Shown here: positions 1-64,000 of the stretch, in pieces | How positions within the stretch are numbered: the first letter of the stretch is position 1 | Layout: every line of letters starts with the position of its first letter | Assembly (NCBI RefSeq): GCF_006716885.1 | Contig: NZ_VFPU01000002.1 | Span: forward strand, 1 to 64,000 | From: Ornithinimicrobium humiphilum | GTDB taxonomy: Bacteria; Actinomycetota; Actinomycetes; Actinomycetales; Dermatophilaceae | Reading direction: 5' to 3' | Length of the DNA stretch: 64,000 nucleotides | The notes under the pieces: model-generated | What the model was told of the DNA's origin: nothing | Seen by the model: the letters and a program-made list of their open reading frames with translations, nothing else | Databases searched by the model: none | Program-made: the position numbers and the translations under genes

Positions 1-264
1 GTGGGTGCGCAGCGCCTCCAGGACGCTGTTGCGCCCGGCGACGACCTCCGAGGACGCCTTGCCGGCGCGGCGGGAGCCGCCGCGCGGGTCCTTGGCCTTC
101 TCGGCGCGGGCGGCACGGCGCGCGGCCGGGTGACCGACGCGCTCCTCCGCCTTGGGCGTGGGGCCCTTGCCCTTGAGCTGCTTGCGGCGCTGTCCGCCGG
201 AGCCGACGAGCATGCCCTTCTTGTTGCTGGTGCGCGCGTTGCGGCGCTGCTGGTTACCGGCCAT
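1..264 (-). CDS. rlmB: 23S rRNA 2'-O-methyltransferase, RlmB/TrmH type (N-terminal part only)
   Basis: Only the N-terminal 88 codons lie in the window; the SPOUT catalytic domain is beyond base 1. The protein starts MAGNQQRRNARTSNKKG. It continues with a long Lys/Arg-rich tail and ends in a V-A-G-R-N-S-V-L-E-A-L stretch, which is the usual entry to the RlmB substrate-binding domain. The family methylates G2251 of 23S rRNA. The basic extension is typical of actinobacterial members. It lies 26 nt downstream of cysS on the same strand, the usual actinobacterial pairing. Identification rests on the N-terminus and context. Confidence 0.85.
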   Translation of the reverse strand, partial: MAGNQQRRNARTSNKKGMLVGSGGQRRKQLKGKGPTPKAEERVGHPAARRAARAEKAKDPRGGSRRAGKASSEVVAGRNSVLEALRTH

Positions 265-290
265 GGGCCTTCAGTCCTCCTGGTCGACCC

Positions 291-1751
291 TCATCGCAGC
301 GCCCACCGGGCGCCGGACGGGGTGTCCTCGATGACGACGCCGAGCGCCGTCAGCTGGTCGCGGATGGCGTCGGCCGTCGCGAAGTCCTTGTCGGCCCGGG
401 CCCGGGCGCGGGCGTCGAGACGCTCCTGCACCAGGGCCGCGAGCACCGTGCTGGTGCGGTTGTCGGTCGCGCCGGCGCTGCCGCCCCACCGCGGGTCGAG
501 CGGGTTGACCCCGAGCACGTCGAGCATCGCGACGAGCTGCAGCACCGTGCGGCGCGTCCCCTCGCGGTCGCCCGCGTCGGGCGCCGCCTCGAGCGCCTTG
601 TTGCCCTCGCGGACCGCGCCGAAGACGACCGCCAGCGCGCCGGGCACGTTGACGTCGTCGTCCAGCGCCTCGCGGAAGGCGGCCGGGAAGGCCTCGTCGA
701 CGGACAGCGCGCGGGACGCCTCGAGCAGCGCGTCGGCGGGCTCGCCAACGACCTCCAGGGCGCGGGAGAGGAAGCCCTCGATGCGCTCCACCGCGGCGAG
801 CGCCTCCTCGAGCGAACCCTCGCCGTACTCGACGGTCGAGCGGTAGTGGGCGGCGCCGAGGTAGTAGCGCAGCACCAGCGGGCGCACCGTGCGGGTGAGC
901 TCGGTGACCGCGAGCGCGTTGCCGAGCGACTTGCCCATCTTGGCGCCCTTGACCGTCACCCAGGCGTTGTGCAGCCAGAAGTTGGCGAAGTCGAGACCGG
1001 CAGCACGCGACTGGGCCTGCTCGTTCTCGTGGTGCGGGAAGCGCAGGTCGACGCCACCGCCGTGGATGTCGAAGGCGTCGCCGAGATACTTGCGCGCCAT
1101 CGCCGAGCACTCCAGGTGCCAGCCGGGGCGGCCACGGCCGTAGGGCGTGGGCCACGAGGCGGTCTCGGGCTCGCCGGGCTTGTGCCCCTTCCACAGCGCG
1201 AAGTCGCGGGGGTCGCGCTTGCCGCGCGGGTCGGCGTCGCCGGCCGGCTCCATGTCCTCGAGCTTCTGGCGGGTCAGCTCGCCGTAGGCCGGCCAGGAGC
1301 GCACGTCGAAGTAGACGTCGCCGGAGCCGTCCTCGGCGACGTAGGCGTGGCCCTTCTCGAGAAGGATCTCGATGAGCTCGAGCTGCTCGGTGATGTGGCC
1401 GGTCGCGCGCGGCTCGTAGGTCGGCGGCAGCACGCCCAGCAGGTCGAGGGCGTGGGCGGTCTCGCGCTCGTGCAGGTAGGACCACGCCCACCACGGCCGC
1501 CCGGCCTCGGCCGACTTGGCGAGGATCTTGTCGTCGATGTCGGTGACGTTGCGGACCAGCGTGACGTCGTAGCCGTGCCCGCGCTCCAGCCACCGCCGCA
1601 GCACGTCGAAGGCAACCGCGAAGCGGACGTGCCCGATGTGCGGGCTGCCCTGCGTGGTGAGCCCGCAGATGTACATGCCGACCCTTCCGGGCTCGAGCGG
1701 CTCGAAGGGCCGCAGGGTCCGGGAGGCGGTGTCGAACAGGTGCAGGCTCAC
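291..1751 (-). CDS. cysS: Cysteinyl-tRNA synthetase
   Basis: This is a 486-residue class I synthetase that charges tRNA-Cys. It has the HIGH motif (PHIGH, about residue 37), the zinc/cysteine-binding CGL segment just before it, the metal-binding HHENE stretch near residue 240, and KMSKS as KMGKS near residue 271. Length is normal for CysS. The related MshC of mycothiol synthesis was considered, but length and the C-terminal anticodon-binding region fit CysS. The GTG start at 1751 has no Shine-Dalgarno. A -10-like TAACCT (1758-1763) lies 6 nt upstream, so the mRNA is probably leaderless. Confidence 0.95.
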
Positions 1752-1804
1752 CCGACAAGGTTACCGGGGGCATGGGGTGCCGCCGGACCGCGCGACCGTG
1801 CCGG

Positions 1805-2659
1805 TCAGGCGGCCTCCGGGGTGCGGTGCCGGATGCGGCGCAGGCTGGCCCGCTCGAGGAGCCCCCAGCTGGTGCTGGTGACGAGGTAGAGACCGGCCGC
1901 CAGCGGCAGCGAGGCGACCGCGAGCACGGTGAAGAACGACATCATCGGCAGCACCTTGGTGACCTGCTCCATGCTCTCGGCCACCGCCTGCTGCTGGGCC
2001 GAGACCTTGGCGGACGAGGGCCGGGAGGCCTGCAGCCGCTTGGCCACCTCGCGGTCCTCGGCCATGTGCCGGCGCACCTGCCAGGCCGAGAAGGCGGCGA
2101 CCGCCACGGTCAGGCCGACGAGGACGAGGAACACCCAGCGATCGCCCGCGGCGGCTCCGACGAGGTGCTGCGAGAGCGGCGTGCCGAGGAAGGTGTGGTC
2201 GAGCAGCCGGTTGTGCAGGCCGTCGATCTCGGGGGCGTTGAACAGCCGGTAGACGAGCCCGAAGACCGGCAGCTGCACGAGGACCGACAGGCAGCCGGGC
2301 GCGAGCGGCACGCCCTCCTCGCGGTGCAGCATGAGGATCGCCCGCTGCATGGCCTGCGGGTCGTCGGCGTGCTGGGCGCGCAGCTCGGCCAGTCGCGGCT
2401 CGAGGTCCCGGCGCCGCACCGCCTGGTGCGCGGCCCGGCGGTTGAGGGGGTGGAGCGCGAGCCGCAGCAGGAGGGTGAGGAGGACGACGGCGATCCCGGC
2501 CGGGATGACCGGTGAGAACGCGTCGAGGAGGTCGTGGAGGGGCAGGAGCAGAGGGTCGAGGAAGGCGAACACGGCGATCGGTCCTTGGCGTGCGGGCATC
2601 CGCGGCAGGCGCGGGTATGCGGCGGGCTGGGTCGGCAGGTCGACCCGGCCGGGCGGCAC
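1805..2659 (-). CDS. YidC/Oxa1-family membrane protein insertase (short actinobacterial paralogue)
   Basis: The 284-residue protein has five predicted hydrophobic stretches. The first is near residues 47-67, followed by a basic LRLALHPLNRRAAHQ loop. The cytoplasmic coiled-coil pair characteristic of YidC follows, then QLPVFGLVYRLF and a C-terminal LPLAAGLYLVTSTSWG segment. YidC inserts proteins into the cytoplasmic membrane. The usual yidC lies beside rpmH-rnpA at oriC; this copy is in a different setting beside a DUF6412 gene and is probably a second paralogue. The start is uncertain: ATG at 2599 (MPARQG) is as plausible as 2659, and neither has a clear ribosome binding site. Confidence 0.85.
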   Translation of the reverse strand: MPPGRVDLPTQPAAYPRLPRMPARQGPIAVFAFLDPLLLPLHDLLDAFSPVIPAGIAVVLLTLLLRLALHPLNRRAAHQAVRRRDLEPRLAELRAQHADDPQAMQRAILMLHREEGVPLAPGCLSVLVQLPVFGLVYRLFNAPEIDGLHNRLLDHTFLGTPLSQHLVGAAAGDRWVFLVLVGLTVAVAAFSAWQVRRHMAEDREVAKRLQASRPSSAKVSAQQQAVAESMEQVTKVLPMMSFFTVLAVASLPLAAGLYLVTSTSWGLLERASLRRIRHRTPEAA

Positions 2660-2725
2660 GCGCGTCCACGTCCGATCACCGCAGGACGGTGGTGCGGTCG
2701 GCGCGCTGCCGGGCGGCGGGTCGGC

Positions 2726-3004
2726 TCAGCCCAGCCCGGGTGCGCGCGGACGGACCTGGCCCGGGCGGTCCGGGTCGGCGGCCCGCACGCCGGTGGCACG
2801 GCATACCTCGCTGCGGTGGAGGACCGAGCCCGCGCGCACGGCCACGGGGACCGCGGTGGAGCGGGAGGCCAGCGCGGCCACGCCGGCGAGGGCGAGACCC
2901 AGCAGCAGGTGGTCGGGCGTCGAGAGCGCCGACAGCAGCGCCACGGTGGTGAGCAGCGGCAGCAGCAGGCCCAGGAGGGGCAGGTGCTCGGTGCGGGTGC
3001 TCAC
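2726..3004 (-). CDS. DUF6412-type small membrane protein
   Basis: This 92-residue protein has two hydrophobic segments (about residues 9-26 and 33-45). It ends in an Arg/Pro-rich tail (RPGQVRPRAPG) of the kind seen in DUF6412 proteins, which commonly sit directly upstream of a YidC-like insertase as here. The GTG start at 3004 is preceded by TAACCT (3012-3017) with a 7-nt gap and no Shine-Dalgarno, suggesting a leaderless transcript that continues into the yidC paralogue. The function is unknown; a role in membrane protein assembly is inference from context. Confidence 0.75.
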   Translation of the reverse strand: MSTRTEHLPLLGLLLPLLTTVALLSALSTPDHLLLGLALAGVAALASRSTAVPVAVRAGSVLHRSEVCRATGVRAADPDRPGQVRPRAPGLG

Positions 3005-3133
3005 GTCGGTCAGGTTACCCTGGCAGGGCCTGGGAGGTCCTCCGCCTCGCGTCGGAGATCGGCCTCGCACCGCCGGCCGGACCTCCACCCGCGGTCGGAT
3101 GTGGCCCCGCCGCCGCGGCCCTAGCGTGGGGTC

Positions 3134-3796
3134 ATGCTCATCGCCGAAGAACTGCTCCTGGTCGGCACCGCCCCCGACGGCCGCAACCTGCTCGGCACGC
3201 AGCGGCAGATCGTCGTCGCCGGCGCCCTGCTCACCGAGCTCGTGCTCCGGGAGCGCCTCGACGTCGACGACCGGTCCCGCCTGCGGATGGTGGCCGGCGG
3301 GACGATCGGGGAGCCGTTGCTCGACGACGCCCTGGTGCGCTTCGGCGAGCGTCAGGGGAAGAAGCCCAAGGACGTCCTCGGGTCGATAGGCCGGAAGGTC
3401 GAGAAGCCGGTCTTCGAAAGCCTGGTGCGCCGCGAGCTCGTCCGGCCGGAGCCGGTGCGCGCCCTGGGGATGACGTGGATGACGCGCTGGCCGGTGCTCG
3501 AGGGCGGGCCGCGCGACACGATCGTGGCCGACCTGCTCCGGGTGGTGTGCCGGATGGAGGAGCCGAACTCCCGCACGGGCGCCCTGGTCTCGCTGCTCCA
3601 GGCCGTCGACGCGCTGCCCCGGGTGCTGCCCAAGGAGATGCGCCCGGGCGTGCCCAACCGCGACGTCCGGCGCCGCGGCAAGGAGATCACCAAGGGCCGC
3701 TGGGCCAGCGAGGCGGTCGTCAAGGCCGTCCAGGAGGCGACCGCGGCGACGATGGCGGCCGTCGGGGCCGCCACGGCGGCGAGCTCGTCGAGCTGA
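3134..3796 (+). CDS. GOLPH3/VPS74 (GPP34) family protein
   Basis: The 220-residue protein begins MLIAEELLLVGTAPDGR and runs through an alpha-helical GPP34 fold with a GGTIGEPLLDDAL core. In eukaryotes the family binds phosphatidylinositol-4-phosphate at the Golgi. Bacterial members are common in Actinobacteria, and their role is not established. The Ala/Ser-rich C-terminus may be disordered. A -10-like TAGCGT (3122-3127) lies 6 nt before the ATG, so it is probably leaderless. The gene converges on the MBL hydrolase with a shared hairpin terminator between them. Confidence 0.85.
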   Translation: MLIAEELLLVGTAPDGRNLLGTQRQIVVAGALLTELVLRERLDVDDRSRLRMVAGGTIGEPLLDDALVRFGERQGKKPKDVLGSIGRKVEKPVFESLVRRELVRPEPVRALGMTWMTRWPVLEGGPRDTIVADLLRVVCRMEEPNSRTGALVSLLQAVDALPRVLPKEMRPGVPNRDVRRRGKEITKGRWASEAVVKAVQEATAATMAAVGAATAASSSS

Positions 3797-3816
3797 GCCC
3801 ACCCGCCCCGACGACG

Positions 3817-3877
3817 CCGAGAGCCCCACCTCGGACCGCCAGATCTGCAGATCCGGGTCCCGGGGTGGGGCTCTCGG
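3817..3877. terminator. Bidirectional hairpin terminator
   Basis: A perfect 14-bp inverted repeat (CCGAGAGCCCCACC at 3817-3830 against 3864-3877) encloses a 33-nt loop containing a second small stem. It sits between convergent genes (GPP34 and the MBL hydrolase), so it can end both transcripts. Confidence 0.8.
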
Positions 3878-3905
3878 TGAGTTCCCCGCAGGGGTATGCC
3901 GTGGC

Positions 3906-4532
3906 TCAGTGGCCGCGGTCGATCCACTCCTGGCGGTGCGGCTTCTCCGTGCCGATCGTGGTGCTGCCGCCGTGGCCGGTCCGCACGACCGTCTCCTCGG
4001 GAAGCGTCAGCAGCTTGTCGGTGATCGAGGCGATGATCGTCGGGAAGTCGCTGAACGAGCGCCCGGTCGCCCCCGGCCCGCCCTCGAAGAGGGTGTCGCC
4101 GCTGAAGACCGTGCCCAGCTCGGGGCTGTAGAGGCTGCACGCCCCGGGCGTGTGGCCCGGCGTGTGCAGCACCCGCAGCGTGACCCCGGCGACGGAGATC
4201 TCCATACCGTCGGAGAGCTCGCCGGTCGGCGCCTCCTCGTGAACGCGGTCCCAGAGCATGCGGTCCTCGGGGTGCAGGTAGGTCGGGGCGCCGGTGCGGC
4301 GGGCGACCTCGAGCGCGGCGTCGACGTGGTCGTCGTGGCCGTGCGTGAGGACGAGGGCGGTCACCGTCCGGTCACCGACGACCTCCAGGATCGCGTCGGG
4401 GTCGTGCGGGGCGTCGATGACGACGCACTCGCTGTCGTCGCCGACGACCCAGACGTTGTTGTCGACCTCCCAGGTGCCGCCGTCGAGGCTGAAGGTGCCG
4501 GTCGTGACCGCGTGGTCGATCCGCGCGCTCAT
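3906..4532 (-). CDS. MBL-fold hydrolase, partner of mycothiol-dependent formaldehyde oxidation
   Basis: This 208-residue metallo-beta-lactamase-fold protein has the dinuclear metal motif THGHDDHVD (about residues 83-91), [13 protein letters not shown], the bridging aspartate in [10 protein letters not shown], and the last histidine in [11 protein letters not shown]. Its ATG overlaps the stop of mscR by 4 nt, so the two are translationally coupled. In Actinobacteria this pair is conserved. The hydrolase is thought to act on the thioester product (S-formylmycothiol), which is inference from gene context. Confidence 0.9.
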
Positions 4533-5659
4533 GCCGCCCCCTCCTCCGAGCCGGCGCCGTCGATCACGACGACCGAGCGCAGCACCTCGCCGGCGTGCAT
4601 CTTGTCGAAGGCGGCCTCGACGTCGCCGAGCCCGATCGTCTCGGTGACGAAGCCGTCGAGATCGAAGCGGCCCTGGCGGTAGAGGTCGATGAGCATCGGG
4701 AAGTCGCGGCTGGGCAGGCAGTCGCCGTACCAGCTCGACTTCAGCGCGCCGCCGCGACCGAAGACGTCGAGCAGCGGGAGCGTGATCTCCATGTCCGGGG
4801 TGGGCACGCCGACGAGGACGACCGTGCCCGCGAGGTCGCGGGCGTAGAACGCCTGCTTGTAGGTCTCGGGGCGGCCGACCGCGTCGATGACGACGTCGGC
4901 GCCGACCCCTCCGGTGAGCTCCTGGATCGCCTGCACCGGGTCGGTGCCCGAGCTGTTGACGGTGTGGGTGGCGCCGAAGTCGCGGGCGCGCTCGAGCTTT
5001 CGGTCGTCGATGTCGACGGCGATGATCTTCGTCGCCCCCGCGATGGCCGCACCGGCGATCGCGGCGTCACCGACGCCGCCGCAGCCGATGACCGCCACGG
5101 AGTCGCCGCGGGTGACGTTGCCGGTGTTGACGGCCGCGCCGAAGCCGGCCATCACGCCGCAGCCGAGCAGGCCGGCGGCGACGGCGGAGGCCTCGCGGTC
5201 GACCTTGGTGCACTGACCGGCGTGGACCAGGGTCTTCTCGATGAACGCGCCGATGCCCAGCGCCGGGCTCAGCTCGGTGCCGGCCATCGGGTCGCCCTCG
5301 GCGAGCGTCATCTTCTGGGTGGCGTTGTGGGTGTTGAAGCAGTACCAGGGCTCGCCCTTGGCGCACGCGCGGCAGTGCCCGCAGACGGCGCGCCAGTTGA
5401 GGATGACGAAGTCGCCCGGCGCCACGTCGGTCACGCCCTCGCCGACGGCCTCCACGGTGCCAGCGGCCTCGTGGCCGAGCAGGAACGGGAACTCGTCGTT
5501 GATCCCGCCCTCGCGGTAGTGCAGGTCGGTGTGGCACACGCCGCACGCCTCGACGCGCACGACGGCCTCGCCCGGACCCGGGTCGGGCACCACGATGTCG
5601 ACGACCTCGACGTCCGCACCCTTGCTGCGGGCGATGACACCCTTGACGATCTGGGACAC
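4529..5659 (-). CDS. mscR: S-(hydroxymethyl)mycothiol dehydrogenase
   Basis: This zinc-dependent, NAD-linked class III alcohol dehydrogenase relative is 376 residues long. It oxidises the formaldehyde-mycothiol adduct and can reduce S-nitrosomycothiol. Catalytic zinc ligands are in ACGVCHTD (Cys42) and LLGHEAAG. The structural zinc loop is [15 protein letters not shown], and the Rossmann motif is GCGGVGDAA. The GTG start at 5659 is chosen because a strong AGGAGGG lies about 7 nt upstream; a longer upstream frame lacks such a site. The downstream MBL gene overlaps by ATGA. Confidence 0.93.
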
Positions 5660-5810
5660 GATAGACCCTCCTCGGTCGGTTGGTTGACCCTCACCGTATG
5701 CGGTGCGGCGCAGCGGGTCAGCCCGGGGGTGCGTCGCCGTCGGCCCGGGTTGTCGGGTGGTGGCGGGACCGACGCCCACCGCCCGACCTACGGAGGCGTA
5801 GGTTTGAGGC

Positions 5811-7604
5811 GTGCAGCCGAACCGTTCCGCACCGACGCCCCTGACCGTGGAGCCCGCCCCGACCACCTCGGCGCTGCTGGCCGGGGCCGCCCGCCGCTGG
5901 CCCGAGCGGGTCGCCATGGACTTCCTCGGCGCGACCACGACCTACGCGGAGCTGGCGGCCCAGGTCGACGCCGCCGCCCGCGTGCTCGCCGACCTCGGCG
6001 TCGGCCCCGGCGACCGGGTCGCCCTCGTGCTGCCCAACTGCCCGCAGCACGTCGTCGCCTTCTACGCCACGCACGCGCTCGGGGCAACCGTCGCCGAGCA
6101 CAACCCGCTGGCGGCCCCCGAGGAGGTGCGCGCCCAGCTCGACCGGCACGGGGCGAAGGTCGTCGTCGCGTGGGAGCACTCCGTGGCCACGGTCGCCCCG
6201 GAGGGCGACACCCTCGGGCGGACCGTGCTGGCGGTCGACCTCACCGCGGCGATGCCGCGCCGCAGCCGCTTCCTGCTCCGTCTGCCGCTCAAGGCGGCCC
6301 GGGCGCAGCGGGCCGTGCTACGGGCATCGGTGCCCGAGACGGTCGGCTCGTGGGACGGCCTCGTGGCCGCGGCCCTGAAGAACGCGCCGGCGCAGCCCGC
6401 GGGCGCGCGGCCGGGACCGTCGCCCGAGGACGTGGCGGTCCTGCTGCCGACCGGCGGCACGACCGGCACCCCCAAGCTGGTGCCGCTCACCCACGCCAAC
6501 CTCACCGCCAACGTCGCTCAGGGCCGCCAGTGGGTGCCCGGCCTGGAGGAGGGCGAGGAGACCTTCGGCTCGGTGCTGCCCTTCTTCCACGCCTTCGGCC
6601 TGACGCTGTGCCTGACCTTCGCCGTGTCGATGGGCGCGACGCAGGTGATCCTGCCCCGCTTCGACGTCGACCTGGTGCTCGCGGCGACCAAGCGGCGGCC
6701 CCTGACCTTCCTCGCCGGGGTGCCGCCGATGCTCGACCGGCTGGAGGCCGCGGCCCGCGAGCGCGACCCCGACCGGCTGCGCACCATCCGCTTCGCCATC
6801 TCCGGAGCGATGGCCCTCGACCCCGAGGTCGCCGCCCGCTGGGAGGCGACCACCGGAGGCCTGGTCATCGAGGGCTACGGCATGACCGAGTCCTCGCCGG
6901 TGCTGCTGGGCAATCCCTTCGGCGCCGAGCGCCGGCCCGGTGCCCTCGGACTGCCGTTCCCCGGCACCGAGATCCGCATCGTCGACCCCGAGGCCGTCGA
7001 GGAGGATCCCGACGCCCCGGACGTGCCCGACGGCGAGGTCGGCGAGCTGCTGGCCCGCGGCCCGCAGGTCTTCGGCGGCTACCTCGAGGACCCGGAGGAT
7101 TCGGCCCAGGTGCTGCTGCCCGGCGGGTGGCTGCGCACCGGTGACCTGGTGCGGCGCGACCCGGAGGACGGCTTCGTCGTGCTCGCCGACCGCCGCAAGG
7201 AGCTCATCGTCTCCGGCGGCTTCAACGTCTACCCCTCGCAGGTCGAGGACGCCGTGCGGGAGATGCCCGGTGTCGTCGACGTCGCGGTCGTGGGCCTGCC
7301 CGACAGCTCGCTCGGAGAGCGGGCCGTCGCGGCGCTGGTGCTCGAGCCCGGCGCGACCGTCGAGCTCGAGGCGCTGCGGACCTGGCTGTACGGCAAGGTG
7401 TCGCGCTACGCCCTCCCCAACGCCGTGCACGTGCTCGAGGAGCTGCCCCGCAGCCAGCTCGGCAAGGTGCTGCGCCGCCACGTGCGCGAGCACCTGCTCG
7501 AGCGGGGGCGCGGTGGCAACGTCGGCGGCGGTGAGGCCGGTGCGGGCGCCGAGCCCACCGGGGCGGGCGTCGAGACCACCACCGAAGCCACCGACGAGCA
7601 CTGA
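5811..7604 (+). CDS. AMP-binding long-chain acyl-CoA ligase (FadD-like)
   Basis: The 597-residue ANL-superfamily enzyme activates a carboxylate through an acyl-adenylate to its CoA thioester. Visible motifs are the P-loop-like [18 protein letters not shown] (about residues 209-226), YGMTESSP (near 358), the hinge [17 protein letters not shown], and the catalytic lysine in [12 protein letters not shown]. The C-terminal 30 residues are Gly/Ala/Thr-rich. GTG start at 5811 with TAGGTT (5799-5804) 6 nt upstream points to a leaderless mRNA. Substrate length cannot be read from sequence; a medium- or long-chain fatty acid is likely. Confidence 0.88.
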
Positions 7605-7605
7605 C

Positions 7606-7683
7606 GGCGGGACCCGTCCCGCCGACACGCCCGACCTGACCGGCTCCAGCGAGCACGTGCTCGCTCCAGCCGGTCGCGACCGG
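7606..7683. terminator. Clustered palindromes between convergent fadD-like gene and ispF
   Basis: Three inverted repeats follow one another. A 7-bp hairpin with a CCCG loop lies at 7606-7623, right after the ligase stop. A 38-bp nested palindrome (8 bp, 3-nt bulge, 8 bp) spans 7638-7675. A 14-bp perfect palindrome CCGGTCGCGACCGG is at 7670-7683. The first is a likely terminator for the ligase gene. The larger one may terminate ispF from the other side. The region 7684-7771 shows nothing else I recognise. Confidence 0.65.
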
Positions 7684-7771
7684 CGAGTCGCCCGGACGTG
7701 CTCGGCGGTCGGACGAGAGGTCGGCGCACCACTCGGCGATCGGGCGGTGAGCGGCTGGGCTGTGAGTCCCT

Positions 7772-8257
7772 CTACACCCTCGCGACGAGCGCGGTGGCGA
7801 AGCCCGCGAGGCCCTCGGTCCGGCCCACGAAGCCGAGGCCGTCGGTGGTGGCCGCGGCGAGGGACACGGCCGCCCCGCCCAACGCGGCGGACATCGCCGC
7901 CTCCATCTCGGCGCGGCGCGGCCCGATGCGGGGGCGGCGGGCCACGACCTGGAGCGCGACGTTGCCGATGGTCCAGCCGTCTGCGTCGAGGAGGCTGCGC
8001 ACGTGGCCGAGCAGCTGCGCGCCGGAGGCGCCGGCGAGCTCGGGACGGTCGGTGCCGAAGATCGCGCCGAGGTCGCCGAGGCCGGCGGCGGAGAGCAGGG
8101 CGTTGCAGGCGGCGTGGGCCGCGACGTCGCCGTCGCTGTGCCCGAGAATGCCGCGCTCCCCCGGCCAGGACACGCAGCCGAGCCAGAGGGTCCGGTCGTC
8201 GCCCTCGGGCGCCCAGGCGTGGACGTCGATCCCGATGCCGGTGCGGGGCAGGGTCAT
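7772..8257 (-). CDS. ispF: 2-C-methyl-D-erythritol 2,4-cyclodiphosphate synthase
   Basis: This 161-residue enzyme of the MEP isoprenoid pathway cyclises CDP-methylerythritol phosphate with release of CMP. The metal-binding GIDVHAW (Asp and His near residues 9-11), [12 protein letters not shown] and the C-terminal [14 protein letters not shown] are all present, and length is normal. The ATG at 8257 overlaps the stop of the upstream ispD fusion (ATGA). ispF therefore follows ispD directly on one transcript with carD upstream, the standard actinobacterial order. Confidence 0.95.
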
Positions 8258-9555
8258 CGCAGGGCCTCCTCGATGCGTCGGACGGCGTCGTCGACGCTGT
8301 CCGTGGCGGTGTCGACGCGCATCTCGGCCTCGGGCCAGGGCGCGACGAAGCGGGTGCGGGTCTCCTCCCAGTCGGGCAGCCGGTGCCCGGGGATGTCGGC
8401 GGCGCGACCCTCGACGCGGCGGCGGTGCTCCTCGGGGTCCGAGCAGGTCACGACGACCCGGACCAGTCGGGCGCCGGCCTCGGACGCGACCCGCTCCCAC
8501 TCCTCGCGGGCCTCGGGCACGCCGTTGACCATGTCGGCGACCACCGTCAGCCCGACCGCCAGCTGGTCGGCGGCCAGCGTCCAGCAGGCGCCGTAGCCCT
8601 GGGCGAACAGCTGGTCCTCGGGCAGCCCGCCGCGCATGAGCCCCTGCTCGACGGTGTCGACCCGGAGGTGCACGGCGCCGAGGCGGCGGCAGAGGGCGCG
8701 GGAGATCGTGGTCTTGCCGACCGCGGGGTGCCCGGTGAGCACGACCAGCGCGGGTGCCGCAGCACCAGAGCCCCCTGCCCCCGCGGCGGTCGAGACCCCT
8801 GCGTCCCGGCCAGCAGAGCCCTCCTCCTCGGCGAGCCACGCCGCGGCGACCGTGAGGTCGGCCGGGGTCGTCACCTTCATGGCGCGCGGGGAGCCGGGCA
8901 CGACGGACACCGCACCTCCCGCGGCCTCGACCAGGCTGCAGTCGTCGGTGGCCAGGGCCGCAGCCGGCGCGGCTGCGTGCGCCCGCTCAAGGGTCGCCCG
9001 GTCGAAGCCCTGCGGCGTCTGCACGGCTCGGAGTCGGGACCGGTCCAGGGTGGCCACGACCGTCTCGACCCCGTCGGACGGACCCGGCCCGACCTCCTTG
9101 ACGGTGTCGGTGACGGGCAGCGCGGGCGTGACCGCGGGCGAGCCCGCCCGGACGGCGGCCACCACGCGGTCGAAGACCTCGACGGGCGTGAGCGCGCGGG
9201 CCGCGTCGTGCACGAGGACGACGTCCACCTCGGGGGGTAGGGCGCGCAGCCCGAGGGCGACCGAGTCGGCGCGCTCCGCGCCGCCGGGCACCACGGTCAG
9301 CGGCACCGGGTCGCGACCCTCGACCTCGACGGCGCCCGAGCCGGCCCCGGGAAGGGCGACCTCCAGGGCCGCGGCGAGCTGCGCCATACCCTCCGCGTCG
9401 GGCGGGGCGACCACGACGGCGTGGGTGATGGAGTGGCAGCGCAGCGCGCCACGCAGGGCGTGCACGACGACCGGCTCCCCGTGCGGGGCCGCACCCAGCG
9501 GCACGAGGGCCTTGGGACGGCCGACACCCAGGCGGGTGCCACGACCGGCGGCCAC
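8254..9555 (-). CDS. ispD: IspD cytidylyltransferase fused to a P-loop kinase-like domain
   Basis: The 433 residues form two parts. Residues 1-242 are the MEP cytidylyltransferase IspD (AAGRGTRLG nucleotide loop, lysine in [33 protein letters not shown]). An Ala/Gly/Ser linker follows at about 243-268. Residues 269-433 form a small P-loop kinase domain with Walker A GHPAVGKT (275-282) and a [16 protein letters not shown] lid-like segment. IspD alone is about 230 residues, so this is a fusion. The start is problematic: the only standard start codon is GTG 9555, which cuts off the first beta strand. In-frame upstream codons read GLVLV, so a CTG at 9615 overlapping the carD stop is possible. Confidence 0.88.
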
Positions 9556-9611
9556 CAGGACGAGCCCGGTGCCCGACCCGGCGTCGCTGCCGGACCGGTC
9601 TGGTGCGGTGC

Positions 9612-10094
9612 TCAGGAGGCGAGGACCTCGTCGAGGGTGGCCTCGGCGGTGTCCTCGTTGGTCTTCTCGGCGAGCGCGAGCTCGGAGACCAGGATCTGAC
9701 GCGCCTTGCTCAGCAGCCGCTTCTCGCCCGTGGACAGGCCACGGTCCTTGTCACGGCGCCAGAGGTCGCGGACGACCTCGGCGACCTTGATCACGTCGCC
9801 CGAGGCGAGCTTCTCGAGGTTGGCCTTGTAGCGGCGCGACCAGTTGGTCGGCTCCTCGGTGTGCTCGGCGCGCAGCACGGAGAAGACCTTGTCCAGGCCC
9901 TCCTTGCCGACGACGTCACGAACACCGACGAGGTCGCAGTTCTCCGCAGGCACTTCGATGGTGAGATCGCCCTGGGCCACCTTGAGCTTCAGGTAGAGCT
10001 TCTCCTCGCCCTTGATGGTGCGTGTCTTCATCTCTTCGATGAGAGCGGCTCCGTGATGCGGGTACACGACCGTCTCGCCGACCTTGAACGTCAT
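9612..10094 (-). CDS. carD: CarD-family RNA polymerase-binding transcription factor
   Basis: The 160-residue protein starts [15 protein letters not shown], the hallmark of the Tudor-like RNA polymerase-interaction domain (about 1-60). A helical DNA-binding C-terminal domain with the conserved tryptophan region ([17 protein letters not shown]) follows. CarD stabilises open promoter complexes and is essential in mycobacteria. A GAAAGGGG ribosome binding site lies about 10 nt before the ATG, in contrast with the many leaderless genes here. A 255-nt upstream region with repeats suggests a real 5' leader. Confidence 0.95.
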
Positions 10095-10349
10095 CTTGAG
10101 TTAGCCCCTTTCGCGGACCTCCAAGATATCACGTGTGGCCAGCGTCACGGAAGCACTTGCTTGACATTTGTGCAGGTCAGGGACTTGCAATCGGCTCCGG
10201 AGTATGCATCGAGGGCCCTTCTCCGACCCTCTCGAGATGCCGGAGAAGCGCCTGACGTGCAGGTCAGGCACGGTCCTACGGAATGTCGGACCCCGCGCGC
10301 GACACGCCTGCCCGGCCCGCCCGCGCGAGGCCCCGCTAGGCTGTGCCCC
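10095..10349. promoter_or_regulatory. carD upstream region with direct and inverted repeats
   Basis: This divergent region lies between carD (minus) and the lipoprotein gene (plus). It holds a 12-bp direct repeat GTGCAGGTCAGG at 10170-10181 and 10257-10268. An 8-bp inverted repeat CTTCTCCG/CGGAGAAG spans 10218-10248. On the plus side a -10-like TAGGCT (10337-10342) serves the lipoprotein gene. The carD promoter itself is not obvious. Confidence 0.5.
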
Positions 10350-10901
10350 GTGATCACCGCACGCTCTTCCCGCACCCGCCGCCGCGCGACGATCCTCACC
10401 GCCACCGCCGTGGGCGTCCTGGCCCTCTCCGGCTGCCAGGTCACCAACCCGACCACGACGATGCTGCGCTACGCGCCCGCCGACGGCATCGAGCTGGACG
10501 GCGACAGCGTCGACGTGCGCGACCTGCTGGTCGTCAGCCACGGCGACGGTGCCCCGGCCGTGGTCTCCGGCTCGGTGGTCAACTCCGGCACCGAGGCGAT
10601 CACCGTCACGGTGAGCGTCGAGGGCCAGGAGCTCTCCCCGCAGCTCACCGTCGATCCCGGCACCGCAGTGCGCCTCGACGGCACCCAGCCCGACGGCACC
10701 GAGGGCGAGCGGCTGATCCTCCCGGCCCTGGAGTCCCCGTCCGGGCAGAGCGTCGAGGTCCGCATCACCACCGACAGCGGCGAGACCCTCGGCGGTCGCG
10801 CTCCCGTCCTGCTGCCGCAGGGCCACTACGAGCAGTTCGCCGACGACGCGGGCGGCACCGTCGAGCCGCGGCAGGCCGAGGACCACGGCGAGGACCACTG
10901 A
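10350..10901 (+). CDS. Predicted lipoprotein of unknown function
   Basis: The 183-residue protein has a basic N-terminus, a short hydrophobic stretch and a lipobox VLALSGC near residue 27, so Cys would be lipidated and the protein anchored outside the membrane. The mature part is rich in Thr, Val, Asp and Gly. It contains a beta-rich region with VSGSVVNSGTEAITVTVSVEG, resembling an immunoglobulin-like or FxLYD-type fold. The C-terminus is acidic and His-containing. GTG 10350 is preceded by TAGGCT with a 7-nt gap, so it is probably leaderless. I do not recognise a characterised family. Confidence 0.8.
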   Translation: MITARSSRTRRRATILTATAVGVLALSGCQVTNPTTTMLRYAPADGIELDGDSVDVRDLLVVSHGDGAPAVVSGSVVNSGTEAITVTVSVEGQELSPQLTVDPGTAVRLDGTQPDGTEGERLILPALESPSGQSVEVRITTDSGETLGGRAPVLLPQGHYEQFADDAGGTVEPRQAEDHGEDH

Positions 10902-10918
10902 CCTCCCGACCCCGATCA

Positions 10919-10958
10919 CGCGAGAGCGCCGGCACCCCTGGAGGGGCGCCGGCGCTCT
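10919..10958. terminator. Bidirectional hairpin terminator
   Basis: A 13-bp perfect stem (10919-10931 with 10946-10958) is extended inward by CCCCT/AGGGG with a GG turn. It lies between the convergent lipoprotein gene and phoU and can serve both. Confidence 0.85.
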
Positions 10959-10992
10959 CGCGTTCCCGGACGAGCCGGGGGTGTGCCGTGCC

Positions 10993-11685
10993 TCAGGGCT
11001 CGGCGCGGTGCAGCCGGCCGGCGTCGGAGAGCGGCACCTGCTCGTCGTGCCAGCTGCCGGTGACGAGAAAGACCACCCGGATCGCGACCGAGACGGCGTG
11101 GTCGGCGAAGCGCTCGTAGTAGCGGCCGAGCAGCGTCATGTCGACGGCCTCGCGGGTCGGCCGGGTCGTGCCCTCGTCGAGCAGCAGGCGGAAGACCTCG
11201 CGGTGCAACCGGTCCATGACGTCGTCGCGCGACTGCAGCTCGGCGGCCCCGCTCGGGTCGTGGGCGGCGACGACCTCGCCGGCGCGGACGATCATCTGGG
11301 TCGCCAGCTCGGACATCTCGAGGATGACCGGGCGCAGGTCCTCGGGGACCGCGACGTGCGGGTAGCGCATGCGGGCGAGCTTGGCGACGTGCCGTGCGAG
11401 GTCGCCGCTGCGCTCCAGGTCCGAGCTCATCCGCAGCGCCGTGACGAGCTGTCGCAGGTCGGTGGCGACCGGCTGCTGGCGGGCCAGCACGTCGATCGCG
11501 CGGTTCTCCAGGTCGCGCCGCAGCGCGTCGATCTGCTCGTCGTCGGTGATGACCTGCTCGGCGAGGGCGAGGTCGGCCTCCATGAGCGACCTCGTGGCCC
11601 GCTCCAGGGCCTCCGCCGCGAGCCGGCTCATCTGCACCAGCTGGTCGGAGATGAACTCCAGCTCCTCGTGGAAGAGACTGCGCAC
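10993..11685 (-). CDS. phoU: Phosphate signalling complex protein PhoU
   Basis: The 230-residue all-helical protein consists of two PhoU repeats, each with the conserved metal-contact patterns (DLRQLVTALRMSSDLERSGDLARHVAKLA and RYYERFADHAVSVAIRV). PhoU restrains the PhoR/SenX3 kinase and Pst transport when phosphate is ample. The GTG start at 11685 follows a GGGGAA site. The gene is divergent from senX3-regX3, the usual actinobacterial arrangement, which supports a phosphate role for the neighbouring two-component system. Confidence 0.93.
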   Translation of the reverse strand: MRSLFHEELEFISDQLVQMSRLAAEALERATRSLMEADLALAEQVITDDEQIDALRRDLENRAIDVLARQQPVATDLRQLVTALRMSSDLERSGDLARHVAKLARMRYPHVAVPEDLRPVILEMSELATQMIVRAGEVVAAHDPSGAAELQSRDDVMDRLHREVFRLLLDEGTTRPTREAVDMTLLGRYYERFADHAVSVAIRVVFLVTGSWHDEQVPLSDAGRLHRAEP

Positions 11686-11879
11686 CGGGCGTTCCCCTTT
11701 CGTCTCGCGTGCTCCGGTCCCGGGCCGTCCCGGGACACCGTCCCCGAGCCTGGCAGCGCCGGGTGAACGGAGGACGACCCCGGCGTGAACCCGTCGTACC
11801 TCCCGGGTGGCCGTCCGTCCACGGCGCCCACGTGCCGACCGGTGGTCCCGCCGGGGCACTGGCAGCCTAGTCTGAGCAC

Positions 11880-13148
11880 GTGGATCCCGTCATCGCGGCA
11901 CTCCTGGGCGCGCTCGCCGGCGCCGCCCTCATCGTGCTCGCGGTCCGGCTGCGCCGCCGGGGCTCGGCGGCCCCCGCCGCCCCCACCACCGCGCCACCAC
12001 CCGGGGAGGTGCCGGTGCCCGACGGCGTCGGCGACGTCCTCGCGGTGCTGCGCGCGGGCGCGATCGTCGTCGACCGCAGCGCGCGCGTGCGCCTCGCCAG
12101 CGCCTCGGTCGCCCCCTTCGGGCTGGTCCGGGGCGACATGCTGGTGCGCCCCGAGCTCCGCGAGCTGGTCGAGGCGGTCCACCGCGACGGCATGGTGCGC
12201 GAGCGCGAGCTCGAGATCGCCCGCGGCCCGATCGGCGAGGGCCGGCTGGTGCTCGCCGCCCGGGTGGCCCCGATCCGCCCCGGCCTGGTGCTCGTCCTCG
12301 TCGACGACCGCACCCAGGCCCGCCGCGTCGAGGAGGTCCGCCGCGACTTCGTCGTCAACGTCAGCCACGAGCTCAAGACCCCCGTCGGCGGGCTGGCGCT
12401 GCTGGCCGAGGCCGTCCAGGGCGCGGCCAACGACCCGGAGGCCATCGCGCGCTTCGCCGGCCGCATGAAGACCGAGACCGAGCGCCTGACCCGGCTGGTC
12501 AGCGAGATCGTCGACCTCTCCCGCCTGCAGGCCAGCGACCTGCTCGCCGACATGACCGTCGTCGACGTCGCCGCCTGCGCCGAGGAGGCCGTGGACCAGG
12601 CGCACCTGCTGGCGGGCAACCGCGAGGTGCTGGCCGCCACCGCCGGCGACCCTGCCCGGCTGCGGGTCTACGGCGACAAGGACCTCATCACGACCGCCAT
12701 CCGCAACCTGGTGACCAACGCGATCGCCTACTCCGAGGACAGCACCCGCGTCAGCGTCGTCACGCGCCGGACCGGCGACCTCGTCGAGGTCGCCGTCACC
12801 GACCAGGGTCGCGGCATCTCCCCCACCGACCAGGAGCGGATCTTCGAGCGCTTCTACCGGGTCGACGCCGCGCGCTCGCGCAGCACGGGCGGCACCGGCC
12901 TCGGACTCTCGATCGTCAAGCACATCTGCGACAACCACGGCGGCGACGTCACGGTCTGGAGCCAGGAGGGCGAGGGCTCGACCTTCACCATCCGGCTCCC
13001 CGCCGCGGACGACGACGCCCTCCCCGTCGGCGCCCTGGCCCCGCACCGTCCCGGCCAGCCGTCGAAGGTCGCCGACCCCGCGCACGGCGACTCCCCACCC
13101 TCGGAGGCGTCGGTCGCCTCCCCGTCCCGGAAAGGCAGGCACGCATGA
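11880..13148 (+). CDS. senX3: Sensor histidine kinase SenX3 (phosphate response)
   Basis: This 422-residue kinase has a single N-terminal membrane helix (about residues 5-22), then a Pro/Ala linker and a PAS-like domain (about 45-150). The HisKA phosphoacceptor is in VNVSHELKTPVGG (His near 163). The ATPase domain has an N box around VTNAIAYSED and a G box in GGTGLGLSIVKHICDNHGG. It phosphorylates RegX3 under phosphate limitation. TAGTCT (11868-11873) 6 nt before the GTG marks a leaderless promoter. The last codons overlap regX3 by ATGA. Confidence 0.93.
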   Translation: MDPVIAALLGALAGAALIVLAVRLRRRGSAAPAAPTTAPPPGEVPVPDGVGDVLAVLRAGAIVVDRSARVRLASASVAPFGLVRGDMLVRPELRELVEAVHRDGMVRERELEIARGPIGEGRLVLAARVAPIRPGLVLVLVDDRTQARRVEEVRRDFVVNVSHELKTPVGGLALLAEAVQGAANDPEAIARFAGRMKTETERLTRLVSEIVDLSRLQASDLLADMTVVDVAACAEEAVDQAHLLAGNREVLAATAGDPARLRVYGDKDLITTAIRNLVTNAIAYSEDSTRVSVVTRRTGDLVEVAVTDQGRGISPTDQERIFERFYRVDAARSRSTGGTGLGLSIVKHICDNHGGDVTVWSQEGEGSTFTIRLPAADDDALPVGALAPHRPGQPSKVADPAHGDSPPSEASVASPSRKGRHA

Positions 13149-13828
13149 CGAGGATCCTCGTGGTCGAGGACGAGGAGTCCTTCTCCGATCCCCTCTCCTA
13201 CCTCCTCGAGCGTGAGGGGTATGACGTGGCCGTCGCCGCGACCGGCCCGGACGCGATCGCCGAGTTCGACCGCAACGGCGCCGACCTCGTGCTGCTCGAT
13301 CTCATGCTGCCGGGACTGCCGGGCGTCGACGTGCTGCGCGCGCTGCGCCAGCGCTCGGGGGTCCCGGTCATCATGCTCACCGCCAAGGACTCCGAGATCG
13401 ACAAGGTCGTCGGCCTGGAGGTCGGGGCCGACGACTACGTCACCAAGCCCTACTCCGGGCGCGAGCTGCTCGCCCGCATCAAGGCGGTGCTGCGCCGGCT
13501 GGCCGAGCCCGAGGAGCTGGTGCCCTCGACGGTGGAGTCCGGCCCGGTCCGCATGGACGTCGAGCGGCACACCGTGCAGGTGCACGGCGAGCCGGTGTCG
13601 ATGCCGCTCAAGGAGTTCGAGCTGCTCGAGATGCTGCTGCGCAACGCCGGCCGGGTGCTGACCCGGGGTCAGCTCATCGACCGGGTCTGGGGCAGCGACT
13701 ACGTCGGCGACACCAAGACCCTCGACGTCCACATCAAGCGGCTGCGCGCCAAGATCGAGCCCGACCCGGGCAAGCCGGTGCACATCGTCACCGTGCGCGG
13801 CCTGGGCTACAAGTTCGACGCCGAGTAG
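13145..13828 (+). CDS. regX3: Response regulator RegX3
   Basis: The 227-residue OmpR/PhoB-type regulator has a receiver domain with acidic residues EDEE near 8-11, the phosphoacceptor in LVLLDLMLPG (Asp about 53) and the conserved lysine in VTKPYSGREL. The winged-helix DNA-binding domain (about 130-225) ends RGLGYKFDAE. It is translationally coupled to senX3. It should control phosphate scavenging genes, plausibly including pit in this window, which is inference. Confidence 0.95.
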   Translation: MTRILVVEDEESFSDPLSYLLEREGYDVAVAATGPDAIAEFDRNGADLVLLDLMLPGLPGVDVLRALRQRSGVPVIMLTAKDSEIDKVVGLEVGADDYVTKPYSGRELLARIKAVLRRLAEPEELVPSTVESGPVRMDVERHTVQVHGEPVSMPLKEFELLEMLLRNAGRVLTRGQLIDRVWGSDYVGDTKTLDVHIKRLRAKIEPDPGKPVHIVTVRGLGYKFDAE

Positions 13829-13853
13829 CGGCCGCCACCACCCGCCGGCGCGC

Positions 13854-14609
13854 CTACTTCTTGCCCTGGTTGGCGACCTGCTCGATGGCCGCCGCCGCGG
13901 CGTCGGGGTCGAGGTAGCGGCCGCCGGCGGTGACCGGACGCAGGTCCGCGTCCAGCTCGTAGAGCAGCGGGATGCCGGTGGGGATGTTGAGGCCGACGAT
14001 GTCGTCGTCGGAGATGCCGTCGAGGTGCTTGACGAGGGCGCGCAGGCTGTTGCCGTGCGCCGCCACGAGAACGGTCCTCCCGGCCCGCAGGTCGGGCACG
14101 ATGCCGGACTCCCAGTAGGGCAGCATCCGGGCGATGACGTCCTTGAGGCACTCGGTGCGGGGCATCTCGTCGCCGAGGTCGGCGTAGCGGGGGTCGCCCG
14201 CCTGCGAGAACTCGTTGTCGTCGTCGATGGGCGGCGGGGGCGTGTCGAAGCTGCGGCGCCAGAGCATGAACTGCTCCTCGCCGTACTTCTCGCGGGTCGC
14301 GGCCTTGTCCAGACCCTGCAGGGCGCCATAGTGACGCTCGTTGAGGCGCCAGGAGCGGTGCACCGGGATCCAGTGCCGGTCGGCGACATCGAGGGCGGTG
14401 TGGGCGGTGGTGATGGCGCGGCGCAGCAGGGAGGTGTGGAGCACGTCCGGCAGCAGCTGCTCGGCCGCCATCAGCTCCCCGGCGCGCACGGCCTCCGCCC
14501 GGCCCTTGTCCGTCAGGTCGACGTCGACCCATCCGGTGAACAGGTTCTTGGCGTTCCAGTCGCTCTCGCCGTGGCGGAGCAGGATCAGGGTGTGGGCGGC
14601 TTCGCTCAT
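13854..14609 (-). CDS. gpmA: 2,3-bisphosphoglycerate-dependent phosphoglycerate mutase
   Basis: This 251-residue glycolytic/gluconeogenic enzyme has the phosphohistidine motif [10 protein letters not shown] (His near 14), [11 protein letters not shown] and the second catalytic histidine in [13 protein letters not shown]. It interconverts 3- and 2-phosphoglycerate. A minus-strand TAGGCT lies 7 nt before the ATG (hexamer at about 14617-14622) and there is no Shine-Dalgarno, so it is probably leaderless. It sits next to regX3 as in mycobacteria and relatives. Confidence 0.95.
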
Positions 14610-14619
14610 GCCACCCAGC

Positions 14620-15195
14620 CTACCCAGCGCGGTCCGGCCCGTCCCCGGGGGCGAGCGCGCCGCCGGCGGGCTCCGTCGTCGCGGGGTCGACACCCTCCCC
14701 CGCCGCGTCGAGCGCCTCGAGCTCGGCCCGGAAGGCCTCCAGGTTGCGGGTCGACTCGCCATGCGTGCGGCGCCAGGTCCACTCGCGGCGGATCGAGGTC
14801 CAGAAGCCGAGCCGCAGCAGCTCGTCGAAGGGCTCGTCGCAGGCTGCGAGGACCGCACCCAGCAGCTCGTCGACAGCGCGGTCGTCCAGGCCCGCGAGGA
14901 GCACCCGGCCTGTGAGGAAGACGTCGCCGGAGCCGTCGATGGCGTAGGCCAGGCCCGGGAGCCGCAGGTTGCGGCGCAGCAGGCGGCGGTAGACCTCCTC
15001 GTGGTTCTCGTCGGGGTTGCGCACGACGAACGCCCGCACGTCGACCGCCCGGTCGCCCACGACGAGCGAGACCACGGTGCGCAGCTTGCGCTCGCCCGGC
15101 AGGGTGACGACCAGCTCGCCGTCACGGGCGCCGTCCTCGACCGGCACCTCGAGGGCCAGCAGCTGCCCGCGCAGCCGTTCCGCGGCGGCGCTCAC
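14620..15195 (-). CDS. YbjN-domain protein
   Basis: The 191-residue protein has the YbjN/type III chaperone-like alpha-beta fold. [39 protein letters not shown] and [17 protein letters not shown] are the recognisable parts. The GTG start overlaps the mshA stop by 4 nt, and this mshA-ybjN-gpmA order is widespread in Actinobacteria. The molecular role is unknown. The last 30 residues (Ala/Gly/Pro-rich) are probably disordered. Confidence 0.85.
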
Positions 15196-16526
15196 GTGCC
15201 CGCCCCCGGCCCGCCGCCCGGCACGCCGACCGGCCCGGGCGAACCCAGCCGTCGCGCCGCGACGGCGCCGGAGTAGACCTCGACCAGCCGGTCGACCGTG
15301 TGCTCCCAGGAGAACTGCTCGGCGTGGGCGACCGCCCGGGTGCTCCAGGCCGCGCGCTCGGCAGGGTCCTCGAGCCGCTGCAGGGTGGCGGCGAGCTCGT
15401 CGGCCCAGACCTCGGGGTCGTGCCCGTCGACGAGGACGCCGGCACGGCCGACCGCCACCGGCAGTCCGCCCACGCGGGCCGCGACGACCGGGGTGCCGCT
15501 GGCCAGGGCCTCGACGGCGACCAGGCCGAAGGACTCGTTGTAGGAGGGAACGGCGACGAGGTCCGCGGCGCGGAACCACGTCGCCAGCTCCTCGCGCGAG
15601 ACCGGGGGACGGATCTGCACGAGGTCCTCCAGACCCTCCTGGACGACCACCTTGCGCAGCGCCTTCGGGCGCGTCAGACCGGATCCGGACAGCCCGCCCA
15701 GCACGACCACCCGCAGCCGGTCGCGCAGCGCGGGGTCGCGGCGCACCAGCTCGCCGGCGGCGCGGACGAGCACGTCCGGGGCCTTGAGCGGCTGGATGCG
15801 GCCGACGAAGAGCAGCACGACGGCGTCGGGGTCGAGGCCCACCTCGGCCCGCGCCTCGTCCTGCGGGCCGGGCCGGAAGGTCTCCAGCGCCACGCCGGGC
15901 GGCACCACGTGCACGGCGGCGGGGTCGGCGCCGTAGAGGTCCACGAGCTCGCGTGCCTCCTCGGGGGTGTTGGCGACCAGGGCGTCGGCGCGGGCCACCA
16001 CCTGCTCCTCGCCGATCTCCCGGCCCCGCGGCTCCGGCTGGTCGCCCTCGGCGAGCGCCCGGTTCTTGACCTTGGCCATCGTGTGCATGGTCTGCACGAG
16101 CGGGACGTCGAAGCGGTCGGAGGCGATCCAGCCGACCTGGCCGGAGAGCCAGTAGTGGGCGTGGATGAGGTCGAAGTGGCCCTCGGGGCGGCCGGCGAGG
16201 TGCGAGGAGAAGTCGGCCGCGAAGGCGCACAGCTGGCCCGGCAGGTCCTCCTTGCCGAGGCCCTCCAGGGGCCCGGCCGTCACGTGGTGCACGGTCACCC
16301 CCGGCGCCAGGGGCACGCTGCCGCCCTGCGACCCGGAGGTCGCCCGCGTGAAGACGTCGACGAGGACGCCGCGGCGCGCGAGCCGGGTCGCCGTCTCGAC
16401 GACGTAGACGTTGAGGCCTCCGGCGTCGCCGGTGCCGGGCCGCTCCAGCGGCGAGGTGTGGACCGACACCATCGCCACGTGCCGCAGGCCACCGTTCGGC
16501 CGCTCGAGGCTGTCCGTGCTGGTCAC
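15192..16526 (-). CDS. mshA: D-inositol-3-phosphate glycosyltransferase MshA
   Basis: The 444-residue GT4 (GT-B fold) enzyme starts mycothiol synthesis by joining N-acetylglucosamine from UDP-GlcNAc to inositol-3-phosphate. Diagnostic segments are [20 protein letters not shown] (about 20-39), [25 protein letters not shown] and the sugar-nucleotide acceptor loop [22 protein letters not shown] start at 16526 with a -10-like CAGACT 6 nt upstream (16533-16538) and no Shine-Dalgarno. mshD and mscR are elsewhere in this window; mshB and mshC are not. Confidence 0.95.
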
Positions 16527-16584
16527 CGCACCAGTCTGGCACGGGCCGCACGAGGTCTCCCCCGGGCCCGCCTACCCTGGACCG

Positions 16585-17421
16585 GTGACCCCACGACCCG
16601 GCCGCGCCGGTGGCCGGCCGCTCGGCACGGTCACCCGTGGCACGACCAACCCCAACCGGCTCCGCCGGGTGGACCGGTGGATGGCCTGGGCGCTGCGGGA
16701 CGTGCTGCGGGCCCCGGCCGGCTCGCCGGTCGTCGTCGACCTCGGCTACGGCGCCTCGCCGGTCACCGTCCTCGAGCTCGCCGACCGCCTCCGGCAGGTG
16801 CGGCCCGACATCCGCCTCGTGGGGGTCGAGATCGAGCCGGAGCGGGTGGCCCGTGGCACCGCGGTGGCCGACCCGCCGGCGGTCGACTTCGTGCTGGGCG
16901 GCTTCGAGGTGCCGGTGCCCACGACCAGCGGCACGGACCCGGTCGTGGTGCGCGCCCTCAACGTGCTGCGCCAGTACGCCGAGGACGAGGTCGCCGACGC
17001 CTGGGCCCGCATGGTCGCGCGGCTGGCCCCGGGCGGTGCGCTCGTCGAGGGCACCTGCGACGAGGTGGGCCGGCTCGCGACCTGGGTCGACGTGCGGCGC
17101 GGCGCCGACGGCTCCCCCGACCCGCGGACCCTCACGCTGGCCTGGCGGCTCGCCGGCCTCGAGCGCCCCTCGGTCGTCGCGGAACGGCTGCCCAAGGTGC
17201 TCATCCACCGCAACGTCCCCGGCGAGGGCGTCCACGCCCTGCTGTCCGACCTCGACCGCGCGTGGGCGCGGCACGCCCCGCTCGCCTCCTACGGCGCGCG
17301 CCAGCGGCTGGTCGCCTGCGCCGAGGAGCTCCGAGGGGCGGGCTGGCCCGTGCGGCACGGGCCAACGCGCTGGCGCGAGGGCGAGCTGACGGTCGACTGG
17401 GCCGCCGTCGCACCTCACTAG
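16585..17421 (+). CDS. Class I SAM-dependent methyltransferase-like protein
   Basis: The 278-residue protein has a Rossmann methyltransferase core. Motif I is VVVDLGYGASPVT (about 51-63), the acidic strand end is GVEIEPERVA, and VVRALNVLRQY is the motif IV position. Motif I has GYG in place of the usual GxGxG. The substrate is unknown. A leaderless promoter is indicated by TACCCT (16573-16578) 6 nt before GTG 16585. It is divergent from mshA, and the two share a 58-nt promoter region. Confidence 0.8.
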   Translation: MTPRPGRAGGRPLGTVTRGTTNPNRLRRVDRWMAWALRDVLRAPAGSPVVVDLGYGASPVTVLELADRLRQVRPDIRLVGVEIEPERVARGTAVADPPAVDFVLGGFEVPVPTTSGTDPVVVRALNVLRQYAEDEVADAWARMVARLAPGGALVEGTCDEVGRLATWVDVRRGADGSPDPRTLTLAWRLAGLERPSVVAERLPKVLIHRNVPGEGVHALLSDLDRAWARHAPLASYGARQRLVACAEELRGAGWPVRHGPTRWREGELTVDWAAVAPH

Positions 17422-17471
17422 CGTCACCCTCCCGGGTCAGCCTCGGTGCGAATAGGGGGCCGGACGAGACC

Positions 17472-17894
17472 TCAGGCCTCGAGGTCGTCCTCGTCCTCGC
17501 AGCGGGCGTAGTCGTCCTGGAGCCGGATGATGTCCGCCTCGTCGAAGGCGCCGAAGGCCAGCTCGAGGATCCGGACCGGCCGGTCGCCGGAGTTGCCGAG
17601 GCGGTGCACGGCGCCCGGCGGCACCCACACCATGTCACCCACGGAGGCGGTCCACGCGCGGTCGTCGACCTGGACGTCGGCGGTGCCGTCGAGCACGTGC
17701 CACATCTCGGCCCGGTGGCCGTGAGTCTGCAGCGACAGCCGCCGGCCGGGCTCGACCGTGATGGTCTTGACCGTCACCGGCTCGTTGGTCGTGAACTGCT
17801 GGAACCGGCCCCAGGGGCGCTCGACGACGAACACGTCCTGGGTGCGGTCACGCTGCTGCGCCTCGAACGAGGTGTCCTCGACGGACTGAGCCAT
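17472..17894 (-). CDS. Cupin protein, mannose-6-phosphate isomerase type II-like
   Basis: The 140-residue single cupin contains VERPWGRFQQFTTN and LQTHGHRAEMWHVLDGTADV. These match the C-terminal cupin of bifunctional mannose-1-phosphate guanylyltransferase/mannose-6-phosphate isomerases, and the metal-binding His/Glu residues (HxHxxxxWHVLDG) are visible. Stand-alone copies may isomerise sugar phosphates or bind a sugar nucleotide; which is unknown here. The start at 17894 is chosen for the strong GAGGAGG about 8 nt upstream. Confidence 0.8.
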   Translation of the reverse strand: MAQSVEDTSFEAQQRDRTQDVFVVERPWGRFQQFTTNEPVTVKTITVEPGRRLSLQTHGHRAEMWHVLDGTADVQVDDRAWTASVGDMVWVPPGAVHRLGNSGDRPVRILELAFGAFDEADIIRLQDDYARCEDEDDLEA

Positions 17895-17954
17895 GAAACT
17901 TCCTCCTCGCCGGGCGCCCTGCGCGCCCGGTCTGTGCGAACCCCCCAAACCCCC

Positions 17955-18761
17955 TCACGGTGCGGAGAGGAACTCCCCGACGAGCTCACGGGTGGCGCGC
18001 CGGTGCTCCCACATGATGCCACCCGGGGGCAGGATGCGCACCGTGACCGAGGACAGCACCTCCCCCAGCTCGCGGGCCACCGGGGCGGGGTGCAGGTCGT
18101 CGTCCTCCTGCCCGACCACGAGCACGGGGCAGGTGACCCGGGCGAGCACCGACCGGTCGATCACCGGGACGCGGTCGGGCAGCACGCGCAGCACGCCGGC
18201 GACCCCGGTGGTGACCAGGTGCTCGGCCTGCTCGCGGCACCAGGCCACGACCCTCGGGTCGGTGCGCACGGCGGCGGGCTGCTCGCCGAGGAGGTGGCGC
18301 GCCACCGGGCCGGGGTCGCCGGCCTCGACCCGGGCCGCGAGGCTCCCGAGACGGCGCATGGCCTCGTCGCCCCGCGGCCGGTCGATCAGGGCCGGCAGCA
18401 CGAGCACGACCCGCTCGAACCGGTCGGGATCCTCGGCCAGCAGCGCCAGCAGGGCTCCGGCACCCATGCTGACGCCCAGGGCGCGGTCGGCCCCGAGCTG
18501 GTCGGCGACCGCGCGCACGTCCGCCGCGAGCTCGGCATACCCCCAGTCCTCGGTGGCCGGGGTGAAGGAGCGGCCGTGGCCGCGCTGGTGCACGAAGCTG
18601 CACGTGCCCCGGACCGCCGAGGCGTAGGGGCGGGTGGTGCTGATGGAGCCGGCCAGCCCGTGCACGAAGAGGGAGTGCGGGTCGCCCTTGCCGGTCGTCA
18701 GGACCTCGAGGTCGCCGCCGGGGGCCGCCAGCAGGCTGGTGCGCGGGCCGCTCAGGCTCAC
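17955..18761 (-). CDS. Alpha/beta hydrolase
   Basis: The 268-residue alpha/beta-hydrolase fold protein has an HGLAGS oxyanion region near residue 35, a RGHGRS segment, and a nucleophile elbow GVSMGAG (Ser near 104). The acid is probably in VVGQEDDDLHP (about 213). The final catalytic His is replaced or displaced in GGIMWEHRRATRELV, where His is near 250. The substrate is unknown. The GTG start overlaps the stop of the DUF2516 gene (GTGA). Confidence 0.82.
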   Translation of the reverse strand: MSLSGPRTSLLAAPGGDLEVLTTGKGDPHSLFVHGLAGSISTTRPYASAVRGTCSFVHQRGHGRSFTPATEDWGYAELAADVRAVADQLGADRALGVSMGAGALLALLAEDPDRFERVVLVLPALIDRPRGDEAMRRLGSLAARVEAGDPGPVARHLLGEQPAAVRTDPRVVAWCREQAEHLVTTGVAGVLRVLPDRVPVIDRSVLARVTCPVLVVGQEDDDLHPAPVARELGEVLSSVTVRILPPGGIMWEHRRATRELVGEFLSAP

Positions 18762-19087
18762 CACGGGCCGTAGGGGCCCATGTGGGTGCCCTGGCCTCCC
18801 CGTCCCTGGACCGCGCGCAGCGCCGGGCGGACGTCGGCGTGGTAGACCCCGGCCGCGACGATCGCCAGCAGGTTGAACAGGTTGAAGGGCGACATCACGA
18901 AGATGAAGCCGATCACGGTGGCGACGCCGGTGAGCGCCAGCCAGAAGCCCTTGGTCCGCTTCCCCGCCGCGACGAAGGCGTCGGGCCGGGTCCGGAGGCA
19001 GTCGACCAGCGCCCAGACCATCATCGCCAGGACACCGACGCCGATCGCCAGCTGCAGCAGGCTCTGGGCCTCGTAGATCGCGGACAT
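18758..19087 (-). CDS. DUF2516 membrane protein
   Basis: This 109-residue protein has three hydrophobic segments (about residues 8-28, 47-64 and 67-81). The LVDCLRTRPDAFVAAGKRTKGFW loop is typical of DUF2516, a family confined to Actinobacteria and of unknown role. Its tail ends with GPYGPW. A TACCCT hexamer 7 nt before the ATG suggests a leaderless mRNA; that hexamer overlaps a copy of the iterated GGTATGCCGT motif (19097-19106). It is coupled to the downstream alpha/beta hydrolase. Confidence 0.85.
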   Translation of the reverse strand: MSAIYEAQSLLQLAIGVGVLAMMVWALVDCLRTRPDAFVAAGKRTKGFWLALTGVATVIGFIFVMSPFNLFNLLAIVAAGVYHADVRPALRAVQGRGGQGTHMGPYGPW

Positions 19088-19170
19088 GCGCCCCAGGGTA
19101 TGCCGTGCCGCTGGCAGTCGCCCCCGGCACCGGGCGGGTGGCACCCGGCGCCGGGCGGGAACCCCCGCGG

Positions 19171-19593
19171 TCAGGTGTCGATGATCACCGTGAACGGACC
19201 GTCGTTGACGAGCTCGACCTGCATGGCCGCCCCGAACCGCCCGGTGGCGACCTCGATGCCGCGCGCCCGGAGCGCGTCGGCCACCGCGTCGACGAGCGGC
19301 TCGGCCACCTCGCCCGGCGCGGCCCGGCTCCACGAGGGCCGCCGCCCCTTGCGGGTCTCGCCGTAGAGCGTGAACTGGCTGACGACGAGGACGGCGGCGC
19401 CGGTCTCGACGACCGAGGTCTCCCCCGGCAGGATGCGCAGCTCGGCGATCTTGCGGGCCGTCGTCCCGACGTCGGTCGGTCCGTCGTCGTGGGTCGCGGC
19501 GACGAGCGCGAGCAGGCCGGGGCCGATGGCCCCGACGACCTCGCCCTCGACGGTGACGCTCGCGCGCGTCACCCGTTGCAGGACCGCCCTCAT
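19171..19593 (-). CDS. dtd: D-aminoacyl-tRNA deacylase
   Basis: The 140-residue enzyme hydrolyses D-amino acids from mischarged tRNA. It begins [21 protein letters not shown]. It has the signature [19 protein letters not shown] and the C-terminal [11 protein letters not shown] with the cross-subunit Gly-Pro motif. The ATG at 19593 overlaps the asparaginase stop (ATGA), so translation is coupled. Confidence 0.95.
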
Positions 19594-20591
19594 GCCGGGT
19601 CGGGCAACGGCAGCGCGTGGACGGCGCCGACCGGCTCGCCGTGGCCGCGGACGACCGCGCGGGCGTCGAGCCCGTCCAGCACGGCGGCGACGTCGGGGCC
19701 CAGCCCGGTCGCGCCCAGCCGGCGCAGCACGGCGGTGGTCAGCACCACACGCGCCCGGTCGGAGCCGTCGACGATCTTGACGGTGACGCCGCTGCCGTCG
19801 GGGAGGCCGACGGCGTAGACCGCCTCGGCCCCATCCTTGGCGATGAGCCCGGGCACGCCGCGCATGAGGTCGGTGACGTCGCGGCCCGTGCCGCCGACGT
19901 AGTCGGGGTGGGCGGACATGGCCGCGGCCACCCGGCCCTCGGGGGTGCCGGGGTCGGCCGAGGCGATCCGGCCGAAGGCGCGGGCCAGCCCGGCCGCGGA
20001 GACGGCGAGCGCGGGGGCGCCGCACCCGTCCACGGTGACCGTCGCCACGGGCTCGCCGGTCAGCTCCTCCACCGTCTCGACGACGAGCCGCTGGAGCGGG
20101 TGGTCGGGGTCGCGGTAGGTCGCGGTCTCCCAGCCCGCGGCGACGCACGCGGCGAGCATCGCGGAGTGCTTGCCCGAGCAGTTCTGCCCCAGGGACGACG
20201 GTGCGAGGCCCTCGGCGATCCAGCGGGCCCGCTCGGCCTCGTCGATCGGGCGGTCGGGGGTGTTCTGGAGCGCGGACTCGTCGAGCCCGACGGAGGCCAG
20301 GATGCGCCGCGAGCCGTCGAGGTGGAAGGGCTCGCCGGAGTGGCTCGCGCAGGCCAGGGCCAGCAGCTCGCCGGACAGGTCGGCACCGGCCCGCAGCATC
20401 GCGACCGCCTGCAGCGGCTTGAGCGAGGACCGCGGCAGGATCGGGGCGTCGACCGGGCCGACGGAGACGACCAGCTCGCCGTCGGCGCCGACCCCGGCGG
20501 CCACGCCGGCGTGCACGGACTCGACGAAGCCGCTGCGCACGACGTGCGCGACGACGGGGGCGGTGGCCAGCGGACTCTGCGCAGCGCTCAT
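19590..20591 (-). CDS. L-asparaginase II family protein
   Basis: The 333-residue protein matches the actinobacterial/rhizobial type asparaginase (Pfam asparaginase II), which is unrelated to the E. coli enzymes. Family segments are [10 protein letters not shown] (about 52-61), [25 protein letters not shown] and [19 protein letters not shown]. The conserved Cys and Lys of NCSGKH belong to the active site in this family. It hydrolyses asparagine to aspartate and ammonia. It lies between the BKACE gene and dtd with 4-nt overlaps on both sides. Confidence 0.88.
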
Positions 20592-21430
20592 CGGGTGCGA
20601 CGGTCCTTGACCGCCAGCAGCTCGCGCGCCTCGGTGGTGGTCATCGGCGGACGCTGCATGGTCGTGGCGAGCCCGGCGGCCCGCTCGACGAGCTCGGCGT
20701 TGTGCTGGACCTGCTGGCCGCGCGCCATCATGAGGTTGTCCTCCATGCCCACGCGCAGGTGGCCGCCCATCGCCAGCGCCGCGGCCGCGATCGGCAGGTG
20801 CGCCCGGCCGATGCCGGTGGCCGACCAGCTCGTCACCTCCGCCGGCAGCATCTGCACGCCCGCGACGAGGGCCTCGACGGTGCCGGGCATGGCGCCGGGC
20901 ACGTTGGTGACGAAGTCGACGTGGACCTTGCCGCCGAAGGGCAGGCCGTGGGCGTCGATGAGCCTGCTCAGCGCCGCGAGGTGGCCCAGCTCGAAGATCT
21001 CGAACTCCGGCACGACCTCCTTCTCCTGCGCCTGCACGTAGAGGTCGCTCATGAAGCCGTGCGGGTTGAGGAAGACGTCGTCGCCGAAGTTCACGGTGCC
21101 GCAGGTCAGCGAGCACGAGTCGGGCTCGGCCTCGAGCACGGTCAGGCGCTTCTCCAGCGGGTCCTTGACCGAGCCTCCCGTGGAGAGCTGGACGACCAGG
21201 TCGGTCGCCTCGCGCAGGGCCTGAACGGTGTCGCGCAGCCGCACCGGGTCCAGCGTGGGCACGTGGCCGTTCTCGGGGTCGCGCACGTGCACGTGGATCA
21301 GCCCGGCCCCGACCTGCTCGCACCGCACCGCGGTCTCGACGAGCTCCTCCAGGGTCGTGGGCAGCTGCGGGAAGTCAGCCTTGGCCGTCTCGGCGCCCGT
21401 CGGCGCCACGGTGATGAGGGTCGAAGCCAT
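20588..21430 (-). CDS. BKACE family (3-keto-5-aminohexanoate cleavage enzyme-like, DUF849)
   Basis: This 280-residue TIM-barrel enzyme belongs to the beta-keto acid cleavage enzymes, which condense a beta-keto acid with acetyl-CoA and split it. [15 protein letters not shown] (zinc ligand His pair near 45-47) and [16 protein letters not shown] (about 230) are diagnostic. The substrate class cannot be read from sequence. ATG 21430 is preferred over an upstream in-frame start because the protein then begins [14 protein letters not shown]. It forms a coupled operon with the asparaginase and dtd. Confidence 0.87.
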
Positions 21431-21536
21431 GGCCCCGATCCTGCCAGCCCGGCCCGGGTATGCCGTCACGCACCCCTGCGGTCCCGCTCCGGCTCGCGTC
21501 CGGCACGGGCACCGCGGCCGGGCGCGGCAGGCGTCC

Positions 21537-22586
21537 CTACAGCCGCGGGCGGGAGGGGCGCTCGGTGCTGACCGGCACGATCGCCGTCTGCGAGGCCGCG
21601 ACGTCGCCGGCGAGCAGCACGGCCTGCGGGTCGGTCGTGTACTTCACGACGGCCAGCGCGACCGGGCCGTCCTCGTGGTGCAGGGCCACGCTCGTGAGCT
21701 GCCCCACCGGGCGACCACCGTCGACGGGCGCCAGCTCGGTGCCGGGCTCGGGCAGGACGTGCCCCGACCCGTCGAGGTGCAGGAAGACGACGCGGCGCGG
21801 CGGGCGGCCGAGGTTCTTGACGCGCGCGACCGTCTCCTGGCCGCGGTAGCAGCCCTTGGCGAGGTGGACGGCGGTGCGGAGCCAGTCGAGCTCGTGCGGG
21901 ATCGAGCGGTGGTCGGTGTCAACGCCGGCCCGCGGCCGCCAGGCGGCGATCCGCAGCGCCTCCGCGGCCCAGGTGCCCGCCAGCGGCCGGTCGCCGACGG
22001 CCGCCTCGAGCCGGTCGCGCGGCACGATCAGCTCGCGCCAGGCGCGGCCGGTGCCGGGGTGCTCGTCGCCCACGGGGCCGTAGGCATGGGTCTGCGGGCC
22101 GACCGGGCGGGGCCACGGGTCGACCCAGGAGAGGTCCTCGCCCTCGGCCGACTCGCTGCCGATCGGCTCGCCGAGCACGGCATACCCCTCGGTGACGTCG
22201 GCGACCTCGACGCGGAGCATGAACCGCATGCTGTCGAGCCAGCCGGCGACCTCCGGGGCGGCCCCGGGCTCGGTGGTGATCCACGTGGTGGTGCCGTCGT
22301 CGACGACGTGCAGCGCGTGCTCGACGTGCCCCTTGGGCGAGAGGATGAGCGCCTCCACCGACGTGCGCGGCGGCAGGTCGGCGAGCTGCTGGGTGGTGAG
22401 CGAGTGCAGCCAGGTGAGCCGGTCGGGGCCGGTGATCGTGACGACGCCGCGGTGCGAGAGGTCCACCACGGCCAGGCCCTCGGAGAGCAGCACCTGCTCC
22501 TTGTGCGGGGCGCCGTAGTGCGCGGCGACACCGGCGTCGACGCCGGTGCCGGCGACGGCTCCGGGACGGTCCAGCAGGACGCTCAT
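21537..22586 (-). CDS. ygfZ: Folate-binding YgfZ/GcvT-domain protein
   Basis: The 349-residue protein has a GcvT-like folate-binding fold and the YgfZ signature KGCYRGQETVARV, including the conserved Cys, near residue 242. YgfZ helps maturation or repair of Fe-S enzymes. An ATG at 22586 with GAGGAG about 10 nt upstream gives the expected length. An in-frame copy of the iterated motif at 22177-22186 encodes GYAV with a rare TAT codon. Confidence 0.92.
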   Translation of the reverse strand: MSVLLDRPGAVAGTGVDAGVAAHYGAPHKEQVLLSEGLAVVDLSHRGVVTITGPDRLTWLHSLTTQQLADLPPRTSVEALILSPKGHVEHALHVVDDGTTTWITTEPGAAPEVAGWLDSMRFMLRVEVADVTEGYAVLGEPIGSESAEGEDLSWVDPWPRPVGPQTHAYGPVGDEHPGTGRAWRELIVPRDRLEAAVGDRPLAGTWAAEALRIAAWRPRAGVDTDHRSIPHELDWLRTAVHLAKGCYRGQETVARVKNLGRPPRRVVFLHLDGSGHVLPEPGTELAPVDGGRPVGQLTSVALHHEDGPVALAVVKYTTDPQAVLLAGDVAASQTAIVPVSTERPSRPRL

Positions 22587-22703
22587 GGGCAGCTCGCTCC
22601 TCGGGGGCGGGTGGAGATCGGTCCTTCCACGGTACGTCACCCCTGGTGCGCCGGCGCCGCGCTCACGGGAAGGGCGCAGTCCGGGCGCCTACACTGCGCT
22701 CCC

Positions 22704-23897
22704 ATGGGGTACCAGGAGCACGGGAACGAGCAGGCCCGACCCGCGACGCGGCGCGAGCAGCGGCGTGCCCGACGGCACCGCCCGGTGCGCATCGCCGCGT
22801 GGACCGTCGGCGCCCTCGTGCTCGCCGCCGTGGTGGTCGTCGCGGGCTACGCCTTCATGCTGCAGCGCACTGTGGCGGACAACATCACCCACGAGGACCT
22901 CAAGGCCGACCGCGACGGCGTCATCACCATCGGACCCGACGGCGCCAACCAGCCCGGCGACGGCCAGGACGAGGGCGAGGGCGACCCGATCGAGGCCGAC
23001 GACGAGGAGGCCGCACCGATCGTCGGCGAGGACGGCGAGCCCATCGACATCAGCGGGGTCGAGATCCCGGTCACCACGCCCGAGCGCGACGCCGCCGCGG
23101 GCGACGCCCTCAACTTCCTCGTCATCGGCAGCGACAGCCGCGACCTGTCGGTCGAGCGCGGCCGCTCCGACGTCATCGTGCTCATGCACATCAGCGACGA
23201 GCGCGACCGGGTCGACCTCATCCACTTCCCGCGCGACCTCTTCGTGCCGATCGCCGGCACGGGCGGCAGCTCGAAGATCAACGCCGCCTACTCCTACGGC
23301 GGCGCCCCGCTGCTGCTGCAGACCCTGCAGCCGCTCGTGGACGTGCCGATCGACCACGTCGTCATCGTCAACTTCGAGAGCTTCAAGGCGATGACCGATG
23401 CCATCGGCGGTGTCGACGTGCAGGTGACCGAGGGCGGTGGGGGCTTCGAGGCCGGCGTGCACCACATGAACGGCGAGCAGGGCCTGAAGTTCGTCCGCGA
23501 GCGCTACAGCCTGTCCCAGGGCGACATCTCCCGCGGCGAGCGGCAGATGCAGTTCGTCAAGGCCGTGATGCTCAAGGCGCTCTCGCGCGAGACGCTGACC
23601 AACCCCGGCCGGCTGGCGTCCTTCATCGACGCCGCGACGACCAACCTCACCGTGGACGAGAGCCTCCAGGTCTCCGACATGCGCAACCTCGGCTTCTCCA
23701 TGCGCAACATCCGCGGCGGCGACGTGCACTTCTGGAGCGGCCCGTGGTGCGGCATCGACATGCACCCGGTCGCCGGCTCCATCGTCGTCATGGCCGAGCA
23801 GCAGATGCGGACGCTCAGCGAGCACCTGCGCAACGACACCATGGAGAACTACGCCGACGAGGTGTCGCCCCGGCAGGGCTTCGGCGGCAGCTGCTGA
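22704..23897 (+). CDS. LytR-CpsA-Psr (LCP) family glycopolymer ligase
   Basis: The 397-residue protein has a cytoplasmic Arg-rich start, one membrane helix (about residues 32-52), an acidic linker and an extracytoplasmic LCP domain. Conserved LCP residues are in VIGSDSRDLS, RSDVIVLMHIS and IHFPRDLFVPI. The second half has EGGGGFEAGVHHMNGEQ and FVRERYSLSQGDISRGERQ. LCP enzymes move undecaprenyl-linked polymers (arabinogalactan, teichoic acid) onto peptidoglycan. TACACT (22690-22695) 8 nt before the ATG suggests leaderless transcription. Confidence 0.93.
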   Translation: MGYQEHGNEQARPATRREQRRARRHRPVRIAAWTVGALVLAAVVVVAGYAFMLQRTVADNITHEDLKADRDGVITIGPDGANQPGDGQDEGEGDPIEADDEEAAPIVGEDGEPIDISGVEIPVTTPERDAAAGDALNFLVIGSDSRDLSVERGRSDVIVLMHISDERDRVDLIHFPRDLFVPIAGTGGSSKINAAYSYGGAPLLLQTLQPLVDVPIDHVVIVNFESFKAMTDAIGGVDVQVTEGGGGFEAGVHHMNGEQGLKFVRERYSLSQGDISRGERQMQFVKAVMLKALSRETLTNPGRLASFIDAATTNLTVDESLQVSDMRNLGFSMRNIRGGDVHFWSGPWCGIDMHPVAGSIVVMAEQQMRTLSEHLRNDTMENYADEVSPRQGFGGSC

Positions 23898-23904
23898 AGA
23901 GACG

Positions 23905-23956
23905 GGGTATGCCGTGGCCGGCGCGGGCACGGATCGCCCGGCCCCACCGCATACCC
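23905..23956. terminator. Hairpin terminator built from two copies of the iterated GGTATGCC motif
   Basis: An imperfect inverted repeat has an outer 8-bp stem GGGTATGC/GCATACCC (23905-23912 with 23949-23956). Inner GTGG/CCAC and CCGG/CCGG stems follow. It lies between convergent LCP and nitrobindin-like genes. The outer arms are the window's recurrent motif in opposite orientations. Confidence 0.6.
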
Positions 23957-23978
23957 GGGGAGGGCGGAGCGCCGCCGG

Positions 23979-24473
23979 TCAGACGCGCCTGAGCTCGGCG
24001 GAGACGTGCGACTGGAGGGGGTGGCCGGTGGCCGCCATGTCCATGACCCACATCATCGCGCCGTTGACGTAGCCGTAGAGACGGTGCGCCGCGGAGTACT
24101 CCTTGGCGTGCGGGCTGCGGATGACGCCGTCGGTGCGCACCTCGACCTTCGCCGGGCTGGTGCGGCCGTGGTACATCTCGACGATCCCCGTGGGGTGCGT
24201 GAGCAGCAGCTCCACCTCGCCGTCGGGCAGGGGGCGCCAGAAGCCGGTCTCGATCGCCGCCTCGCGCTGCTTCTGGCCGTTCTCGTCGAGCAGCCAGGTG
24301 CGGGAGGTCCACTGCAGGAACGGTCGCCCGTCGTGCGTGACGTCGATCTCCTGGCCGAAGTGGCGCGACTCGATGGAGGGATAGCCGACGACGCCGGCGC
24401 CCGCCCACGAGCCGATCATCCACGCCAGGGGCGCGTTGTCGGGGTGCATGGTCGGATCGATCGTGATGGGCAC
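23979..24473 (-). CDS. FABP-like beta-barrel protein (nitrobindin family)
   Basis: The 164-residue ten-stranded barrel protein has the GSWAGAGVVGYPSI motif near residue 21, matching the GxWxGxG signature of nitrobindin/THAP4-like proteins (formerly DUF1794). In the mycobacterial homologue the haem iron ligand is a C-terminal His; here VMDMAATGHPLQSHVSAELRRV offers His candidates near residues 149 and 155. Such proteins bind haem and isomerise peroxynitrite or bind lipids. GTG 24473 has TACGAT 6 nt upstream and no Shine-Dalgarno. Confidence 0.85.
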   Translation of the reverse strand: MPITIDPTMHPDNAPLAWMIGSWAGAGVVGYPSIESRHFGQEIDVTHDGRPFLQWTSRTWLLDENGQKQREAAIETGFWRPLPDGEVELLLTHPTGIVEMYHGRTSPAKVEVRTDGVIRSPHAKEYSAAHRLYGYVNGAMMWVMDMAATGHPLQSHVSAELRRV

Positions 24474-24520
24474 GGGTCCATCGTAGGGGCCGAGGGGCGG
24501 GCGCCCGGCGGGAAGCGGGC

Positions 24521-25309
24521 TCAGCCGAGCAGTGCCCCGGGCTCGAAGGCCCGCGCGACGAGGTAGGGCACGGCGCCGACGACGAGGACCGAGGCCAGCG
24601 CCGCGACCAGGCGCGGGCGGGCCAGGGCGAGCGTCGGCAGCGGGGCCATCACGGTGCGCATCGCGTGGCTGAGCGCGCCCGCCGCGACGCCGACGAGGAG
24701 CCAGGTCGTCCAGACGTTGCCGCTGAGCAGCGCGACGACGACCGAGGCGAGGCCGCCCGCGGCCATGGCGAAGGCCGTGAGCCAGGGCTGCAGCGCGGGA
24801 CGGCGCCCGAGCAGGTCGGTGGCGGCCGACGCGGCAGCCGCCGCCAGCGCGCCGACGATCAGCCAGACGCCCACGCGGGTGTGCGACGGCGGCACGAGCA
24901 GGACGCCGCTCGCGATCAGCGTCAGGGCGAGCACGACCGAGCTGACCGACTGCACCAGGCGGGGGCGGCCGTCGACGCGGAAGAGCTGGTGGGCGAAGGC
25001 CGCGATCATCGAGATGGCCAGGGCCGCCGGCACCCAGACCAGCCAGGGCTCGCCGGTCCGGAAGGCCACGCTGAGCACGAGGGCCAGGCCGCCCACGACG
25101 ATCACGGTCAACGACCCGCGCGGGCTCGGCAGCGCGAGCGCCCCGGCCCAGCCCCAGGCCAGCACCGCCGCACCGGCCGCCAGCGCGAAGGCCAGCAGGC
25201 CCGGCGCGGTGAACGCGGCCACCCCCAGGACGACCACGACCGCGACCACCGACCCCGTCACGTAGGCCGACGGTGCGAGACGCGGGAGCAGCCGGGACGA
25301 CGGGGACAT
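24521..25309 (-). CDS. Multi-pass membrane protein of unknown function
   Basis: The 262-residue hydrophobic protein has about eight predicted membrane segments and short loops. It has no catalytic or transport motif I recognise. It is divergent from glnR across only 36 bp, and both have -10 hexamers in that gap (GATACT for this gene, 6 nt before its ATG). Divergent position next to a nitrogen regulator may be coincidental. Confidence 0.75.
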   Translation of the reverse strand: MSPSSRLLPRLAPSAYVTGSVVAVVVVLGVAAFTAPGLLAFALAAGAAVLAWGWAGALALPSPRGSLTVIVVGGLALVLSVAFRTGEPWLVWVPAALAISMIAAFAHQLFRVDGRPRLVQSVSSVVLALTLIASGVLLVPPSHTRVGVWLIVGALAAAAASAATDLLGRRPALQPWLTAFAMAAGGLASVVVALLSGNVWTTWLLVGVAAGALSHAMRTVMAPLPTLALARPRLVAALASVLVVGAVPYLVARAFEPGALLG

Positions 25310-25345
25310 GCGAGCAGTATCCCAGGCCGGACGTATCCTGTGGCG
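25310..25345. promoter_or_regulatory. Compact divergent leaderless promoter pair
   Basis: The 36-bp gap between the membrane protein gene and glnR carries TATCCT (25334-25339, plus) 6 nt before the glnR GTG, and GATACT (minus, 25316-25321) 6 nt before the other ATG. Neither gene has a Shine-Dalgarno. The -35 regions would overlap the opposite promoter. Confidence 0.65.
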
Positions 25346-26065
25346 GTGGCCGACCTGGTCCTCCTCACCCCCCGCACCCCGGCCGACACCGCGGTGCCCG
25401 AGGTAGCGCCCAGTCTCGGCCTCCTGCCCCATACCGTCACGGCCCGCCCGATGGACGTCGGGCCCCTCGCCACCGGCGTCGAGCCGGACCTCGTCGTCGT
25501 CGACGCGGTCACCGATCTCGTCGCCGCCCGCGGCACGGTGCGCTCGCTGGAGACGGTCGGCCTGTCCTGCCCCGTGCTCGTCGTCGTCTCCGTCGACGGC
25601 CTGTCGGTGATCGACGAGCGCTGGCCGATGGACGACCTCGTGCTCTGCACGGCCGGCCCTGCGGAGATCTCGGCGCGGGTGCGCCTGCTGCTGGCCCGGC
25701 CCCGCCCGGGCGCGCCCGGCACGCAGGGTGCCGCCGAGGACGGCGCCGAGCCGGAGACCATCCGGGTCGCCGACGTCGTGGTCGACGAGGCCAGCTGGAG
25801 CGTGCGCGCCGGTGGCGTGCCGCTGGACCTGACGTTCAAGGAGTTCGAGCTGCTGCGCTACCTCGTGCAGCGCCCGGGACGCGTGGTCACGCGCGACATC
25901 CTCCTGCAGGAGGTCTGGGGGCTGGACTACTACGGCGGCACGCGCACCGTGGACGTCCACATCCGGCGGCTGCGGGCCAAGCTCGGGCCGGAGCGCGAGT
26001 CCCTCATCGGCACCATCCGCGGCGTGGGCTACCGCTTCAGCGGGCCACGCGGCGACGAGTCCTGA
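25346..26065 (+). CDS. glnR: Nitrogen response regulator GlnR
   Basis: The 239-residue OmpR-type protein has an atypical receiver domain. In place of the usual acidic cluster it has LVLLTPRTPAD at the start and the GlnR-type segments EPDLVVVDAVTDLV, CPVLVVVSVDGLSVID and LCTAGPAEISARVRLLL. The C-terminal winged helix (FKEFELLRYLVQRPGRVVTR, VWGLDYYGGTRTVDVHIRRLRAKLG) is nearly identical in pattern to Streptomyces GlnR. GlnR controls ammonium assimilation and works without classical phosphorylation. The gene lies directly upstream of mshD. Confidence 0.9.
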   Translation: MADLVLLTPRTPADTAVPEVAPSLGLLPHTVTARPMDVGPLATGVEPDLVVVDAVTDLVAARGTVRSLETVGLSCPVLVVVSVDGLSVIDERWPMDDLVLCTAGPAEISARVRLLLARPRPGAPGTQGAAEDGAEPETIRVADVVVDEASWSVRAGGVPLDLTFKEFELLRYLVQRPGRVVTRDILLQEVWGLDYYGGTRTVDVHIRRLRAKLGPERESLIGTIRGVGYRFSGPRGDES

Positions 26066-26087
26066 CCTCCGTGCCAGACTGACCCCC

Positions 26088-27065
26088 ATGTCTGGCCAGA
26101 GCCCCACCGTCGAGGAGCTGACCGCCCTCCCGCCCCGTCTCTCCGGAGACATCCTCGCGCTGGCCGTCCGGGCCGCGCAGCACGACGGGGTGCGCCCGCT
26201 GTCCGAACAGACGGTGCTGCAGGCCAGACGTCTGCCCGGCGAGGAGCTCGTGCCCACGTCCACCCACCTGGTGGTGCTCGACCGCCCGGGCGAGATCAAC
26301 GCGCGGGTGCTGGCCTACGGCCACGTCGACGAGTCGGACCCGGACGCCCCGTCCGGCGAGATCGTCGTCGACCCCGAGCACCGCCGCCACGGCCTCGGCG
26401 GGCTGCTGCTCGACCACGTCCTCGAGCGCTGGCCGAACGTCCGGCTCTGGTCCCACGGGGACCTCCCCGACGCCCGTCGGCTCTACGAGTCGCGCCGCCT
26501 GACGGTCGTCCGCGAGCTGTGGCAGATGAGCCGCCCGCTCGCCGGCGAGTGGGCCGAGCTGCCCGAGGAGGTCTCGGTGCCGGAGGGCTTCGCCGTGCGC
26601 ACCTTCCGCGTGGGCGAGGACGAGGAGGCCTGGCTCGCGGTCAACGCCCGCTCCTTCGCCTCCCACGCCGAACAGGGCCGGATGACCCTGACGGACCTCA
26701 AGGAGCGCCAGCAGGAGCCGTGGTTCGACCCCAACGGCTTCCTCCTCGTCGAGGACACCACCGACGTCGACCCCGACGGCCGGGCCCGCCTCGCCGCCTT
26801 CCACTGGACCAAGGTCGAGCAGGCCAACGGCGGCCCGCTCACCGGCGAGGTCTACGTCGTCGGCGTCGACCCCGACTACCAGGGCCGCGGGCTCGGACGG
26901 GCCGTCACCGTCCTCGGCCTGCAGCACCTGCGCAACGTGGGCGTCGACACGGCCACCCTCTACGTCGACGGCGACAACGCCGCCGCCATCGCCACCTACG
27001 GACGGATCGGCTTCGAGCGCTCCGCCGTGGACGTCATGTACGCCGCGGGGACGCCAGGGTCGTGA
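26088..27065 (+). CDS. mshD: Mycothiol synthase MshD
   Basis: The 325-residue protein consists of two GNAT acetyltransferase domains. The N-terminal one has a DPEHRRHGLGGLLLDHVL acetyl-CoA loop. The catalytic C-terminal one has VVGVDPDYQGRGLGRAVTVL near 265 and ends DGDNAAAIATYGRIGFERS. It acetylates the cysteinyl group of Cys-GlcN-Ins, the last step of mycothiol synthesis. A -10-like CAGACT lies 7 nt before the ATG, the same hexamer as at mshA. Its stop overlaps the next gene (GTGA). Confidence 0.94.
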   Translation: MSGQSPTVEELTALPPRLSGDILALAVRAAQHDGVRPLSEQTVLQARRLPGEELVPTSTHLVVLDRPGEINARVLAYGHVDESDPDAPSGEIVVDPEHRRHGLGGLLLDHVLERWPNVRLWSHGDLPDARRLYESRRLTVVRELWQMSRPLAGEWAELPEEVSVPEGFAVRTFRVGEDEEAWLAVNARSFASHAEQGRMTLTDLKERQQEPWFDPNGFLLVEDTTDVDPDGRARLAAFHWTKVEQANGGPLTGEVYVVGVDPDYQGRGLGRAVTVLGLQHLRNVGVDTATLYVDGDNAAAIATYGRIGFERSAVDVMYAAGTPGS

Positions 27066-28009
27066 GCTCGCCGCCGCACGTGGTGAGGGCCGCCGGGGTC
27101 CTGCCCTACCGCCAGGTCGACGGCGTCCTGCAGGTCGCGCTGGTGCACCGGCCGAAGTACGACGACTGGTCCTGGCCCAAGGGCAAGCTCGACGCCGGCG
27201 AGGACTGGGCGGCGGCCGCCGCCAGGGAGACGCTGGAGGAGACCGGGCTCCGGGTCCGTCTGGGTATGCCGCTGCCCGAGTCCTGCTACCCGCTCTCCGG
27301 CGGCCAGACCAAGCAGGTCCGCTACTGGGCCGGCGAGGTCGTCGGGGGGAACGGCAAGCTCGAGCACGAGGTCGACGACGTCGCCTGGCTCTCCCCCACG
27401 CCGGCCGGGCGCCGGCTCTCGCACCGCCGCGACCAGGAGCAGCTCGAGGCGCTGGTGGGCCTGCACGACGCGGGGCTGCTGGCCACGTGGCCGCTGCTGG
27501 TCGTCCGGCACGCGCACGCCATACCCCGTGGGTCGTGGGGCCGGCCGGACCCGCTGCGCCCGCTCACCGACGTGGGCCGCCGTCGGGCGCGGCGGATGCA
27601 GGGCCTCCTCGACGCCTACGCCCCCACCCGGGTGCTGACCAGCCCGTCCGTGCGCTGCGTCGACACGGTCGCCCCCTGGGCGACCTCCCGCGGTGTGCGG
27701 CTGGTGGCCAAGAGGGGACTCTCCGAGGAGGGCCACGCCGAGGCGCCGGAGAAGGTGCTGCGCCACCTCGACCGGATCTGCCGGTCGGCCCAGCCCACGG
27801 CCCTGTGCACGCACGGCCCCGTCCTCGGCCCGCTGCTGGAGGGCCTGGCGGAGCGGGCTGCCCCGGACCTCTCCCGCGGCTCCAAGCGGCTGCTCGCGCG
27901 CCTGGTCGACGTCAAGCTCGACAAGGGTGAGGTGCTGGCCTGCACGATGCACGGCGTCGGCGCGGACGCCCGTGTGGTCGCGGTCGAGCGGCACCGCCCT
28001 CCGCGCTGA
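27062..28009 (+). CDS. NUDIX hydrolase fused to a histidine phosphatase (MutT1-like)
   Basis: The 315-residue two-domain protein resembles mycobacterial MutT1. The N-terminal NUDIX box is GKLDAGEDWAAAAARETLEETGL (about residues 41-63). The C-terminal SixA/phosphoglycerate-mutase-like phosphatase has LLVVRHAHAIPRGSW (His near 149-151) and LCTHGPVLGPLL. MutT1 sanitises 8-oxo-GTP or dinucleoside polyphosphates. It follows mshD with GTGA overlap. The polyphosphate kinase gene often found next to it is absent here. Confidence 0.9.
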   Translation: MSSPPHVVRAAGVLPYRQVDGVLQVALVHRPKYDDWSWPKGKLDAGEDWAAAAARETLEETGLRVRLGMPLPESCYPLSGGQTKQVRYWAGEVVGGNGKLEHEVDDVAWLSPTPAGRRLSHRRDQEQLEALVGLHDAGLLATWPLLVVRHAHAIPRGSWGRPDPLRPLTDVGRRRARRMQGLLDAYAPTRVLTSPSVRCVDTVAPWATSRGVRLVAKRGLSEEGHAEAPEKVLRHLDRICRSAQPTALCTHGPVLGPLLEGLAERAAPDLSRGSKRLLARLVDVKLDKGEVLACTMHGVGADARVVAVERHRPPR

Positions 28010-28376
28010 GGCCGAGCCGGCGGTAGTCGCCCGTGCTGCCGGGACCGTCCGGGCCTGGACGCACGAACGCCCGGACGCACGAATCCCCCGGGCGGGCGAG
28101 CCGCGCCGGGGGAAGTTGCGTGCCGGGCCGGGAGCGCCTCTCGGCGCGAGGCCGCTCGTAGCGGCGAATGTTGGAGCCCGGGGCTACCGCGGCCCGGCAC
28201 GCGATGTGGTCCAACGAGGAACCACCCGGTCATTGTTCCTCATCGACGCCGATGTGGTCGTCCTCACAGCCAGAGGGTGTGGACGGTGGTCGTGGGCAGC
28301 CGTCGCAAGACTGGGACCGGTTTGTGTCGTCATGGCGACACGAAGTCGTCCCGGTATGCGGTGGGTCGGGTGGCCC
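28010..28376. other. 367-bp gene-free region with small repeats
   Basis: No convincing reading frame. It holds a tandem 11-bp repeat GGACGCACGAA (28057-28067, 28073-28083; period 16) and a direct repeat GATGTGGTC at 28203-28211 and 28251-28259. Between the latter is the inverted repeat GAGGAAC/GTTCCTC (28216-28222, 28235-28241). A hairpin GTGTCG/CGACAC lies at 28324-28341. Part of it is AT-richer than the neighbouring genes. It separates convergent operons, so terminators or remnants of a lost gene are the likeliest explanations. Confidence 0.45.
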
Positions 28377-29000
28377 CTAGTGCAGGTCGCCCTTGCGCCA
28401 CAGCCGGGCGCAGGCCGTGAGGTCGTCGGCGGTGTCGCGCATGCGCCCGCCGCGACGCACCTGCTCGCCAGGCACGTCCTCGGCGCCGGGCTCGCTCAGG
28501 CCGACCGCCATGACGTGGCAGAACGCCGACGCACGCTCCAGCGCCACGGCCAGGTCGCCGGTGAAGACGCCGGTGAGGATCTGCTCGGTCATACGGCGCA
28601 GCCCCTCGGGGTCCGGCGGCTCGGCCACGCCGGCGATCGCCCGGTAGACCTCGGTGTGGCCGGCGCCCTCGGTCCAGAGCCGTCCGACCTCGTCGGGACG
28701 CCGCTGCACCCACTCGTGCAGGAGGTAGAGCCGCCAGAGCGCCCCCGGCAGCGTGCGCGCCGGGCGGTCGGACCACATCTCGGCGACGGTCGCCAGGCCC
28801 ACCTCGCGGACCAGCCCCACCAACCGGGCGGTCAGCTCTGGGTCATCGGTGTCGCGGCCGCGGCCCACGACGAGCTCGGCCGTGCGGTGCGCCGCCTCGA
28901 CGGCCTCCAGCGGGTCGATGCCTCCGGCGGCGTTCTCGAGCGCCTCGGTCGGGCGGTAGACGGGCCGGTGGAAGATCCGGCCCTCGTCGGGGCCGGTCAC
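28377..29000 (-). CDS. Conserved hypothetical protein in the treYZ operon
   Basis: The 207-residue, mostly helical protein contains IFHRPVYRPTEALENAAGG at the start and ARTLPGALWRLYLLHEWVQRRPDEV in the middle. No membrane segment, signal peptide or catalytic motif is evident. Its GTG start overlaps the treZ stop by 4 nt, so it is co-translated with trehalose synthesis genes. I do not recognise a function. The regular helices could indicate a scaffolding or regulatory protein, but nothing in the sequence proves it. Confidence 0.8.
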   Translation of the reverse strand: MTGPDEGRIFHRPVYRPTEALENAAGGIDPLEAVEAAHRTAELVVGRGRDTDDPELTARLVGLVREVGLATVAEMWSDRPARTLPGALWRLYLLHEWVQRRPDEVGRLWTEGAGHTEVYRAIAGVAEPPDPEGLRRMTEQILTGVFTGDLAVALERASAFCHVMAVGLSEPGAEDVPGEQVRRGGRMRDTADDLTACARLWRKGDLH

Positions 29001-30751
29001 GGACGGACCTGCAGGATCGCCGCCGAGTCGGGGCCGACGACCAGCGTGCCGTCGCCCAGCGCCACCTCGCCGAAGGACGCGCGCAGGTGACCCTCCGCGG
29101 GTCGCTCCAGCCGTCCGTCACCCAGCACCACCACGACCTCCACGTCTCCTCGCCTCACCGTCACCACCTCGCCGTCGCCGGCAGGCTCGCGTCGCACCTC
29201 GCCCTCGCCGAGCGGCCCGCGCAGGGCGGGCAGCTCGCGCCGCAGCCGCAGCAGCGTGCGGTACCAGTCCAGCATCGTCGCGTGCGGCTCCCGCCGCACC
29301 TCGTCCCAGTCCAGCGTCGACGCCCGCACCGTCGACTCCGCCTGCGGGTCGGGCACCTCCTGCGACCAGCCGTGGGAGGCGAACTCGCGCCGCCGCCCCT
29401 CGCGGATCGCCGTCGCCAGCTCCTCCTCCTCGTGGTCGGTGAAGTACTGCCACGGCGTAGAGGCGCCCCACTCCTCCCCCATGAAGAGCATCGGGGTCCA
29501 GGGAGACGTCAGCAGCAGCGCGGCACCGGCCGCTTGCCGGCCCGGGGGTATGCCGTGCCCGATGCGGTCGCCCGCGGCACGGTTGCCGACCTGGTCGTGG
29601 GTCTGGAGCGCGGCGACGTAGCGCCAGCCGGGGGTGACCGCCGGGTCCACCGGCCGCCCGTGCACCCGTCCGCGGAAGGAGGAGTAGGTGCCGGCGTGCA
29701 GGAAGGGGCTGCTGCCCAGCACGGTGACCAGCGCGTCCGGGTCGGCTGCGAAGTCGCCGTAGTAGCCCTGGGACTCGCCCGTCAGCGCCGTGTGCAGCGC
29801 GTGGTGGACGTCGTCGGCCCACTGCCCGTGCAGCCCGAGCCCACCCGCGCCGCCGGTCGCGCGCGGCGTCACGGTCGCGGGGTCGTTGCGGTCGGACTCG
29901 GCCACGAGCATCCGGGGCACACCGGTGCGCCCGGAGATCTCGTCGGCGAGCGCCGCCATCTCCTCGAGCAGGTGGATCGCCCGGTCGTCGTGCAGCTCGT
30001 GGACGGCGTCGAGCCGCAGCCCGTCGAGGTGGTAGTCCTCCAGCCACATCCGCACGTTGTCGAGCAGGTAGGCGCGCACCTCGTCCGAGAGCGGCCCGTC
30101 GAGGTTGACGGCCTGCCCCCACGGCGTGTGGCGGCGGTCGGTGAAGTAGGGCCCCGCGAGCGAGAGGTAGTTGCCGCTTGGACCCAGGTGGTTGTGGACC
30201 ACGTCGAGCCACACGGCCAGACCCGCCGCGTGCGCCGCGTCGACGAGCCGGGCGAGACCCTCGGGGCCGCCGTAGGGCTCGTGCACGGCATACGGTGCGA
30301 CGCCGTCGTAGCCCCAGCCGTGCCGCCCGGGGAAGGCCGCGACCGGCATCAGCTCGATCACCGTGACCCCGAGGTCGCGGAGGTGGTCGAGGTGCTCGAC
30401 GATCCCGTCGAAGGTCCCCTCGGGGCTGAAGGTGCCGACGTGCAGCTCGTAGACGACCGCGCCCTCGAGCTCCACCCCGCGCCAGCCCGAGTCGGTCCAG
30501 GAGAAGGCGGAGGTGTCGACGAGCGCGCTCGGCGCGTGCACCCCGTCGGGCTGCCGCCGCGAGCGCGGGTCCGGGATGGCGATGCCGTCGTCGACGCGGA
30601 AGGCGTAGCGCCCGTCGCCCGGGTCGGCCTCCGCCGTCCACCACCCGTCGGCCCCGCGCGTCATCGGCACCGTCGTCGAGGCGTCCGCCCCGAGCAGCAG
30701 CTCCACTCCCCCCGCGAGCGGCGACCAGAGCCGGTAGTGGTGCTGGTTCAC
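28997..30751 (-). CDS. treZ: Malto-oligosyltrehalose trehalohydrolase
   Basis: The 584-residue GH13 enzyme releases trehalose from maltooligosyl trehalose made by TreY. An N-terminal carbohydrate-binding beta domain (about 1-90) starts VNQHHYRLWSPLAGGVELLLG. The (beta/alpha)8 barrel follows with DVVHNHLGPSGNY, the nucleophile region GLRLDAVHEL, MLVAESDRND and the downstream QTHDQVGNR. GTG 30751 overlaps the treY stop. TreX, often in the same cluster, is not adjacent. Confidence 0.95.
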   Translation of the reverse strand: MNQHHYRLWSPLAGGVELLLGADASTTVPMTRGADGWWTAEADPGDGRYAFRVDDGIAIPDPRSRRQPDGVHAPSALVDTSAFSWTDSGWRGVELEGAVVYELHVGTFSPEGTFDGIVEHLDHLRDLGVTVIELMPVAAFPGRHGWGYDGVAPYAVHEPYGGPEGLARLVDAAHAAGLAVWLDVVHNHLGPSGNYLSLAGPYFTDRRHTPWGQAVNLDGPLSDEVRAYLLDNVRMWLEDYHLDGLRLDAVHELHDDRAIHLLEEMAALADEISGRTGVPRMLVAESDRNDPATVTPRATGGAGGLGLHGQWADDVHHALHTALTGESQGYYGDFAADPDALVTVLGSSPFLHAGTYSSFRGRVHGRPVDPAVTPGWRYVAALQTHDQVGNRAAGDRIGHGIPPGRQAAGAALLLTSPWTPMLFMGEEWGASTPWQYFTDHEEEELATAIREGRRREFASHGWSQEVPDPQAESTVRASTLDWDEVRREPHATMLDWYRTLLRLRRELPALRGPLGEGEVRREPAGDGEVVTVRRGDVEVVVVLGDGRLERPAEGHLRASFGEVALGDGTLVVGPDSAAILQVRP

Positions 30752-33213
30752 CGTGGTCCCTCCTCCAGATCGGTGGCCCGCACGAGCACCGCGGCCGGTG
30801 CGGTGGCGAAGACGTCGACGGCGAGCACGCCCTCGTCTCCCACGTGGTGGTCGGCCCCGCTGAGCGCGTCGCGCCAGTGGCCCGGCGGCAGCAGGACGCG
30901 GGTCTGCCCCAGCCCGCCCGCGGCGCCCAGCGCCCGGGGTGCCCGCAGCGTCAGCGTGGCGGCGACCCCGCCCCGCAGGAAGCCCAGGACGTGCGGCGAC
31001 GGGTCGGCCGCCACCGGCTCGTAGGAGGCGCCGGGCCCGTAGGCCTGGGGCAGCCAGCTGCGCAGCCGCAGGACCCGCGAGGTCACCCACAGCACCTCGT
31101 CGGAGAGGTCGGTGCGGTCGCCGGTCTCGTCCAGGCGGCGCAGCCGCTCGACCCGCTCGGCGTAGTCCACCGGCCGCCGGTTGTCGGGGTCGACCAGGCT
31201 GAGGTCGACGAGGCCGGTGCCCTGGTAGGTGTCGGGCACGCCGGGCAGCGTGAGCTGGATGACCTTCTGCGCCAGGGTGAGCGTGCGGATCGTCGGGTAG
31301 TTGTCGCGGACCGCGGCACCGATCGCCGTGCTCACCTCGCCGTCCTCGCCGACCATCTCGTCGGCGAGCGCGAGCACCCGCGCCTCGTAGTCCTCGTCGG
31401 GCTCGATCCAGGTGCTGTGGAGCTTGGCCTCGCGCACCGCCTTGATCAGGTAGTCGTGCAGCCGGTCGTGGGCGACCCGGCCGGCCCCGACCAGGGTCTG
31501 CCACACCAGGTGCGCGGTGGGTGCGTCGACGCCGTGCCGCGAGGCGGCCGCGGCCGAGGCGGCCGACAGCTCGCGCCAGGCGTCGGCGTCGCCGGCGACG
31601 GCGAGGATGCGTGCCCGCACGTCCTCGCTGCGCTTGGTGTCGTGGGTGGACAGCGTGGTCATGCCGAGGGGCCAGTGCTCGGCCTGGTGGCGGGCCCAGG
31701 TATGCAGTCGCTCGACCGCGTCCTCCGGGTGCTCCCCCACCGCGGGGTCGGCCCCGACCTCGTTGAGGGCGACCAGGCGGTGCCAGCGGTAGAAGGCGGT
31801 GTCCTCGATGCCCTTGGCCATGACCGGCCCGGTGGTCTGCTGGAAGCGGACGCACAGGTCCCGCGCGGCGCCCGAGCCCGGGCGGCGCAGCACCTCCGCG
31901 AGGTCGACCAGCTCGGTGTCGAGGTCGGGCCGGGTCAGGCGCGCCCGCGACAACGCCTCGAGCAGCGGGCGCTCGGGGTCGTCGGACGACGTCCGGTCGG
32001 CGGGGTCGTCGGGCCGGACGTAGGCGCGGTAGACGTGCACGCCGACGAGCAGCTCGCCCAGCGCGGCCCGCAGCCGGTGCTCGTCGTGGCCGGGCAGCGC
32101 CTCGCGGGCGCGGCGCACGAGCCGACCCACCTCCGGGCGCAAGAGCGTCTCCACGGCCAGGCGCTTGCAGCGCTCCACCTCGACCTCGAGGTCGGGCTCG
32201 CCGCCGGTGGCGAACCACGCGGTGCTCACGGCGGAGGCGGTCGTGGGGTCGACCATCGCCCCGAGCACGGCGGCGTTCGCGTCATACCCGGTCGTGCCGT
32301 GGCAGGCCCAGTCGGACGGCAGCCGCTCGGTGCCCTCGAGGATCTTCTCGACCCAGACGGGGCTGCCGGGGCGCAGCCGGTCGCGCAGCATCGCCAGGTA
32401 GCCCTGCGGGTCGGCAAGGCCGTCGGGGTGGTCGATGCGGAAGCCATCGACGACGCCCGCGTGGTGCAGGTCGAGCAGCTCGGCGTGGGTGGCCTCGAAG
32501 ACGTCCGGCTCCTCGACCCGGACGCCGAGCAGGCTGCTCACCTCGAAGAACCGGCGGTAGTTGAGCACCTCGGGCGCCTCCAGCCAGCAGGCGAGCTGCC
32601 AGTGCTGGGCCTCGAGGAGTGCGGGCAGGTCGTCGGCGAGGTCGGCGGTGCCGGGCGCGAGCGGGAGCACGTGCTCGTAGTAGCGGAGCACCGGGGTCCC
32701 CGCGGCCGGGCCCTCGTCGTCCCGCCCGGTGCCGACCGTCAGCTCGCCGTCGGCGAGCACCTCCTCCAGCGGGCGACCGAGCACCGGCAGGCCGAAGCGA
32801 CCGCCGAGGTGGTCCCAGTCGACGTCGAACCAGTGCGCCCGCGGCGCGTGACGGCCCCGGGAGAGCACCTCCCAGAGGGGGGCGTTGCGCCAGACCTCGG
32901 GCACGATCGCCATGTGGTTGGGGACGATGTCGACCACGACCCCCATGCCTCGGGCGTGGGTCTCGGCGGCGAGGCGCTCGAGCCCGGCGCGGCCGCCCAG
33001 CTCGGGGCTCACGGTGGTGTGGTCGAGGACGTCGTAGCCGTGCTCGGAGCCGGGCGTGGCGGTGAGCACCGGCGAGAGGTAGACGTGGCTGACGCCCAGC
33101 GCCTCGACGTAGGGCAGCACGCCGAGGGCGTCGGTGAAGGGAAAGCCGGAGTGCAGCTGCATCCGGTAGGTCGCGGTCAGCGGGCGGCGCCCGCTCGGGT
33201 CAGGATGCGTCAT
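30748..33213 (-). CDS. treY: Malto-oligosyltrehalose synthase
   Basis: This 821-residue GH13 family enzyme converts the reducing-end alpha-1,4 bond of maltodextrins to an alpha,alpha-1,1 trehalose bond. MTHPDPSGRRPLTATYRMQLH is a typical start. Barrel motifs are GVSHVYLSPVLTATPGSEHGYDV, VVDIVPNHMAI, GFRIDHPDGLADP and STHDTKRSEDVRAR. The start at 33213 is preferred over an upstream ATG because homologues begin at this point. No promoter is evident except a weak GAAGAT. A terminator separates it from the upstream dehydrogenase operon. Confidence 0.95.
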   Translation of the reverse strand: MTHPDPSGRRPLTATYRMQLHSGFPFTDALGVLPYVEALGVSHVYLSPVLTATPGSEHGYDVLDHTTVSPELGGRAGLERLAAETHARGMGVVVDIVPNHMAIVPEVWRNAPLWEVLSRGRHAPRAHWFDVDWDHLGGRFGLPVLGRPLEEVLADGELTVGTGRDDEGPAAGTPVLRYYEHVLPLAPGTADLADDLPALLEAQHWQLACWLEAPEVLNYRRFFEVSSLLGVRVEEPDVFEATHAELLDLHHAGVVDGFRIDHPDGLADPQGYLAMLRDRLRPGSPVWVEKILEGTERLPSDWACHGTTGYDANAAVLGAMVDPTTASAVSTAWFATGGEPDLEVEVERCKRLAVETLLRPEVGRLVRRAREALPGHDEHRLRAALGELLVGVHVYRAYVRPDDPADRTSSDDPERPLLEALSRARLTRPDLDTELVDLAEVLRRPGSGAARDLCVRFQQTTGPVMAKGIEDTAFYRWHRLVALNEVGADPAVGEHPEDAVERLHTWARHQAEHWPLGMTTLSTHDTKRSEDVRARILAVAGDADAWRELSAASAAAASRHGVDAPTAHLVWQTLVGAGRVAHDRLHDYLIKAVREAKLHSTWIEPDEDYEARVLALADEMVGEDGEVSTAIGAAVRDNYPTIRTLTLAQKVIQLTLPGVPDTYQGTGLVDLSLVDPDNRRPVDYAERVERLRRLDETGDRTDLSDEVLWVTSRVLRLRSWLPQAYGPGASYEPVAADPSPHVLGFLRGGVAATLTLRAPRALGAAGGLGQTRVLLPPGHWRDALSGADHHVGDEGVLAVDVFATAPAAVLVRATDLEEGPR

Positions 33214-33267
33214 CGTCGTCCATCTTCCCAGGCTGGGCGCCCGACGCACCCCGACCCGGCAGGGCAG

Positions 33268-33310
33268 CGCCGCCCCGGGGAGCGGGACAGGGGGAGTCCC
33301 CGGGGCGGCG
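33268..33310 (-). terminator. Hairpin terminator of the dehydrogenase operon
   Basis: A perfect 14-bp stem (CGCCGCCCCGGGGA at 33268-33281 with 33297-33310) and a 15-nt purine-rich loop lie just after the lipoyl-protein gene and before treY on the same strand. The two operons are therefore separate transcripts. Confidence 0.8.
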
Positions 33311-33327
33311 TCGGTGGCGGGCCGGAC

Positions 33328-33561
33328 CTACGTGATCTCGGCGATCCGGGAGCCCTGGGCCACCTCCTCCCCTTCGGGGACCAGCAGCCGGATGGTCCCG
33401 GAGGCGGGGGCGAGCACCTCCGCGTCGACCTTGTCCAGCTGCACCTCGGCGACGAGCTGACCCTCGGCCACGGCATCGCCGTCGGCGGCGTACCAGGTGG
33501 CCAGGACCCCGGTGGCGTCCGGGCGCTCGGCGCTGAGCTGGGGGAAGTGCAGGTCGGTCAC
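33328..33561 (-). CDS. Stand-alone lipoyl-domain protein
   Basis: The 77-residue protein is a single biotinyl/lipoyl attachment domain. The modified lysine is Lys44 in the DKV turn of EVQLDKVDAEV, with ATWYAADGDAVAEGQ and LVPEGEEVAQGSRIAEI as the flanking hammerhead strands. There is no E1/E3-binding or acyltransferase domain, which E2 subunits normally carry. The GTG start overlaps the E1 beta stop. It must supply a swinging arm to a separate acyltransferase or work without one. Confidence 0.88.
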   Translation of the reverse strand: MTDLHFPQLSAERPDATGVLATWYAADGDAVAEGQLVAEVQLDKVDAEVLAPASGTIRLLVPEGEEVAQGSRIAEIT

Positions 33562-34583
33562 GCCAGCACCTCGCGGATCGCGGCCGTGATCCGGTCGTGC
33601 AGCGGCAGCACGGCCTGCTCCAGCCCGTGCGCGTAGGGGATCGGCGCGTCCGGGGTGGTGACGCGGCGTGGCGCGGCCCTGAGCAGGCCCGGGTCGGCCT
33701 CGACGACCGAGGCCAGGATCTCGCCCGAGAGCCCGAACGAGTGGTAGTCCTCGTCCACGACCACGAGCCGCCCGGTCTTCGCCACGGACGCCAGCACGGT
33801 CTCCCGGTCCAGCGGCACCAGCGAGCGCAGGTCGATCACCTCGACCGAGACGCCCTCGCCCTCGAGCTGCTCGGCCACGTCGAGCGTGTGGTGGACCGAC
33901 AGCGAGAGGGTGACGACCGTGACGTCGCCGCCCTCGCGGGCGACGGCGGCCTTGCCGATCGGCACGACGTGCTCGCCCTCGGGGACGACGTCGATCGAGC
34001 GGCGGTTCTTGGCCATCCACGGCAGGCCCATGACGCCCTTGTGGAACATGTAGACGACGGGCGCGTCGTCCCGGATCGCCGAGGTCATCAGACCCTTGGC
34101 GTCGGCGGGGTTGGACGGCACGACGACCTTCATGCCCGGCAGGTGGGCGAAGGTGCCCCAGAGGGTCTGGGAGTGCTGGCAGCCGTCGGAATAGCCGCCG
34201 CCCACAGCGGTGGTGAGCACCATCGGGACCGTCACGTTGCCGCCGGACTCGAAGTGGATCTTGGCCATGTGGTTGTAGATCTGGTCCAGGCAGACGCCCA
34301 TGAAGTCGGCGAACATCAGCTCGACGATCGGGCGCATGCCCTCGACGGCGGCGCCGATCCCCAGACCGATGAAGGCCGTCTCCGAGATCGGGGTGTCGAT
34401 GATCCGCGACGGGCCGAACTCCTCGAAGAGCCCCGTGGTGGAGCCGAAGATGCCGCCGTAGGGCCCGACGTCCTCGCCCAGGTAGAAGACCTCGGGGTTG
34501 GCACGCATCTCCTGGGCGATCGCCTCGGCCATCGCCTTGGCGGTGTTGAGCCGGCGGGTGGTGGGTGCGGCGGTGGTCGTCAT
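33558..34583 (-). CDS. 2-oxoacid (acetoin/pyruvate-type) dehydrogenase E1 component, beta subunit
   Basis: The 341-residue transketolase-type beta subunit contains FYLGEDVGPYGGIFGSTTGL (about 34-53) and the thiamine-pyrimidine contact GLGIGAAVEGMRPIVELMFADF. The C-terminal domain has RLVVVDEDYHSFGLSGEI. Together with E1 alpha it decarboxylates a 2-oxoacid or acetoin and acylates the lipoyl arm. It is coupled by 4-nt overlaps to E1 alpha and to the lipoyl protein. The substrate is not determined by sequence. Confidence 0.92.
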   Translation of the reverse strand: MTTTAAPTTRRLNTAKAMAEAIAQEMRANPEVFYLGEDVGPYGGIFGSTTGLFEEFGPSRIIDTPISETAFIGLGIGAAVEGMRPIVELMFADFMGVCLDQIYNHMAKIHFESGGNVTVPMVLTTAVGGGYSDGCQHSQTLWGTFAHLPGMKVVVPSNPADAKGLMTSAIRDDAPVVYMFHKGVMGLPWMAKNRRSIDVVPEGEHVVPIGKAAVAREGGDVTVVTLSLSVHHTLDVAEQLEGEGVSVEVIDLRSLVPLDRETVLASVAKTGRLVVVDEDYHSFGLSGEILASVVEADPGLLRAAPRRVTTPDAPIPYAHGLEQAVLPLHDRITAAIREVLA

Positions 34584-35605
34584 CGGGAGCCCTCCTCGGG
34601 GAAGACGTAGCGGGTGGCCTCGGCGGGATCGGGCAGCGGGCTGTCCTTGGCGAAGGCGATGGCGGCCTCGACGCGCTCCTCGGCCTCGCGGGCGACCTCG
34701 TCGCGGAGGGCGTCGTCGAGCAGGCCGGCCTCGCGCAGCCGGGCCTCGTAGCGCGGGATGGGGTCGTGCTCGTTCACCTCGTCGAGGTCGGTGCGGTAGC
34801 CCTGCGCGTCACCCTCGAAGTGCCCGAGGAGGCGCAGGGTCGAGACCTCCAGCAGCGAGGGGCCCTCGCCGCGTCGGGCCCGGGCGACGAGCTCGCCCGC
34901 GGCCTCGAAGACCGCGTCGACGTCGTTGTCCTCCACCCGCACCCCGGGTATGCCGTAGGCCGCGGCGCGGTCGGCGTTGGACGGGACCGCCGTCGAGGCG
35001 CTGCGCGGCACCGAGATGCCCCACTGGTTGTCCTCGACGACGAAGACCACGGGCAGGTGCCAGAGGGCCGCCAGGTTGAGCGACTCGTGGAAGGCACCCT
35101 GGTTGGCGGCACCCTCGCCGGTCACCGCGACGGCGATCCGGTCGGTGCCCCGGCGGGAGAAGGCGAAGGCCTGGCCCAGGGCCGGCGGGTAGCCCTCGGC
35201 GATGATGCCGGAGCAGGAGAAGTGGGTCTTCGGGTCGAACAGGTGCATGTGCCCGCCGCGGCCCCTGCCCAGCCCGGTCTCGCGGCCGAAGATCTCGGCG
35301 GTCATCGCCTCCAGGTCGATGCCGTGGGCGATCGCGAAGTGGTGCGGCCGGTGGGTCGCGGTCACGGCGTCGTCCTCGGTCAGGTGGGCGCAGACGCCCG
35401 CGGCGACCGGCTCCTGGCCGGCCGACAGGTGCATCTCGCCCGGGACCAGACCCTTGCCGATGTCGAAGCCCGGCCCCTTGTCCGCGTGGTACTCCCGCAG
35501 GATCGCCATCTCGTAGGTGCGGACCAGGACCATGGTCCGGTACAGGTCCAGGCGCACCCCGGACGAGGTGTCGTGGTCCTGCGGCGGTGTGACGGTGGTC
35601 GTCAT
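34580..35605 (-). CDS. 2-oxoacid (acetoin/pyruvate-type) dehydrogenase E1 component, alpha subunit
   Basis: The 341-residue thiamine diphosphate-dependent subunit has RTYEMAILREY near 25, HRPHHFAIAHGID, RGGHMHLFDP, and the ThDP/Mg motif starting GEGAANQG and ending VVFVVEDNQWGIS. LLGHFEGDAQGYR resembles AcoA-type acetoin dehydrogenases. ATG 35605 is preceded by GAGGAGG about 6 nt upstream. It is the first gene of the three-gene operon, with an IclR regulator gene directly upstream on the same strand. Confidence 0.92.
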   Translation of the reverse strand: MTTTVTPPQDHDTSSGVRLDLYRTMVLVRTYEMAILREYHADKGPGFDIGKGLVPGEMHLSAGQEPVAAGVCAHLTEDDAVTATHRPHHFAIAHGIDLEAMTAEIFGRETGLGRGRGGHMHLFDPKTHFSCSGIIAEGYPPALGQAFAFSRRGTDRIAVAVTGEGAANQGAFHESLNLAALWHLPVVFVVEDNQWGISVPRSASTAVPSNADRAAAYGIPGVRVEDNDVDAVFEAAGELVARARRGEGPSLLEVSTLRLLGHFEGDAQGYRTDLDEVNEHDPIPRYEARLREAGLLDDALRDEVAREAEERVEAAIAFAKDSPLPDPAEATRYVFPEEGSR

Positions 35606-35698
35606 GCCAACCTCCTCGTTGTCTCGACGTGATCCCACTCTCGGTGGCGTCGCGGAGGGGCACCAGCCCGCGCTTTTCAGATGGTGATAGAGGTCCGC

Positions 35699-36466
35699 TC
35701 AGGCCTCCGCCAGGTCCTCGGCGCGGGCCGGTCCGGCCCAGGCCAGGGCGACGCGGGAGGCGGCGCGGGTGAGGCGGTGGACCTCGCCGAGGACCTTCGG
35801 CAGCCGCTCGGCGGGCACCGACACCGCGACCGCGCCGAGCACGCCCGGCCCCTGGAAGGGCACGGCCACGCAGCCGGTGCCGAGGGCGTACTCCTGGCTG
35901 TCGACGACGACGCCCGGGTCGTCCTCGAGCTCGGCCAGGAGCGCCCGCACGTCGGTGTGGGTGCGCGGGGTCAGGTCGACCATCGGGTGGCGGGCGAGGT
36001 AGTCGCGGCGCGAGTCGTCGGGCAGCGCGCCGATGATGGCCTTGCCCAGGGCGGTGGCGTGGGCGGCGTCGTGCAGCCCCACCCACAGGTCGGTGCGGGG
36101 CGCCGCCGGCGAGTCGACGATGTCCGCCAGCTCGATCTCGCCGTCGGAGAGGACGGCCAGGTAGGTCGCGGCGCGCAGGTCCTCGTGCAGGGTGCGCAGC
36201 ACCCGGCGGGCGCGCAGCGCGCCCGACCCCTCCTCGCCCGCGGAGGCGAGGTGGGCGGGCAGGTCCCCCACGACATACCCCTCGGCGGTGCGGACCAGGT
36301 AGCCCTCGTGGACGAGGGTGCGCAGCAGGTGGTAGGTCGTGGGCAGCGGGATGTCCGTCAGGCGCGCGAGCGCCTTCGCCTGGACCGGCCGTCCGTGCTC
36401 CGCCACCGCCTCCAGCAGGCTGAGCGCGCGCACGACCGATCCGATGAGCGTGGGACCGCCGGGCAT
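35699..36466 (-). CDS. IclR-family transcriptional regulator
   Basis: This 255-residue protein has an N-terminal winged helix-turn-helix (about residues 8-65, LARLTDIPLPTTYHLLRTLVHEGYL) and a C-terminal IclR ligand-binding domain with TALGKAIIGALP and QEYALGTGCVAVPF. ATG 36466 is chosen because GAAAGGTG lies 7 nt upstream. It lies immediately before the E1 alpha-E1 beta-lipoyl operon, so it is the likely local regulator responding to a carboxylate. No clear operator palindrome was found in 35606-35698. Confidence 0.88.
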   Translation of the reverse strand: MPGGPTLIGSVVRALSLLEAVAEHGRPVQAKALARLTDIPLPTTYHLLRTLVHEGYLVRTAEGYVVGDLPAHLASAGEEGSGALRARRVLRTLHEDLRAATYLAVLSDGEIELADIVDSPAAPRTDLWVGLHDAAHATALGKAIIGALPDDSRRDYLARHPMVDLTPRTHTDVRALLAELEDDPGVVVDSQEYALGTGCVAVPFQGPGVLGAVAVSVPAERLPKVLGEVHRLTRAASRVALAWAGPARAEDLAEA

Positions 36467-36545
36467 CGTGGCACCTTTCACGGGCAGGTGGCTGGGACGC
36501 TAGCCCCCGCCGCTGCGGAGGGTCAAGGGCCTGGGGTATGCCGAA

Positions 36546-36588
36546 GCCCCGGCCCGCCGACCTGGGTCAGGTGCGGCGGGGCCGGGGC
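36546..36588 (-). terminator. Hairpin terminator after the HesB-like gene
   Basis: A GC-rich inverted repeat (36546-36559 with 36574-36588, one bulged G) surrounds a 14-nt loop between the HesB-like gene and the IclR gene, both on the minus strand. A near-exact copy of the iterated 10-mer (GGTATGCCGA) starts 11 nt before its left arm at 36535. Confidence 0.75.
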
Positions 36589-36607
36589 GTGCGGGGCAGG
36601 TGCGCCG

Positions 36608-36895
36608 TCAGCCGACGGGCTGCTGCGCCTGCAGGGTGAAGCCGACACCCTGCGGGGTCTGCGCGGCGTCGAGGGTCTGGTCGGCGAGGGTGCCGACGGT
36701 CTCCTGGGCCAGGTAGACGGGGGCCTCGGTGCCGGCGACGGTCTCGTCGGTCGGCTCGGGCTGCGGCACCAGGGCGACCTGCAGCTCGGTCTGGTCGGGG
36801 CTCAGCGACAGGCGCAGGCCCGCACTCTCGGGCATCCCCTGCTCGGCGGTGAGGCCCTTGACGACGGCCTGGGCGTTCTCGGTCACGGTCAGCAT
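36608..36895 (-). CDS. HesB/IscA-like fold protein without cysteines
   Basis: The 95-residue protein begins MLTVTENAQAVVKGLTAEQG and follows the pattern of actinobacterial HesB-like proteins that are often labelled Fe-S assembly. It has no cysteine at all, so it cannot bind a cluster through the usual three Cys of A-type carriers. EAPVYLAQETVGTLADQTLDAA is the position where the family has its fold-closing strand. AGGAGA lies about 9 nt before ATG 36895. Function unknown; a structural or stress role is possible. Confidence 0.75.
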   Translation of the reverse strand: MLTVTENAQAVVKGLTAEQGMPESAGLRLSLSPDQTELQVALVPQPEPTDETVAGTEAPVYLAQETVGTLADQTLDAAQTPQGVGFTLQAQQPVG

Positions 36896-37028
36896 GCGGT
36901 GGTCTCCTGAAAAGGTCGAGGGGACCGGCAGCGGGGTGCCGGCCTCGACGCCCACGAGGGCGTCTCGGACTCCCCCACCCTCACCCAGGGACCGGGGGGT
37001 CTGGCAAACCGAGGCGCGTCGTCGCAGG

Positions 37029-38375
37029 TCAGGCGGTGCGGACGACGACCTCCTCGCCGGAGGTCACCACGGCCGCCAGGTCCGCGAGGCGCACGGAGAC
37101 CCCGGCCCGGCGGTAGGGGTTGTCGAGGCTCTGCAGGGCCAGGTCCTCCCCTCCCGCCCGGACCGACTCCACCCCGTGCCCGAGGGGCCCCGCCTCCAGC
37201 CGCAGCCGGAGCGCGCCGAGCTTGGTGGGCACGGTGGCGCGCACCACGCCCGCCGCGGGGTCGAGCACCGGGTCGAGCTCGAGCAGCTCGCCCACGTGCC
37301 GCACGCCGAGGAGACGCTGCGTGAGGATCTCGAGGAAGAGCCCCGGACCGCTGGAGTAGACCGCCAGCCCGCCTCGAGCGGCACCTCGCCGGCGAGCGCC
37401 CGGTCGTAGTCCCGGGAGGCCTCGTAGCGGTCGGCGAAGGCCCCGTCCGAGGAGGAGCTGTAGGTGTTGGCCTGCCGGGGCGCGGCCGAGGGCACCAGCT
37501 CGGACAGGCCGACGGGCACCGCCCGGGCCAGCGCGCGCAGCAGCCCGGGGCCGTCGCCGACGCGGGCTAGCGCCTCGGCGTGGCGGAGGTGGGCGTGGAC
37601 GTACATGATCCCGATCTCGCGCCCGAAGAAGCTGCTCGCCTCGGCCCGCTGGAAGATCTCGGTGGGGCCGCCGCGGTAGGCCACCGGGCGGTCGAAGAGC
37701 CGCGCCCCGTCCGGGCCGGTGAGGTGCTCGTCGACCAGCCGCAGGTGGGCGGCGGCCTCGCCCGGGGACAGCAGGTCGCCGGCGACGGCGTGGATCATCG
37801 GCAGCAGCGAGTAGCGCAGCCCGGTGCGACTGTCGCGGGGGTGGATCATCGGGGTGACGGTGCCGTCGTCACCGACGACGCCGTAGCCGCAGAGCACGCC
37901 GTCGACGAGCAGGTGACGCCGCAGGTCGGCGGTTCCACGCGCCGCCAGGTCGGCGGCCCGCTCCGCGAGGGAGGGCAGGGCCGGTCGGACGCCGTCGGCC
38001 AGCCGGTCCAGCGCCTCGGCCTGGAGGACGACGGTCCAGGTGGAGACCATGCGCCGGGCGAGGGCGGGGTCCGCGGGCTGCAGCGAGTCGTTCCAGTCGC
38101 CGTGGCCGTAAGCGGGCAGGGCCAGTCCGGGCACGAAGGACGCCTCGACCGCGGAGAGCGCCCGCTCGACGTGCTCGACGAGAGGAGCGACGGCGCCGGG
38201 CCGACCGTCCCCGGTGAAGGCGACCTCCTCGCGGAGCAGGTCGGTGTCCCCGGTCGCGGCGAGGTACTGGCCGAGGGCGAGCAGCGGCCAGTAGACGACG
38301 TCCCCGTGGGCCGAGGCCACCACGTCCCGGCGGAAGGAGGGCAGGAAGTCGAAGGCCTGCGGCCAGTCGCCACGC
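37029..38375 (-). pseudogene. Decayed glycoside phosphorylase/hydrolase (GH94/GH36-like), 5' truncated and frameshifted
   Basis: The recognisable part starts near 38375 with GQHERGDWPQAFDFLPSF and includes YGHGDWNDSLQPADP, the catalytic-acid region of cellobiose-phosphorylase-like enzymes. It runs on to ADRYEASRDYDRALAGEVPLEAGWR. There the frame shifts: at about 37361-37363 one C appears to be missing (plus strand). The sequence resumes in another frame as VYSSGPGLFLEILTQRLLG through VVVRTA at 37029. Several hundred N-terminal residues are absent. Upstream, codon use switches to a plus-strand gene tail, so this is a rearrangement junction. Confidence 0.75.
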
Positions 38376-38521
38376 TCGTGTTGACCGCGGAAGACCTGGC
38401 CCGCGGGCGGCTGCCCTTCGACCTGCCGCGCTCGATGGACGACGTCCGCGCCCACGCCCCCGACCGGCCCGGTCTCGACGACCCCCTGCTCCCCTGCGGA
38501 TACCGCTGGAACGACGAGTGA
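38376..38521 (+). pseudogene. C-terminal fragment of an unidentified plus-strand gene
   Basis: About 48 codons read LTAEDLARGRLPFDLPRS onward to PLLPCGYRWNDE and stop at 38521. Third positions are almost all G or C, the signature of real coding sequence here. The frame overlaps a perfect terminator at its stop. Upstream of about 38376 this frame is only the antisense of the phosphorylase remnant, so the 5' part of the gene is gone. I do not recognise the family. Confidence 0.6.
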
Positions 38522-38550
38522 GGGGGGCGGCCCGAAGGCCGCCCCCCTCA
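38519..38550. terminator. Perfect hairpin terminator
   Basis: A 14-bp perfect stem with a CGAA tetraloop starts on the TGA stop of the plus-strand gene fragment. It also lies just downstream of the minus-strand LVIVD gene, so it can terminate from both sides. Confidence 0.88.
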
Positions 38551-38575
38551 CCGGGACGTTCGCCGGATCAGGCGA

Positions 38576-40387
38576 TCAGCGCAGCGAGCCCGCCAGGTCG
38601 GTCAGCGCCTGGTGCAGCGCGGCCTGGCTGGCGTTCTTCGTGTCGAGCTGGTTGCTCGCGGCCTGCAGCTGGGCCGCGGCCGCAGCGGTCTTGCCGGACG
38701 CCTGGAAGTCCCGGGCCTTCTCGACCATCTTCTCGACGTTGGCGGCCTTGTTCTTGGCCAGACCCTCGGTCAGCTCCCAGCGGTAGTCGACCATCTCGAA
38801 GGAGGCCGGCCACTCGATCTTGGGCTGGTGCTGGGGGTTGAAGGTCTCCAACGTGACCGTCTTCGCGACGGCCAGGGCGGCCGCGCTCAGGTCCGCGCTC
38901 GGGGTGAGCTCGAAGGTGTCGAAGCCACGACCGATCTCCGAGCCGTAGACGTAGCCGTTGTGCCAGTAGGTGGACCAGAACCCACTGGCCTGGAGGGACG
39001 TCCCGCTCATCGGGCCGCGGTCGAAGAACGCGATCTCACGCGGGTTCTCGGAGTCGGTGAAGTCGAAGACCGAGGAACCGCCCTGGTACCACGCCTGGAC
39101 CATGATGTCGCGGTCCGGGACGGGGATCAGCGAGCCGTTGTGGGCGACGCAGTTCTCCGTGGTGGTCTGCGGGACCGGGAGCTTGTAGTAGCTCTTCCAC
39201 TCCATCTTGCGGTCGACGATGTCGAAGATCGCGTTGGCGCCCCACTGCGGACGGTCGGTGACCCGGCAGCGCGCGCTGGTGCCGCCGCCCCACTCGTCGG
39301 TGAAGATCACCTTGGTGCCGTCGTTGTTGAAGGTGGCGGAGTGCCAGTAGGCGAAGTTGTAGTCCTCGACCGCGTCGATGCGCTTGGGGTTGACCGGGTC
39401 GCTGATGTCGAGCAGCAAACCCCAGCCCTGGCACGCGCCGGCGCCCAGGCCGATCTCCGGGTAGAGCGTGATGTCGTGGCAGCGGCTGGCCTGCGAGCGG
39501 GACTGGCCGCCCGGCGCGCGCGGGTCGTCGACCGGGTAGGTCGGCTGGAGGCCGCTGCCCGGGAGGCCGTTGAGCGCACCGGCGGCGTAGTCGCCCTCGC
39601 AGCTGTTGTCACCGCACACCGAGAAGATGCGGGAGTTGTTGACGACGCGAGCGGTCTCGGGCGCGGCGAGCGGGACCTCGATCACCTGGATGGCGAAGTT
39701 GGTCGTCGTCGGGTCCACAAGGCTGCTGTTGCCGTTGCAGCCCGCCAGCTCGCTGGCGGAGCGAATGCCCGCGGTGCCGGAGTTGTAGACGTAGATCGTC
39801 TCCGGGTCCTCCACCGGCGGGACCAGCAGGCTGTGCGTGTGCGAGCCGGCGCAGGTCTGCACGCCGGGCAGCTGCACAGGCTGCAGCGGGTTGCTGATGT
39901 CGAAGATGCGGACGCCGCGGAAACGGGAGGCGGCGTCCGGGGCCGCGGTGCCGCAGTCGATCCGGCCGCGGGTCTCCTCGACCGACATGAAGAGCAGGTT
40001 GCCGTAGACGGACAGGTCACCCTGGCCGCCGGGGCAGACGTAGGACAGCTCCAGCGACGGGGCGGCCGGGTCGGAGACGTCGTAGACCTGGAAGCCCTGG
40101 AAGTTGCCGACGAAGGCGTAGTCGCCCTGGTAGGCCATGTCCGAGTTGGCGTAGGACAGGCTGCCGGGGTTGGTCGGGCTGTAGAAGCCGTCGGGCTTCT
40201 GGCTGTGGGACAGCAGGGTCATGTTGCTGCTGGCCTCACCGGCGTTCTGGAAGCCGGGAGCCAGACCCTCACGAGGGTCGGTGTCGGCGACGGCCGAGGT
40301 GGCCGTCAGACCCGGGACGAGAAGCGCTGCGGCGACGATGCCGAGCCACTTCCCGGGGCGGCGGAGCCGCTGCGTCCGAGTGGACAT
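38576..40387 (-). CDS. Secreted LVIVD-repeat beta-propeller protein
   Basis: The 603-residue protein has a basic start, a hydrophobic helix (about 14-30) and an AVA-D signal peptidase site near residue 35, so it is exported. The body carries LVIVD-type repeats (FQVYDVSDPAAPSL, VRIFDISNPLQPV, LLLDISDPVNPKRI, SSVFDFTDSENPREI), which form a propeller. Several cysteines could make disulfides. The last 90 residues form a helical domain with AAAAAQLQAASNQLDTKNASQA. GAAAGG precedes the ATG. It is divergent from metH. Its enzymatic role, if any, is unknown. Confidence 0.88.
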   Translation of the reverse strand: MSTRTQRLRRPGKWLGIVAAALLVPGLTATSAVADTDPREGLAPGFQNAGEASSNMTLLSHSQKPDGFYSPTNPGSLSYANSDMAYQGDYAFVGNFQGFQVYDVSDPAAPSLELSYVCPGGQGDLSVYGNLLFMSVEETRGRIDCGTAAPDAASRFRGVRIFDISNPLQPVQLPGVQTCAGSHTHSLLVPPVEDPETIYVYNSGTAGIRSASELAGCNGNSSLVDPTTTNFAIQVIEVPLAAPETARVVNNSRIFSVCGDNSCEGDYAAGALNGLPGSGLQPTYPVDDPRAPGGQSRSQASRCHDITLYPEIGLGAGACQGWGLLLDISDPVNPKRIDAVEDYNFAYWHSATFNNDGTKVIFTDEWGGGTSARCRVTDRPQWGANAIFDIVDRKMEWKSYYKLPVPQTTTENCVAHNGSLIPVPDRDIMVQAWYQGGSSVFDFTDSENPREIAFFDRGPMSGTSLQASGFWSTYWHNGYVYGSEIGRGFDTFELTPSADLSAAALAVAKTVTLETFNPQHQPKIEWPASFEMVDYRWELTEGLAKNKAANVEKMVEKARDFQASGKTAAAAAQLQAASNQLDTKNASQAALHQALTDLAGSLR

Positions 40388-40557
40388 CGATCACTACCTT
40401 TCGGGCACTGGGCAGGAGAAGACCGACGACCGCCCGGACCCCGGCGGCGGTGCCGGCTGTCGTGACACTAGTGGTCGTGCACCGAGCCTGTACATAGCCT
40501 GAGAAGAAAAAACGGACCAGTTCTCGGGACTCCTCGGCCGCCACCTACAGTGGTGAG
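40388..40557. promoter_or_regulatory. Divergent promoter region, LVIVD gene and metH
   Basis: On the plus strand TACAGT (40546-40551) ends 6 nt before the metH GTG, a leaderless arrangement. An A-rich tract (about 40503-40513) lies further upstream. On the minus strand the LVIVD gene has a GAAAGG ribosome binding site. I see no B12 or SAM riboswitch. Confidence 0.55.
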
Positions 40558-44292
<3,735 letters not shown>

Positions 44293-44327
44293 TTCGTCGT
44301 TGTTGAAGCGTCACGTCATATAACGAA

Positions 44328-44346
44328 GTGATCACGGTGTGATCAC
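44328..44346. promoter_or_regulatory. Tandem GTGATCAC palindromes, candidate operator
   Basis: Two identical 8-bp palindromes GTGATCAC (44328-44335 and 44339-44346) are 11 bp apart start to start, one helical turn. They sit just upstream of the -35 of the betaine transporter promoter in an AT-richer stretch. A dimeric or tetrameric regulator could bind both on one DNA face. Confidence 0.6.
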
Positions 44347-44360
44347 GAAATGCATCTGGA

Positions 44361-44391
44361 TTGGATTTTCCACGTCCCGTCTGTCTACTGT
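44361..44391 (+). promoter_or_regulatory. Probable promoter of the glycine betaine transporter operon
   Basis: TTGGAT (44361-44366) and TACTGT (44386-44391) form a -35/-10 pair with a 19-bp spacer, slightly long. Transcription would start near 44398, leaving a leader of about 115 nt before the GTG of the first gene. Confidence 0.5.
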
Positions 44392-44392
44392 C

Positions 44393-44455
44393 GAGGACGA
44401 CTCCTCCGCGCTTCCAGCGCCCTCCCACCGGGTCTGCTCCCGGCTGGGAAGGCGC
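44393..44455 (+). ncRNA. Structured 5' leader of the betaine transporter mRNA
   Basis: Two hairpins are visible. GAGGA/TCCTC with a CGAC loop lies at 44393-44406, although its first bases may precede the start of transcription. A long stem spans 44417-44455: GCGCC/GGCGC, CTCCCA/TGGGA and CCGGG/CCCGG arms with one mismatch, one bulge and a TCTGCT loop. The remaining 60 nt lead to a GGAGGG site 10 nt before the GTG. No known riboswitch class is confidently recognised. Confidence 0.45.
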
Positions 44456-44514
44456 AGTTCCGTGCTGCCCGGGGACCGTCGAGCCCGTGACCGACGACGG
44501 AGGGAATCCGTTTC

Positions 44515-45765
44515 GTGCCCGTCCTTTCCGCAGACCATCTCTACAAGATCTTCGGCCGCCGACCCGCCCGCGGCGTCGAGGCCCTCCGCGCCGGCGCCAC
44601 TCGTGAGGAGCTGCGCGCCCAGGGCCTGACGCCGGCCGTGGTCGACGCCTCCTTCGACGTGCACGCCGGCGAGATCTTCGTCGTCATGGGCCTGTCCGGG
44701 TCGGGCAAGTCGACCCTGATCCGGATGCTCAACGGCCTTCACCCGGCCACCGCCGGCGACGTCGTGATCGACGGCCAGAACCTGGCGGGCCTCCGTGGGG
44801 AGGCGCTGCGCCGGGTGCGGCGCGAGAAGATCTCGATGGTCTTCCAGCACTTCGCCCTCCTTCCCCACCGCACCGTCGGCGAGAACGCCGCCTACGGCCT
44901 GCAGGTGCGCGGGGTCAACCGCTCCGAGCGCGAGGCGCGGGCGGCCAAGGCCCTGGCGATGGTCGGGCTCGAGGGCTGGGGCGGCTCGCTGCCCGGCGAG
45001 CTCTCCGGGGGTATGCAGCAGCGCGTCGGCCTGGCCCGCGCCCTCGCCGCCGGCACCGACGTGCTGCTCATGGACGAGGCCTTCAGCGCGCTCGACCCAC
45101 TCATCCGCCGCGAGATGCAGGACCAGCTCGTCGACCTGCAGCAGCGCCTCGACAAGACCGTCGTCTTCATCACCCACGACCTCAACGAGGCGATGCGGCT
45201 GGGCGACCGGGTCGCGATGATGCGCGACGGCCGGATCGAGCAGATCGGCACCGCGCAGCAGATCCTCGACGACCCGAAGAACAACTACGTGGCGCAGTTC
45301 GTGCAGGACGTCGACCGCGCCAAGGTGCTGACCGCCGGTGCGGTGATGGAGCCCCCGGCCGTGACGATCGGGCCCGACCAGGGACCCCAGCTGGCGCACA
45401 AGCTCATCCGCGAGCACCAGCTCGACGCGCTCCCGGTCGTCCGTCGGGACCGCACCCCGGTCGGGGTCGTGCTCCCGGGCGAGGTGGCCGCCGCCGTCCG
45501 CGCGGGCCGTGACCGGCTCCCGCTGACCGAGCGCAGCGCGACGACCGTGACGGTCGGCACGCCGCTGGCCGACCTGCTCGCCGACGCCGCCCGCCGCCAG
45601 AGCCCGCTGCTCGTCGTCGACGACGAGGGTCGCCTCGCCGGGCTCATCCCCCAGGTCACCCTGCTCGCCGCGCTCTCGGGCGAGCCCACCGACGAGGTGC
45701 TGGCGCACGACATACCCGACTCCCCCGAAGAGCTGACCGACGACAGCAAGGTGGTGGCGCCGTGA
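44515..45765 (+). CDS. Glycine betaine/proline ABC transporter, ATP-binding subunit (ProV/OpuAA)
   Basis: The 416-residue ATPase has Walker A GLSGSGKST (near 59), signature LSGGMQQR (near 162), Walker B VLLMDEAFSALDP and a switch His in TVVFITHDLNEAMR. The C-terminal part (about 270-405) forms two CBS domains that in the family sense ionic strength or nucleotide. The GAxREELRAQG insertion before Walker A is typical of ProV. It imports osmoprotectant betaine with the next two genes. GTG start with GGAGGG 10 nt upstream; the last codons overlap the permease start. Confidence 0.94.
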   Translation: MPVLSADHLYKIFGRRPARGVEALRAGATREELRAQGLTPAVVDASFDVHAGEIFVVMGLSGSGKSTLIRMLNGLHPATAGDVVIDGQNLAGLRGEALRRVRREKISMVFQHFALLPHRTVGENAAYGLQVRGVNRSEREARAAKALAMVGLEGWGGSLPGELSGGMQQRVGLARALAAGTDVLLMDEAFSALDPLIRREMQDQLVDLQQRLDKTVVFITHDLNEAMRLGDRVAMMRDGRIEQIGTAQQILDDPKNNYVAQFVQDVDRAKVLTAGAVMEPPAVTIGPDQGPQLAHKLIREHQLDALPVVRRDRTPVGVVLPGEVAAAVRAGRDRLPLTERSATTVTVGTPLADLLADAARRQSPLLVVDDEGRLAGLIPQVTLLAALSGEPTDEVLAHDIPDSPEELTDDSKVVAP

Positions 45766-46700
45766 GCTCGACCGACGCCCTGCTCCCCCGGATCCCGGTC
45801 GGCACCTGGGTCGACACCGCCTTCGACTGGGTCGACGACAACCTCGGCGTGCTGCTGGACCTCTTCCGCGACGTGATGACGGTGGTGGTCGAGGGCCTGG
45901 TGGACCTGCTCATGTGGCCCCCGCCGCTCGTCCTGGTCGCGGTGCTGGCGCTGCTCGCCTGGGTGGTCGCCTCCTGGCGGCTGGCCGTGGGCACCGCGCT
46001 CGGCCTGGCCCTGGTCGTCTCGATGGGCATCTGGCTGCCGGCGATGCAGACCCTGGCCCTGGTCGCCGTCGCGACGGTCGTCGCGGTGGCGATCGCGATC
46101 CCCGTCGGCGTGCTCGCCGCGCGCAACGACGCGGTGAGCGCGGTGGTCCGCCCGGTGCTCGACCTCATGCAGACGATGCCCGGCTTCGTCTACCTCATCC
46201 CGGCGGTGACCTTCTTCTCGATCGGGCTGGTGCCCGGCATCTTCGCCACGATCATCTTCGCGCTGCCCCCGGGCGTGCGGCTCACCGAGCTCGGCATCCG
46301 CCAGGTCGACCGCGAGACGGTCGAGGCGGGCGAGTCCTTCGGCGCCTCGCCCTGGCAGATCCTGCGCGGCGTCCAGCTGCCGCTGGCGGTGCCGACCATC
46401 ATGGCCGGCGTCAACCAGGTGATCATGCTCGCGCTGTCGATGGCCGTCATCGCCGGCTTCACCGGTGCCGACGGGCTGGGCAAGCTCGTGGTCGAGTCCA
46501 TCGCCCGCCTCAACACCCCGCTCGGGGTCGAGGCCGGGCTGGGCGTGGTGATCCTCGCGATCTACCTCGACCGCGTCACCGCCGCCCTCGGCGACCCCGG
46601 CAGGCACCCCCGCTCGCTGCTGGCGCTGGCGCGCGCCCGCCGGGCGGCCGCCACGCCGGCCCCGACCACGACCACCGCTCCCGCGGCGACCCCGCGGTGA
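45762..46700 (+). CDS. Glycine betaine/proline ABC transporter, permease (ProW/OpuAB)
   Basis: This 312-residue permease has a soluble N-terminal helix, then about six membrane segments. The binding-protein-dependent transport loop is EAGESFGASPWQILRGVQLPLAVPTIMAG, where the EAA motif contacts the ATPase. The C-terminal 40 residues are Ala/Thr/Pro-rich and probably disordered. GTG start overlaps the ATPase stop (GTGA). Confidence 0.94.
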   Translation: MSSTDALLPRIPVGTWVDTAFDWVDDNLGVLLDLFRDVMTVVVEGLVDLLMWPPPLVLVAVLALLAWVVASWRLAVGTALGLALVVSMGIWLPAMQTLALVAVATVVAVAIAIPVGVLAARNDAVSAVVRPVLDLMQTMPGFVYLIPAVTFFSIGLVPGIFATIIFALPPGVRLTELGIRQVDRETVEAGESFGASPWQILRGVQLPLAVPTIMAGVNQVIMLALSMAVIAGFTGADGLGKLVVESIARLNTPLGVEAGLGVVILAIYLDRVTAALGDPGRHPRSLLALARARRAAATPAPTTTTAPAATPR

Positions 46701-46756
46701 CCCCCCATCGCCCGCTGACCCACCCGTTTGATCCCCACCGAGAGGAACCCCGAACG

Positions 46757-47689
46757 ATGAGGACCCACCCCCGCACTCCCCGCACCCGCGCCGGAGCGGT
46801 CGTCGCCAGCCTGGCCGGCGCCGCCCTCGTGCTCACCGCCTGCGGCGACGGCGGCTCCGACGACACCTCCGGCTCCGAGGGCTCCGGCGGCGACGCCGGC
46901 ACCATCACCCTCGGCTTCCTGCCGTCCTGGACCGACGGCCTGTCGATGGCGCACCTGCTCGAGCACCAGCTCGGCGAGATGGGCTACACCGTCGAGATGG
47001 AGACGCTCACCGAGGCCGCGCCGCTCTACACCGGCCTGGCCAACGGCGACGTCGACATGTATCCCTCGGCCTGGCCGGAGGTGACCCACGCCGACTACAT
47101 GGAGGAGTACGGCGACCGCATCGAGGACCTCGGCGCCTACTACGACGGCGCGGTCCTGACGATCGCGGTGCCGGAGTACGTCGACATCGACTCGATGGAG
47201 GAGCTCAAGGACAACGCCGACCGGTTCGGCAACCGCATCGTGGGCATCGAGCCCGGCGCCGGCCTGACCGGGGTGACGCAGGACAGCATGATGCCCGCCT
47301 ACGGCCTCGAGGACTGGGAGCTCGTGACCTCCTCGACGACCGCGATGCTGAGCGAGCTGAGCAGCGCGGTGGCCGACGAGGAGGACATCGTCGTCACCCT
47401 GTGGCGCCCGTTCTGGGCCTACACCGAGTTCCCGATGAAGGACCTCGAGGACCCCGAGGGCGCCATGGGCGATCCCGAGGGCCTGCACTTCCTCGGCACC
47501 GACGGCTTCGCCGAGGAGCACCCCGAGGTCGCCGAGTGGCTCGGCCAGCTGACGCTGACCGACGAGGAGTACGGCTCCCTGGAGGACATGGTCGTCAACG
47601 AGTACGGCGAGGGCCGCGAGTCCGAGGCCGTCGAGGCCTGGCTCGAGGCCAACCCGGACGTGCTGCCGGAGCTGCCCGCGACCCGCTGA
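46757..47689 (+). CDS. Glycine betaine-binding lipoprotein (ProX/OpuAC)
   Basis: The 310-residue lipoprotein has a lipobox VLTAC near residue 29 and a Gly/Ser/Asp linker, then an OpuAC-type ligand-binding fold. Aromatic residues that could form the betaine cage are in LPSWTDGLS, MYPSAWPEV and LWRPFWAY. It delivers betaine to the ProV-ProW-like complex. GAGAGGAA lies upstream of ATG 46757. A strong terminator follows the gene. Confidence 0.93.
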   Translation: MRTHPRTPRTRAGAVVASLAGAALVLTACGDGGSDDTSGSEGSGGDAGTITLGFLPSWTDGLSMAHLLEHQLGEMGYTVEMETLTEAAPLYTGLANGDVDMYPSAWPEVTHADYMEEYGDRIEDLGAYYDGAVLTIAVPEYVDIDSMEELKDNADRFGNRIVGIEPGAGLTGVTQDSMMPAYGLEDWELVTSSTTAMLSELSSAVADEEDIVVTLWRPFWAYTEFPMKDLEDPEGAMGDPEGLHFLGTDGFAEEHPEVAEWLGQLTLTDEEYGSLEDMVVNEYGEGRESEAVEAWLEANPDVLPELPATR

Positions 47690-47717
47690 CCAGCAGTCCC
47701 GGCGCCCGGCGCCTGCT

Positions 47718-47757
47718 CCCGTCCCGTGAACGTCCGTCGTGACGTCCATGGGACGGG
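47718..47757 (+). terminator. Terminator of the betaine transporter operon
   Basis: An 8-bp perfect outer stem CCCGTCCC/GGGACGGG (47718-47725 with 47750-47757) and an inner ACGTC/GACGT stem are followed by TGCTTTC. It lies 28 nt past the lipoprotein stop. Confidence 0.8.
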
Positions 47758-47831
47758 TGCTTTCATCGAAGCATCTTCGACCGTGCGGCTGATTTCGCGA
47801 CCCGCGTCGAAGGTTGACACACTGTACGTCG

Positions 47832-48623
47832 ATGACGACACCCCAGCCCCGCACCGCCGAGACCCGCATCTCGGTCGAGCTCGTCCCCCGCAGCGCGGAG
47901 TCGCTCACCGCCGAGATGGCCGAGATCGCCCAGCGGCTGCCCGGGGTGACGACCATCAACGTCCCCGACCTGCTCAAGTTCCCCCTGCGCAGCTGGGACG
48001 CCTGCGGGGTGGTCCGGGGCGCTCCCGCCCGGGCCGACGGCACGGCATACCCCGTCATCCCGCACGTGCGCGCGGCCGACGTGGACCCCGACGCCCCGCT
48101 CCCGATGGCCGAGGCGATCCGTGCGCACGGGATCACGGAGGTGCTGGTGGTCTCCGGCGACGACGCCGACTACTTCACCCACCACACCTATCCCGTCGAC
48201 GCGGTCGACGTCATCCGCCGCTTCCGCGCAGAGCTGCCCGAGGTGCGCGTCTACGCCGGTCTCGACCCCTACCGCAGCGGCATCGCCACCGAGATGCGCT
48301 ATCTCGAGCGCAAGCTGTCGGCCGGTGCCGTCGGCGTCTTCACCCAGCCCTTCTTCGACACCTCCTACATGGCGACCTGGGGTCGGGTGCTGCCCTCCGA
48401 CATCGAGGTGTGGTGGGGCGCGACGACCGTCACCACCCAGGCCTCGATCGGCTACTGGCGGCGCCGCAACCTGGTCGCCTTCCCCCGCGACTTCGAGCCC
48501 ACGCTGGCGTGGCAGCGCGACTACGCTCGGCGCGCGATCGACGCGGCGGGGGAGCAGGGGCAGAACATCTACCTCATGCCGGTGCGCACCTCCGTGCTCG
48601 ACTACCTGGAGGGCGTCATCTAG
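47832..48623 (+). CDS. Short methylenetetrahydrofolate reductase-family protein
   Basis: The 263-residue TIM-barrel protein belongs to the MTHFR family. ISVELVPRSAESL is the N-terminal strand with the catalytic-type glutamate. VLVVSGDDADYFTHHTYPVDAVDVI corresponds to the folate/flavin region, GVFTQPFFD to the later barrel strand, and it ends TSVLDYLEGVI. It is shorter and more divergent than standard MetF (about 290-310). A CACTGT hexamer lies 6 nt before the ATG. Proximity to metH and betaine import suggests a methyl-group role, but the reaction is unproven. Confidence 0.78.
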   Translation: MTTPQPRTAETRISVELVPRSAESLTAEMAEIAQRLPGVTTINVPDLLKFPLRSWDACGVVRGAPARADGTAYPVIPHVRAADVDPDAPLPMAEAIRAHGITEVLVVSGDDADYFTHHTYPVDAVDVIRRFRAELPEVRVYAGLDPYRSGIATEMRYLERKLSAGAVGVFTQPFFDTSYMATWGRVLPSDIEVWWGATTVTTQASIGYWRRRNLVAFPRDFEPTLAWQRDYARRAIDAAGEQGQNIYLMPVRTSVLDYLEGVI

Positions 48624-48660
48624 TCCGTCGGTCCGTGGCAGAGTGGCTCGAGGAGGTCTC

Positions 48661-49089
48661 ATGGACGACACCGCAGAGCTCGTGGTCACCCAGCAGGTCG
48701 CCGCGCCCCGGGAGGAGGTGTGGGCGCTCTGGACGGACGCCGAGGTCTGGGCCCGGTGGTGGTGGCCGCACTGGCCCGACAGCAGGTATGCCGTGGACGC
48801 CCGGCCCGGCGGGGCCTACCACGCCCGCAGCGTGCAGGGGCAGGCCGGCGTGGAGGGCACCTTCGTCGCGGTCGAGGCGCCCCGCGCGCTCGAGCTGACG
48901 TGGCGCTGGGACGGGGCCGGGACCGAGGACGCGGTGATCGTCACGCTGGAGCCTGAGGGCGACGGCACGCTCGTCACCGTCCGACATCGCACGGACCCGA
49001 CGAGCACCGACGACTACCGGACGGGCTGGGAGTTCGTGCTGGGCAACCTCGCGAGGGTGGTGGCCGAGGGCCGGGACGGGCACCACTAG
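48661..49089 (+). CDS. SRPBCC/AHSA1-domain protein
   Basis: This 142-residue START-like helix-grip protein has the N-terminal VTQQVAAPREEVWALWTD, a WWPHWPDSRYAVDARPGG turn and a C-terminal GWEFVLGNLARVV helix. The family binds hydrophobic ligands or assists Hsp90-like chaperones; the ligand here is unknown. GAGGAGG lies about 7 nt before the ATG. RYAV near residue 43 is encoded through an exact copy of the iterated motif (48785-48794). Confidence 0.85.
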   Translation: MDDTAELVVTQQVAAPREEVWALWTDAEVWARWWWPHWPDSRYAVDARPGGAYHARSVQGQAGVEGTFVAVEAPRALELTWRWDGAGTEDAVIVTLEPEGDGTLVTVRHRTDPTSTDDYRTGWEFVLGNLARVVAEGRDGHH

Positions 49090-49123
49090 GGCGCACCGGG
49101 GCAGCTCCCCCGAGGTCGGGGCC

Positions 49124-51808
49124 TCAGAGCCGTCGCATCGCGGTGGCCAGCAGCACCGGCTCGCCGACCTCGTCGGAGGCGTCCAGGTCGCACTCGGCCT
49201 CGATCACCCAGTCGAGGTCGCCCTCGGGGTCGGAGATCGTCTGCACGACGCGCCACACCCGGCCGGGGCGGCCCTCGGTGATCGCCGAGTGCTCGCCCGC
49301 GAGGGGCTCCACGCGCAGCCGCTGCGGCCCGCGGGCGTCGGCGTCGAGCAGCACCTCGTCGTGGTCCTCGTAGTAGGTCTCCAGCGCGTCGTCCCAGTCC
49401 GAGCTCGACATGAGCGGCTCCCGCGGCGGCTCGGGCAGGGCGGCGACCTGGGCCTCGAGCTCGCCCAGCGCGTTCCAGCCGTCGTCGGCGACCAGCTCGA
49501 CCCGGCGCCAGGCGGCGTTGCGCACCATGACGCGGAAGGCCCGCTCGTTGCTCGTGATCGGACGGGCCGGTGGAGCCGGCGCACCGGAGGCCGCGCGCGC
49601 GGCGGCGGCCGCGACGAGCTCGGGGTCGGTGAGCGCCTCCCACTCCTCCAGCAGCGAGGAGTCGGTCTGGCGGATGGTCTCGCCGAGCCAGTGCACCAGG
49701 TCCTCCAGGTCCTCGGTCATCGCCGAGGAGGGCAGCGTCTGCCGGATCGTCCGGTAGCAGTCGGTGAGGTAGCGCAGCAGCACGCCCTCGGACCGGGAGA
49801 GCTGGTAGTAGCCGACGTACTCGGTGAAGCTCATCGCGCGCTCCCACATGTCGCGCACGACGGCCTTGGGCGACAGCGCGTCCAGCGGCACCCACGGGTG
49901 GCTCTGGCGGTAGGTCGCCAGCGCCTCCTCGAGCAGCTCGGCGTGCGGCCGCGGCCACGTGACGTCCTCGAGCAGCGTCATCCGCTCGTCGTAGTCGATG
50001 CCGTCGGCCTTCATCTGCCCGACGGCCTCGCCCCGGGCACGGTAGCGCTGGGCGAGCAGCACCGGCATCGGATCGTCGAGCACGGCCTCGACCACGGACA
50101 GCACGTCGAGGGGGTAGGCCGGGTCGTCGCGGTCGAAGAGCTCGACGGCGGCGAGCGCGAAGGGCGCCAGCGGCTGGTTGAGGGCGAAGTTGTCCTGCAC
50201 CCCGGGGGCCAGGTCGAGGGTCCGCCCGTCCGGGCCCGGAGTCTCCCGGCGCACCAGGATGCCGCTGTCGAGCATCGAGCGGCCGAGCGCGATCGCCTTC
50301 CTGGCCAGTCGCGCCTGGGCCTTCGGCTGCTCGTGGTTGTCGCGGAGCAGCCTCGCCAGGTTGGTCACCGGGTCACCGGCGCGGGCGACGGTGTTGATGA
50401 TCACCGAGTGGTCGACCTTCATCCGGGAGACCAGCGGCTCCGGGGCGGAGGCGACGAGCTTGTCGTAGGTCTCCTCGGTCCAGGAGACGAAGCCCTCCGG
50501 CGGCTTCTTCTTCTGGATCTTGCGCTGCTTCTTCGGGTCGTCCCCCGCACGCTCCACGGCACGCGCGTTCTCGATGACGTGCTCGGGCGCCTGCACCACG
50601 ACATACCCCACGGTGTCGTAGCCCGCGCGCCCCGCCCGCCCGGCGATCTGGTGGAACTCGCGGGCACGCAGGATACGCGAGCGCGAGCCGTCGTACTTGG
50701 CCAGCCCGGTGAAGAGCACCGTGCGGATCGGCACGTTGATGCCGACGCCGAGGGTGTCGGTGCCGCAGATGACCTTGAGCAGGCCGTCCTGGGCGAGCTG
50801 CTCGACGAGCCGGCGGTAGCGGGGCAGCATGCCCGCGTGGTGCACGCCCACCCCGTGGCGGACCAGCTTGGACAGCGTCCGTCCGAAGCCCGCGGTGAAC
50901 CGGAACGCCCCGATGCGCTCCCGCACCGCCTCCTTCTCGTCCTTGGTCAGCAGCTGCACCGACATCAGCGACTGCGCCCGCTCGAGGGCGTCCTTCTGGG
51001 TGAAGTGCACGACGTAGACGGGGGCCTGGCGCTCCTGGAGCAGGTCGGTCACGGTCTCGGGCACCGGGGTCATCGCCCAGCTGAAGTGCAGCGGGACGGG
51101 CCGCTCCACGCCGGTGACCTGCGCGGTCTCCCGGCCGGTCCGCCGGGTGAGGTCCTCGGCGATCCCCGAGACGTCGCCGAGGGTGGCCGACATCAGCACG
51201 AACTGCGCCTGCGGGAGCGTGAGCAGCGGCACCTGCCAGGCCCAGCCCCGGTCGGGCTCGGCGTAGTAGTGGAACTCGTCCATGACGACCATGCCCACGT
51301 CGGCCTGCTCGCCCTCGCGCAGCGCGATGTTGGCGAGCACCTCGGCGGTGCACACGATGATCGGGGCGTCGGCGTTGACGGAGGCGTCGCCGGTGAGCAT
51401 GCCCACGTTGTCGGCGCCGAAGACGCGGCAGAGGTCGAAGAACTTCTCGCTCACGAGCGCCTTGATCGGCGCGGTGTAGAAGGTCACGCGCGGCTCGGCC
51501 GCTCCCCCGCCCGCACGGGTGCCGTCCTGACCCGCCAGGGCGAGGTATGCCGCGGCCGTCGCCACCAGCGACTTGCCGCTGCCGGTCGGCGTCGAGAGCA
51601 CGAGGTTGGAGCCCTCGAGCAGGTGCAGGACCGACTCCTCCTGGTGCGGGTAGAGCGGTGTCCCCCGCTCCTGGGCCCACTCCGCGAAGACCTCGTAGAG
51701 GGCGTCGGGGTCACCGGCGGCCCGGCCCGGCGGGATGCGGTCGGTCAGCGTCCGGGGGTCGGTGGCGGGCGGGTGGGCGGCGGCGGGCTCGGCAGGCATC
51801 CCGTCCAT
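49124..51808 (-). CDS. Ski2-like DEAD/DEAH-box RNA helicase with C-terminal DUF3516
   Basis: The 894-residue helicase has motif I STPTGSGKS (about 72-80), motif II as MDEFH, motif III LMSATLGD and motif VI HQIAGRAGRAGYD. An insertion rich in basic residues (DPKKQRKIQKKKPPEG) is followed by a long helical C-terminal DUF3516-type region. Members are related to mycobacterial HelY-type helicases with a presumed role in RNA turnover. The start may be ATG 51808 or 51799. The motif at 51544-51553 is a near copy of the iterated 10-mer. Confidence 0.9.
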   Translation of the reverse strand: MDGMPAEPAAAHPPATDPRTLTDRIPPGRAAGDPDALYEVFAEWAQERGTPLYPHQEESVLHLLEGSNLVLSTPTGSGKSLVATAAAYLALAGQDGTRAGGGAAEPRVTFYTAPIKALVSEKFFDLCRVFGADNVGMLTGDASVNADAPIIVCTAEVLANIALREGEQADVGMVVMDEFHYYAEPDRGWAWQVPLLTLPQAQFVLMSATLGDVSGIAEDLTRRTGRETAQVTGVERPVPLHFSWAMTPVPETVTDLLQERQAPVYVVHFTQKDALERAQSLMSVQLLTKDEKEAVRERIGAFRFTAGFGRTLSKLVRHGVGVHHAGMLPRYRRLVEQLAQDGLLKVICGTDTLGVGINVPIRTVLFTGLAKYDGSRSRILRAREFHQIAGRAGRAGYDTVGYVVVQAPEHVIENARAVERAGDDPKKQRKIQKKKPPEGFVSWTEETYDKLVASAPEPLVSRMKVDHSVIINTVARAGDPVTNLARLLRDNHEQPKAQARLARKAIALGRSMLDSGILVRRETPGPDGRTLDLAPGVQDNFALNQPLAPFALAAVELFDRDDPAYPLDVLSVVEAVLDDPMPVLLAQRYRARGEAVGQMKADGIDYDERMTLLEDVTWPRPHAELLEEALATYRQSHPWVPLDALSPKAVVRDMWERAMSFTEYVGYYQLSRSEGVLLRYLTDCYRTIRQTLPSSAMTEDLEDLVHWLGETIRQTDSSLLEEWEALTDPELVAAAAARAASGAPAPPARPITSNERAFRVMVRNAAWRRVELVADDGWNALGELEAQVAALPEPPREPLMSSSDWDDALETYYEDHDEVLLDADARGPQRLRVEPLAGEHSAITEGRPGRVWRVVQTISDPEGDLDWVIEAECDLDASDEVGEPVLLATAMRRL

Positions 51809-51921
51809 TGTCCGTCATCGCGGCGTCGCGCGGGTCGACTCCGGGACCACCGGTGGCGACTTGGCAGGAACGGCCCCTCGGCCCTACTCTATTTCTGTCT
51901 CCGACGAAAGGTAGTAGGAAA

Positions 51922-52353
51922 ATGCGCACCAGCCGCACCATGGGAACGATCCTCGCGATCCTCGGTCTCGTCTTCATCGTCGCGGGTGGTGTGACCTACG
52001 TGATGGTGAGCCAGGAGCTGAGCCGGGCCAACGTCACGGTGGCCGACGACGCCGCCTTCCTGGCGGGCGACCACGTGGACGGCCCGTTCTCGGCCTTCGC
52101 CCAGGCCCAGATCATCGACAAGCACGCGCTGGACTCGACCGGAGGCAAGACCTACGCCGAGCTCGACCGTGAGGACCCGCTGCGGGCCGTCGCGATGAAC
52201 GCCTCGTTCCTGCGCGCCTCGCTCTTCACCTCGGTCGTCGCCTTCGGTGTCGCGACGATGGCCATGGGCGTCGGGGCCGGCATGATCGTCGGCGGCATCG
52301 GGCTGCGCGCCCGTCCCGCCGCGGTGCGCGACGAGGTCGCCGCGACCGTCTGA
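51922..52353 (+). CDS. Small membrane protein of unknown function
   Basis: The 143-residue protein has an N-terminal hydrophobic helix (about 9-28), an extracytoplasmic loop with GKTYAELDREDPLR, and two further hydrophobic segments near 95-130. Homologues are common in Actinobacteria and are often mislabelled as aromatic ring-opening dioxygenase LigA; no such active site is visible. AAGGTAGTAGGAAA precedes the ATG. A terminator follows immediately. Confidence 0.8.
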   Translation: MRTSRTMGTILAILGLVFIVAGGVTYVMVSQELSRANVTVADDAAFLAGDHVDGPFSAFAQAQIIDKHALDSTGGKTYAELDREDPLRAVAMNASFLRASLFTSVVAFGVATMAMGVGAGMIVGGIGLRARPAAVRDEVAATV

Positions 52354-52370
52354 CCTTCCCCCAGCACCCG

Positions 52371-52404
52371 CGAAGGGCCGGCCTGCTCACGGGCCGGCCC
52401 TTCG
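52371..52404 (+). terminator. Hairpin terminator
   Basis: A perfect 13-bp stem (CGAAGGGCCGGCC at 52371-52383 with 52392-52404) and an 8-nt loop follow the small membrane protein gene and directly precede the -10 of the next gene. Confidence 0.88.
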
Positions 52405-52417
52405 TCATACTGGGACG

Positions 52418-52822
52418 ATGCTGTCGACCGACCTGGCCCGCCGCCTGCTCGCCGCGGGCCTGAACTGGTCACCGATGCCCGGCGACCGCTTCGTGGTCGA
52501 CCGGCCGGGCCTGGCCGAGGAGGTCTTCTACCTGGCCGACATGACCGTCGAGGTCCACGAGTTCGTCGGCGGCAGCGTCATCGGCTTCAACGGCGTCGCC
52601 GAGTGGGCGCTCGACTCGGTCGCCCTCGAGGAGACGGTGTGGCTGCCGCGGGAGGACCAGCTGCGCGCGGTGCTCGGGCACGACTTCGTCGGGCTCGGCC
52701 GCACCGAGGAGGGGTATGCCGTGGTGGCGCTGGTCGGGGGGACACCCACGACGCTCGTCCACCGGGACGCCGAGGAGGCCTACGGCCTCGCGGTGCTCGA
52801 GGTGCTGCGCTCGCGCATCTGA
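52418..52822 (+). CDS. Conserved hypothetical protein
   Basis: The 134-residue soluble alpha-beta protein includes FVVDRPGLAEEVFYLADMTVEVHEF and AEWALDSVALEETVWLPREDQLRAVLG. Similar proteins are sometimes named pilus assembly protein CpaE; no P-loop or CpaE domain is present, so that name is not supported. CATACT (52406-52411) 6 nt before the ATG marks a leaderless promoter immediately after a terminator. Exact iterated motif at 52713-52722 encodes GYAV. Confidence 0.8.
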   Translation: MLSTDLARRLLAAGLNWSPMPGDRFVVDRPGLAEEVFYLADMTVEVHEFVGGSVIGFNGVAEWALDSVALEETVWLPREDQLRAVLGHDFVGLGRTEEGYAVVALVGGTPTTLVHRDAEEAYGLAVLEVLRSRI

Positions 52823-52828
52823 GCGGGA

Positions 52829-53236
52829 CTACGGCCGGTCGGCCCCGTCGGGGCCGGGCTCCTGCAGGTCGACCTCCGAGGTCTCGGCGTCGGGCTCGTC
52901 GTCGGGCTCGTCGTCCTCGGGGAACTCCTCGCCGTCGACCGGGTAGCCGGCCTCCCGCAGCAGCGCGGTGACGCGCTCCACGTCGGCCTCGTAGGGGTCC
53001 TGGAGGGAGTACTCGCGGATGAGCTCGCGGATGCGCTCGGAGGTCACGCCCAGCTCGCGCTGCTGGGCGAGCAGCTCGACGATCTCGGCGATCTCGTCCT
53101 CGTGCAGGCGGCGGCGGAGCACACCGAGCAGCGCGACGTAGTCACCGGTGGGGATGCCCTCGGGATAACCGGCGCGAAGCCACGTCACGACCCGGCCGAT
53201 GACCCCTGGGCGACGACCCTGCCCCGTCTGCTCCAC
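52829..53236 (-). CDS. DUF3349-domain protein
   Basis: The 135-residue protein contains WLRAGYPEGIPTGDYVALLGVLRRRLHEDEI, the helical DUF3349 domain of actinobacterial proteins. A strongly acidic C-terminal tail (DDEPDDEPDAETSEVD) follows. GTG 53236 is preferred, with GGAGGGAGGA about 10-16 nt upstream; GTG 53245 would overlap the previous stop but leaves no room for that site. It is the last gene of the pit operon. Function unknown. Confidence 0.8.
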   Translation of the reverse strand: MEQTGQGRRPGVIGRVVTWLRAGYPEGIPTGDYVALLGVLRRRLHEDEIAEIVELLAQQRELGVTSERIRELIREYSLQDPYEADVERVTALLREAGYPVDGEEFPEDDEPDDEPDAETSEVDLQEPGPDGADRP

Positions 53237-53241
53237 AGACC

Positions 53242-53544
53242 TCACTCCTCCCTCCGGACCGTGGGCACCATGCCCTCCAGCCCGAGCTCGACCCCGAACC
53301 CACCGCCGACGATGACCGCCAGCCCGAGCAGGACACCCAGACCCACCAGCGCGAAGCAGACGTAGGCCAGCAGGCGTCCCATCGGCTGGGGGCGACCCTG
53401 GACCACCTCGGCGTCGCCGCCGTCGCCCCACGCCAGCGCGCGGATGCCCAGCGCGAAGACGGCGGGCAGTCCCGCTCCCAGCAGTAGTCCGACGAAGAGT
53501 ACCTGGGCCGCCCCCTCGAGGGCGTGACCGACCAGCGCGCTCAC
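53242..53544 (-). CDS. Two-helix membrane protein in the pit operon
   Basis: The 100-residue protein has two hydrophobic segments (about 9-32 and 59-83) and a short basic C-terminus. The GTG start overlaps the pit stop by 4 nt. Comparable small membrane proteins often sit between pit and DUF3349 genes in Actinobacteria. A regulatory or assembly role with the phosphate transporter is plausible but unproven. Confidence 0.78.
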   Translation of the reverse strand: MSALVGHALEGAAQVLFVGLLLGAGLPAVFALGIRALAWGDGGDAEVVQGRPQPMGRLLAYVCFALVGLGVLLGLAVIVGGGFGVELGLEGMVPTVRREE

Positions 53545-54782
53545 CGCTCCACCTCCGTCCGGGTCGCGGCGGACGACTCCTGGGCCAGACCGTCGGCGGT
53601 CCCGTCCTCCCACTCGGCGTTGACGTTGTGGCGGTTGACCGGACGGCGGCGCGAGTGCAGGAACATCCAGCCGCACGCGGCCACGAGGATGGCCGTCATG
53701 ACGACGGCCGCCAGACCGCCCCCGCCGAAGAGCCGGCCGACCCACCAGGTGATGGCGCCCGCGATGGCGGCCATCGGCAGCGTGATGAGCCAGGCGATGA
53801 CCATGCGGCCGGCGACGCCCCAGCGCACGTCGGCGCGACGCCCCACGCCCGAGCCGAGGATCGAGCCGGTCGCGACGTGGGTGGTGGAGATGGCGAAGCC
53901 CATGTGGCTGGCCGTGAGGATGACTGCGGCGGAGGCGGACTCGGCCGCCATGCCCTGCGGCGAGGAGATCTCCACGAGGCCCTTGCCCAGGGTCCGGATG
54001 ATCCGCCAGCCGCCGAGGTAGGTGCCGAGGGCGATGGCCATCGCGCAGGAGGCCTTGACCCAGAAGGGGACGTTGCCGGTGTCGGCCCAGTGGCCCGTGG
54101 CGATCAGCGCCAGGGTGATGATGCCCATCGTCTTCTGGGCGTCGTTGGTGCCGTGCGCGAGCGAGACCAGGGAGGCCGAGCCGATCTGGCCCCAGCGGAA
54201 GCCGCGCTCACGGTAGCGCTTCGCGACGCCCTGGGTGATCTTGTAGACGAGCGCCGTGCCGACCGCGGCGACGATGATCGCGATCGCCGGGGACATCACC
54301 GCCGGGAGCACGACCTTGCCGACCACGCCGTCGAGGCCGGAGCCGTCACCGACCCACTTCACCCCGTCCCACCCGAGGGAGGCCACGGTCGCGCCGATAA
54401 GGCCTCCGAAGAGCGCGTGGGAGGACGAGGACGGCAGCCCGAGCAGCCACGTCACGACGTTCCACAGGATCGCGCCGACGAGGCCGGCCAGGATGACGAC
54501 GAGGAGCGACAACCCCCCGTCGCCGATCAGCTCCGGGCGTGGGGATCCGTCCGGTGCCTGGATGTCGATGACCGAGTTGGTGACGGTCAGGGCCACCTCG
54601 ATCGACAGGAAGGCGCCGACGAGGTTGAGGACAGCCGACAGGGCCACCGCCCTCCGCGGGGTCAGTGCCCCCGTGGCGATGGACGTGGCCATGGCGTTGG
54701 CGGTGTCGTGGAAACCGTTGGTGAAGTCGAAGGCCAGGGCCACGACGATCACCAGCACCAGGACGATCAGCTCGGCGCTCAC
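53541..54782 (-). CDS. Low-affinity inorganic phosphate transporter (Pit family)
   Basis: This 413-residue transporter has about ten membrane segments. It carries the duplicated family signature, visible as AFDFTNGFHDTANAMATSIATGAL near residue 17 and SLAHGTNDAQKTMGIITLAL near 210. It imports metal-phosphate with protons. With phoU and senX3-regX3 40 kb away, the window holds much of a phosphate circuit. The C-terminus is cytoplasmic and hydrophilic. Confidence 0.93.
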   Translation of the reverse strand: MSAELIVLVLVIVVALAFDFTNGFHDTANAMATSIATGALTPRRAVALSAVLNLVGAFLSIEVALTVTNSVIDIQAPDGSPRPELIGDGGLSLLVVILAGLVGAILWNVVTWLLGLPSSSSHALFGGLIGATVASLGWDGVKWVGDGSGLDGVVGKVVLPAVMSPAIAIIVAAVGTALVYKITQGVAKRYRERGFRWGQIGSASLVSLAHGTNDAQKTMGIITLALIATGHWADTGNVPFWVKASCAMAIALGTYLGGWRIIRTLGKGLVEISSPQGMAAESASAAVILTASHMGFAISTTHVATGSILGSGVGRRADVRWGVAGRMVIAWLITLPMAAIAGAITWWVGRLFGGGGLAAVVMTAILVAACGWMFLHSRRRPVNRHNVNAEWEDGTADGLAQESSAATRTEVER

Positions 54783-54862
54783 GGGGCACCATTGTGCACC
54801 GTCCGGCGCCTCTTCCTGGCACGCCGACGGAAGCGCCCCCCGTCAGGGCGTGAAACCGCCGG

Positions 54863-55393
54863 TCAGCTGCGGACGACGATCTGCGGCGCGTAGAGACGCA
54901 TCGCCGCCAGCGCCCGCTCGTGCGCCTCGTCGGTCGACCCGGCGCACGCTTGCGGCACGACCTCGACGAAGCAGCCTGCGTCGGCGGCCGCGAGGGCCGT
55001 CGAGAGCACGCAGCAGTCGGTGGCGACCCCGGCGAGCACCAGGTGGGCGTGCTCGCCGGTGACCGCAGCCAGGCCGGGGCCCCACTTGCCGAAGGTCGGC
55101 TCCGAGACCACGTGAGGGATCCCGAGGGAGGCCACCTCGGGCACCAGGTCGAAGATCGGGTCGTCGGGGTCGCGGTCGGCGAACGGGAAGGTCTCGAAGT
55201 AGGGCACCCACGAGCCCTGCTTCACCCGCGGGGGCACCCACCGGGTGGCTACCGCACGCTCGCCGTGCTCGGCGACGAGCTCGCGGACCGGATCCACGGT
55301 CTCGGCGAAGCGCGGGGCCACCCACTCCGAGGCGGGGTCGGCGAAGATCGCCTGGGCGTCGATGACGACCAGCCAGGGGTCGGGGGAGGTCAC
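54863..55393 (-). CDS. Cysteine hydrolase (isochorismatase-like)
   Basis: This 176-residue protein of the isochorismatase superfamily has the catalytic Asp in LVVIDAQAIF, a lysine in PTFGKWGPG, and the nucleophile in GVATDCCVLSTA. The GTG start overlaps the stop of the upstream NCS1 permease, so the two are co-translated. Paired with a nucleobase-type permease, it may hydrolyse a carbamoylated or ureido product of nucleobase or hydantoin breakdown. The substrate is inference. Confidence 0.87.
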   Translation of the reverse strand: MTSPDPWLVVIDAQAIFADPASEWVAPRFAETVDPVRELVAEHGERAVATRWVPPRVKQGSWVPYFETFPFADRDPDDPIFDLVPEVASLGIPHVVSEPTFGKWGPGLAAVTGEHAHLVLAGVATDCCVLSTALAAADAGCFVEVVPQACAGSTDEAHERALAAMRLYAPQIVVRS

Positions 55394-56901
55394 CGCGAGA
55401 CCGCCGGGGCCTGCTCGTCGGCGGCGCGGGTCGGGCCGTCCTGCTCCTGTCGACGGACCGTGCCTCGGCGCGCCAGGAGGGTGACGACGAACCCGAGGAC
55501 GAGGGCGACCAGGACGCCGATGTTGGCGAAGGCCCAGGTGCCGTCCTTGCCGCCCAGCGGGCCGAGCAGGTAGCCCTGCCAGTTGTTCCAGGCTGCGTCC
55601 TCGGCGAAGAGGTTGATGACCAGGCCCCACCCGATGACCGAGGCCACCGCCATCGTGCCGACCGAGGTCCAGTCCCAGGCGCCGTAGCGGCCGCGGGCGT
55701 CGAAGAGCGCGCGCTCGTCGTAGTCCTTGCGGCGCAGGGCGATGTCGGCCATGAGGATGCCGGCCCAGGCGGCGAGCGGCACGCCGAGGGTGATGAGGAA
55801 GCTCTGGAAGGGACCGAGGAAGCTCTCGGCGAAGAAGACGACCCAGATCGTGCCGACGGTGAGGATGACCCCGTCGATGCCGGCGGCAGCCGGGCGCGGG
55901 ATGTCGATGCCGAGCGAGAGCAGCGTCAGGCCCGAGGAGTAGATGCCGAGCACGGCACCGCTGACGAGGGCGAGGACGGCGGCGACGAGGAAGGGCACGA
56001 GGAACCAGTTGGGCAGGATCGTGGCCAGCGTGCCGATCGGGTCGTTGGCGATGCCCTCCTCGAGGTCGGGACGGGAGCCGACGAGGAGCAGGCCGTAGCC
56101 GACGAGGAGCACCACGGGCAGCGCGCCGCCGAGGGTGTTCCAGAAGACGATCCGGCTGCCGGGCGTGCTGCGGCGCTGGTAGCGCGACCAGTCGGCGGCG
56201 ATGTTGATCCAGCCCAGGCCGAAGCCGGTCATGACCATGACGAGGGCGCCGATGACCGACTCGGTCGAGCCGCCCTCGCGCAGGGTCACCGTCGACAGGT
56301 CGACGAGGTGGAAGGTCATCGCGATGTAGACGATCGTGATGACGCCCGTCACCCACGTCAGGATCGACTGCAGCCGCATGATCGTGTGGTAGCCGGCGAC
56401 CGAGGCCAGCACGATGAGCGCGGTGACCACGAGGGTCGCGATGACCTTGGTCGAGGTGCCGCTGGCCCAGCCCAGCTCGCGGAAGACGGTGGCGGTCGCG
56501 AGCACGGCCATGATGGCGAGGAAGGTCTCCCAGCCGATCGAGACCAGCCAGGACACCACGCCGGGCACCTTCTGCCCCTGCACGCCGAAGGCGGCGCGCG
56601 AGAGCACCATCGTCGGTGCCGAGCCGCGCTTGCCGGCGATCGCGATGATGCCGCAGAAGAAGAAGGACAGCACGATGCCGACCACCGCGACGACGAGGGC
56701 CTGGCCGAAGGAGATGCCGAAGCCGTAGACGAAGGCGGCGTAGCTCATTCCGAAGACCGAGACGTTGGCGGCGAACCACGGCCAGAAGAGGTCCGCGGGG
56801 CGGGCGGTGCGTTCCGCCTCGTCGATCACCTCGATGCCGTTGGTCTCGACCAGGGCGCGCTCGGCTCTGGTGAGGGTGGTGCCGGCAGATTGTTCACTCA
56901 T
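55390..56901 (-). CDS. NCS1-family cytosine/purine/related permease
   Basis: The protein has about 503 residues and twelve membrane segments. NCS1 features include LFWPWFAANVSVFG in helix 1, FFFCGIIAIAGKRGSAPTMVLSRAAFG in helices 2-3 and GLGWINIAADWSRYQRR around helix 6. It cotransports a nucleobase, hydantoin or vitamin precursor with Na+ or H+. ATG 56901 is taken; 56907 is an in-frame alternative two codons upstream. It forms a two-gene operon with a cysteine hydrolase. Confidence 0.9.
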   Translation of the reverse strand: MSEQSAGTTLTRAERALVETNGIEVIDEAERTARPADLFWPWFAANVSVFGMSYAAFVYGFGISFGQALVVAVVGIVLSFFFCGIIAIAGKRGSAPTMVLSRAAFGVQGQKVPGVVSWLVSIGWETFLAIMAVLATATVFRELGWASGTSTKVIATLVVTALIVLASVAGYHTIMRLQSILTWVTGVITIVYIAMTFHLVDLSTVTLREGGSTESVIGALVMVMTGFGLGWINIAADWSRYQRRSTPGSRIVFWNTLGGALPVVLLVGYGLLLVGSRPDLEEGIANDPIGTLATILPNWFLVPFLVAAVLALVSGAVLGIYSSGLTLLSLGIDIPRPAAAGIDGVILTVGTIWVVFFAESFLGPFQSFLITLGVPLAAWAGILMADIALRRKDYDERALFDARGRYGAWDWTSVGTMAVASVIGWGLVINLFAEDAAWNNWQGYLLGPLGGKDGTWAFANIGVLVALVLGFVVTLLARRGTVRRQEQDGPTRAADEQAPAVSR

Positions 56902-56989
56902 GAGCATAAGCGTGCCACAGGGGTGGTGGGCCGCGGTCGGCGCCGCGCGGAGGTGGCGCGGTGCGTCATACCGTGCCTAGGGTGCCGGG

Positions 56990-58216
56990 ATGACGCACCC
57001 CACCCGCCGTGCCGTCGGGGCCGCCGCCATGGCCCTCACCCTCGCCGCCGCTCTCGGGGCGGCCCCCACCTCGGCCGCGCCCGGCCGACCCGAACCGCCG
57101 GGGAGGCCCGACATGGACGTCCGCTTCGCGACCTTCAACGCCAGCCTCAACCGGGAGGTGGAGGGCGAGCTGACGCAGCGGCTGCAGGCCGGGGACGACC
57201 AGCAGATCCGCAATGCGGCCGAGACCCTCCAGCGGGCGCGGCCGGACGTGGTGCTCATCAACGAGTTCGACCAGGCCCCCGGCAACGCCGAGCTCTTCCA
57301 CGACAACTACCTGGCCGTGCCGCAGAACGGCGCCGAGCCCCTCGACTATCCCTACACCTACGTGGCGCCGGTCAACACCGGCGTGCCGAGCGGCCACGAC
57401 CTCAACGGCGACGGCGTGGTCGGCGGCCCGGACGACGCCTGGGGCTTCGGGCTCTTCCCGGGGCAGTACGGCATGGTCGTCTACTCGCGCTACCCGATCG
57501 ACGTCGACGCCGTCCGCACCTTCCAGCTGTTCCGCTGGGCGGACATGCCGGGCAACGTCATCCCCGAGGGCTTCTACGACGACGACGCACGGGAGGCGCT
57601 GCGGCTCTCGAGCAAGTCCCACTGGGACGTGCCGGTGACCATCGGCGGGCACACCGTCCACGTGCTGGCGGCGCACCCGACCCCGCCCACCTTCGACGGG
57701 CCGGAGGACCGCAACGGCCGCCGCAACCACGACGAGATCCGGTTCTGGGCCGACTACGTCTCGCCCGGGCAGCGCAGCTCCTACATCTACGACGACGAGG
57801 GAGGCCGCGGCGGGCTGGAGCCCGGCGCCCGCTTCGTCATCGTGGGTGACTACAACGCCGACCCCTTCGACGGCGACTCCCTCGACGGGGCGATCAACCA
57901 GCTCCTCGACCACCCCCGGATCAGCACGAAGGTCACCCCGCGCAGCCCCGGCGGGCCGGAGCAGGCGCTCGTGCAGGGCGGCGTCAACCTCGAGCACCGG
58001 GGCGACCCGGCCTTCGACACCGCCGACTTCTCCGAGCCACCGGGCAACCTCCGGGTGGACTACGTGCTGCCGAGCACGTCGCTGCCGGTCCTGGACGCCC
58101 AGGTGTTCTGGCCGCTGGCGAGCGACCCGCTCTTCCGGCTGGTTGGCACCTATCCGTTCCCGACCAGCGACCACCGGCTGGTCTGGGCCGACGTGCGGCT
58201 GCCCCACCGGCCCTGA
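56990..58216 (+). CDS. Secreted endonuclease/exonuclease/phosphatase-family protein
   Basis: The 408-residue exported protein has a signal peptide (basic start, hydrophobic 10-25, TSAAPG site). The mature EEP domain begins VRFATFNASLN. It has the metal ligand Glu in VLINEFDQ, the catalytic His region HVLAAHPTPPT, the Asp-Asn pair in VGDYNADPFDGDS and the final DHRLVWADV. The family hydrolyses phosphodiesters of nucleic acids, lipids or sugars. TAGGGT (56978-56983) 6 nt before the ATG suggests a leaderless mRNA. Confidence 0.88.
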   Translation: MTHPTRRAVGAAAMALTLAAALGAAPTSAAPGRPEPPGRPDMDVRFATFNASLNREVEGELTQRLQAGDDQQIRNAAETLQRARPDVVLINEFDQAPGNAELFHDNYLAVPQNGAEPLDYPYTYVAPVNTGVPSGHDLNGDGVVGGPDDAWGFGLFPGQYGMVVYSRYPIDVDAVRTFQLFRWADMPGNVIPEGFYDDDAREALRLSSKSHWDVPVTIGGHTVHVLAAHPTPPTFDGPEDRNGRRNHDEIRFWADYVSPGQRSSYIYDDEGGRGGLEPGARFVIVGDYNADPFDGDSLDGAINQLLDHPRISTKVTPRSPGGPEQALVQGGVNLEHRGDPAFDTADFSEPPGNLRVDYVLPSTSLPVLDAQVFWPLASDPLFRLVGTYPFPTSDHRLVWADVRLPHRP

Positions 58217-58283
58217 GGCCGGCGACGGCCCCTCCCGGGAACTCTTTCGCACCGCAGGCGGCGCTGGCTCTAGGTTGGGACCC

Positions 58284-58865
58284 ATGACCGGAGCACCTGA
58301 CCACGCCCCCCGGCCGGACGAGCGCTGGGCCGGCGGCCCGGTGGAGGACACCACCGGAATGCGCCCGATCCTGCCCGACGCCGGCCTGCGCGGCCCCGCG
58401 GAGGACACGCCGGGGTGGTCACCCGCCCCCGTCGAGCCCACGGCGGTGCAGCCCGCGTCCACCCCCGCTCCCCCGGCGACGTCCGGCACCGCCGGCGCGT
58501 CGGTGGCGGGCTTCTTCAGCTCGGTCCGCCGCGCGGGCCGCTGGGAGGTCCCGCCGGTGCTCACCGTGACGCAGGGCTTCTCCGACGCCGTCCTCGACCT
58601 GCGCGAGGCGGTCGTGCGCTCGGGCACCGTCGAGCTGCGGATCTACGGCGGCTTCTCCGAGACGCGCGTCATCGTGCCGCCGGGCGTGGCCGTGGACATG
58701 GAGGGCGGCGTGGCGATCTTCGCCGACCAGAAGGTGCGGGTCGGCGAGGTCGACCCGTCCGCCTACCGGGTCCGCATCGTCAACTACGGCGTCTTCTCCT
58801 CGCTGCGCGTCGTCTCGATGGCGGTCGGCGAGGAGCCGAAGAAGTGGTGGAAGGGCCTGACCTGA
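58284..58865 (+). CDS. LiaF-like cell-wall stress domain protein
   Basis: The 193-residue protein has a Pro/Ala-rich disordered N-terminus (about 1-75). A right-handed beta-helix-like LiaF C-terminal domain follows (VVRSGTVELRIYGGFSETRVIVPPGVAV, then IVNYGVFSSLRVVS). No membrane segment is present, unlike Bacillus LiaF, so it is a soluble relative. Role unknown; cell-envelope stress sensing is inference from the family. TAGGTT (58271-58276) lies 7 nt before the ATG. The gene is the last before tRNA-Lys. Confidence 0.82.
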   Translation: MTGAPDHAPRPDERWAGGPVEDTTGMRPILPDAGLRGPAEDTPGWSPAPVEPTAVQPASTPAPPATSGTAGASVAGFFSSVRRAGRWEVPPVLTVTQGFSDAVLDLREAVVRSGTVELRIYGGFSETRVIVPPGVAVDMEGGVAIFADQKVRVGEVDPSAYRVRIVNYGVFSSLRVVSMAVGEEPKKWWKGLT

Positions 58866-58928
58866 GGCGCTGCCCCGGGTGCACCGGTGCCGCGGAGTAC
58901 CCTGTGGGCTCGCGCGGTGCGCCGTGCA

Positions 58929-59001
58929 GGGCCTCTAGCTCAATGGTCAGAGCTGCGGACTTTTAATCCGTAGGTTGTGGGTTCGAGTCCCACGGGGCCC
59001 A
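58929..59001 (+). tRNA. tRNA-Lys (TTT anticodon)
   Basis: A complete 73-nt cloverleaf. The acceptor stem is GGGCCTC paired with GGGGCCC (one G-U), and the D stem is GCTC/GAGC. The anticodon stem GCGGA/TCCGT has a loop CTTTTAA (anticodon 58962-58964). The variable loop is AGGTT, the T stem is GTGGG/CCCAC with TTCGAGT, and the discriminator is A. CCA is not encoded in full. A TACCCT -10 candidate is at 58898-58903. An integrase remnant directly downstream suggests the tRNA 3' end served as an attachment site. Confidence 0.95.
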
Positions 59002-59018
59002 CCGACGGTCGTCGCAGG

Positions 59019-59159
59019 TCAAGCGCTGTCCCCCGGAGGATGTCTCACGGCGGCCATGCCGTCCAGCGCCTCGGGCAGTAGGTGCGTGTAGAGGTTGAGC
59101 GTCGTCGCCGGCGTGCTCTGACCCAGGATGCGCTGCACCTCCACGGGCGTCACGCCGAC
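59019..59159 (-). pseudogene. C-terminal stub of a tyrosine recombinase (integrase)
   Basis: About 46 codons read VTPVEVQRILGQSTPATTLN then LYTHLLPEALDGM, the conserved end of phage-type integrases. The Leu-Gly-(His/Gln)-Ser box and the nucleophile Tyr in NLYTHL are visible. Everything upstream (the Arg and Lys-His catalytic residues) is missing, replaced by unrelated sequence and the MFS gene. The stub begins 18 nt from the tRNA-Lys, the normal place for an integrase of a tRNA-inserted element. Confidence 0.8.
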
Positions 59160-59218
59160 CTGGACACCGACCGACTCGGCGGCCCGGGACCACTCGACCC
59201 GGGCCCACGCGCGAGAGG

Positions 59219-60472
59219 TCACCCGACCGCTATGCCGGCGCGTCGTCGAGTGGCCCGGTTGGCGTGCTCGGAGTAGCGGGGCACCCAGCGACCAAGTCCC
59301 GCTGCGGCACCCAGACCCATCGCCCCGGTGACCCAGATGCCCGCAGCCAGCGAGCCGGCTGCCGCTCCTCCCGCGATGATGAGAGGGCCCACTGCGTCGC
59401 CACAGTCCTGGAGGAGACGCCAGACCCCGAGGAAGGCTGAGCGCTCGTCCGCCGGAGCGACGTCGGCGCCGAGGGTCATCATGAGCCCGGACCCGAGACC
59501 GTTGCCGATGCCGAGGAGCACGGCCACGAAGGCCGTCGTGGACGCTGTCGTGGCGGCCGGCAGCAGCACCATCGAGAGGGCCAGCAGGAGCATCGAGGGC
59601 ACAGCGATCCACAGGCGGCCGAAGCGGTCCATGATCTTGCCCGAAGGGTAGAAGAGCAGCATGTCCAGGCCGCCCGAGATCCCGAAGATCACGGAGATCA
59701 GCTCGGCGTCCAGGCCCAGGTGTTCACCCCACAGAGGCAGCACGGTCGTGCGCGCGCCACGCACCGCACCGACGAGGACGGTCGTGACGCCGAGGGTCAT
59801 GACGAGGGGGCGGTGTCGCCGGAGCAGGGACGACAGGGACACGGGGGCGCGCGGCGGTGCTGGCTGCCCCTCCCGCGCAGGATGAGTCCCGGCGCGGACC
59901 GCCAGGACGACGAGCGCCGATACGAAGGCGCACCCGGCAGCCAGCCAGTACGCGGGCCTCATGCTGTTGCCGATGAGGACGGCTGCGCCGAGGAACGGGC
60001 CGACGAAGTAGCCGACCCGGTGCATGCCACCGAGGGTCGAGAGAACCCGTGCCCGGTGGGCCGGCGGCGTGATCTCGGTCAGGTACGACTGTCGGGCGAG
60101 GTTGAACACCGCGATGGCCGTCCCCATCGTCAGGGTTGCGGCGCCGAGCACCCACAGTCCTGGCGCCCACGCCAGGGCGCAGGCAGACACGGCACCCAGC
60201 AGGGCGCCGACGAACATAGCCCTGCGGTCGCCGACACGGGCAGCGAAGAGGCCGGCAGGGACGTCGGCCAGGACCCGCCCCACAGGCATCAGGGCGGCGG
60301 CGAACCCTGCGACGGCAAGGCTGCCGCCGAGCCTCGTGGCGCTCAGTGGGATGAGCGGGAGGACCACGCCGATGGCGACACCGAAGAGCAGTGCCGGGGC
60401 GAAGGTGCCGATCAGCACCGTTCGCAGCGGAAACATCGTCTCGCGCCGACCGCCGGCCTGCTTGACACCCAT
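59219..60472 (-). CDS. Major facilitator superfamily exporter
   Basis: The 417-residue protein has twelve hydrophobic segments. The DHA-type loop motif between helices 2 and 3 is ADVPAGLFAARVGDRRAMFVG, and the second half has FYPSGKIMDRFGRLW. It resembles drug or metabolite exporters; the substrate is unknown. ATG 60472 is preferred because AGGGAG lies 8 nt upstream; ATG 60436 is an alternative. The gene is divergent from an IclR regulator that shares its promoter and probably controls it. Confidence 0.87.
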   Translation of the reverse strand: MGVKQAGGRRETMFPLRTVLIGTFAPALLFGVAIGVVLPLIPLSATRLGGSLAVAGFAAALMPVGRVLADVPAGLFAARVGDRRAMFVGALLGAVSACALAWAPGLWVLGAATLTMGTAIAVFNLARQSYLTEITPPAHRARVLSTLGGMHRVGYFVGPFLGAAVLIGNSMRPAYWLAAGCAFVSALVVLAVRAGTHPAREGQPAPPRAPVSLSSLLRRHRPLVMTLGVTTVLVGAVRGARTTVLPLWGEHLGLDAELISVIFGISGGLDMLLFYPSGKIMDRFGRLWIAVPSMLLLALSMVLLPAATTASTTAFVAVLLGIGNGLGSGLMMTLGADVAPADERSAFLGVWRLLQDCGDAVGPLIIAGGAAAGSLAAGIWVTGAMGLGAAAGLGRWVPRYSEHANRATRRRAGIAVG

Positions 60473-60518
60473 CTGTACGCTCCCTACTCTGTTCACATCG
60501 TGAACAGTAACGATCGTT
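60462..60518. promoter_or_regulatory. Divergent MFS/IclR promoter with two operator palindromes
   Basis: Plus strand: TTGACA (60462-60467), 17-bp spacer, TACTCT (60485-60490), a textbook housekeeping promoter. The perfect palindrome TGTTCAC-ATC-GTGAACA (60490-60506) covers the -10 end, start point and GTG. A second palindrome AACGATCGTT (60509-60518) follows. A repressor bound here would block both genes. Confidence 0.75.
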
Positions 60519-61303
60519 ATATGAACGACTTTACACCGCCGGCGTTGCAGTCACTCCAGCGCGCGACGGACGTGCTGTTCGCCCTGGAAGGTGGGGTGGA
60601 GGCACAGACGCCCGCCCAGCTCGCGGCGCGCCTGGGTCTCAACCGGACCACCGTGTGGCGCTACCTGGTCACCCTCGCCGCTTCTGGGCTGGCGCGGGAG
60701 GTTCCCGGTGGCAGGTTCGCGCTGGGGCCTCGCACCCTGGGCTTGGCCGGGGCCTACGCCGCGCAGTGGGGTCGATTCGGCACCGCAGGGGGCGTGGTGC
60801 TGGAGCGTCTGCGGGACGCGACGGGCGAGACCGCCGGCCTGCACCTGCGGGAGGGATGGGCGCGCGTCCCCATCAGGCAGGCCGAGTCGCACCACGAGCT
60901 ACGACGGACCTACGGGGACCTGGGCGCGTCCGTGCCGCTCCATGTCGGCTCGCCCTCCTTGGTCATCCTGGCTCATCTCGAGCCGCAGGAGCAGGACGCC
61001 TTTCTCGACTCGCGCACCGAATTCGCACCGCCCGAGCGCGAGCGGCTCTCCGGCGTCCTGGCCGAGATCCGTGCGCAGGGCTATGCCAGCTCGCAGGGGG
61101 CGCGGGTCGGCAACACCTGGTCGATCGCCGCCCCGGTGCGCGACCCGACGGGCCAGGTGGTGGGAGCGATCAACATCACCGGACCCGAGCAACGGTTCAC
61201 TGCTAGCACCGTGCCCGGATTCATCGACGAGGTCGTCGGCGCGTCTCGCTGGCTGGAGGGACAACTGGGCGCCGGGGCGGCCTCACAGGCGCGTCCGCAA
61301 TAG
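60500..61303 (+). CDS. IclR-family regulator of the divergent exporter
   Basis: The 267-residue protein has a winged helix-turn-helix (about 15-75, AQLAARLGLNRTTVWRYLVTLAASGL). A GAF-like effector domain follows with TGETAGLHLREGWARV, SVPLHVGSPSLVILAHL and VRDPTGQVVGAINITGP. GTG 60500 fits a leaderless transcript from the TACTCT -10; ATG 60521 is possible. The binding palindrome overlaps the GTG, implying autorepression. It probably responds to the exporter's substrate. Confidence 0.87.
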   Translation: MNSNDRYMNDFTPPALQSLQRATDVLFALEGGVEAQTPAQLAARLGLNRTTVWRYLVTLAASGLAREVPGGRFALGPRTLGLAGAYAAQWGRFGTAGGVVLERLRDATGETAGLHLREGWARVPIRQAESHHELRRTYGDLGASVPLHVGSPSLVILAHLEPQEQDAFLDSRTEFAPPERERLSGVLAEIRAQGYASSQGARVGNTWSIAAPVRDPTGQVVGAINITGPEQRFTASTVPGFIDEVVGASRWLEGQLGAGAASQARPQ

Positions 61304-61392
61304 GTGGAATCCTCACTGGTAGGTTGCCATCACCCCTCGCAAGAACGTCAACACCTATCGCTACAGTCTCGATGCAGAGAAATAAGGAAAAT

Positions 61393-62070
61393 ATGGTAGA
61401 TGTCCTTGTTGTCGACGATGATTTTATGATCGCCAACGTCCACGCAAAATTCGTCTCCTCGATCGCTGGATTTCGCGTCGTTGGGACCGCGAACACCGGT
61501 ATGGACGCCATCGAGCAGGTCGCGAACAAGGGGCCCCAACTGATCCTCCTCGACGTCCACCTGCCGGACATCGACGGCCTCGAGGTGCTCCGCCGGCTCA
61601 GGCAGGCGGGGCACGACGTCGACGCGATCGTCATCACGGCCGAGCGGGACGCCGGATACGTGAAGACAGCGCTTCGGTGGGGCGTCTCGCAGTATTTGGT
61701 CAAACCCTTCGACCTGGTCGAGCTGGGAGACCGGATGTCCTACTACCGGGACTCGCTCCAGGTCATGTCGCCGGGCGGCCTGGACCAGGAATTCATCGAC
61801 ACCATCTTCCCCGCGCCCCATCAGAGGCGTCCCGCAAGCCCCTTGCCCAAAGGCCTGAGCAGGGAGAGTGCAGAAGTTGTTCGTGAAGTGGTGAGGGGGC
61901 GAGGTGAGATATCGGCTCAAGAATGCGCCGAGGCGACCGGAATGGCCCGTACCAGCGCTCGGCGATATCTCGAGCACCTGGCTCATATCGGGGAGCTCAG
62001 GGTCCGCCTCCAGTACGGCGCCGGACGGCCCACCCGGCTCTACTCGCTCCCGTCGACGACCGACGGGTGA
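61393..62070 (+). CDS. Orphan CitB/DcuR-type response regulator
   Basis: This 225-residue protein has a receiver domain (VLVVDDDFMIANVHAKF, phosphoacceptor in LILLDVHLPDIDG near Asp56, lysine in YLVKPFDLVELGDRM). The C-terminal helix-turn-helix of the CitB class is ISAQECAEATGMARTSARRYLEHL. Such regulators pair with CitA/DcuS kinases for C4-dicarboxylates or citrate, but no kinase gene is next to it. AAGGAAAAT before ATG 61393 supports the start. The first third has noticeably lower G+C and more A/T-ending codons than neighbours. Confidence 0.88.
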   Translation: MVDVLVVDDDFMIANVHAKFVSSIAGFRVVGTANTGMDAIEQVANKGPQLILLDVHLPDIDGLEVLRRLRQAGHDVDAIVITAERDAGYVKTALRWGVSQYLVKPFDLVELGDRMSYYRDSLQVMSPGGLDQEFIDTIFPAPHQRRPASPLPKGLSRESAEVVREVVRGRGEISAQECAEATGMARTSARRYLEHLAHIGELRVRLQYGAGRPTRLYSLPSTTDG

Positions 62071-62142
62071 CCTTCGCGCCGTGGGACACCCCGGCGCGAA
62101 GGCGCCGCGAGCCTCACCCCGCGGGTGAACGCCCGCGGCGCC
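62071..62142 (+). terminator. Two consecutive perfect hairpins after the response regulator
   Basis: Hairpin 1 is CCTTCGCGCC/GGCGCGAAGG (62071-62080 with 62093-62102). Hairpin 2 is GGCGCCGCG/CGCGGCGCC (62101-62109 with 62134-62142) enclosing a smaller TCACC/GGTGA stem. They start at the base after the stop codon and probably terminate the gene. The second has a branched, cruciform-like shape. Confidence 0.7.
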
Positions 62143-62392
62143 TGCCGGATGACGGGTGTCCGTAGGTGTACCCAGCCAGGACGTTGGTAGCGGCGAGCCT
62201 GGCTGAACGAAGGAGAACCTCCGAGTGGGATGTGGCTTGTCTAAGCCTCGCTCCACCGATGGACGTCGCTGAGCAGCGCGTTGCGGAGCGCGTAGGCGAT
62301 TCGCGGAGGTGGGCGTAGGAGATCTCCCGACCTCGCTGTCGGGGTGTTCCACGTACAGGTTTCCTGGGGTCGCGCCGTCGCCGGCTGGGTGG
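62143..62392. other. Gene-free, highly structured stretch, possible intron or element remnant
   Basis: No reading frame is convincing. From about 62170 a compact set of stems is visible: AGCCAGG/CCTGGCT around a GTAGCGGCGAG loop, GGAG/CTCC, and GGCTT/AAGCC with a GTCT loop. The order of stems and a GTGTACCC start reminded me of the 5' end of a group II intron domain I, which often inserts after terminator hairpins. No reverse transcriptase or domain V is present, so at most a truncated copy. Confidence 0.3.
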
Positions 62393-63780
62393 TCAGGTCG
62401 TGGCCGGTAGGGGCGGTCCGCAGACGCTGGCGAACAGTGGCTTCCAGGCCTGCTGCCAGGGCCAGTTCGTGGGCAGGTGCAGGCGGAGTCGCCGCGCTGA
62501 GGACGCTGCCCGGGCGGGCACGGTGACCAGGGTCCGGCGGATGGTGGCGGTGGTCGCTCGGGCCAGCTGGGGGCCGGTCAGCGTGGCGGCGGCACGGGTG
62601 AGGTTGAACGCGGTAACCGCGAGCACGAGCCAGGCAGCGTTCGCGGCGAACTTGCCGGAAGGCAGGTGTGCCAGCGCAGAGTTCTTCAGGTCGGCGTGGA
62701 CGTTCTCGATGACCGCGTGAGCGCGGTGGGTCTTGTCCGCCGCGACGGTGTCCAGGACGGCGGGTTCGGTGGTGGTGAAGAACGCGTGGAAGCGCCAGGT
62801 GTCGAACAACTGGTCCTGACCATCACCGTTCTTGGGGTTCAGGTCGGGGATGCGGCGCACGACCAGGCGGCCGGGCACGTGGCGCGAACGGGCCTGGGCG
62901 GTGAACGCGGTGAACGGGATCTCGGCGACCTCAGCGCGGGAGATCCACGCCCCTGTGGCCTCGTCCCGGATGGCGTCGGTGTACTCGATCGGCGTCCACG
63001 CGTCCTCGTCGATGGTGGCGATCGCGGCCCGGACGTCGCTGCTCAGGCGGACGGTGACCGAGACGTCCGCGCCGGCGCGGACGGCGGCACCGATGGTGGG
63101 GTGGCCGTAGAACGCCGAGTCAGCGCGCACCAGCACCGGCCGGCTGGCCCGGGTGCTGCGCATCCTGGCCACCGTCGCCAGGGCGTCGGTGACCAGCCGG
63201 CTCGCCCCGCGCGGGGAGCCGACCGAGCCCTTGCGCAGCCGCTGGCCACGATCACCGGAGCTGCCTGCTCGGTGGTCACGGTCGCCAGCAGCGCGTTCAG
63301 CCCGCGCACCCGGGTGTAGCCGAACCCGGCGCCCTGCTTGGCGTACCCGTGGACCTCGATGATCGTGTCGTCGACGTCCCCCACCGCGTACTCGTCCAGG
63401 CCCTTGACCACCGGGGTGGCGTGGGCCAGGTTGGTCAGCACCCGGGAGGCAACGGCATCCAGCTGGCGGACGTGGCCGAAGGTGAACGCCCGCAGGAACG
63501 AGCCCAGCGTCGAGGGTGCGTAGCAGGCGGAGAAGACCTTCTTCATCGCGCCGTGGCGCAGCAGCGCCATGTCGTCGATGCTGTCCGCGCCGGCGACCAT
63601 GCCGCCCACCAGCGCGCACACCTTCGCTCCTGCGTTGGCGCCCTTGTCGGTGGGCACGCTGAGCCGCTGCTGCGCGAGCTCACCGAGCCCGGCCTGCTCG
63701 GCCAGTGCGATCACTGGCACCAGGCCCGCGGCCGACACCAGGTTCGGGTCGTCGAAGGGACTGCCCCGCGTTTGGTTGAC
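62393..63780 (-). mobile_element. IS1380-type transposase remnant, frameshifted
   Basis: Two minus-strand frames together give one transposase. The N-terminal part (VSAAGLVPVIALAEQAGLGE, DSIDDMALLRHGAM) runs down to about 63250. The C-terminal part (GSVGSPRGASRLVTDALATV, VLVRADSAFYG, HAVIENVHADLKN) runs from there to 62393. One base appears lost near 63246-63250, within the region encoding a usually conserved GQRLRKG. The DDE residues (first Asp in the D-D-T-I stretch, second in VRADSAF, Glu in VIENVHADLKN) survive. No start codon is found upstream of 63738 and the 5' end meets an IS3 element, so it is inactive as read. Confidence 0.85.
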
Positions 63781-64000
63781 ACCTGACTTCTGAGGTTTCG
63801 GCCTCAGGCGGAAGGATGTCCCCGTGACAAAGCCCTACCCCAAGGAGTTCCGCGACGACGTCGTGGCCGTGGCCCGTCAGGGCCAGGCACCTCTGTCGCA
63901 GATCGCGAAGGACTTCGGCATCTCCGAAGGCTCGTTGACGAACTGGCTGAAGCGGGCCGACGTCGAGGACGGTCGGCGTCCCGGCCTGACCGATGCCGAC
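63778..64000 (+). mobile_element. Left end of an IS3-family insertion sequence
   Basis: The element is recognised from its OrfA. The left end is placed near TGACACCTGAC (63778), a TG-start terminal repeat as expected for IS3 members. A hairpin CTGAGG/CCTCAG (63790-63807) lies between it and the gene. The element appears to interrupt the 5' end of the IS1380-type transposase. The right end is outside the window. Confidence 0.65.
63824..64000 (+). CDS. IS3-family transposase OrfA (partial)
   Basis: The first 59 codons read VTKPYPKEFRDDVVAVARQG then AKDFGISEGSLTNWLKRADV, the helix-turn-helix of IS3-type OrfA proteins that bind the element ends. GTG 63824 has GGAAGGA about 9 nt upstream. The leucine-zipper part and OrfB (the DDE catalytic subunit, usually reached by -1 frameshifting) lie past base 64000. 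Confidence 0.92.
   Translation, partial: MTKPYPKEFRDDVVAVARQGQAPLSQIAKDFGISEGSLTNWLKRADVEDGRRPGLTDAD

Follow-up and report, generated by a model that had tools for sequence, protein, structure and literature searches.

In the papers cited here, self-recognition tags for DNA uptake are reported only from two Gram-negative families (PMC3630211, PMC12616744). The Neisseriaceae DUS occurs in dialects that have a common core, CTG, and track phylogeny (PMC3630211), and the Pasteurellaceae USS is a short enriched motif with divergent specificities in one family, whose receptor is itself a prediction (PMC12616744). The cyanobacterial HIP1, an 8-bp palindrome tied to methyltransferases, is highly iterated but near-absent in some lineages, where alternate HIPs, accompanied by methyltransferases that match them, have apparently taken its place (PMC4390886). 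In the actinobacterium Micrococcus luteus, Tad genes are needed for transformation (PMC4322843). Here we describe a word, GGTATGCCGT, in the genome of Ornithinimicrobium humiphilum (G000; the G, g and f codes denote the genomes, genera and families sampled). Chi and KOPS offer a further likeness, being short, over-represented words with a DNA-level function.

Like the Neisseriaceae DUS, the word is ~10-12 nt long, is present in hundreds of copies or more, belongs to the over-represented 10-mers and has dialects that follow phylogeny (PMC3630211). It differs from the DUS in the word itself and in phylum; Tad genes are present here with no sign of a type IVa pilus, uptake is deduced from sequence, and dialects A and B have no obvious core in common, while those of the DUS have CTG (PMC3630211). 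Like the USS, it is a short enriched motif that diverges in specificity inside a single family, and it differs from the USS in word, phylum and pilus (PMC12616744). With HIP1 (PMC4390886) it shares high iteration and the substitution of other words in some lineages, dialects per se being known for HIP1 too, but GGTATGCCGT is non-palindromic. M. luteus is, like O. humiphilum, an actinobacterium with ComEA, ComEC and tad genes, and the main text of that paper does not contain the terms 'uptake sequence' or 'uptake signal' (PMC4322843). Unlike Chi and KOPS, GGTATGCCGT has no replication strand bias (origins not mapped) and is not tied to the presence of RecBCD. We consider it probable (about 0.6) that a DUS/USS-like uptake signal, acting together with ComEA/ComEC and Tad/Flp pili, has GGTATGCCGT(G) as its local dialect. 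The best-fitting class, a DNA-uptake sequence whose dialects differ between lineages, was absent from the candidates of the preliminary description.

Copies in the window and across the genome

The window, that is, the whole analysed stretch of 64,000 nt, contains 11 exact copies of GGTATGCCGT, 8 on the plus and 3 on the minus strand, all where the preliminary description had placed them. In 100 dinucleotide shuffles of the window, the word had a mean of 0.04 copies and a largest count of 2, and 0 of the 100 reached 11. Four copies, all on the plus strand, are intergenic by a home-made gene caller, which is the basis of every genic or intergenic assignment here: those at 3893..3902, 21457..21466 and 23906..23915, which had been described as such, and an additional one at 19097..19106. 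The seven genic copies lie in a short predicted ORF lacking any Pfam match (2798..2807, minus; translated as EVCR), a LytR_cpsA_psr gene at 21675-23897 (22177..22186, minus; HGIP), a treZ-like gene (29547..29556, plus; HGIP), an E1 dehydrogenase (E1 alpha) gene (34947..34956, plus; YGIP), an MTHFR-like gene (48042..48051, minus; TAYP), an AHSA1-domain gene (48785..48794, plus; RYAV) and an ORF without a Pfam match (52713..52722, plus; GYAV), in agreement with the earlier remark that no single peptide explains the word. The rare ATA codons that it was said to impose at 29547 and 34947 are present, together with a third at 22177, and in 464 kb of the genome (the window and 20 stretches) 11 of the 35 ATA codons are inside GGCATACC.

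Fifteen one-base variants of GGTATGCCGT were found in the window: nine at positions 7 or 8, one at position 4 (at 10980) and five at the end base (18532, 27263, 30285, 36535 and 51544), the last matching the at least five such copies noted before. Tolerated variants are GGTATGACGT (13218..13227, plus), GGTATGGCGT (27516..27525 and 41611..41620, both minus), GGTATGCGGT (28353..28362, plus) and GGTATGTCGT (36270..36279, 45707..45716 and 50598..50607, all minus), and the variant GGTATGCAGT stands at 31699..31708 on the plus strand. The variant GGTATGCGGT also occurs on the minus strand at 23946..23955, as the right arm of an inverted pair whose left arm is the copy at 23906..23915, between convergent genes and 8 bp past a stop codon; the hairpin formed by this pair has a modest z of -1.9.

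The whole O. humiphilum genome holds 446 copies (209 forward and 237 reverse), and the letter-reversed control 0 + 0. The comparison with a Markov model that had been suggested, applied to a 400 kb sample, gave 46 copies versus 0.30 expected under an order-3 model. Over 464 kb, 57 copies compare with 0.35 (order 3), 3.1 (order 4) and 7.2 (order 5) expected; the order-4 and order-5 values are higher because such models absorb part of the motif itself. Other top over-represented words in the 400 kb sample show a codon-driven excess, as high-GC genomes produce.

The word is 10-12 nt long, non-palindromic and a graded motif, not an all-or-none one, with tolerant positions 7, 8 and 10. Within the 464 kb, 35 of the 57 exact copies lie in genes (sense/antisense to the CDS, 14/21), where all six reading frames are used, and intergenic copies occur as well. 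The widened motif is 3.5-fold denser in intergenic than in coding DNA in O. humiphilum and 1.4-fold in G019. The home-made caller returned noncoding fractions of 0.51 for G133, 0.68 for G041, 1.0 for G052 and 0.89 for f3; it failed on these, and their intergenic figures are therefore void. The sequences that flank the copies are unrelated to each other.

Dialects within one family and conserved sites

GGTATGCCGT is common in numerous genera of a single Micrococcales family and, among the sampled families, is confined to it. The order-level search covered 198 genomes sampled from a larger group. Across 19 other families of the order, none of the 184 genomes sampled contains more than 5 copies of the 11-mer GGTATGCCGTG. 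Of the sequences used in the analysis, L062 (1,130 bp) was left out, f15 is represented by 15.6 kb only, and the Streptomyces control is 22 pooled Streptomyces loci.

Different words prevail in some lineages of the family. In the two g18 genomes, the dialect CGTATGCCGC has 881 and 946 copies (reversed control, 40 in each), and GGTATGCCGT 13 and 12. Dialect B, ACGAAGGGGG, has 205-643 copies in 16 of 16 g27 genomes and 266, 362 and 432 copies in the g36 genomes (3 of 3), versus no more than 21 in any of the remaining 167 family genomes (reversed control, at most 9), and GGTATGCCGT is nearly absent from all g27 and g36 genomes. The A dialects have GTATGCCG in common, which dialect B lacks. On a one-gene, midpoint-rooted tree of 21 genomes, namely G000 and 20 out of 30 in which the gene had been located (G009 and G114 partial), the four dialect-B genomes, two of g27 and two of g36, form one clade (100/100), which this rooting places among the A-dialect genera. 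All dialect labels together require 9 changes on the tree against a shuffled mean of 13.5, a value as low being reached in 1 of 200 shuffles, and the labels A2, A12 and C taken singly are unclustered on the same tree. Alone among the genomes of the genus to which G000 belongs, G009 has only 4 copies of the word. No dialect was detected in the 12 genomes of g46, and motif refinement of the g46 and g2 words drifted into codon-like patterns. The GTACG-type words of g3, g33, g35 and g6 may reflect codon usage; 8-mers of this type have no intergenic enrichment in g3, g35 and g6. An unrelated word, CGGATGCCTCG, was seen in f19, another Micrococcales family.

At orthologous copies with equal amino acids, the exact word is present in 176 of 206 comparisons versus 23 expected from matched controls, where the comparisons are non-independent: they come from 11 site families, four of which (10, 7, 7 and 5 species) give 201 of them. 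Of these 11 families, all of which are around treZ, five are common to at least two species and six are found in single species, which points to turnover of a large part of the set. The exact word of the treZ-like site at 29547 is present in 9 of 19 same-genus orthologues. In the comparison with synonymous codons that had been recommended, conservation of the exact word exceeds that of the amino acids at the shared sites, which are few. The DNA-level selection proposed in the preliminary description is supported by the genome-wide excess, the use of six frames, the intergenic enrichment and this exact-word conservation; its interpretation stands as regards maintenance at the DNA level, its KOPS and RecBCD-Chi candidates are not supported, and its palindrome candidate does not fit.

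Competence genes, pili and a possible uptake route

In O. humiphilum, comEA lies beside comEC, and there are a tad cluster, tadA and two T2SSF genes. A ComEC domain was found in 180 of the 186 family genomes; 168 of the 186 have a TadA-type ATPase that scores above the curated cut-off. Since 13 of 14 control genomes are likewise matched by the Tad ATPase model (1 of 14 above the cut-off), only the 168 family genomes above the cut-off count. A type IVa pilus is disfavoured, with PilM in just 7 of 186 family genomes (6 above the cut-off, one of them strong), and this scarcity leaves Tad as the pilus candidate. ComEC had no match in six genomes (G016, G023, G046, G081, G168 and G181), five of which are in 330-760 contigs, and these six hold 26-224 copies of the word. 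In G009, the ComEC match runs to 8,388 and adjoins the contig end at 8,504, so that a loss of competence cannot be claimed. As a discriminating marker the competence genes were rejected, since ComEC is near-universal, the six genomes that lack a match to it still carry the word, and competence genes also occur where no word was detected.

We propose that free DNA would enter the cells through the Tad/Flp-type pilus, ComEA and ComEC, and that a putative surface factor would favour word-bearing DNA. Because such DNA would enter and recombine more often, the word would build up by a presumed drive on either strand, both in intergenic DNA and within genes whatever the frame, and would tend to persist at orthologous sites. 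A shift in the specificity of the factor within a lineage could then let the whole genome drift toward a new dialect, and inverted pairs may serve additionally as hairpins after genes.

Inverted pairs of the DUS and USS act as hairpins near gene ends. Head-to-head pairs of the word number 5 in g30 versus 0.19 by chance, 4 versus 0.18 in g27, 3 versus 0.83 in G000 (P 0.047, weak) and 1 versus 1.17 in G019, which is no excess. Across the 11 genomes tested, the hairpin excess is clear in two (g30 and g27), weak in G000 and not significant in the other 8, with P values that presuppose random placement of copies. In addition to the head-to-head pairs, there are four in tail-to-tail arrangement (G019, G059, G133 and G114).

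We give even odds to the wider proposal that this is a third, independently evolved class of uptake sequence, belonging to Actinomycetes that have Tad/Flp pili. On this view one family would contain several dialects, the g27+g36 clade would have exchanged its dialect completely and throughout the genome, and other Micrococcales families would have additional words unrelated to these. In searches of open-licence papers, no title or abstract opening among the matches listed reports an actinobacterial uptake sequence, and the matches to the 10-mer were judged from the listing to be primers or unrelated sequences. If the proposal is true, sequence-selective uptake evolved more than twice, also outside the type IVa pilus and in a monoderm, and unrecognised transformable Actinomycetes are indicated. 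The dialects would then be a natural series for finding the receptor by co-variation and for testing whether the word spreads by molecular drive.

Other explanations for the word

An orphan DNA methyltransferase with linked repair might create and keep the word in the manner of HIP1, a change of enzyme switching the word of a lineage; we regard this as unlikely. Usual methyltransferase sites are not long, graded, non-palindromic words like GGTATGCCGT, and the modification-system site on the earlier list is a less apt description. The alternate HIPs with matching methyltransferases do parallel the g18 and g27/g36 dialects, but a graded, non-palindromic word of 10-12 nt departs from HIP1, and gene-end hairpin pairs are not in the HIP picture of the abstract (PMC4390886). 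The iterated palindrome-like element that had been suggested is a misfit because the motif is non-palindromic.

The word might instead be a very numerous site bound by a protein that organises the nucleoid or chromosome, or by a factor associated with terminators, which would agree with the intergenic enrichment and the gene-end hairpins. This appears rather unlikely to us, as 35 of the 57 exact copies in O. humiphilum are inside genes and in all frames, and a density above 100 copies per Mb, together with a wholesale change of dialect, would be unusual for sites of this kind.

Very unlikely is a Chi-like hotspot read by a non-RecBCD helicase-nuclease, for example AdnAB. Chi sites are typically iterated words specific to a lineage, and RecC occurs in 30 of the 31 genomes from the genus of O. 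humiphilum; however, known Chi sites are shorter and far less enriched than GGTATGCCGT, and the distribution of RecC across genera does not match that of the word. RecC is missing from most genomes of several motif-rich genera (found in 0 of 9 in g30, 0 of 2 in g17, 1 of 11 in g43 and 1 of 9 in g50) and present in motif-poor ones, as in 15 of 16 genomes of g27, which nearly lacks GGTATGCCGT. Chi of the RecBCD type, one of the first candidates, is thus not supported, as RecC fails to track the word. Nor is there a replication strand bias: with origins not mapped, the best co-orientation over all ten-stretch splits was 0.55 in the closed genome G019 and 0.63 in contig 1 of G000. The strand does not switch along these sampled chromosomes, which lends no support to the KOPS-like candidate or another replication-linked signal. 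The lack of replication bias, the independence from RecBCD and the lack of a palindrome argue against KOPS, RecBCD-Chi and HIP1. Finally, there is a faint chance at most that codon usage, tRNA or mutational bias generates the word as a by-product, or that it is a dispersed small repeat element: codon-driven excess words do arise in high-GC genomes, but for GGTATGCCGT this is contradicted by the letter-reversed control of 0, the six frames, the imposed rare ATA codons, the unrelated flanks and the conservation of the exact word above matched controls.

The iterated word and its conservation

The 10-mer GGTATGCCGT (hereafter the word) lies at all 11 window positions (8 plus, 3 minus) reported in the preliminary description, and the claim of at least five end-base variants was borne out by 15 one-base variants, 5 of which differ at an end base only. 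In 100 dinucleotide shuffles of the window, the mean was 0.04 copies and 11 was never reached. The whole genome of the window, G000 (3.44 Mb, 5 contigs), contains 209 and 237 copies on its two strands and none of the word read backwards. Under an order-3 Markov model, 46 copies were observed in 400 kb of G000 (20 stretches) against 0.30 expected, the word being the strongest 10-mer of this sample; in 476 kb pooled from Streptomyces as a control, it occurred once.

The window and the 20 stretches together (464 kb) gave 57 exact copies. Among the 56 copies with full flanks, a purine precedes the word in 46 and a G follows it in 42, so that the extended consensus reads rGGTATGCCGTG, and the remaining flanking positions carry little signal. 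One-base variants were also in excess in the 464 kb (93 observed, 13.7 expected): position 7 accepts A (10), G (9) and T (8), position 8 G (13) and A (3), position 10 C (16) and A (8), and position 1 T (6), with 0 to 2 copies per variant at positions 2 to 6 and 9. These counts were then refined into a matrix. Graded tolerance of this kind suggests a protein that binds the word; an enzyme site would be expected to be all-or-none.

By the gene calls made in this analysis, 22 of the 57 exact copies are intergenic in a sequence that is 13.7% non-coding, and the 35 within genes are spread over all six frames (14 sense, 21 antisense). Counted with its tolerated variants, the word is 3.5-fold denser between genes than in coding DNA in G000, and 1.4-fold denser in G019, which is another species of the genus. 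The word had been said to impose rare ATA codons, and indeed, of 133,573 codons just 35 are ATA, 11 of which fall within GGCATACC. No replication strand bias was seen over all two-half splits of the 20 sampled stretches; the best co-orientation was 0.55 of 66 copies in the closed genome G019 and 0.63 of 46 copies in contig 1 of G000.

We aligned orthologous genes from ~20 kb around treZ in 20 other species of the genus (11.9 kb only in G009). The exact word was kept in 176 of 206 amino-acid-identical comparisons, which are not independent as they come from 11 site families only, against 23 predicted from control 10-mers matched for codon phase and AT-ending codons. Five of the 11 families are common to at least two species (10, 7, 7, 5 and 2) and six occur in single species; the treZ copy, which carries the ATA codon, is matched exactly by 9 of 19 orthologues. 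These alignments indicate maintenance of the shared sites as DNA, with gain and loss of the others.

Distribution and dialects

The word is present in all 31 genomes of the window's genus (g1), at 57 to 659 copies in every one but G009, which has 4; G009 is a natural loss case whose ComEC match reaches a contig end. Two members were identified by 31-mer matches to named records, G012 as Serinicoccus kebangsaanensis (636/636) and G014 as Ornithinimicrobium laminariae (632/632); the order is Micrococcales. Across the family (186 genomes, 53 genera) the word ranges from 0 to 738 copies, patchily by genus, and the 11-mer GGTATGCCGTG reaches at most 5 per genome in 184 genomes from 19 other families of the order.

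Genera without the word often carry another one. Samples of 40-80 kb yielded candidates in g18 (CGTATGCCGC(TG)), g41 (GTATGCCGCG), g14 (GTATG(A/C)CG) and g27 (ACGAAGGGGG), and CGTATGCCGC and ACGAAGGGGG were counted in whole genomes. Two g18 genomes contain 881 and 946 copies of CGTATGCCGC (reversed control, 40 and 40) and 13 and 12 of GGTATGCCGT; CGTATGCCGC reaches 1130 in g20 (control 76), 1384 in one g40 genome (control 137) and 9-120 per genome in g1. Both of these A words, to which GTATGCCG is common, are abundant in many genera, for example g30, g43 and g50, and GTATGCCG occurs 19 times in 21.7 kb of Flexivirga endophytica (reversed word, 3). The dialect B word ACGAAGGGGG has 205-643 copies in 16 of 16 g27 genomes, 266, 362 and 432 in g36, and no more than 21 in any of the remaining 167 genomes (reversed control at most 9), and g27 and g36 genomes hold at most 5 GGTATGCCGT and 9 CGTATGCCGC each. 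No clear core is common to B and the A words; one may speculate on a weak resemblance through TWYGNC. The GTACG(N)CG words of g3, g33, g35 and g6, together 2 to 3 times expectation, are doubtful as a dialect because they fall mostly in two frames and show no intergenic enrichment in g3, g35 and g6 (2.3-fold in g33); a longer g6 form, CGTACGCCCG, has 7 of its 9 copies between genes.

In a ComEC tree (21 genomes, one gene, midpoint rooting), all four sampled B genomes form one clade (100/100) within a group (99/99) that includes g43, g40, g30 and g46, the last being sister to g30 and having no detected word. Dialect labels change 9 times against a shuffled mean of 13.5, a value as low in 1 of 200 shuffles; the A2, A12 and C labels taken singly do not cluster among these genomes, and two g33 sisters differ (G114 GTACG type, G116 A2). 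With this rooting, B most likely replaced A on one branch. Phylogeny-following dialects are described for the Neisseriaceae DUS in the available part of PMC3630211.

No dialect was found in sampled stretches of g46, G009 and several other genera. Other recurring words were seen: TTTTCGGGGT in g46 (L063-L066, L200-L202), whose 6 copies in 140 kb all lie between genes; GGTAGCCC (22 against 2.6 expected) and GGTCTACG (38 against 10.3) in G038, the sole g4 genome without the family word (L054-L057); and GTGAGGCTTT in the g41 genome G133 (L209-L211), which has 8 copies where 0.04 would be expected in 60 kb and probably represents a short repeat of a separate kind. Outside the family, G205 of family f19 (L231-L232) seems to have an iterated word of its own, CGGATGCCTCG, with 15 copies of GGATGCCTCG where 0.6 were expected in 40 kb, lying in several frames, intergenic-enriched and with one hairpin pair. 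Possible words with hairpin pairs were also seen in f3 (CGGCGTCGT, 22 against 2.2; L219-L220, gene calls unusable) and f7 (CCGAGGCGG, 21 against 2.8; L223-L224).

Inverted pairs and candidate functions

Head-to-head copies at most 50 bp apart were counted in 11 genomes. Against chance expectations of 0.19 and 0.18, 40 kb of g30 gave five pairs and 60 kb of g27 gave four, two of the latter inside called genes; G000 had three (0.83 expected, P 0.047), and g43 and G019 had one each (0.17 and 1.17 expected), with none in the other six. Near-perfect RNA stems are predicted at 16836-16875 of stretch L046 (z -7.1) and 14840-14890 of L237 (z -7.8), and a hairpin at 6300-6345 of L198 (z -3.6). Several pairs begin 3-40 bp past a stop codon, among them that at 23906-23955 of the window, between two convergent genes (z -1.9). 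Neisseria and Haemophilus uptake sequences likewise occur as such pairs.

It is possible that the word is the site of a nucleoid or terminator factor. HIP1-type elements are described in PMC4390886 as palindromes that have alternate forms and are paired with matching methyltransferases; the word may be such an element, although it is non-palindromic and thus also fits poorly with the palindrome-like candidate of the preliminary description. Chi, likewise proposed there, is rejected in its RecBCD form because RecC (PF04257; 89/186 family genomes, 30/31 in g1) does not track the word, being present in 15/16 g27 genomes, which are without the A word, and absent or nearly so from several motif-rich genera (0/9 g30, 0/2 g17, 1/11 g43, 1/9 g50).

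We infer that the word functions in DNA uptake. The accessible text of PMC12616744 gives uptake sequences as known from Neisseriaceae and Pasteurellaceae only; those of PMC6370729 and PMC12236230 mention one for Neisseria only, and PMC8467076 contains none of the terms sought. No actinobacterial uptake sequence was reported in the literature searched, judged on titles and abstract starts. A ComEC domain is present in 180 of the 186 family genomes, a TadA-type ATPase (TIGR03819) above cut-off in 168 and PilM in 7 (one strong); across these genomes, the ComEC/Tad genes fail to separate motif-rich from motif-poor members. Transformation of Micrococcus luteus needs tad genes, according to the part of PMC4322843 available. 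In G000, comEC adjoins a comEA-like gene. The comEC assignment passes the cut-off of the N-terminal model and reaches 180.5 of the 190.05 bits required by the full-length one; the comEA-like gene has SLBB and helix-hairpin-helix domains above Pfam cut-offs and falls under the NCBIfam comEA cut-offs. After tadA come two T2SSF genes and one for a short protein with a borderline DUF4244 score.
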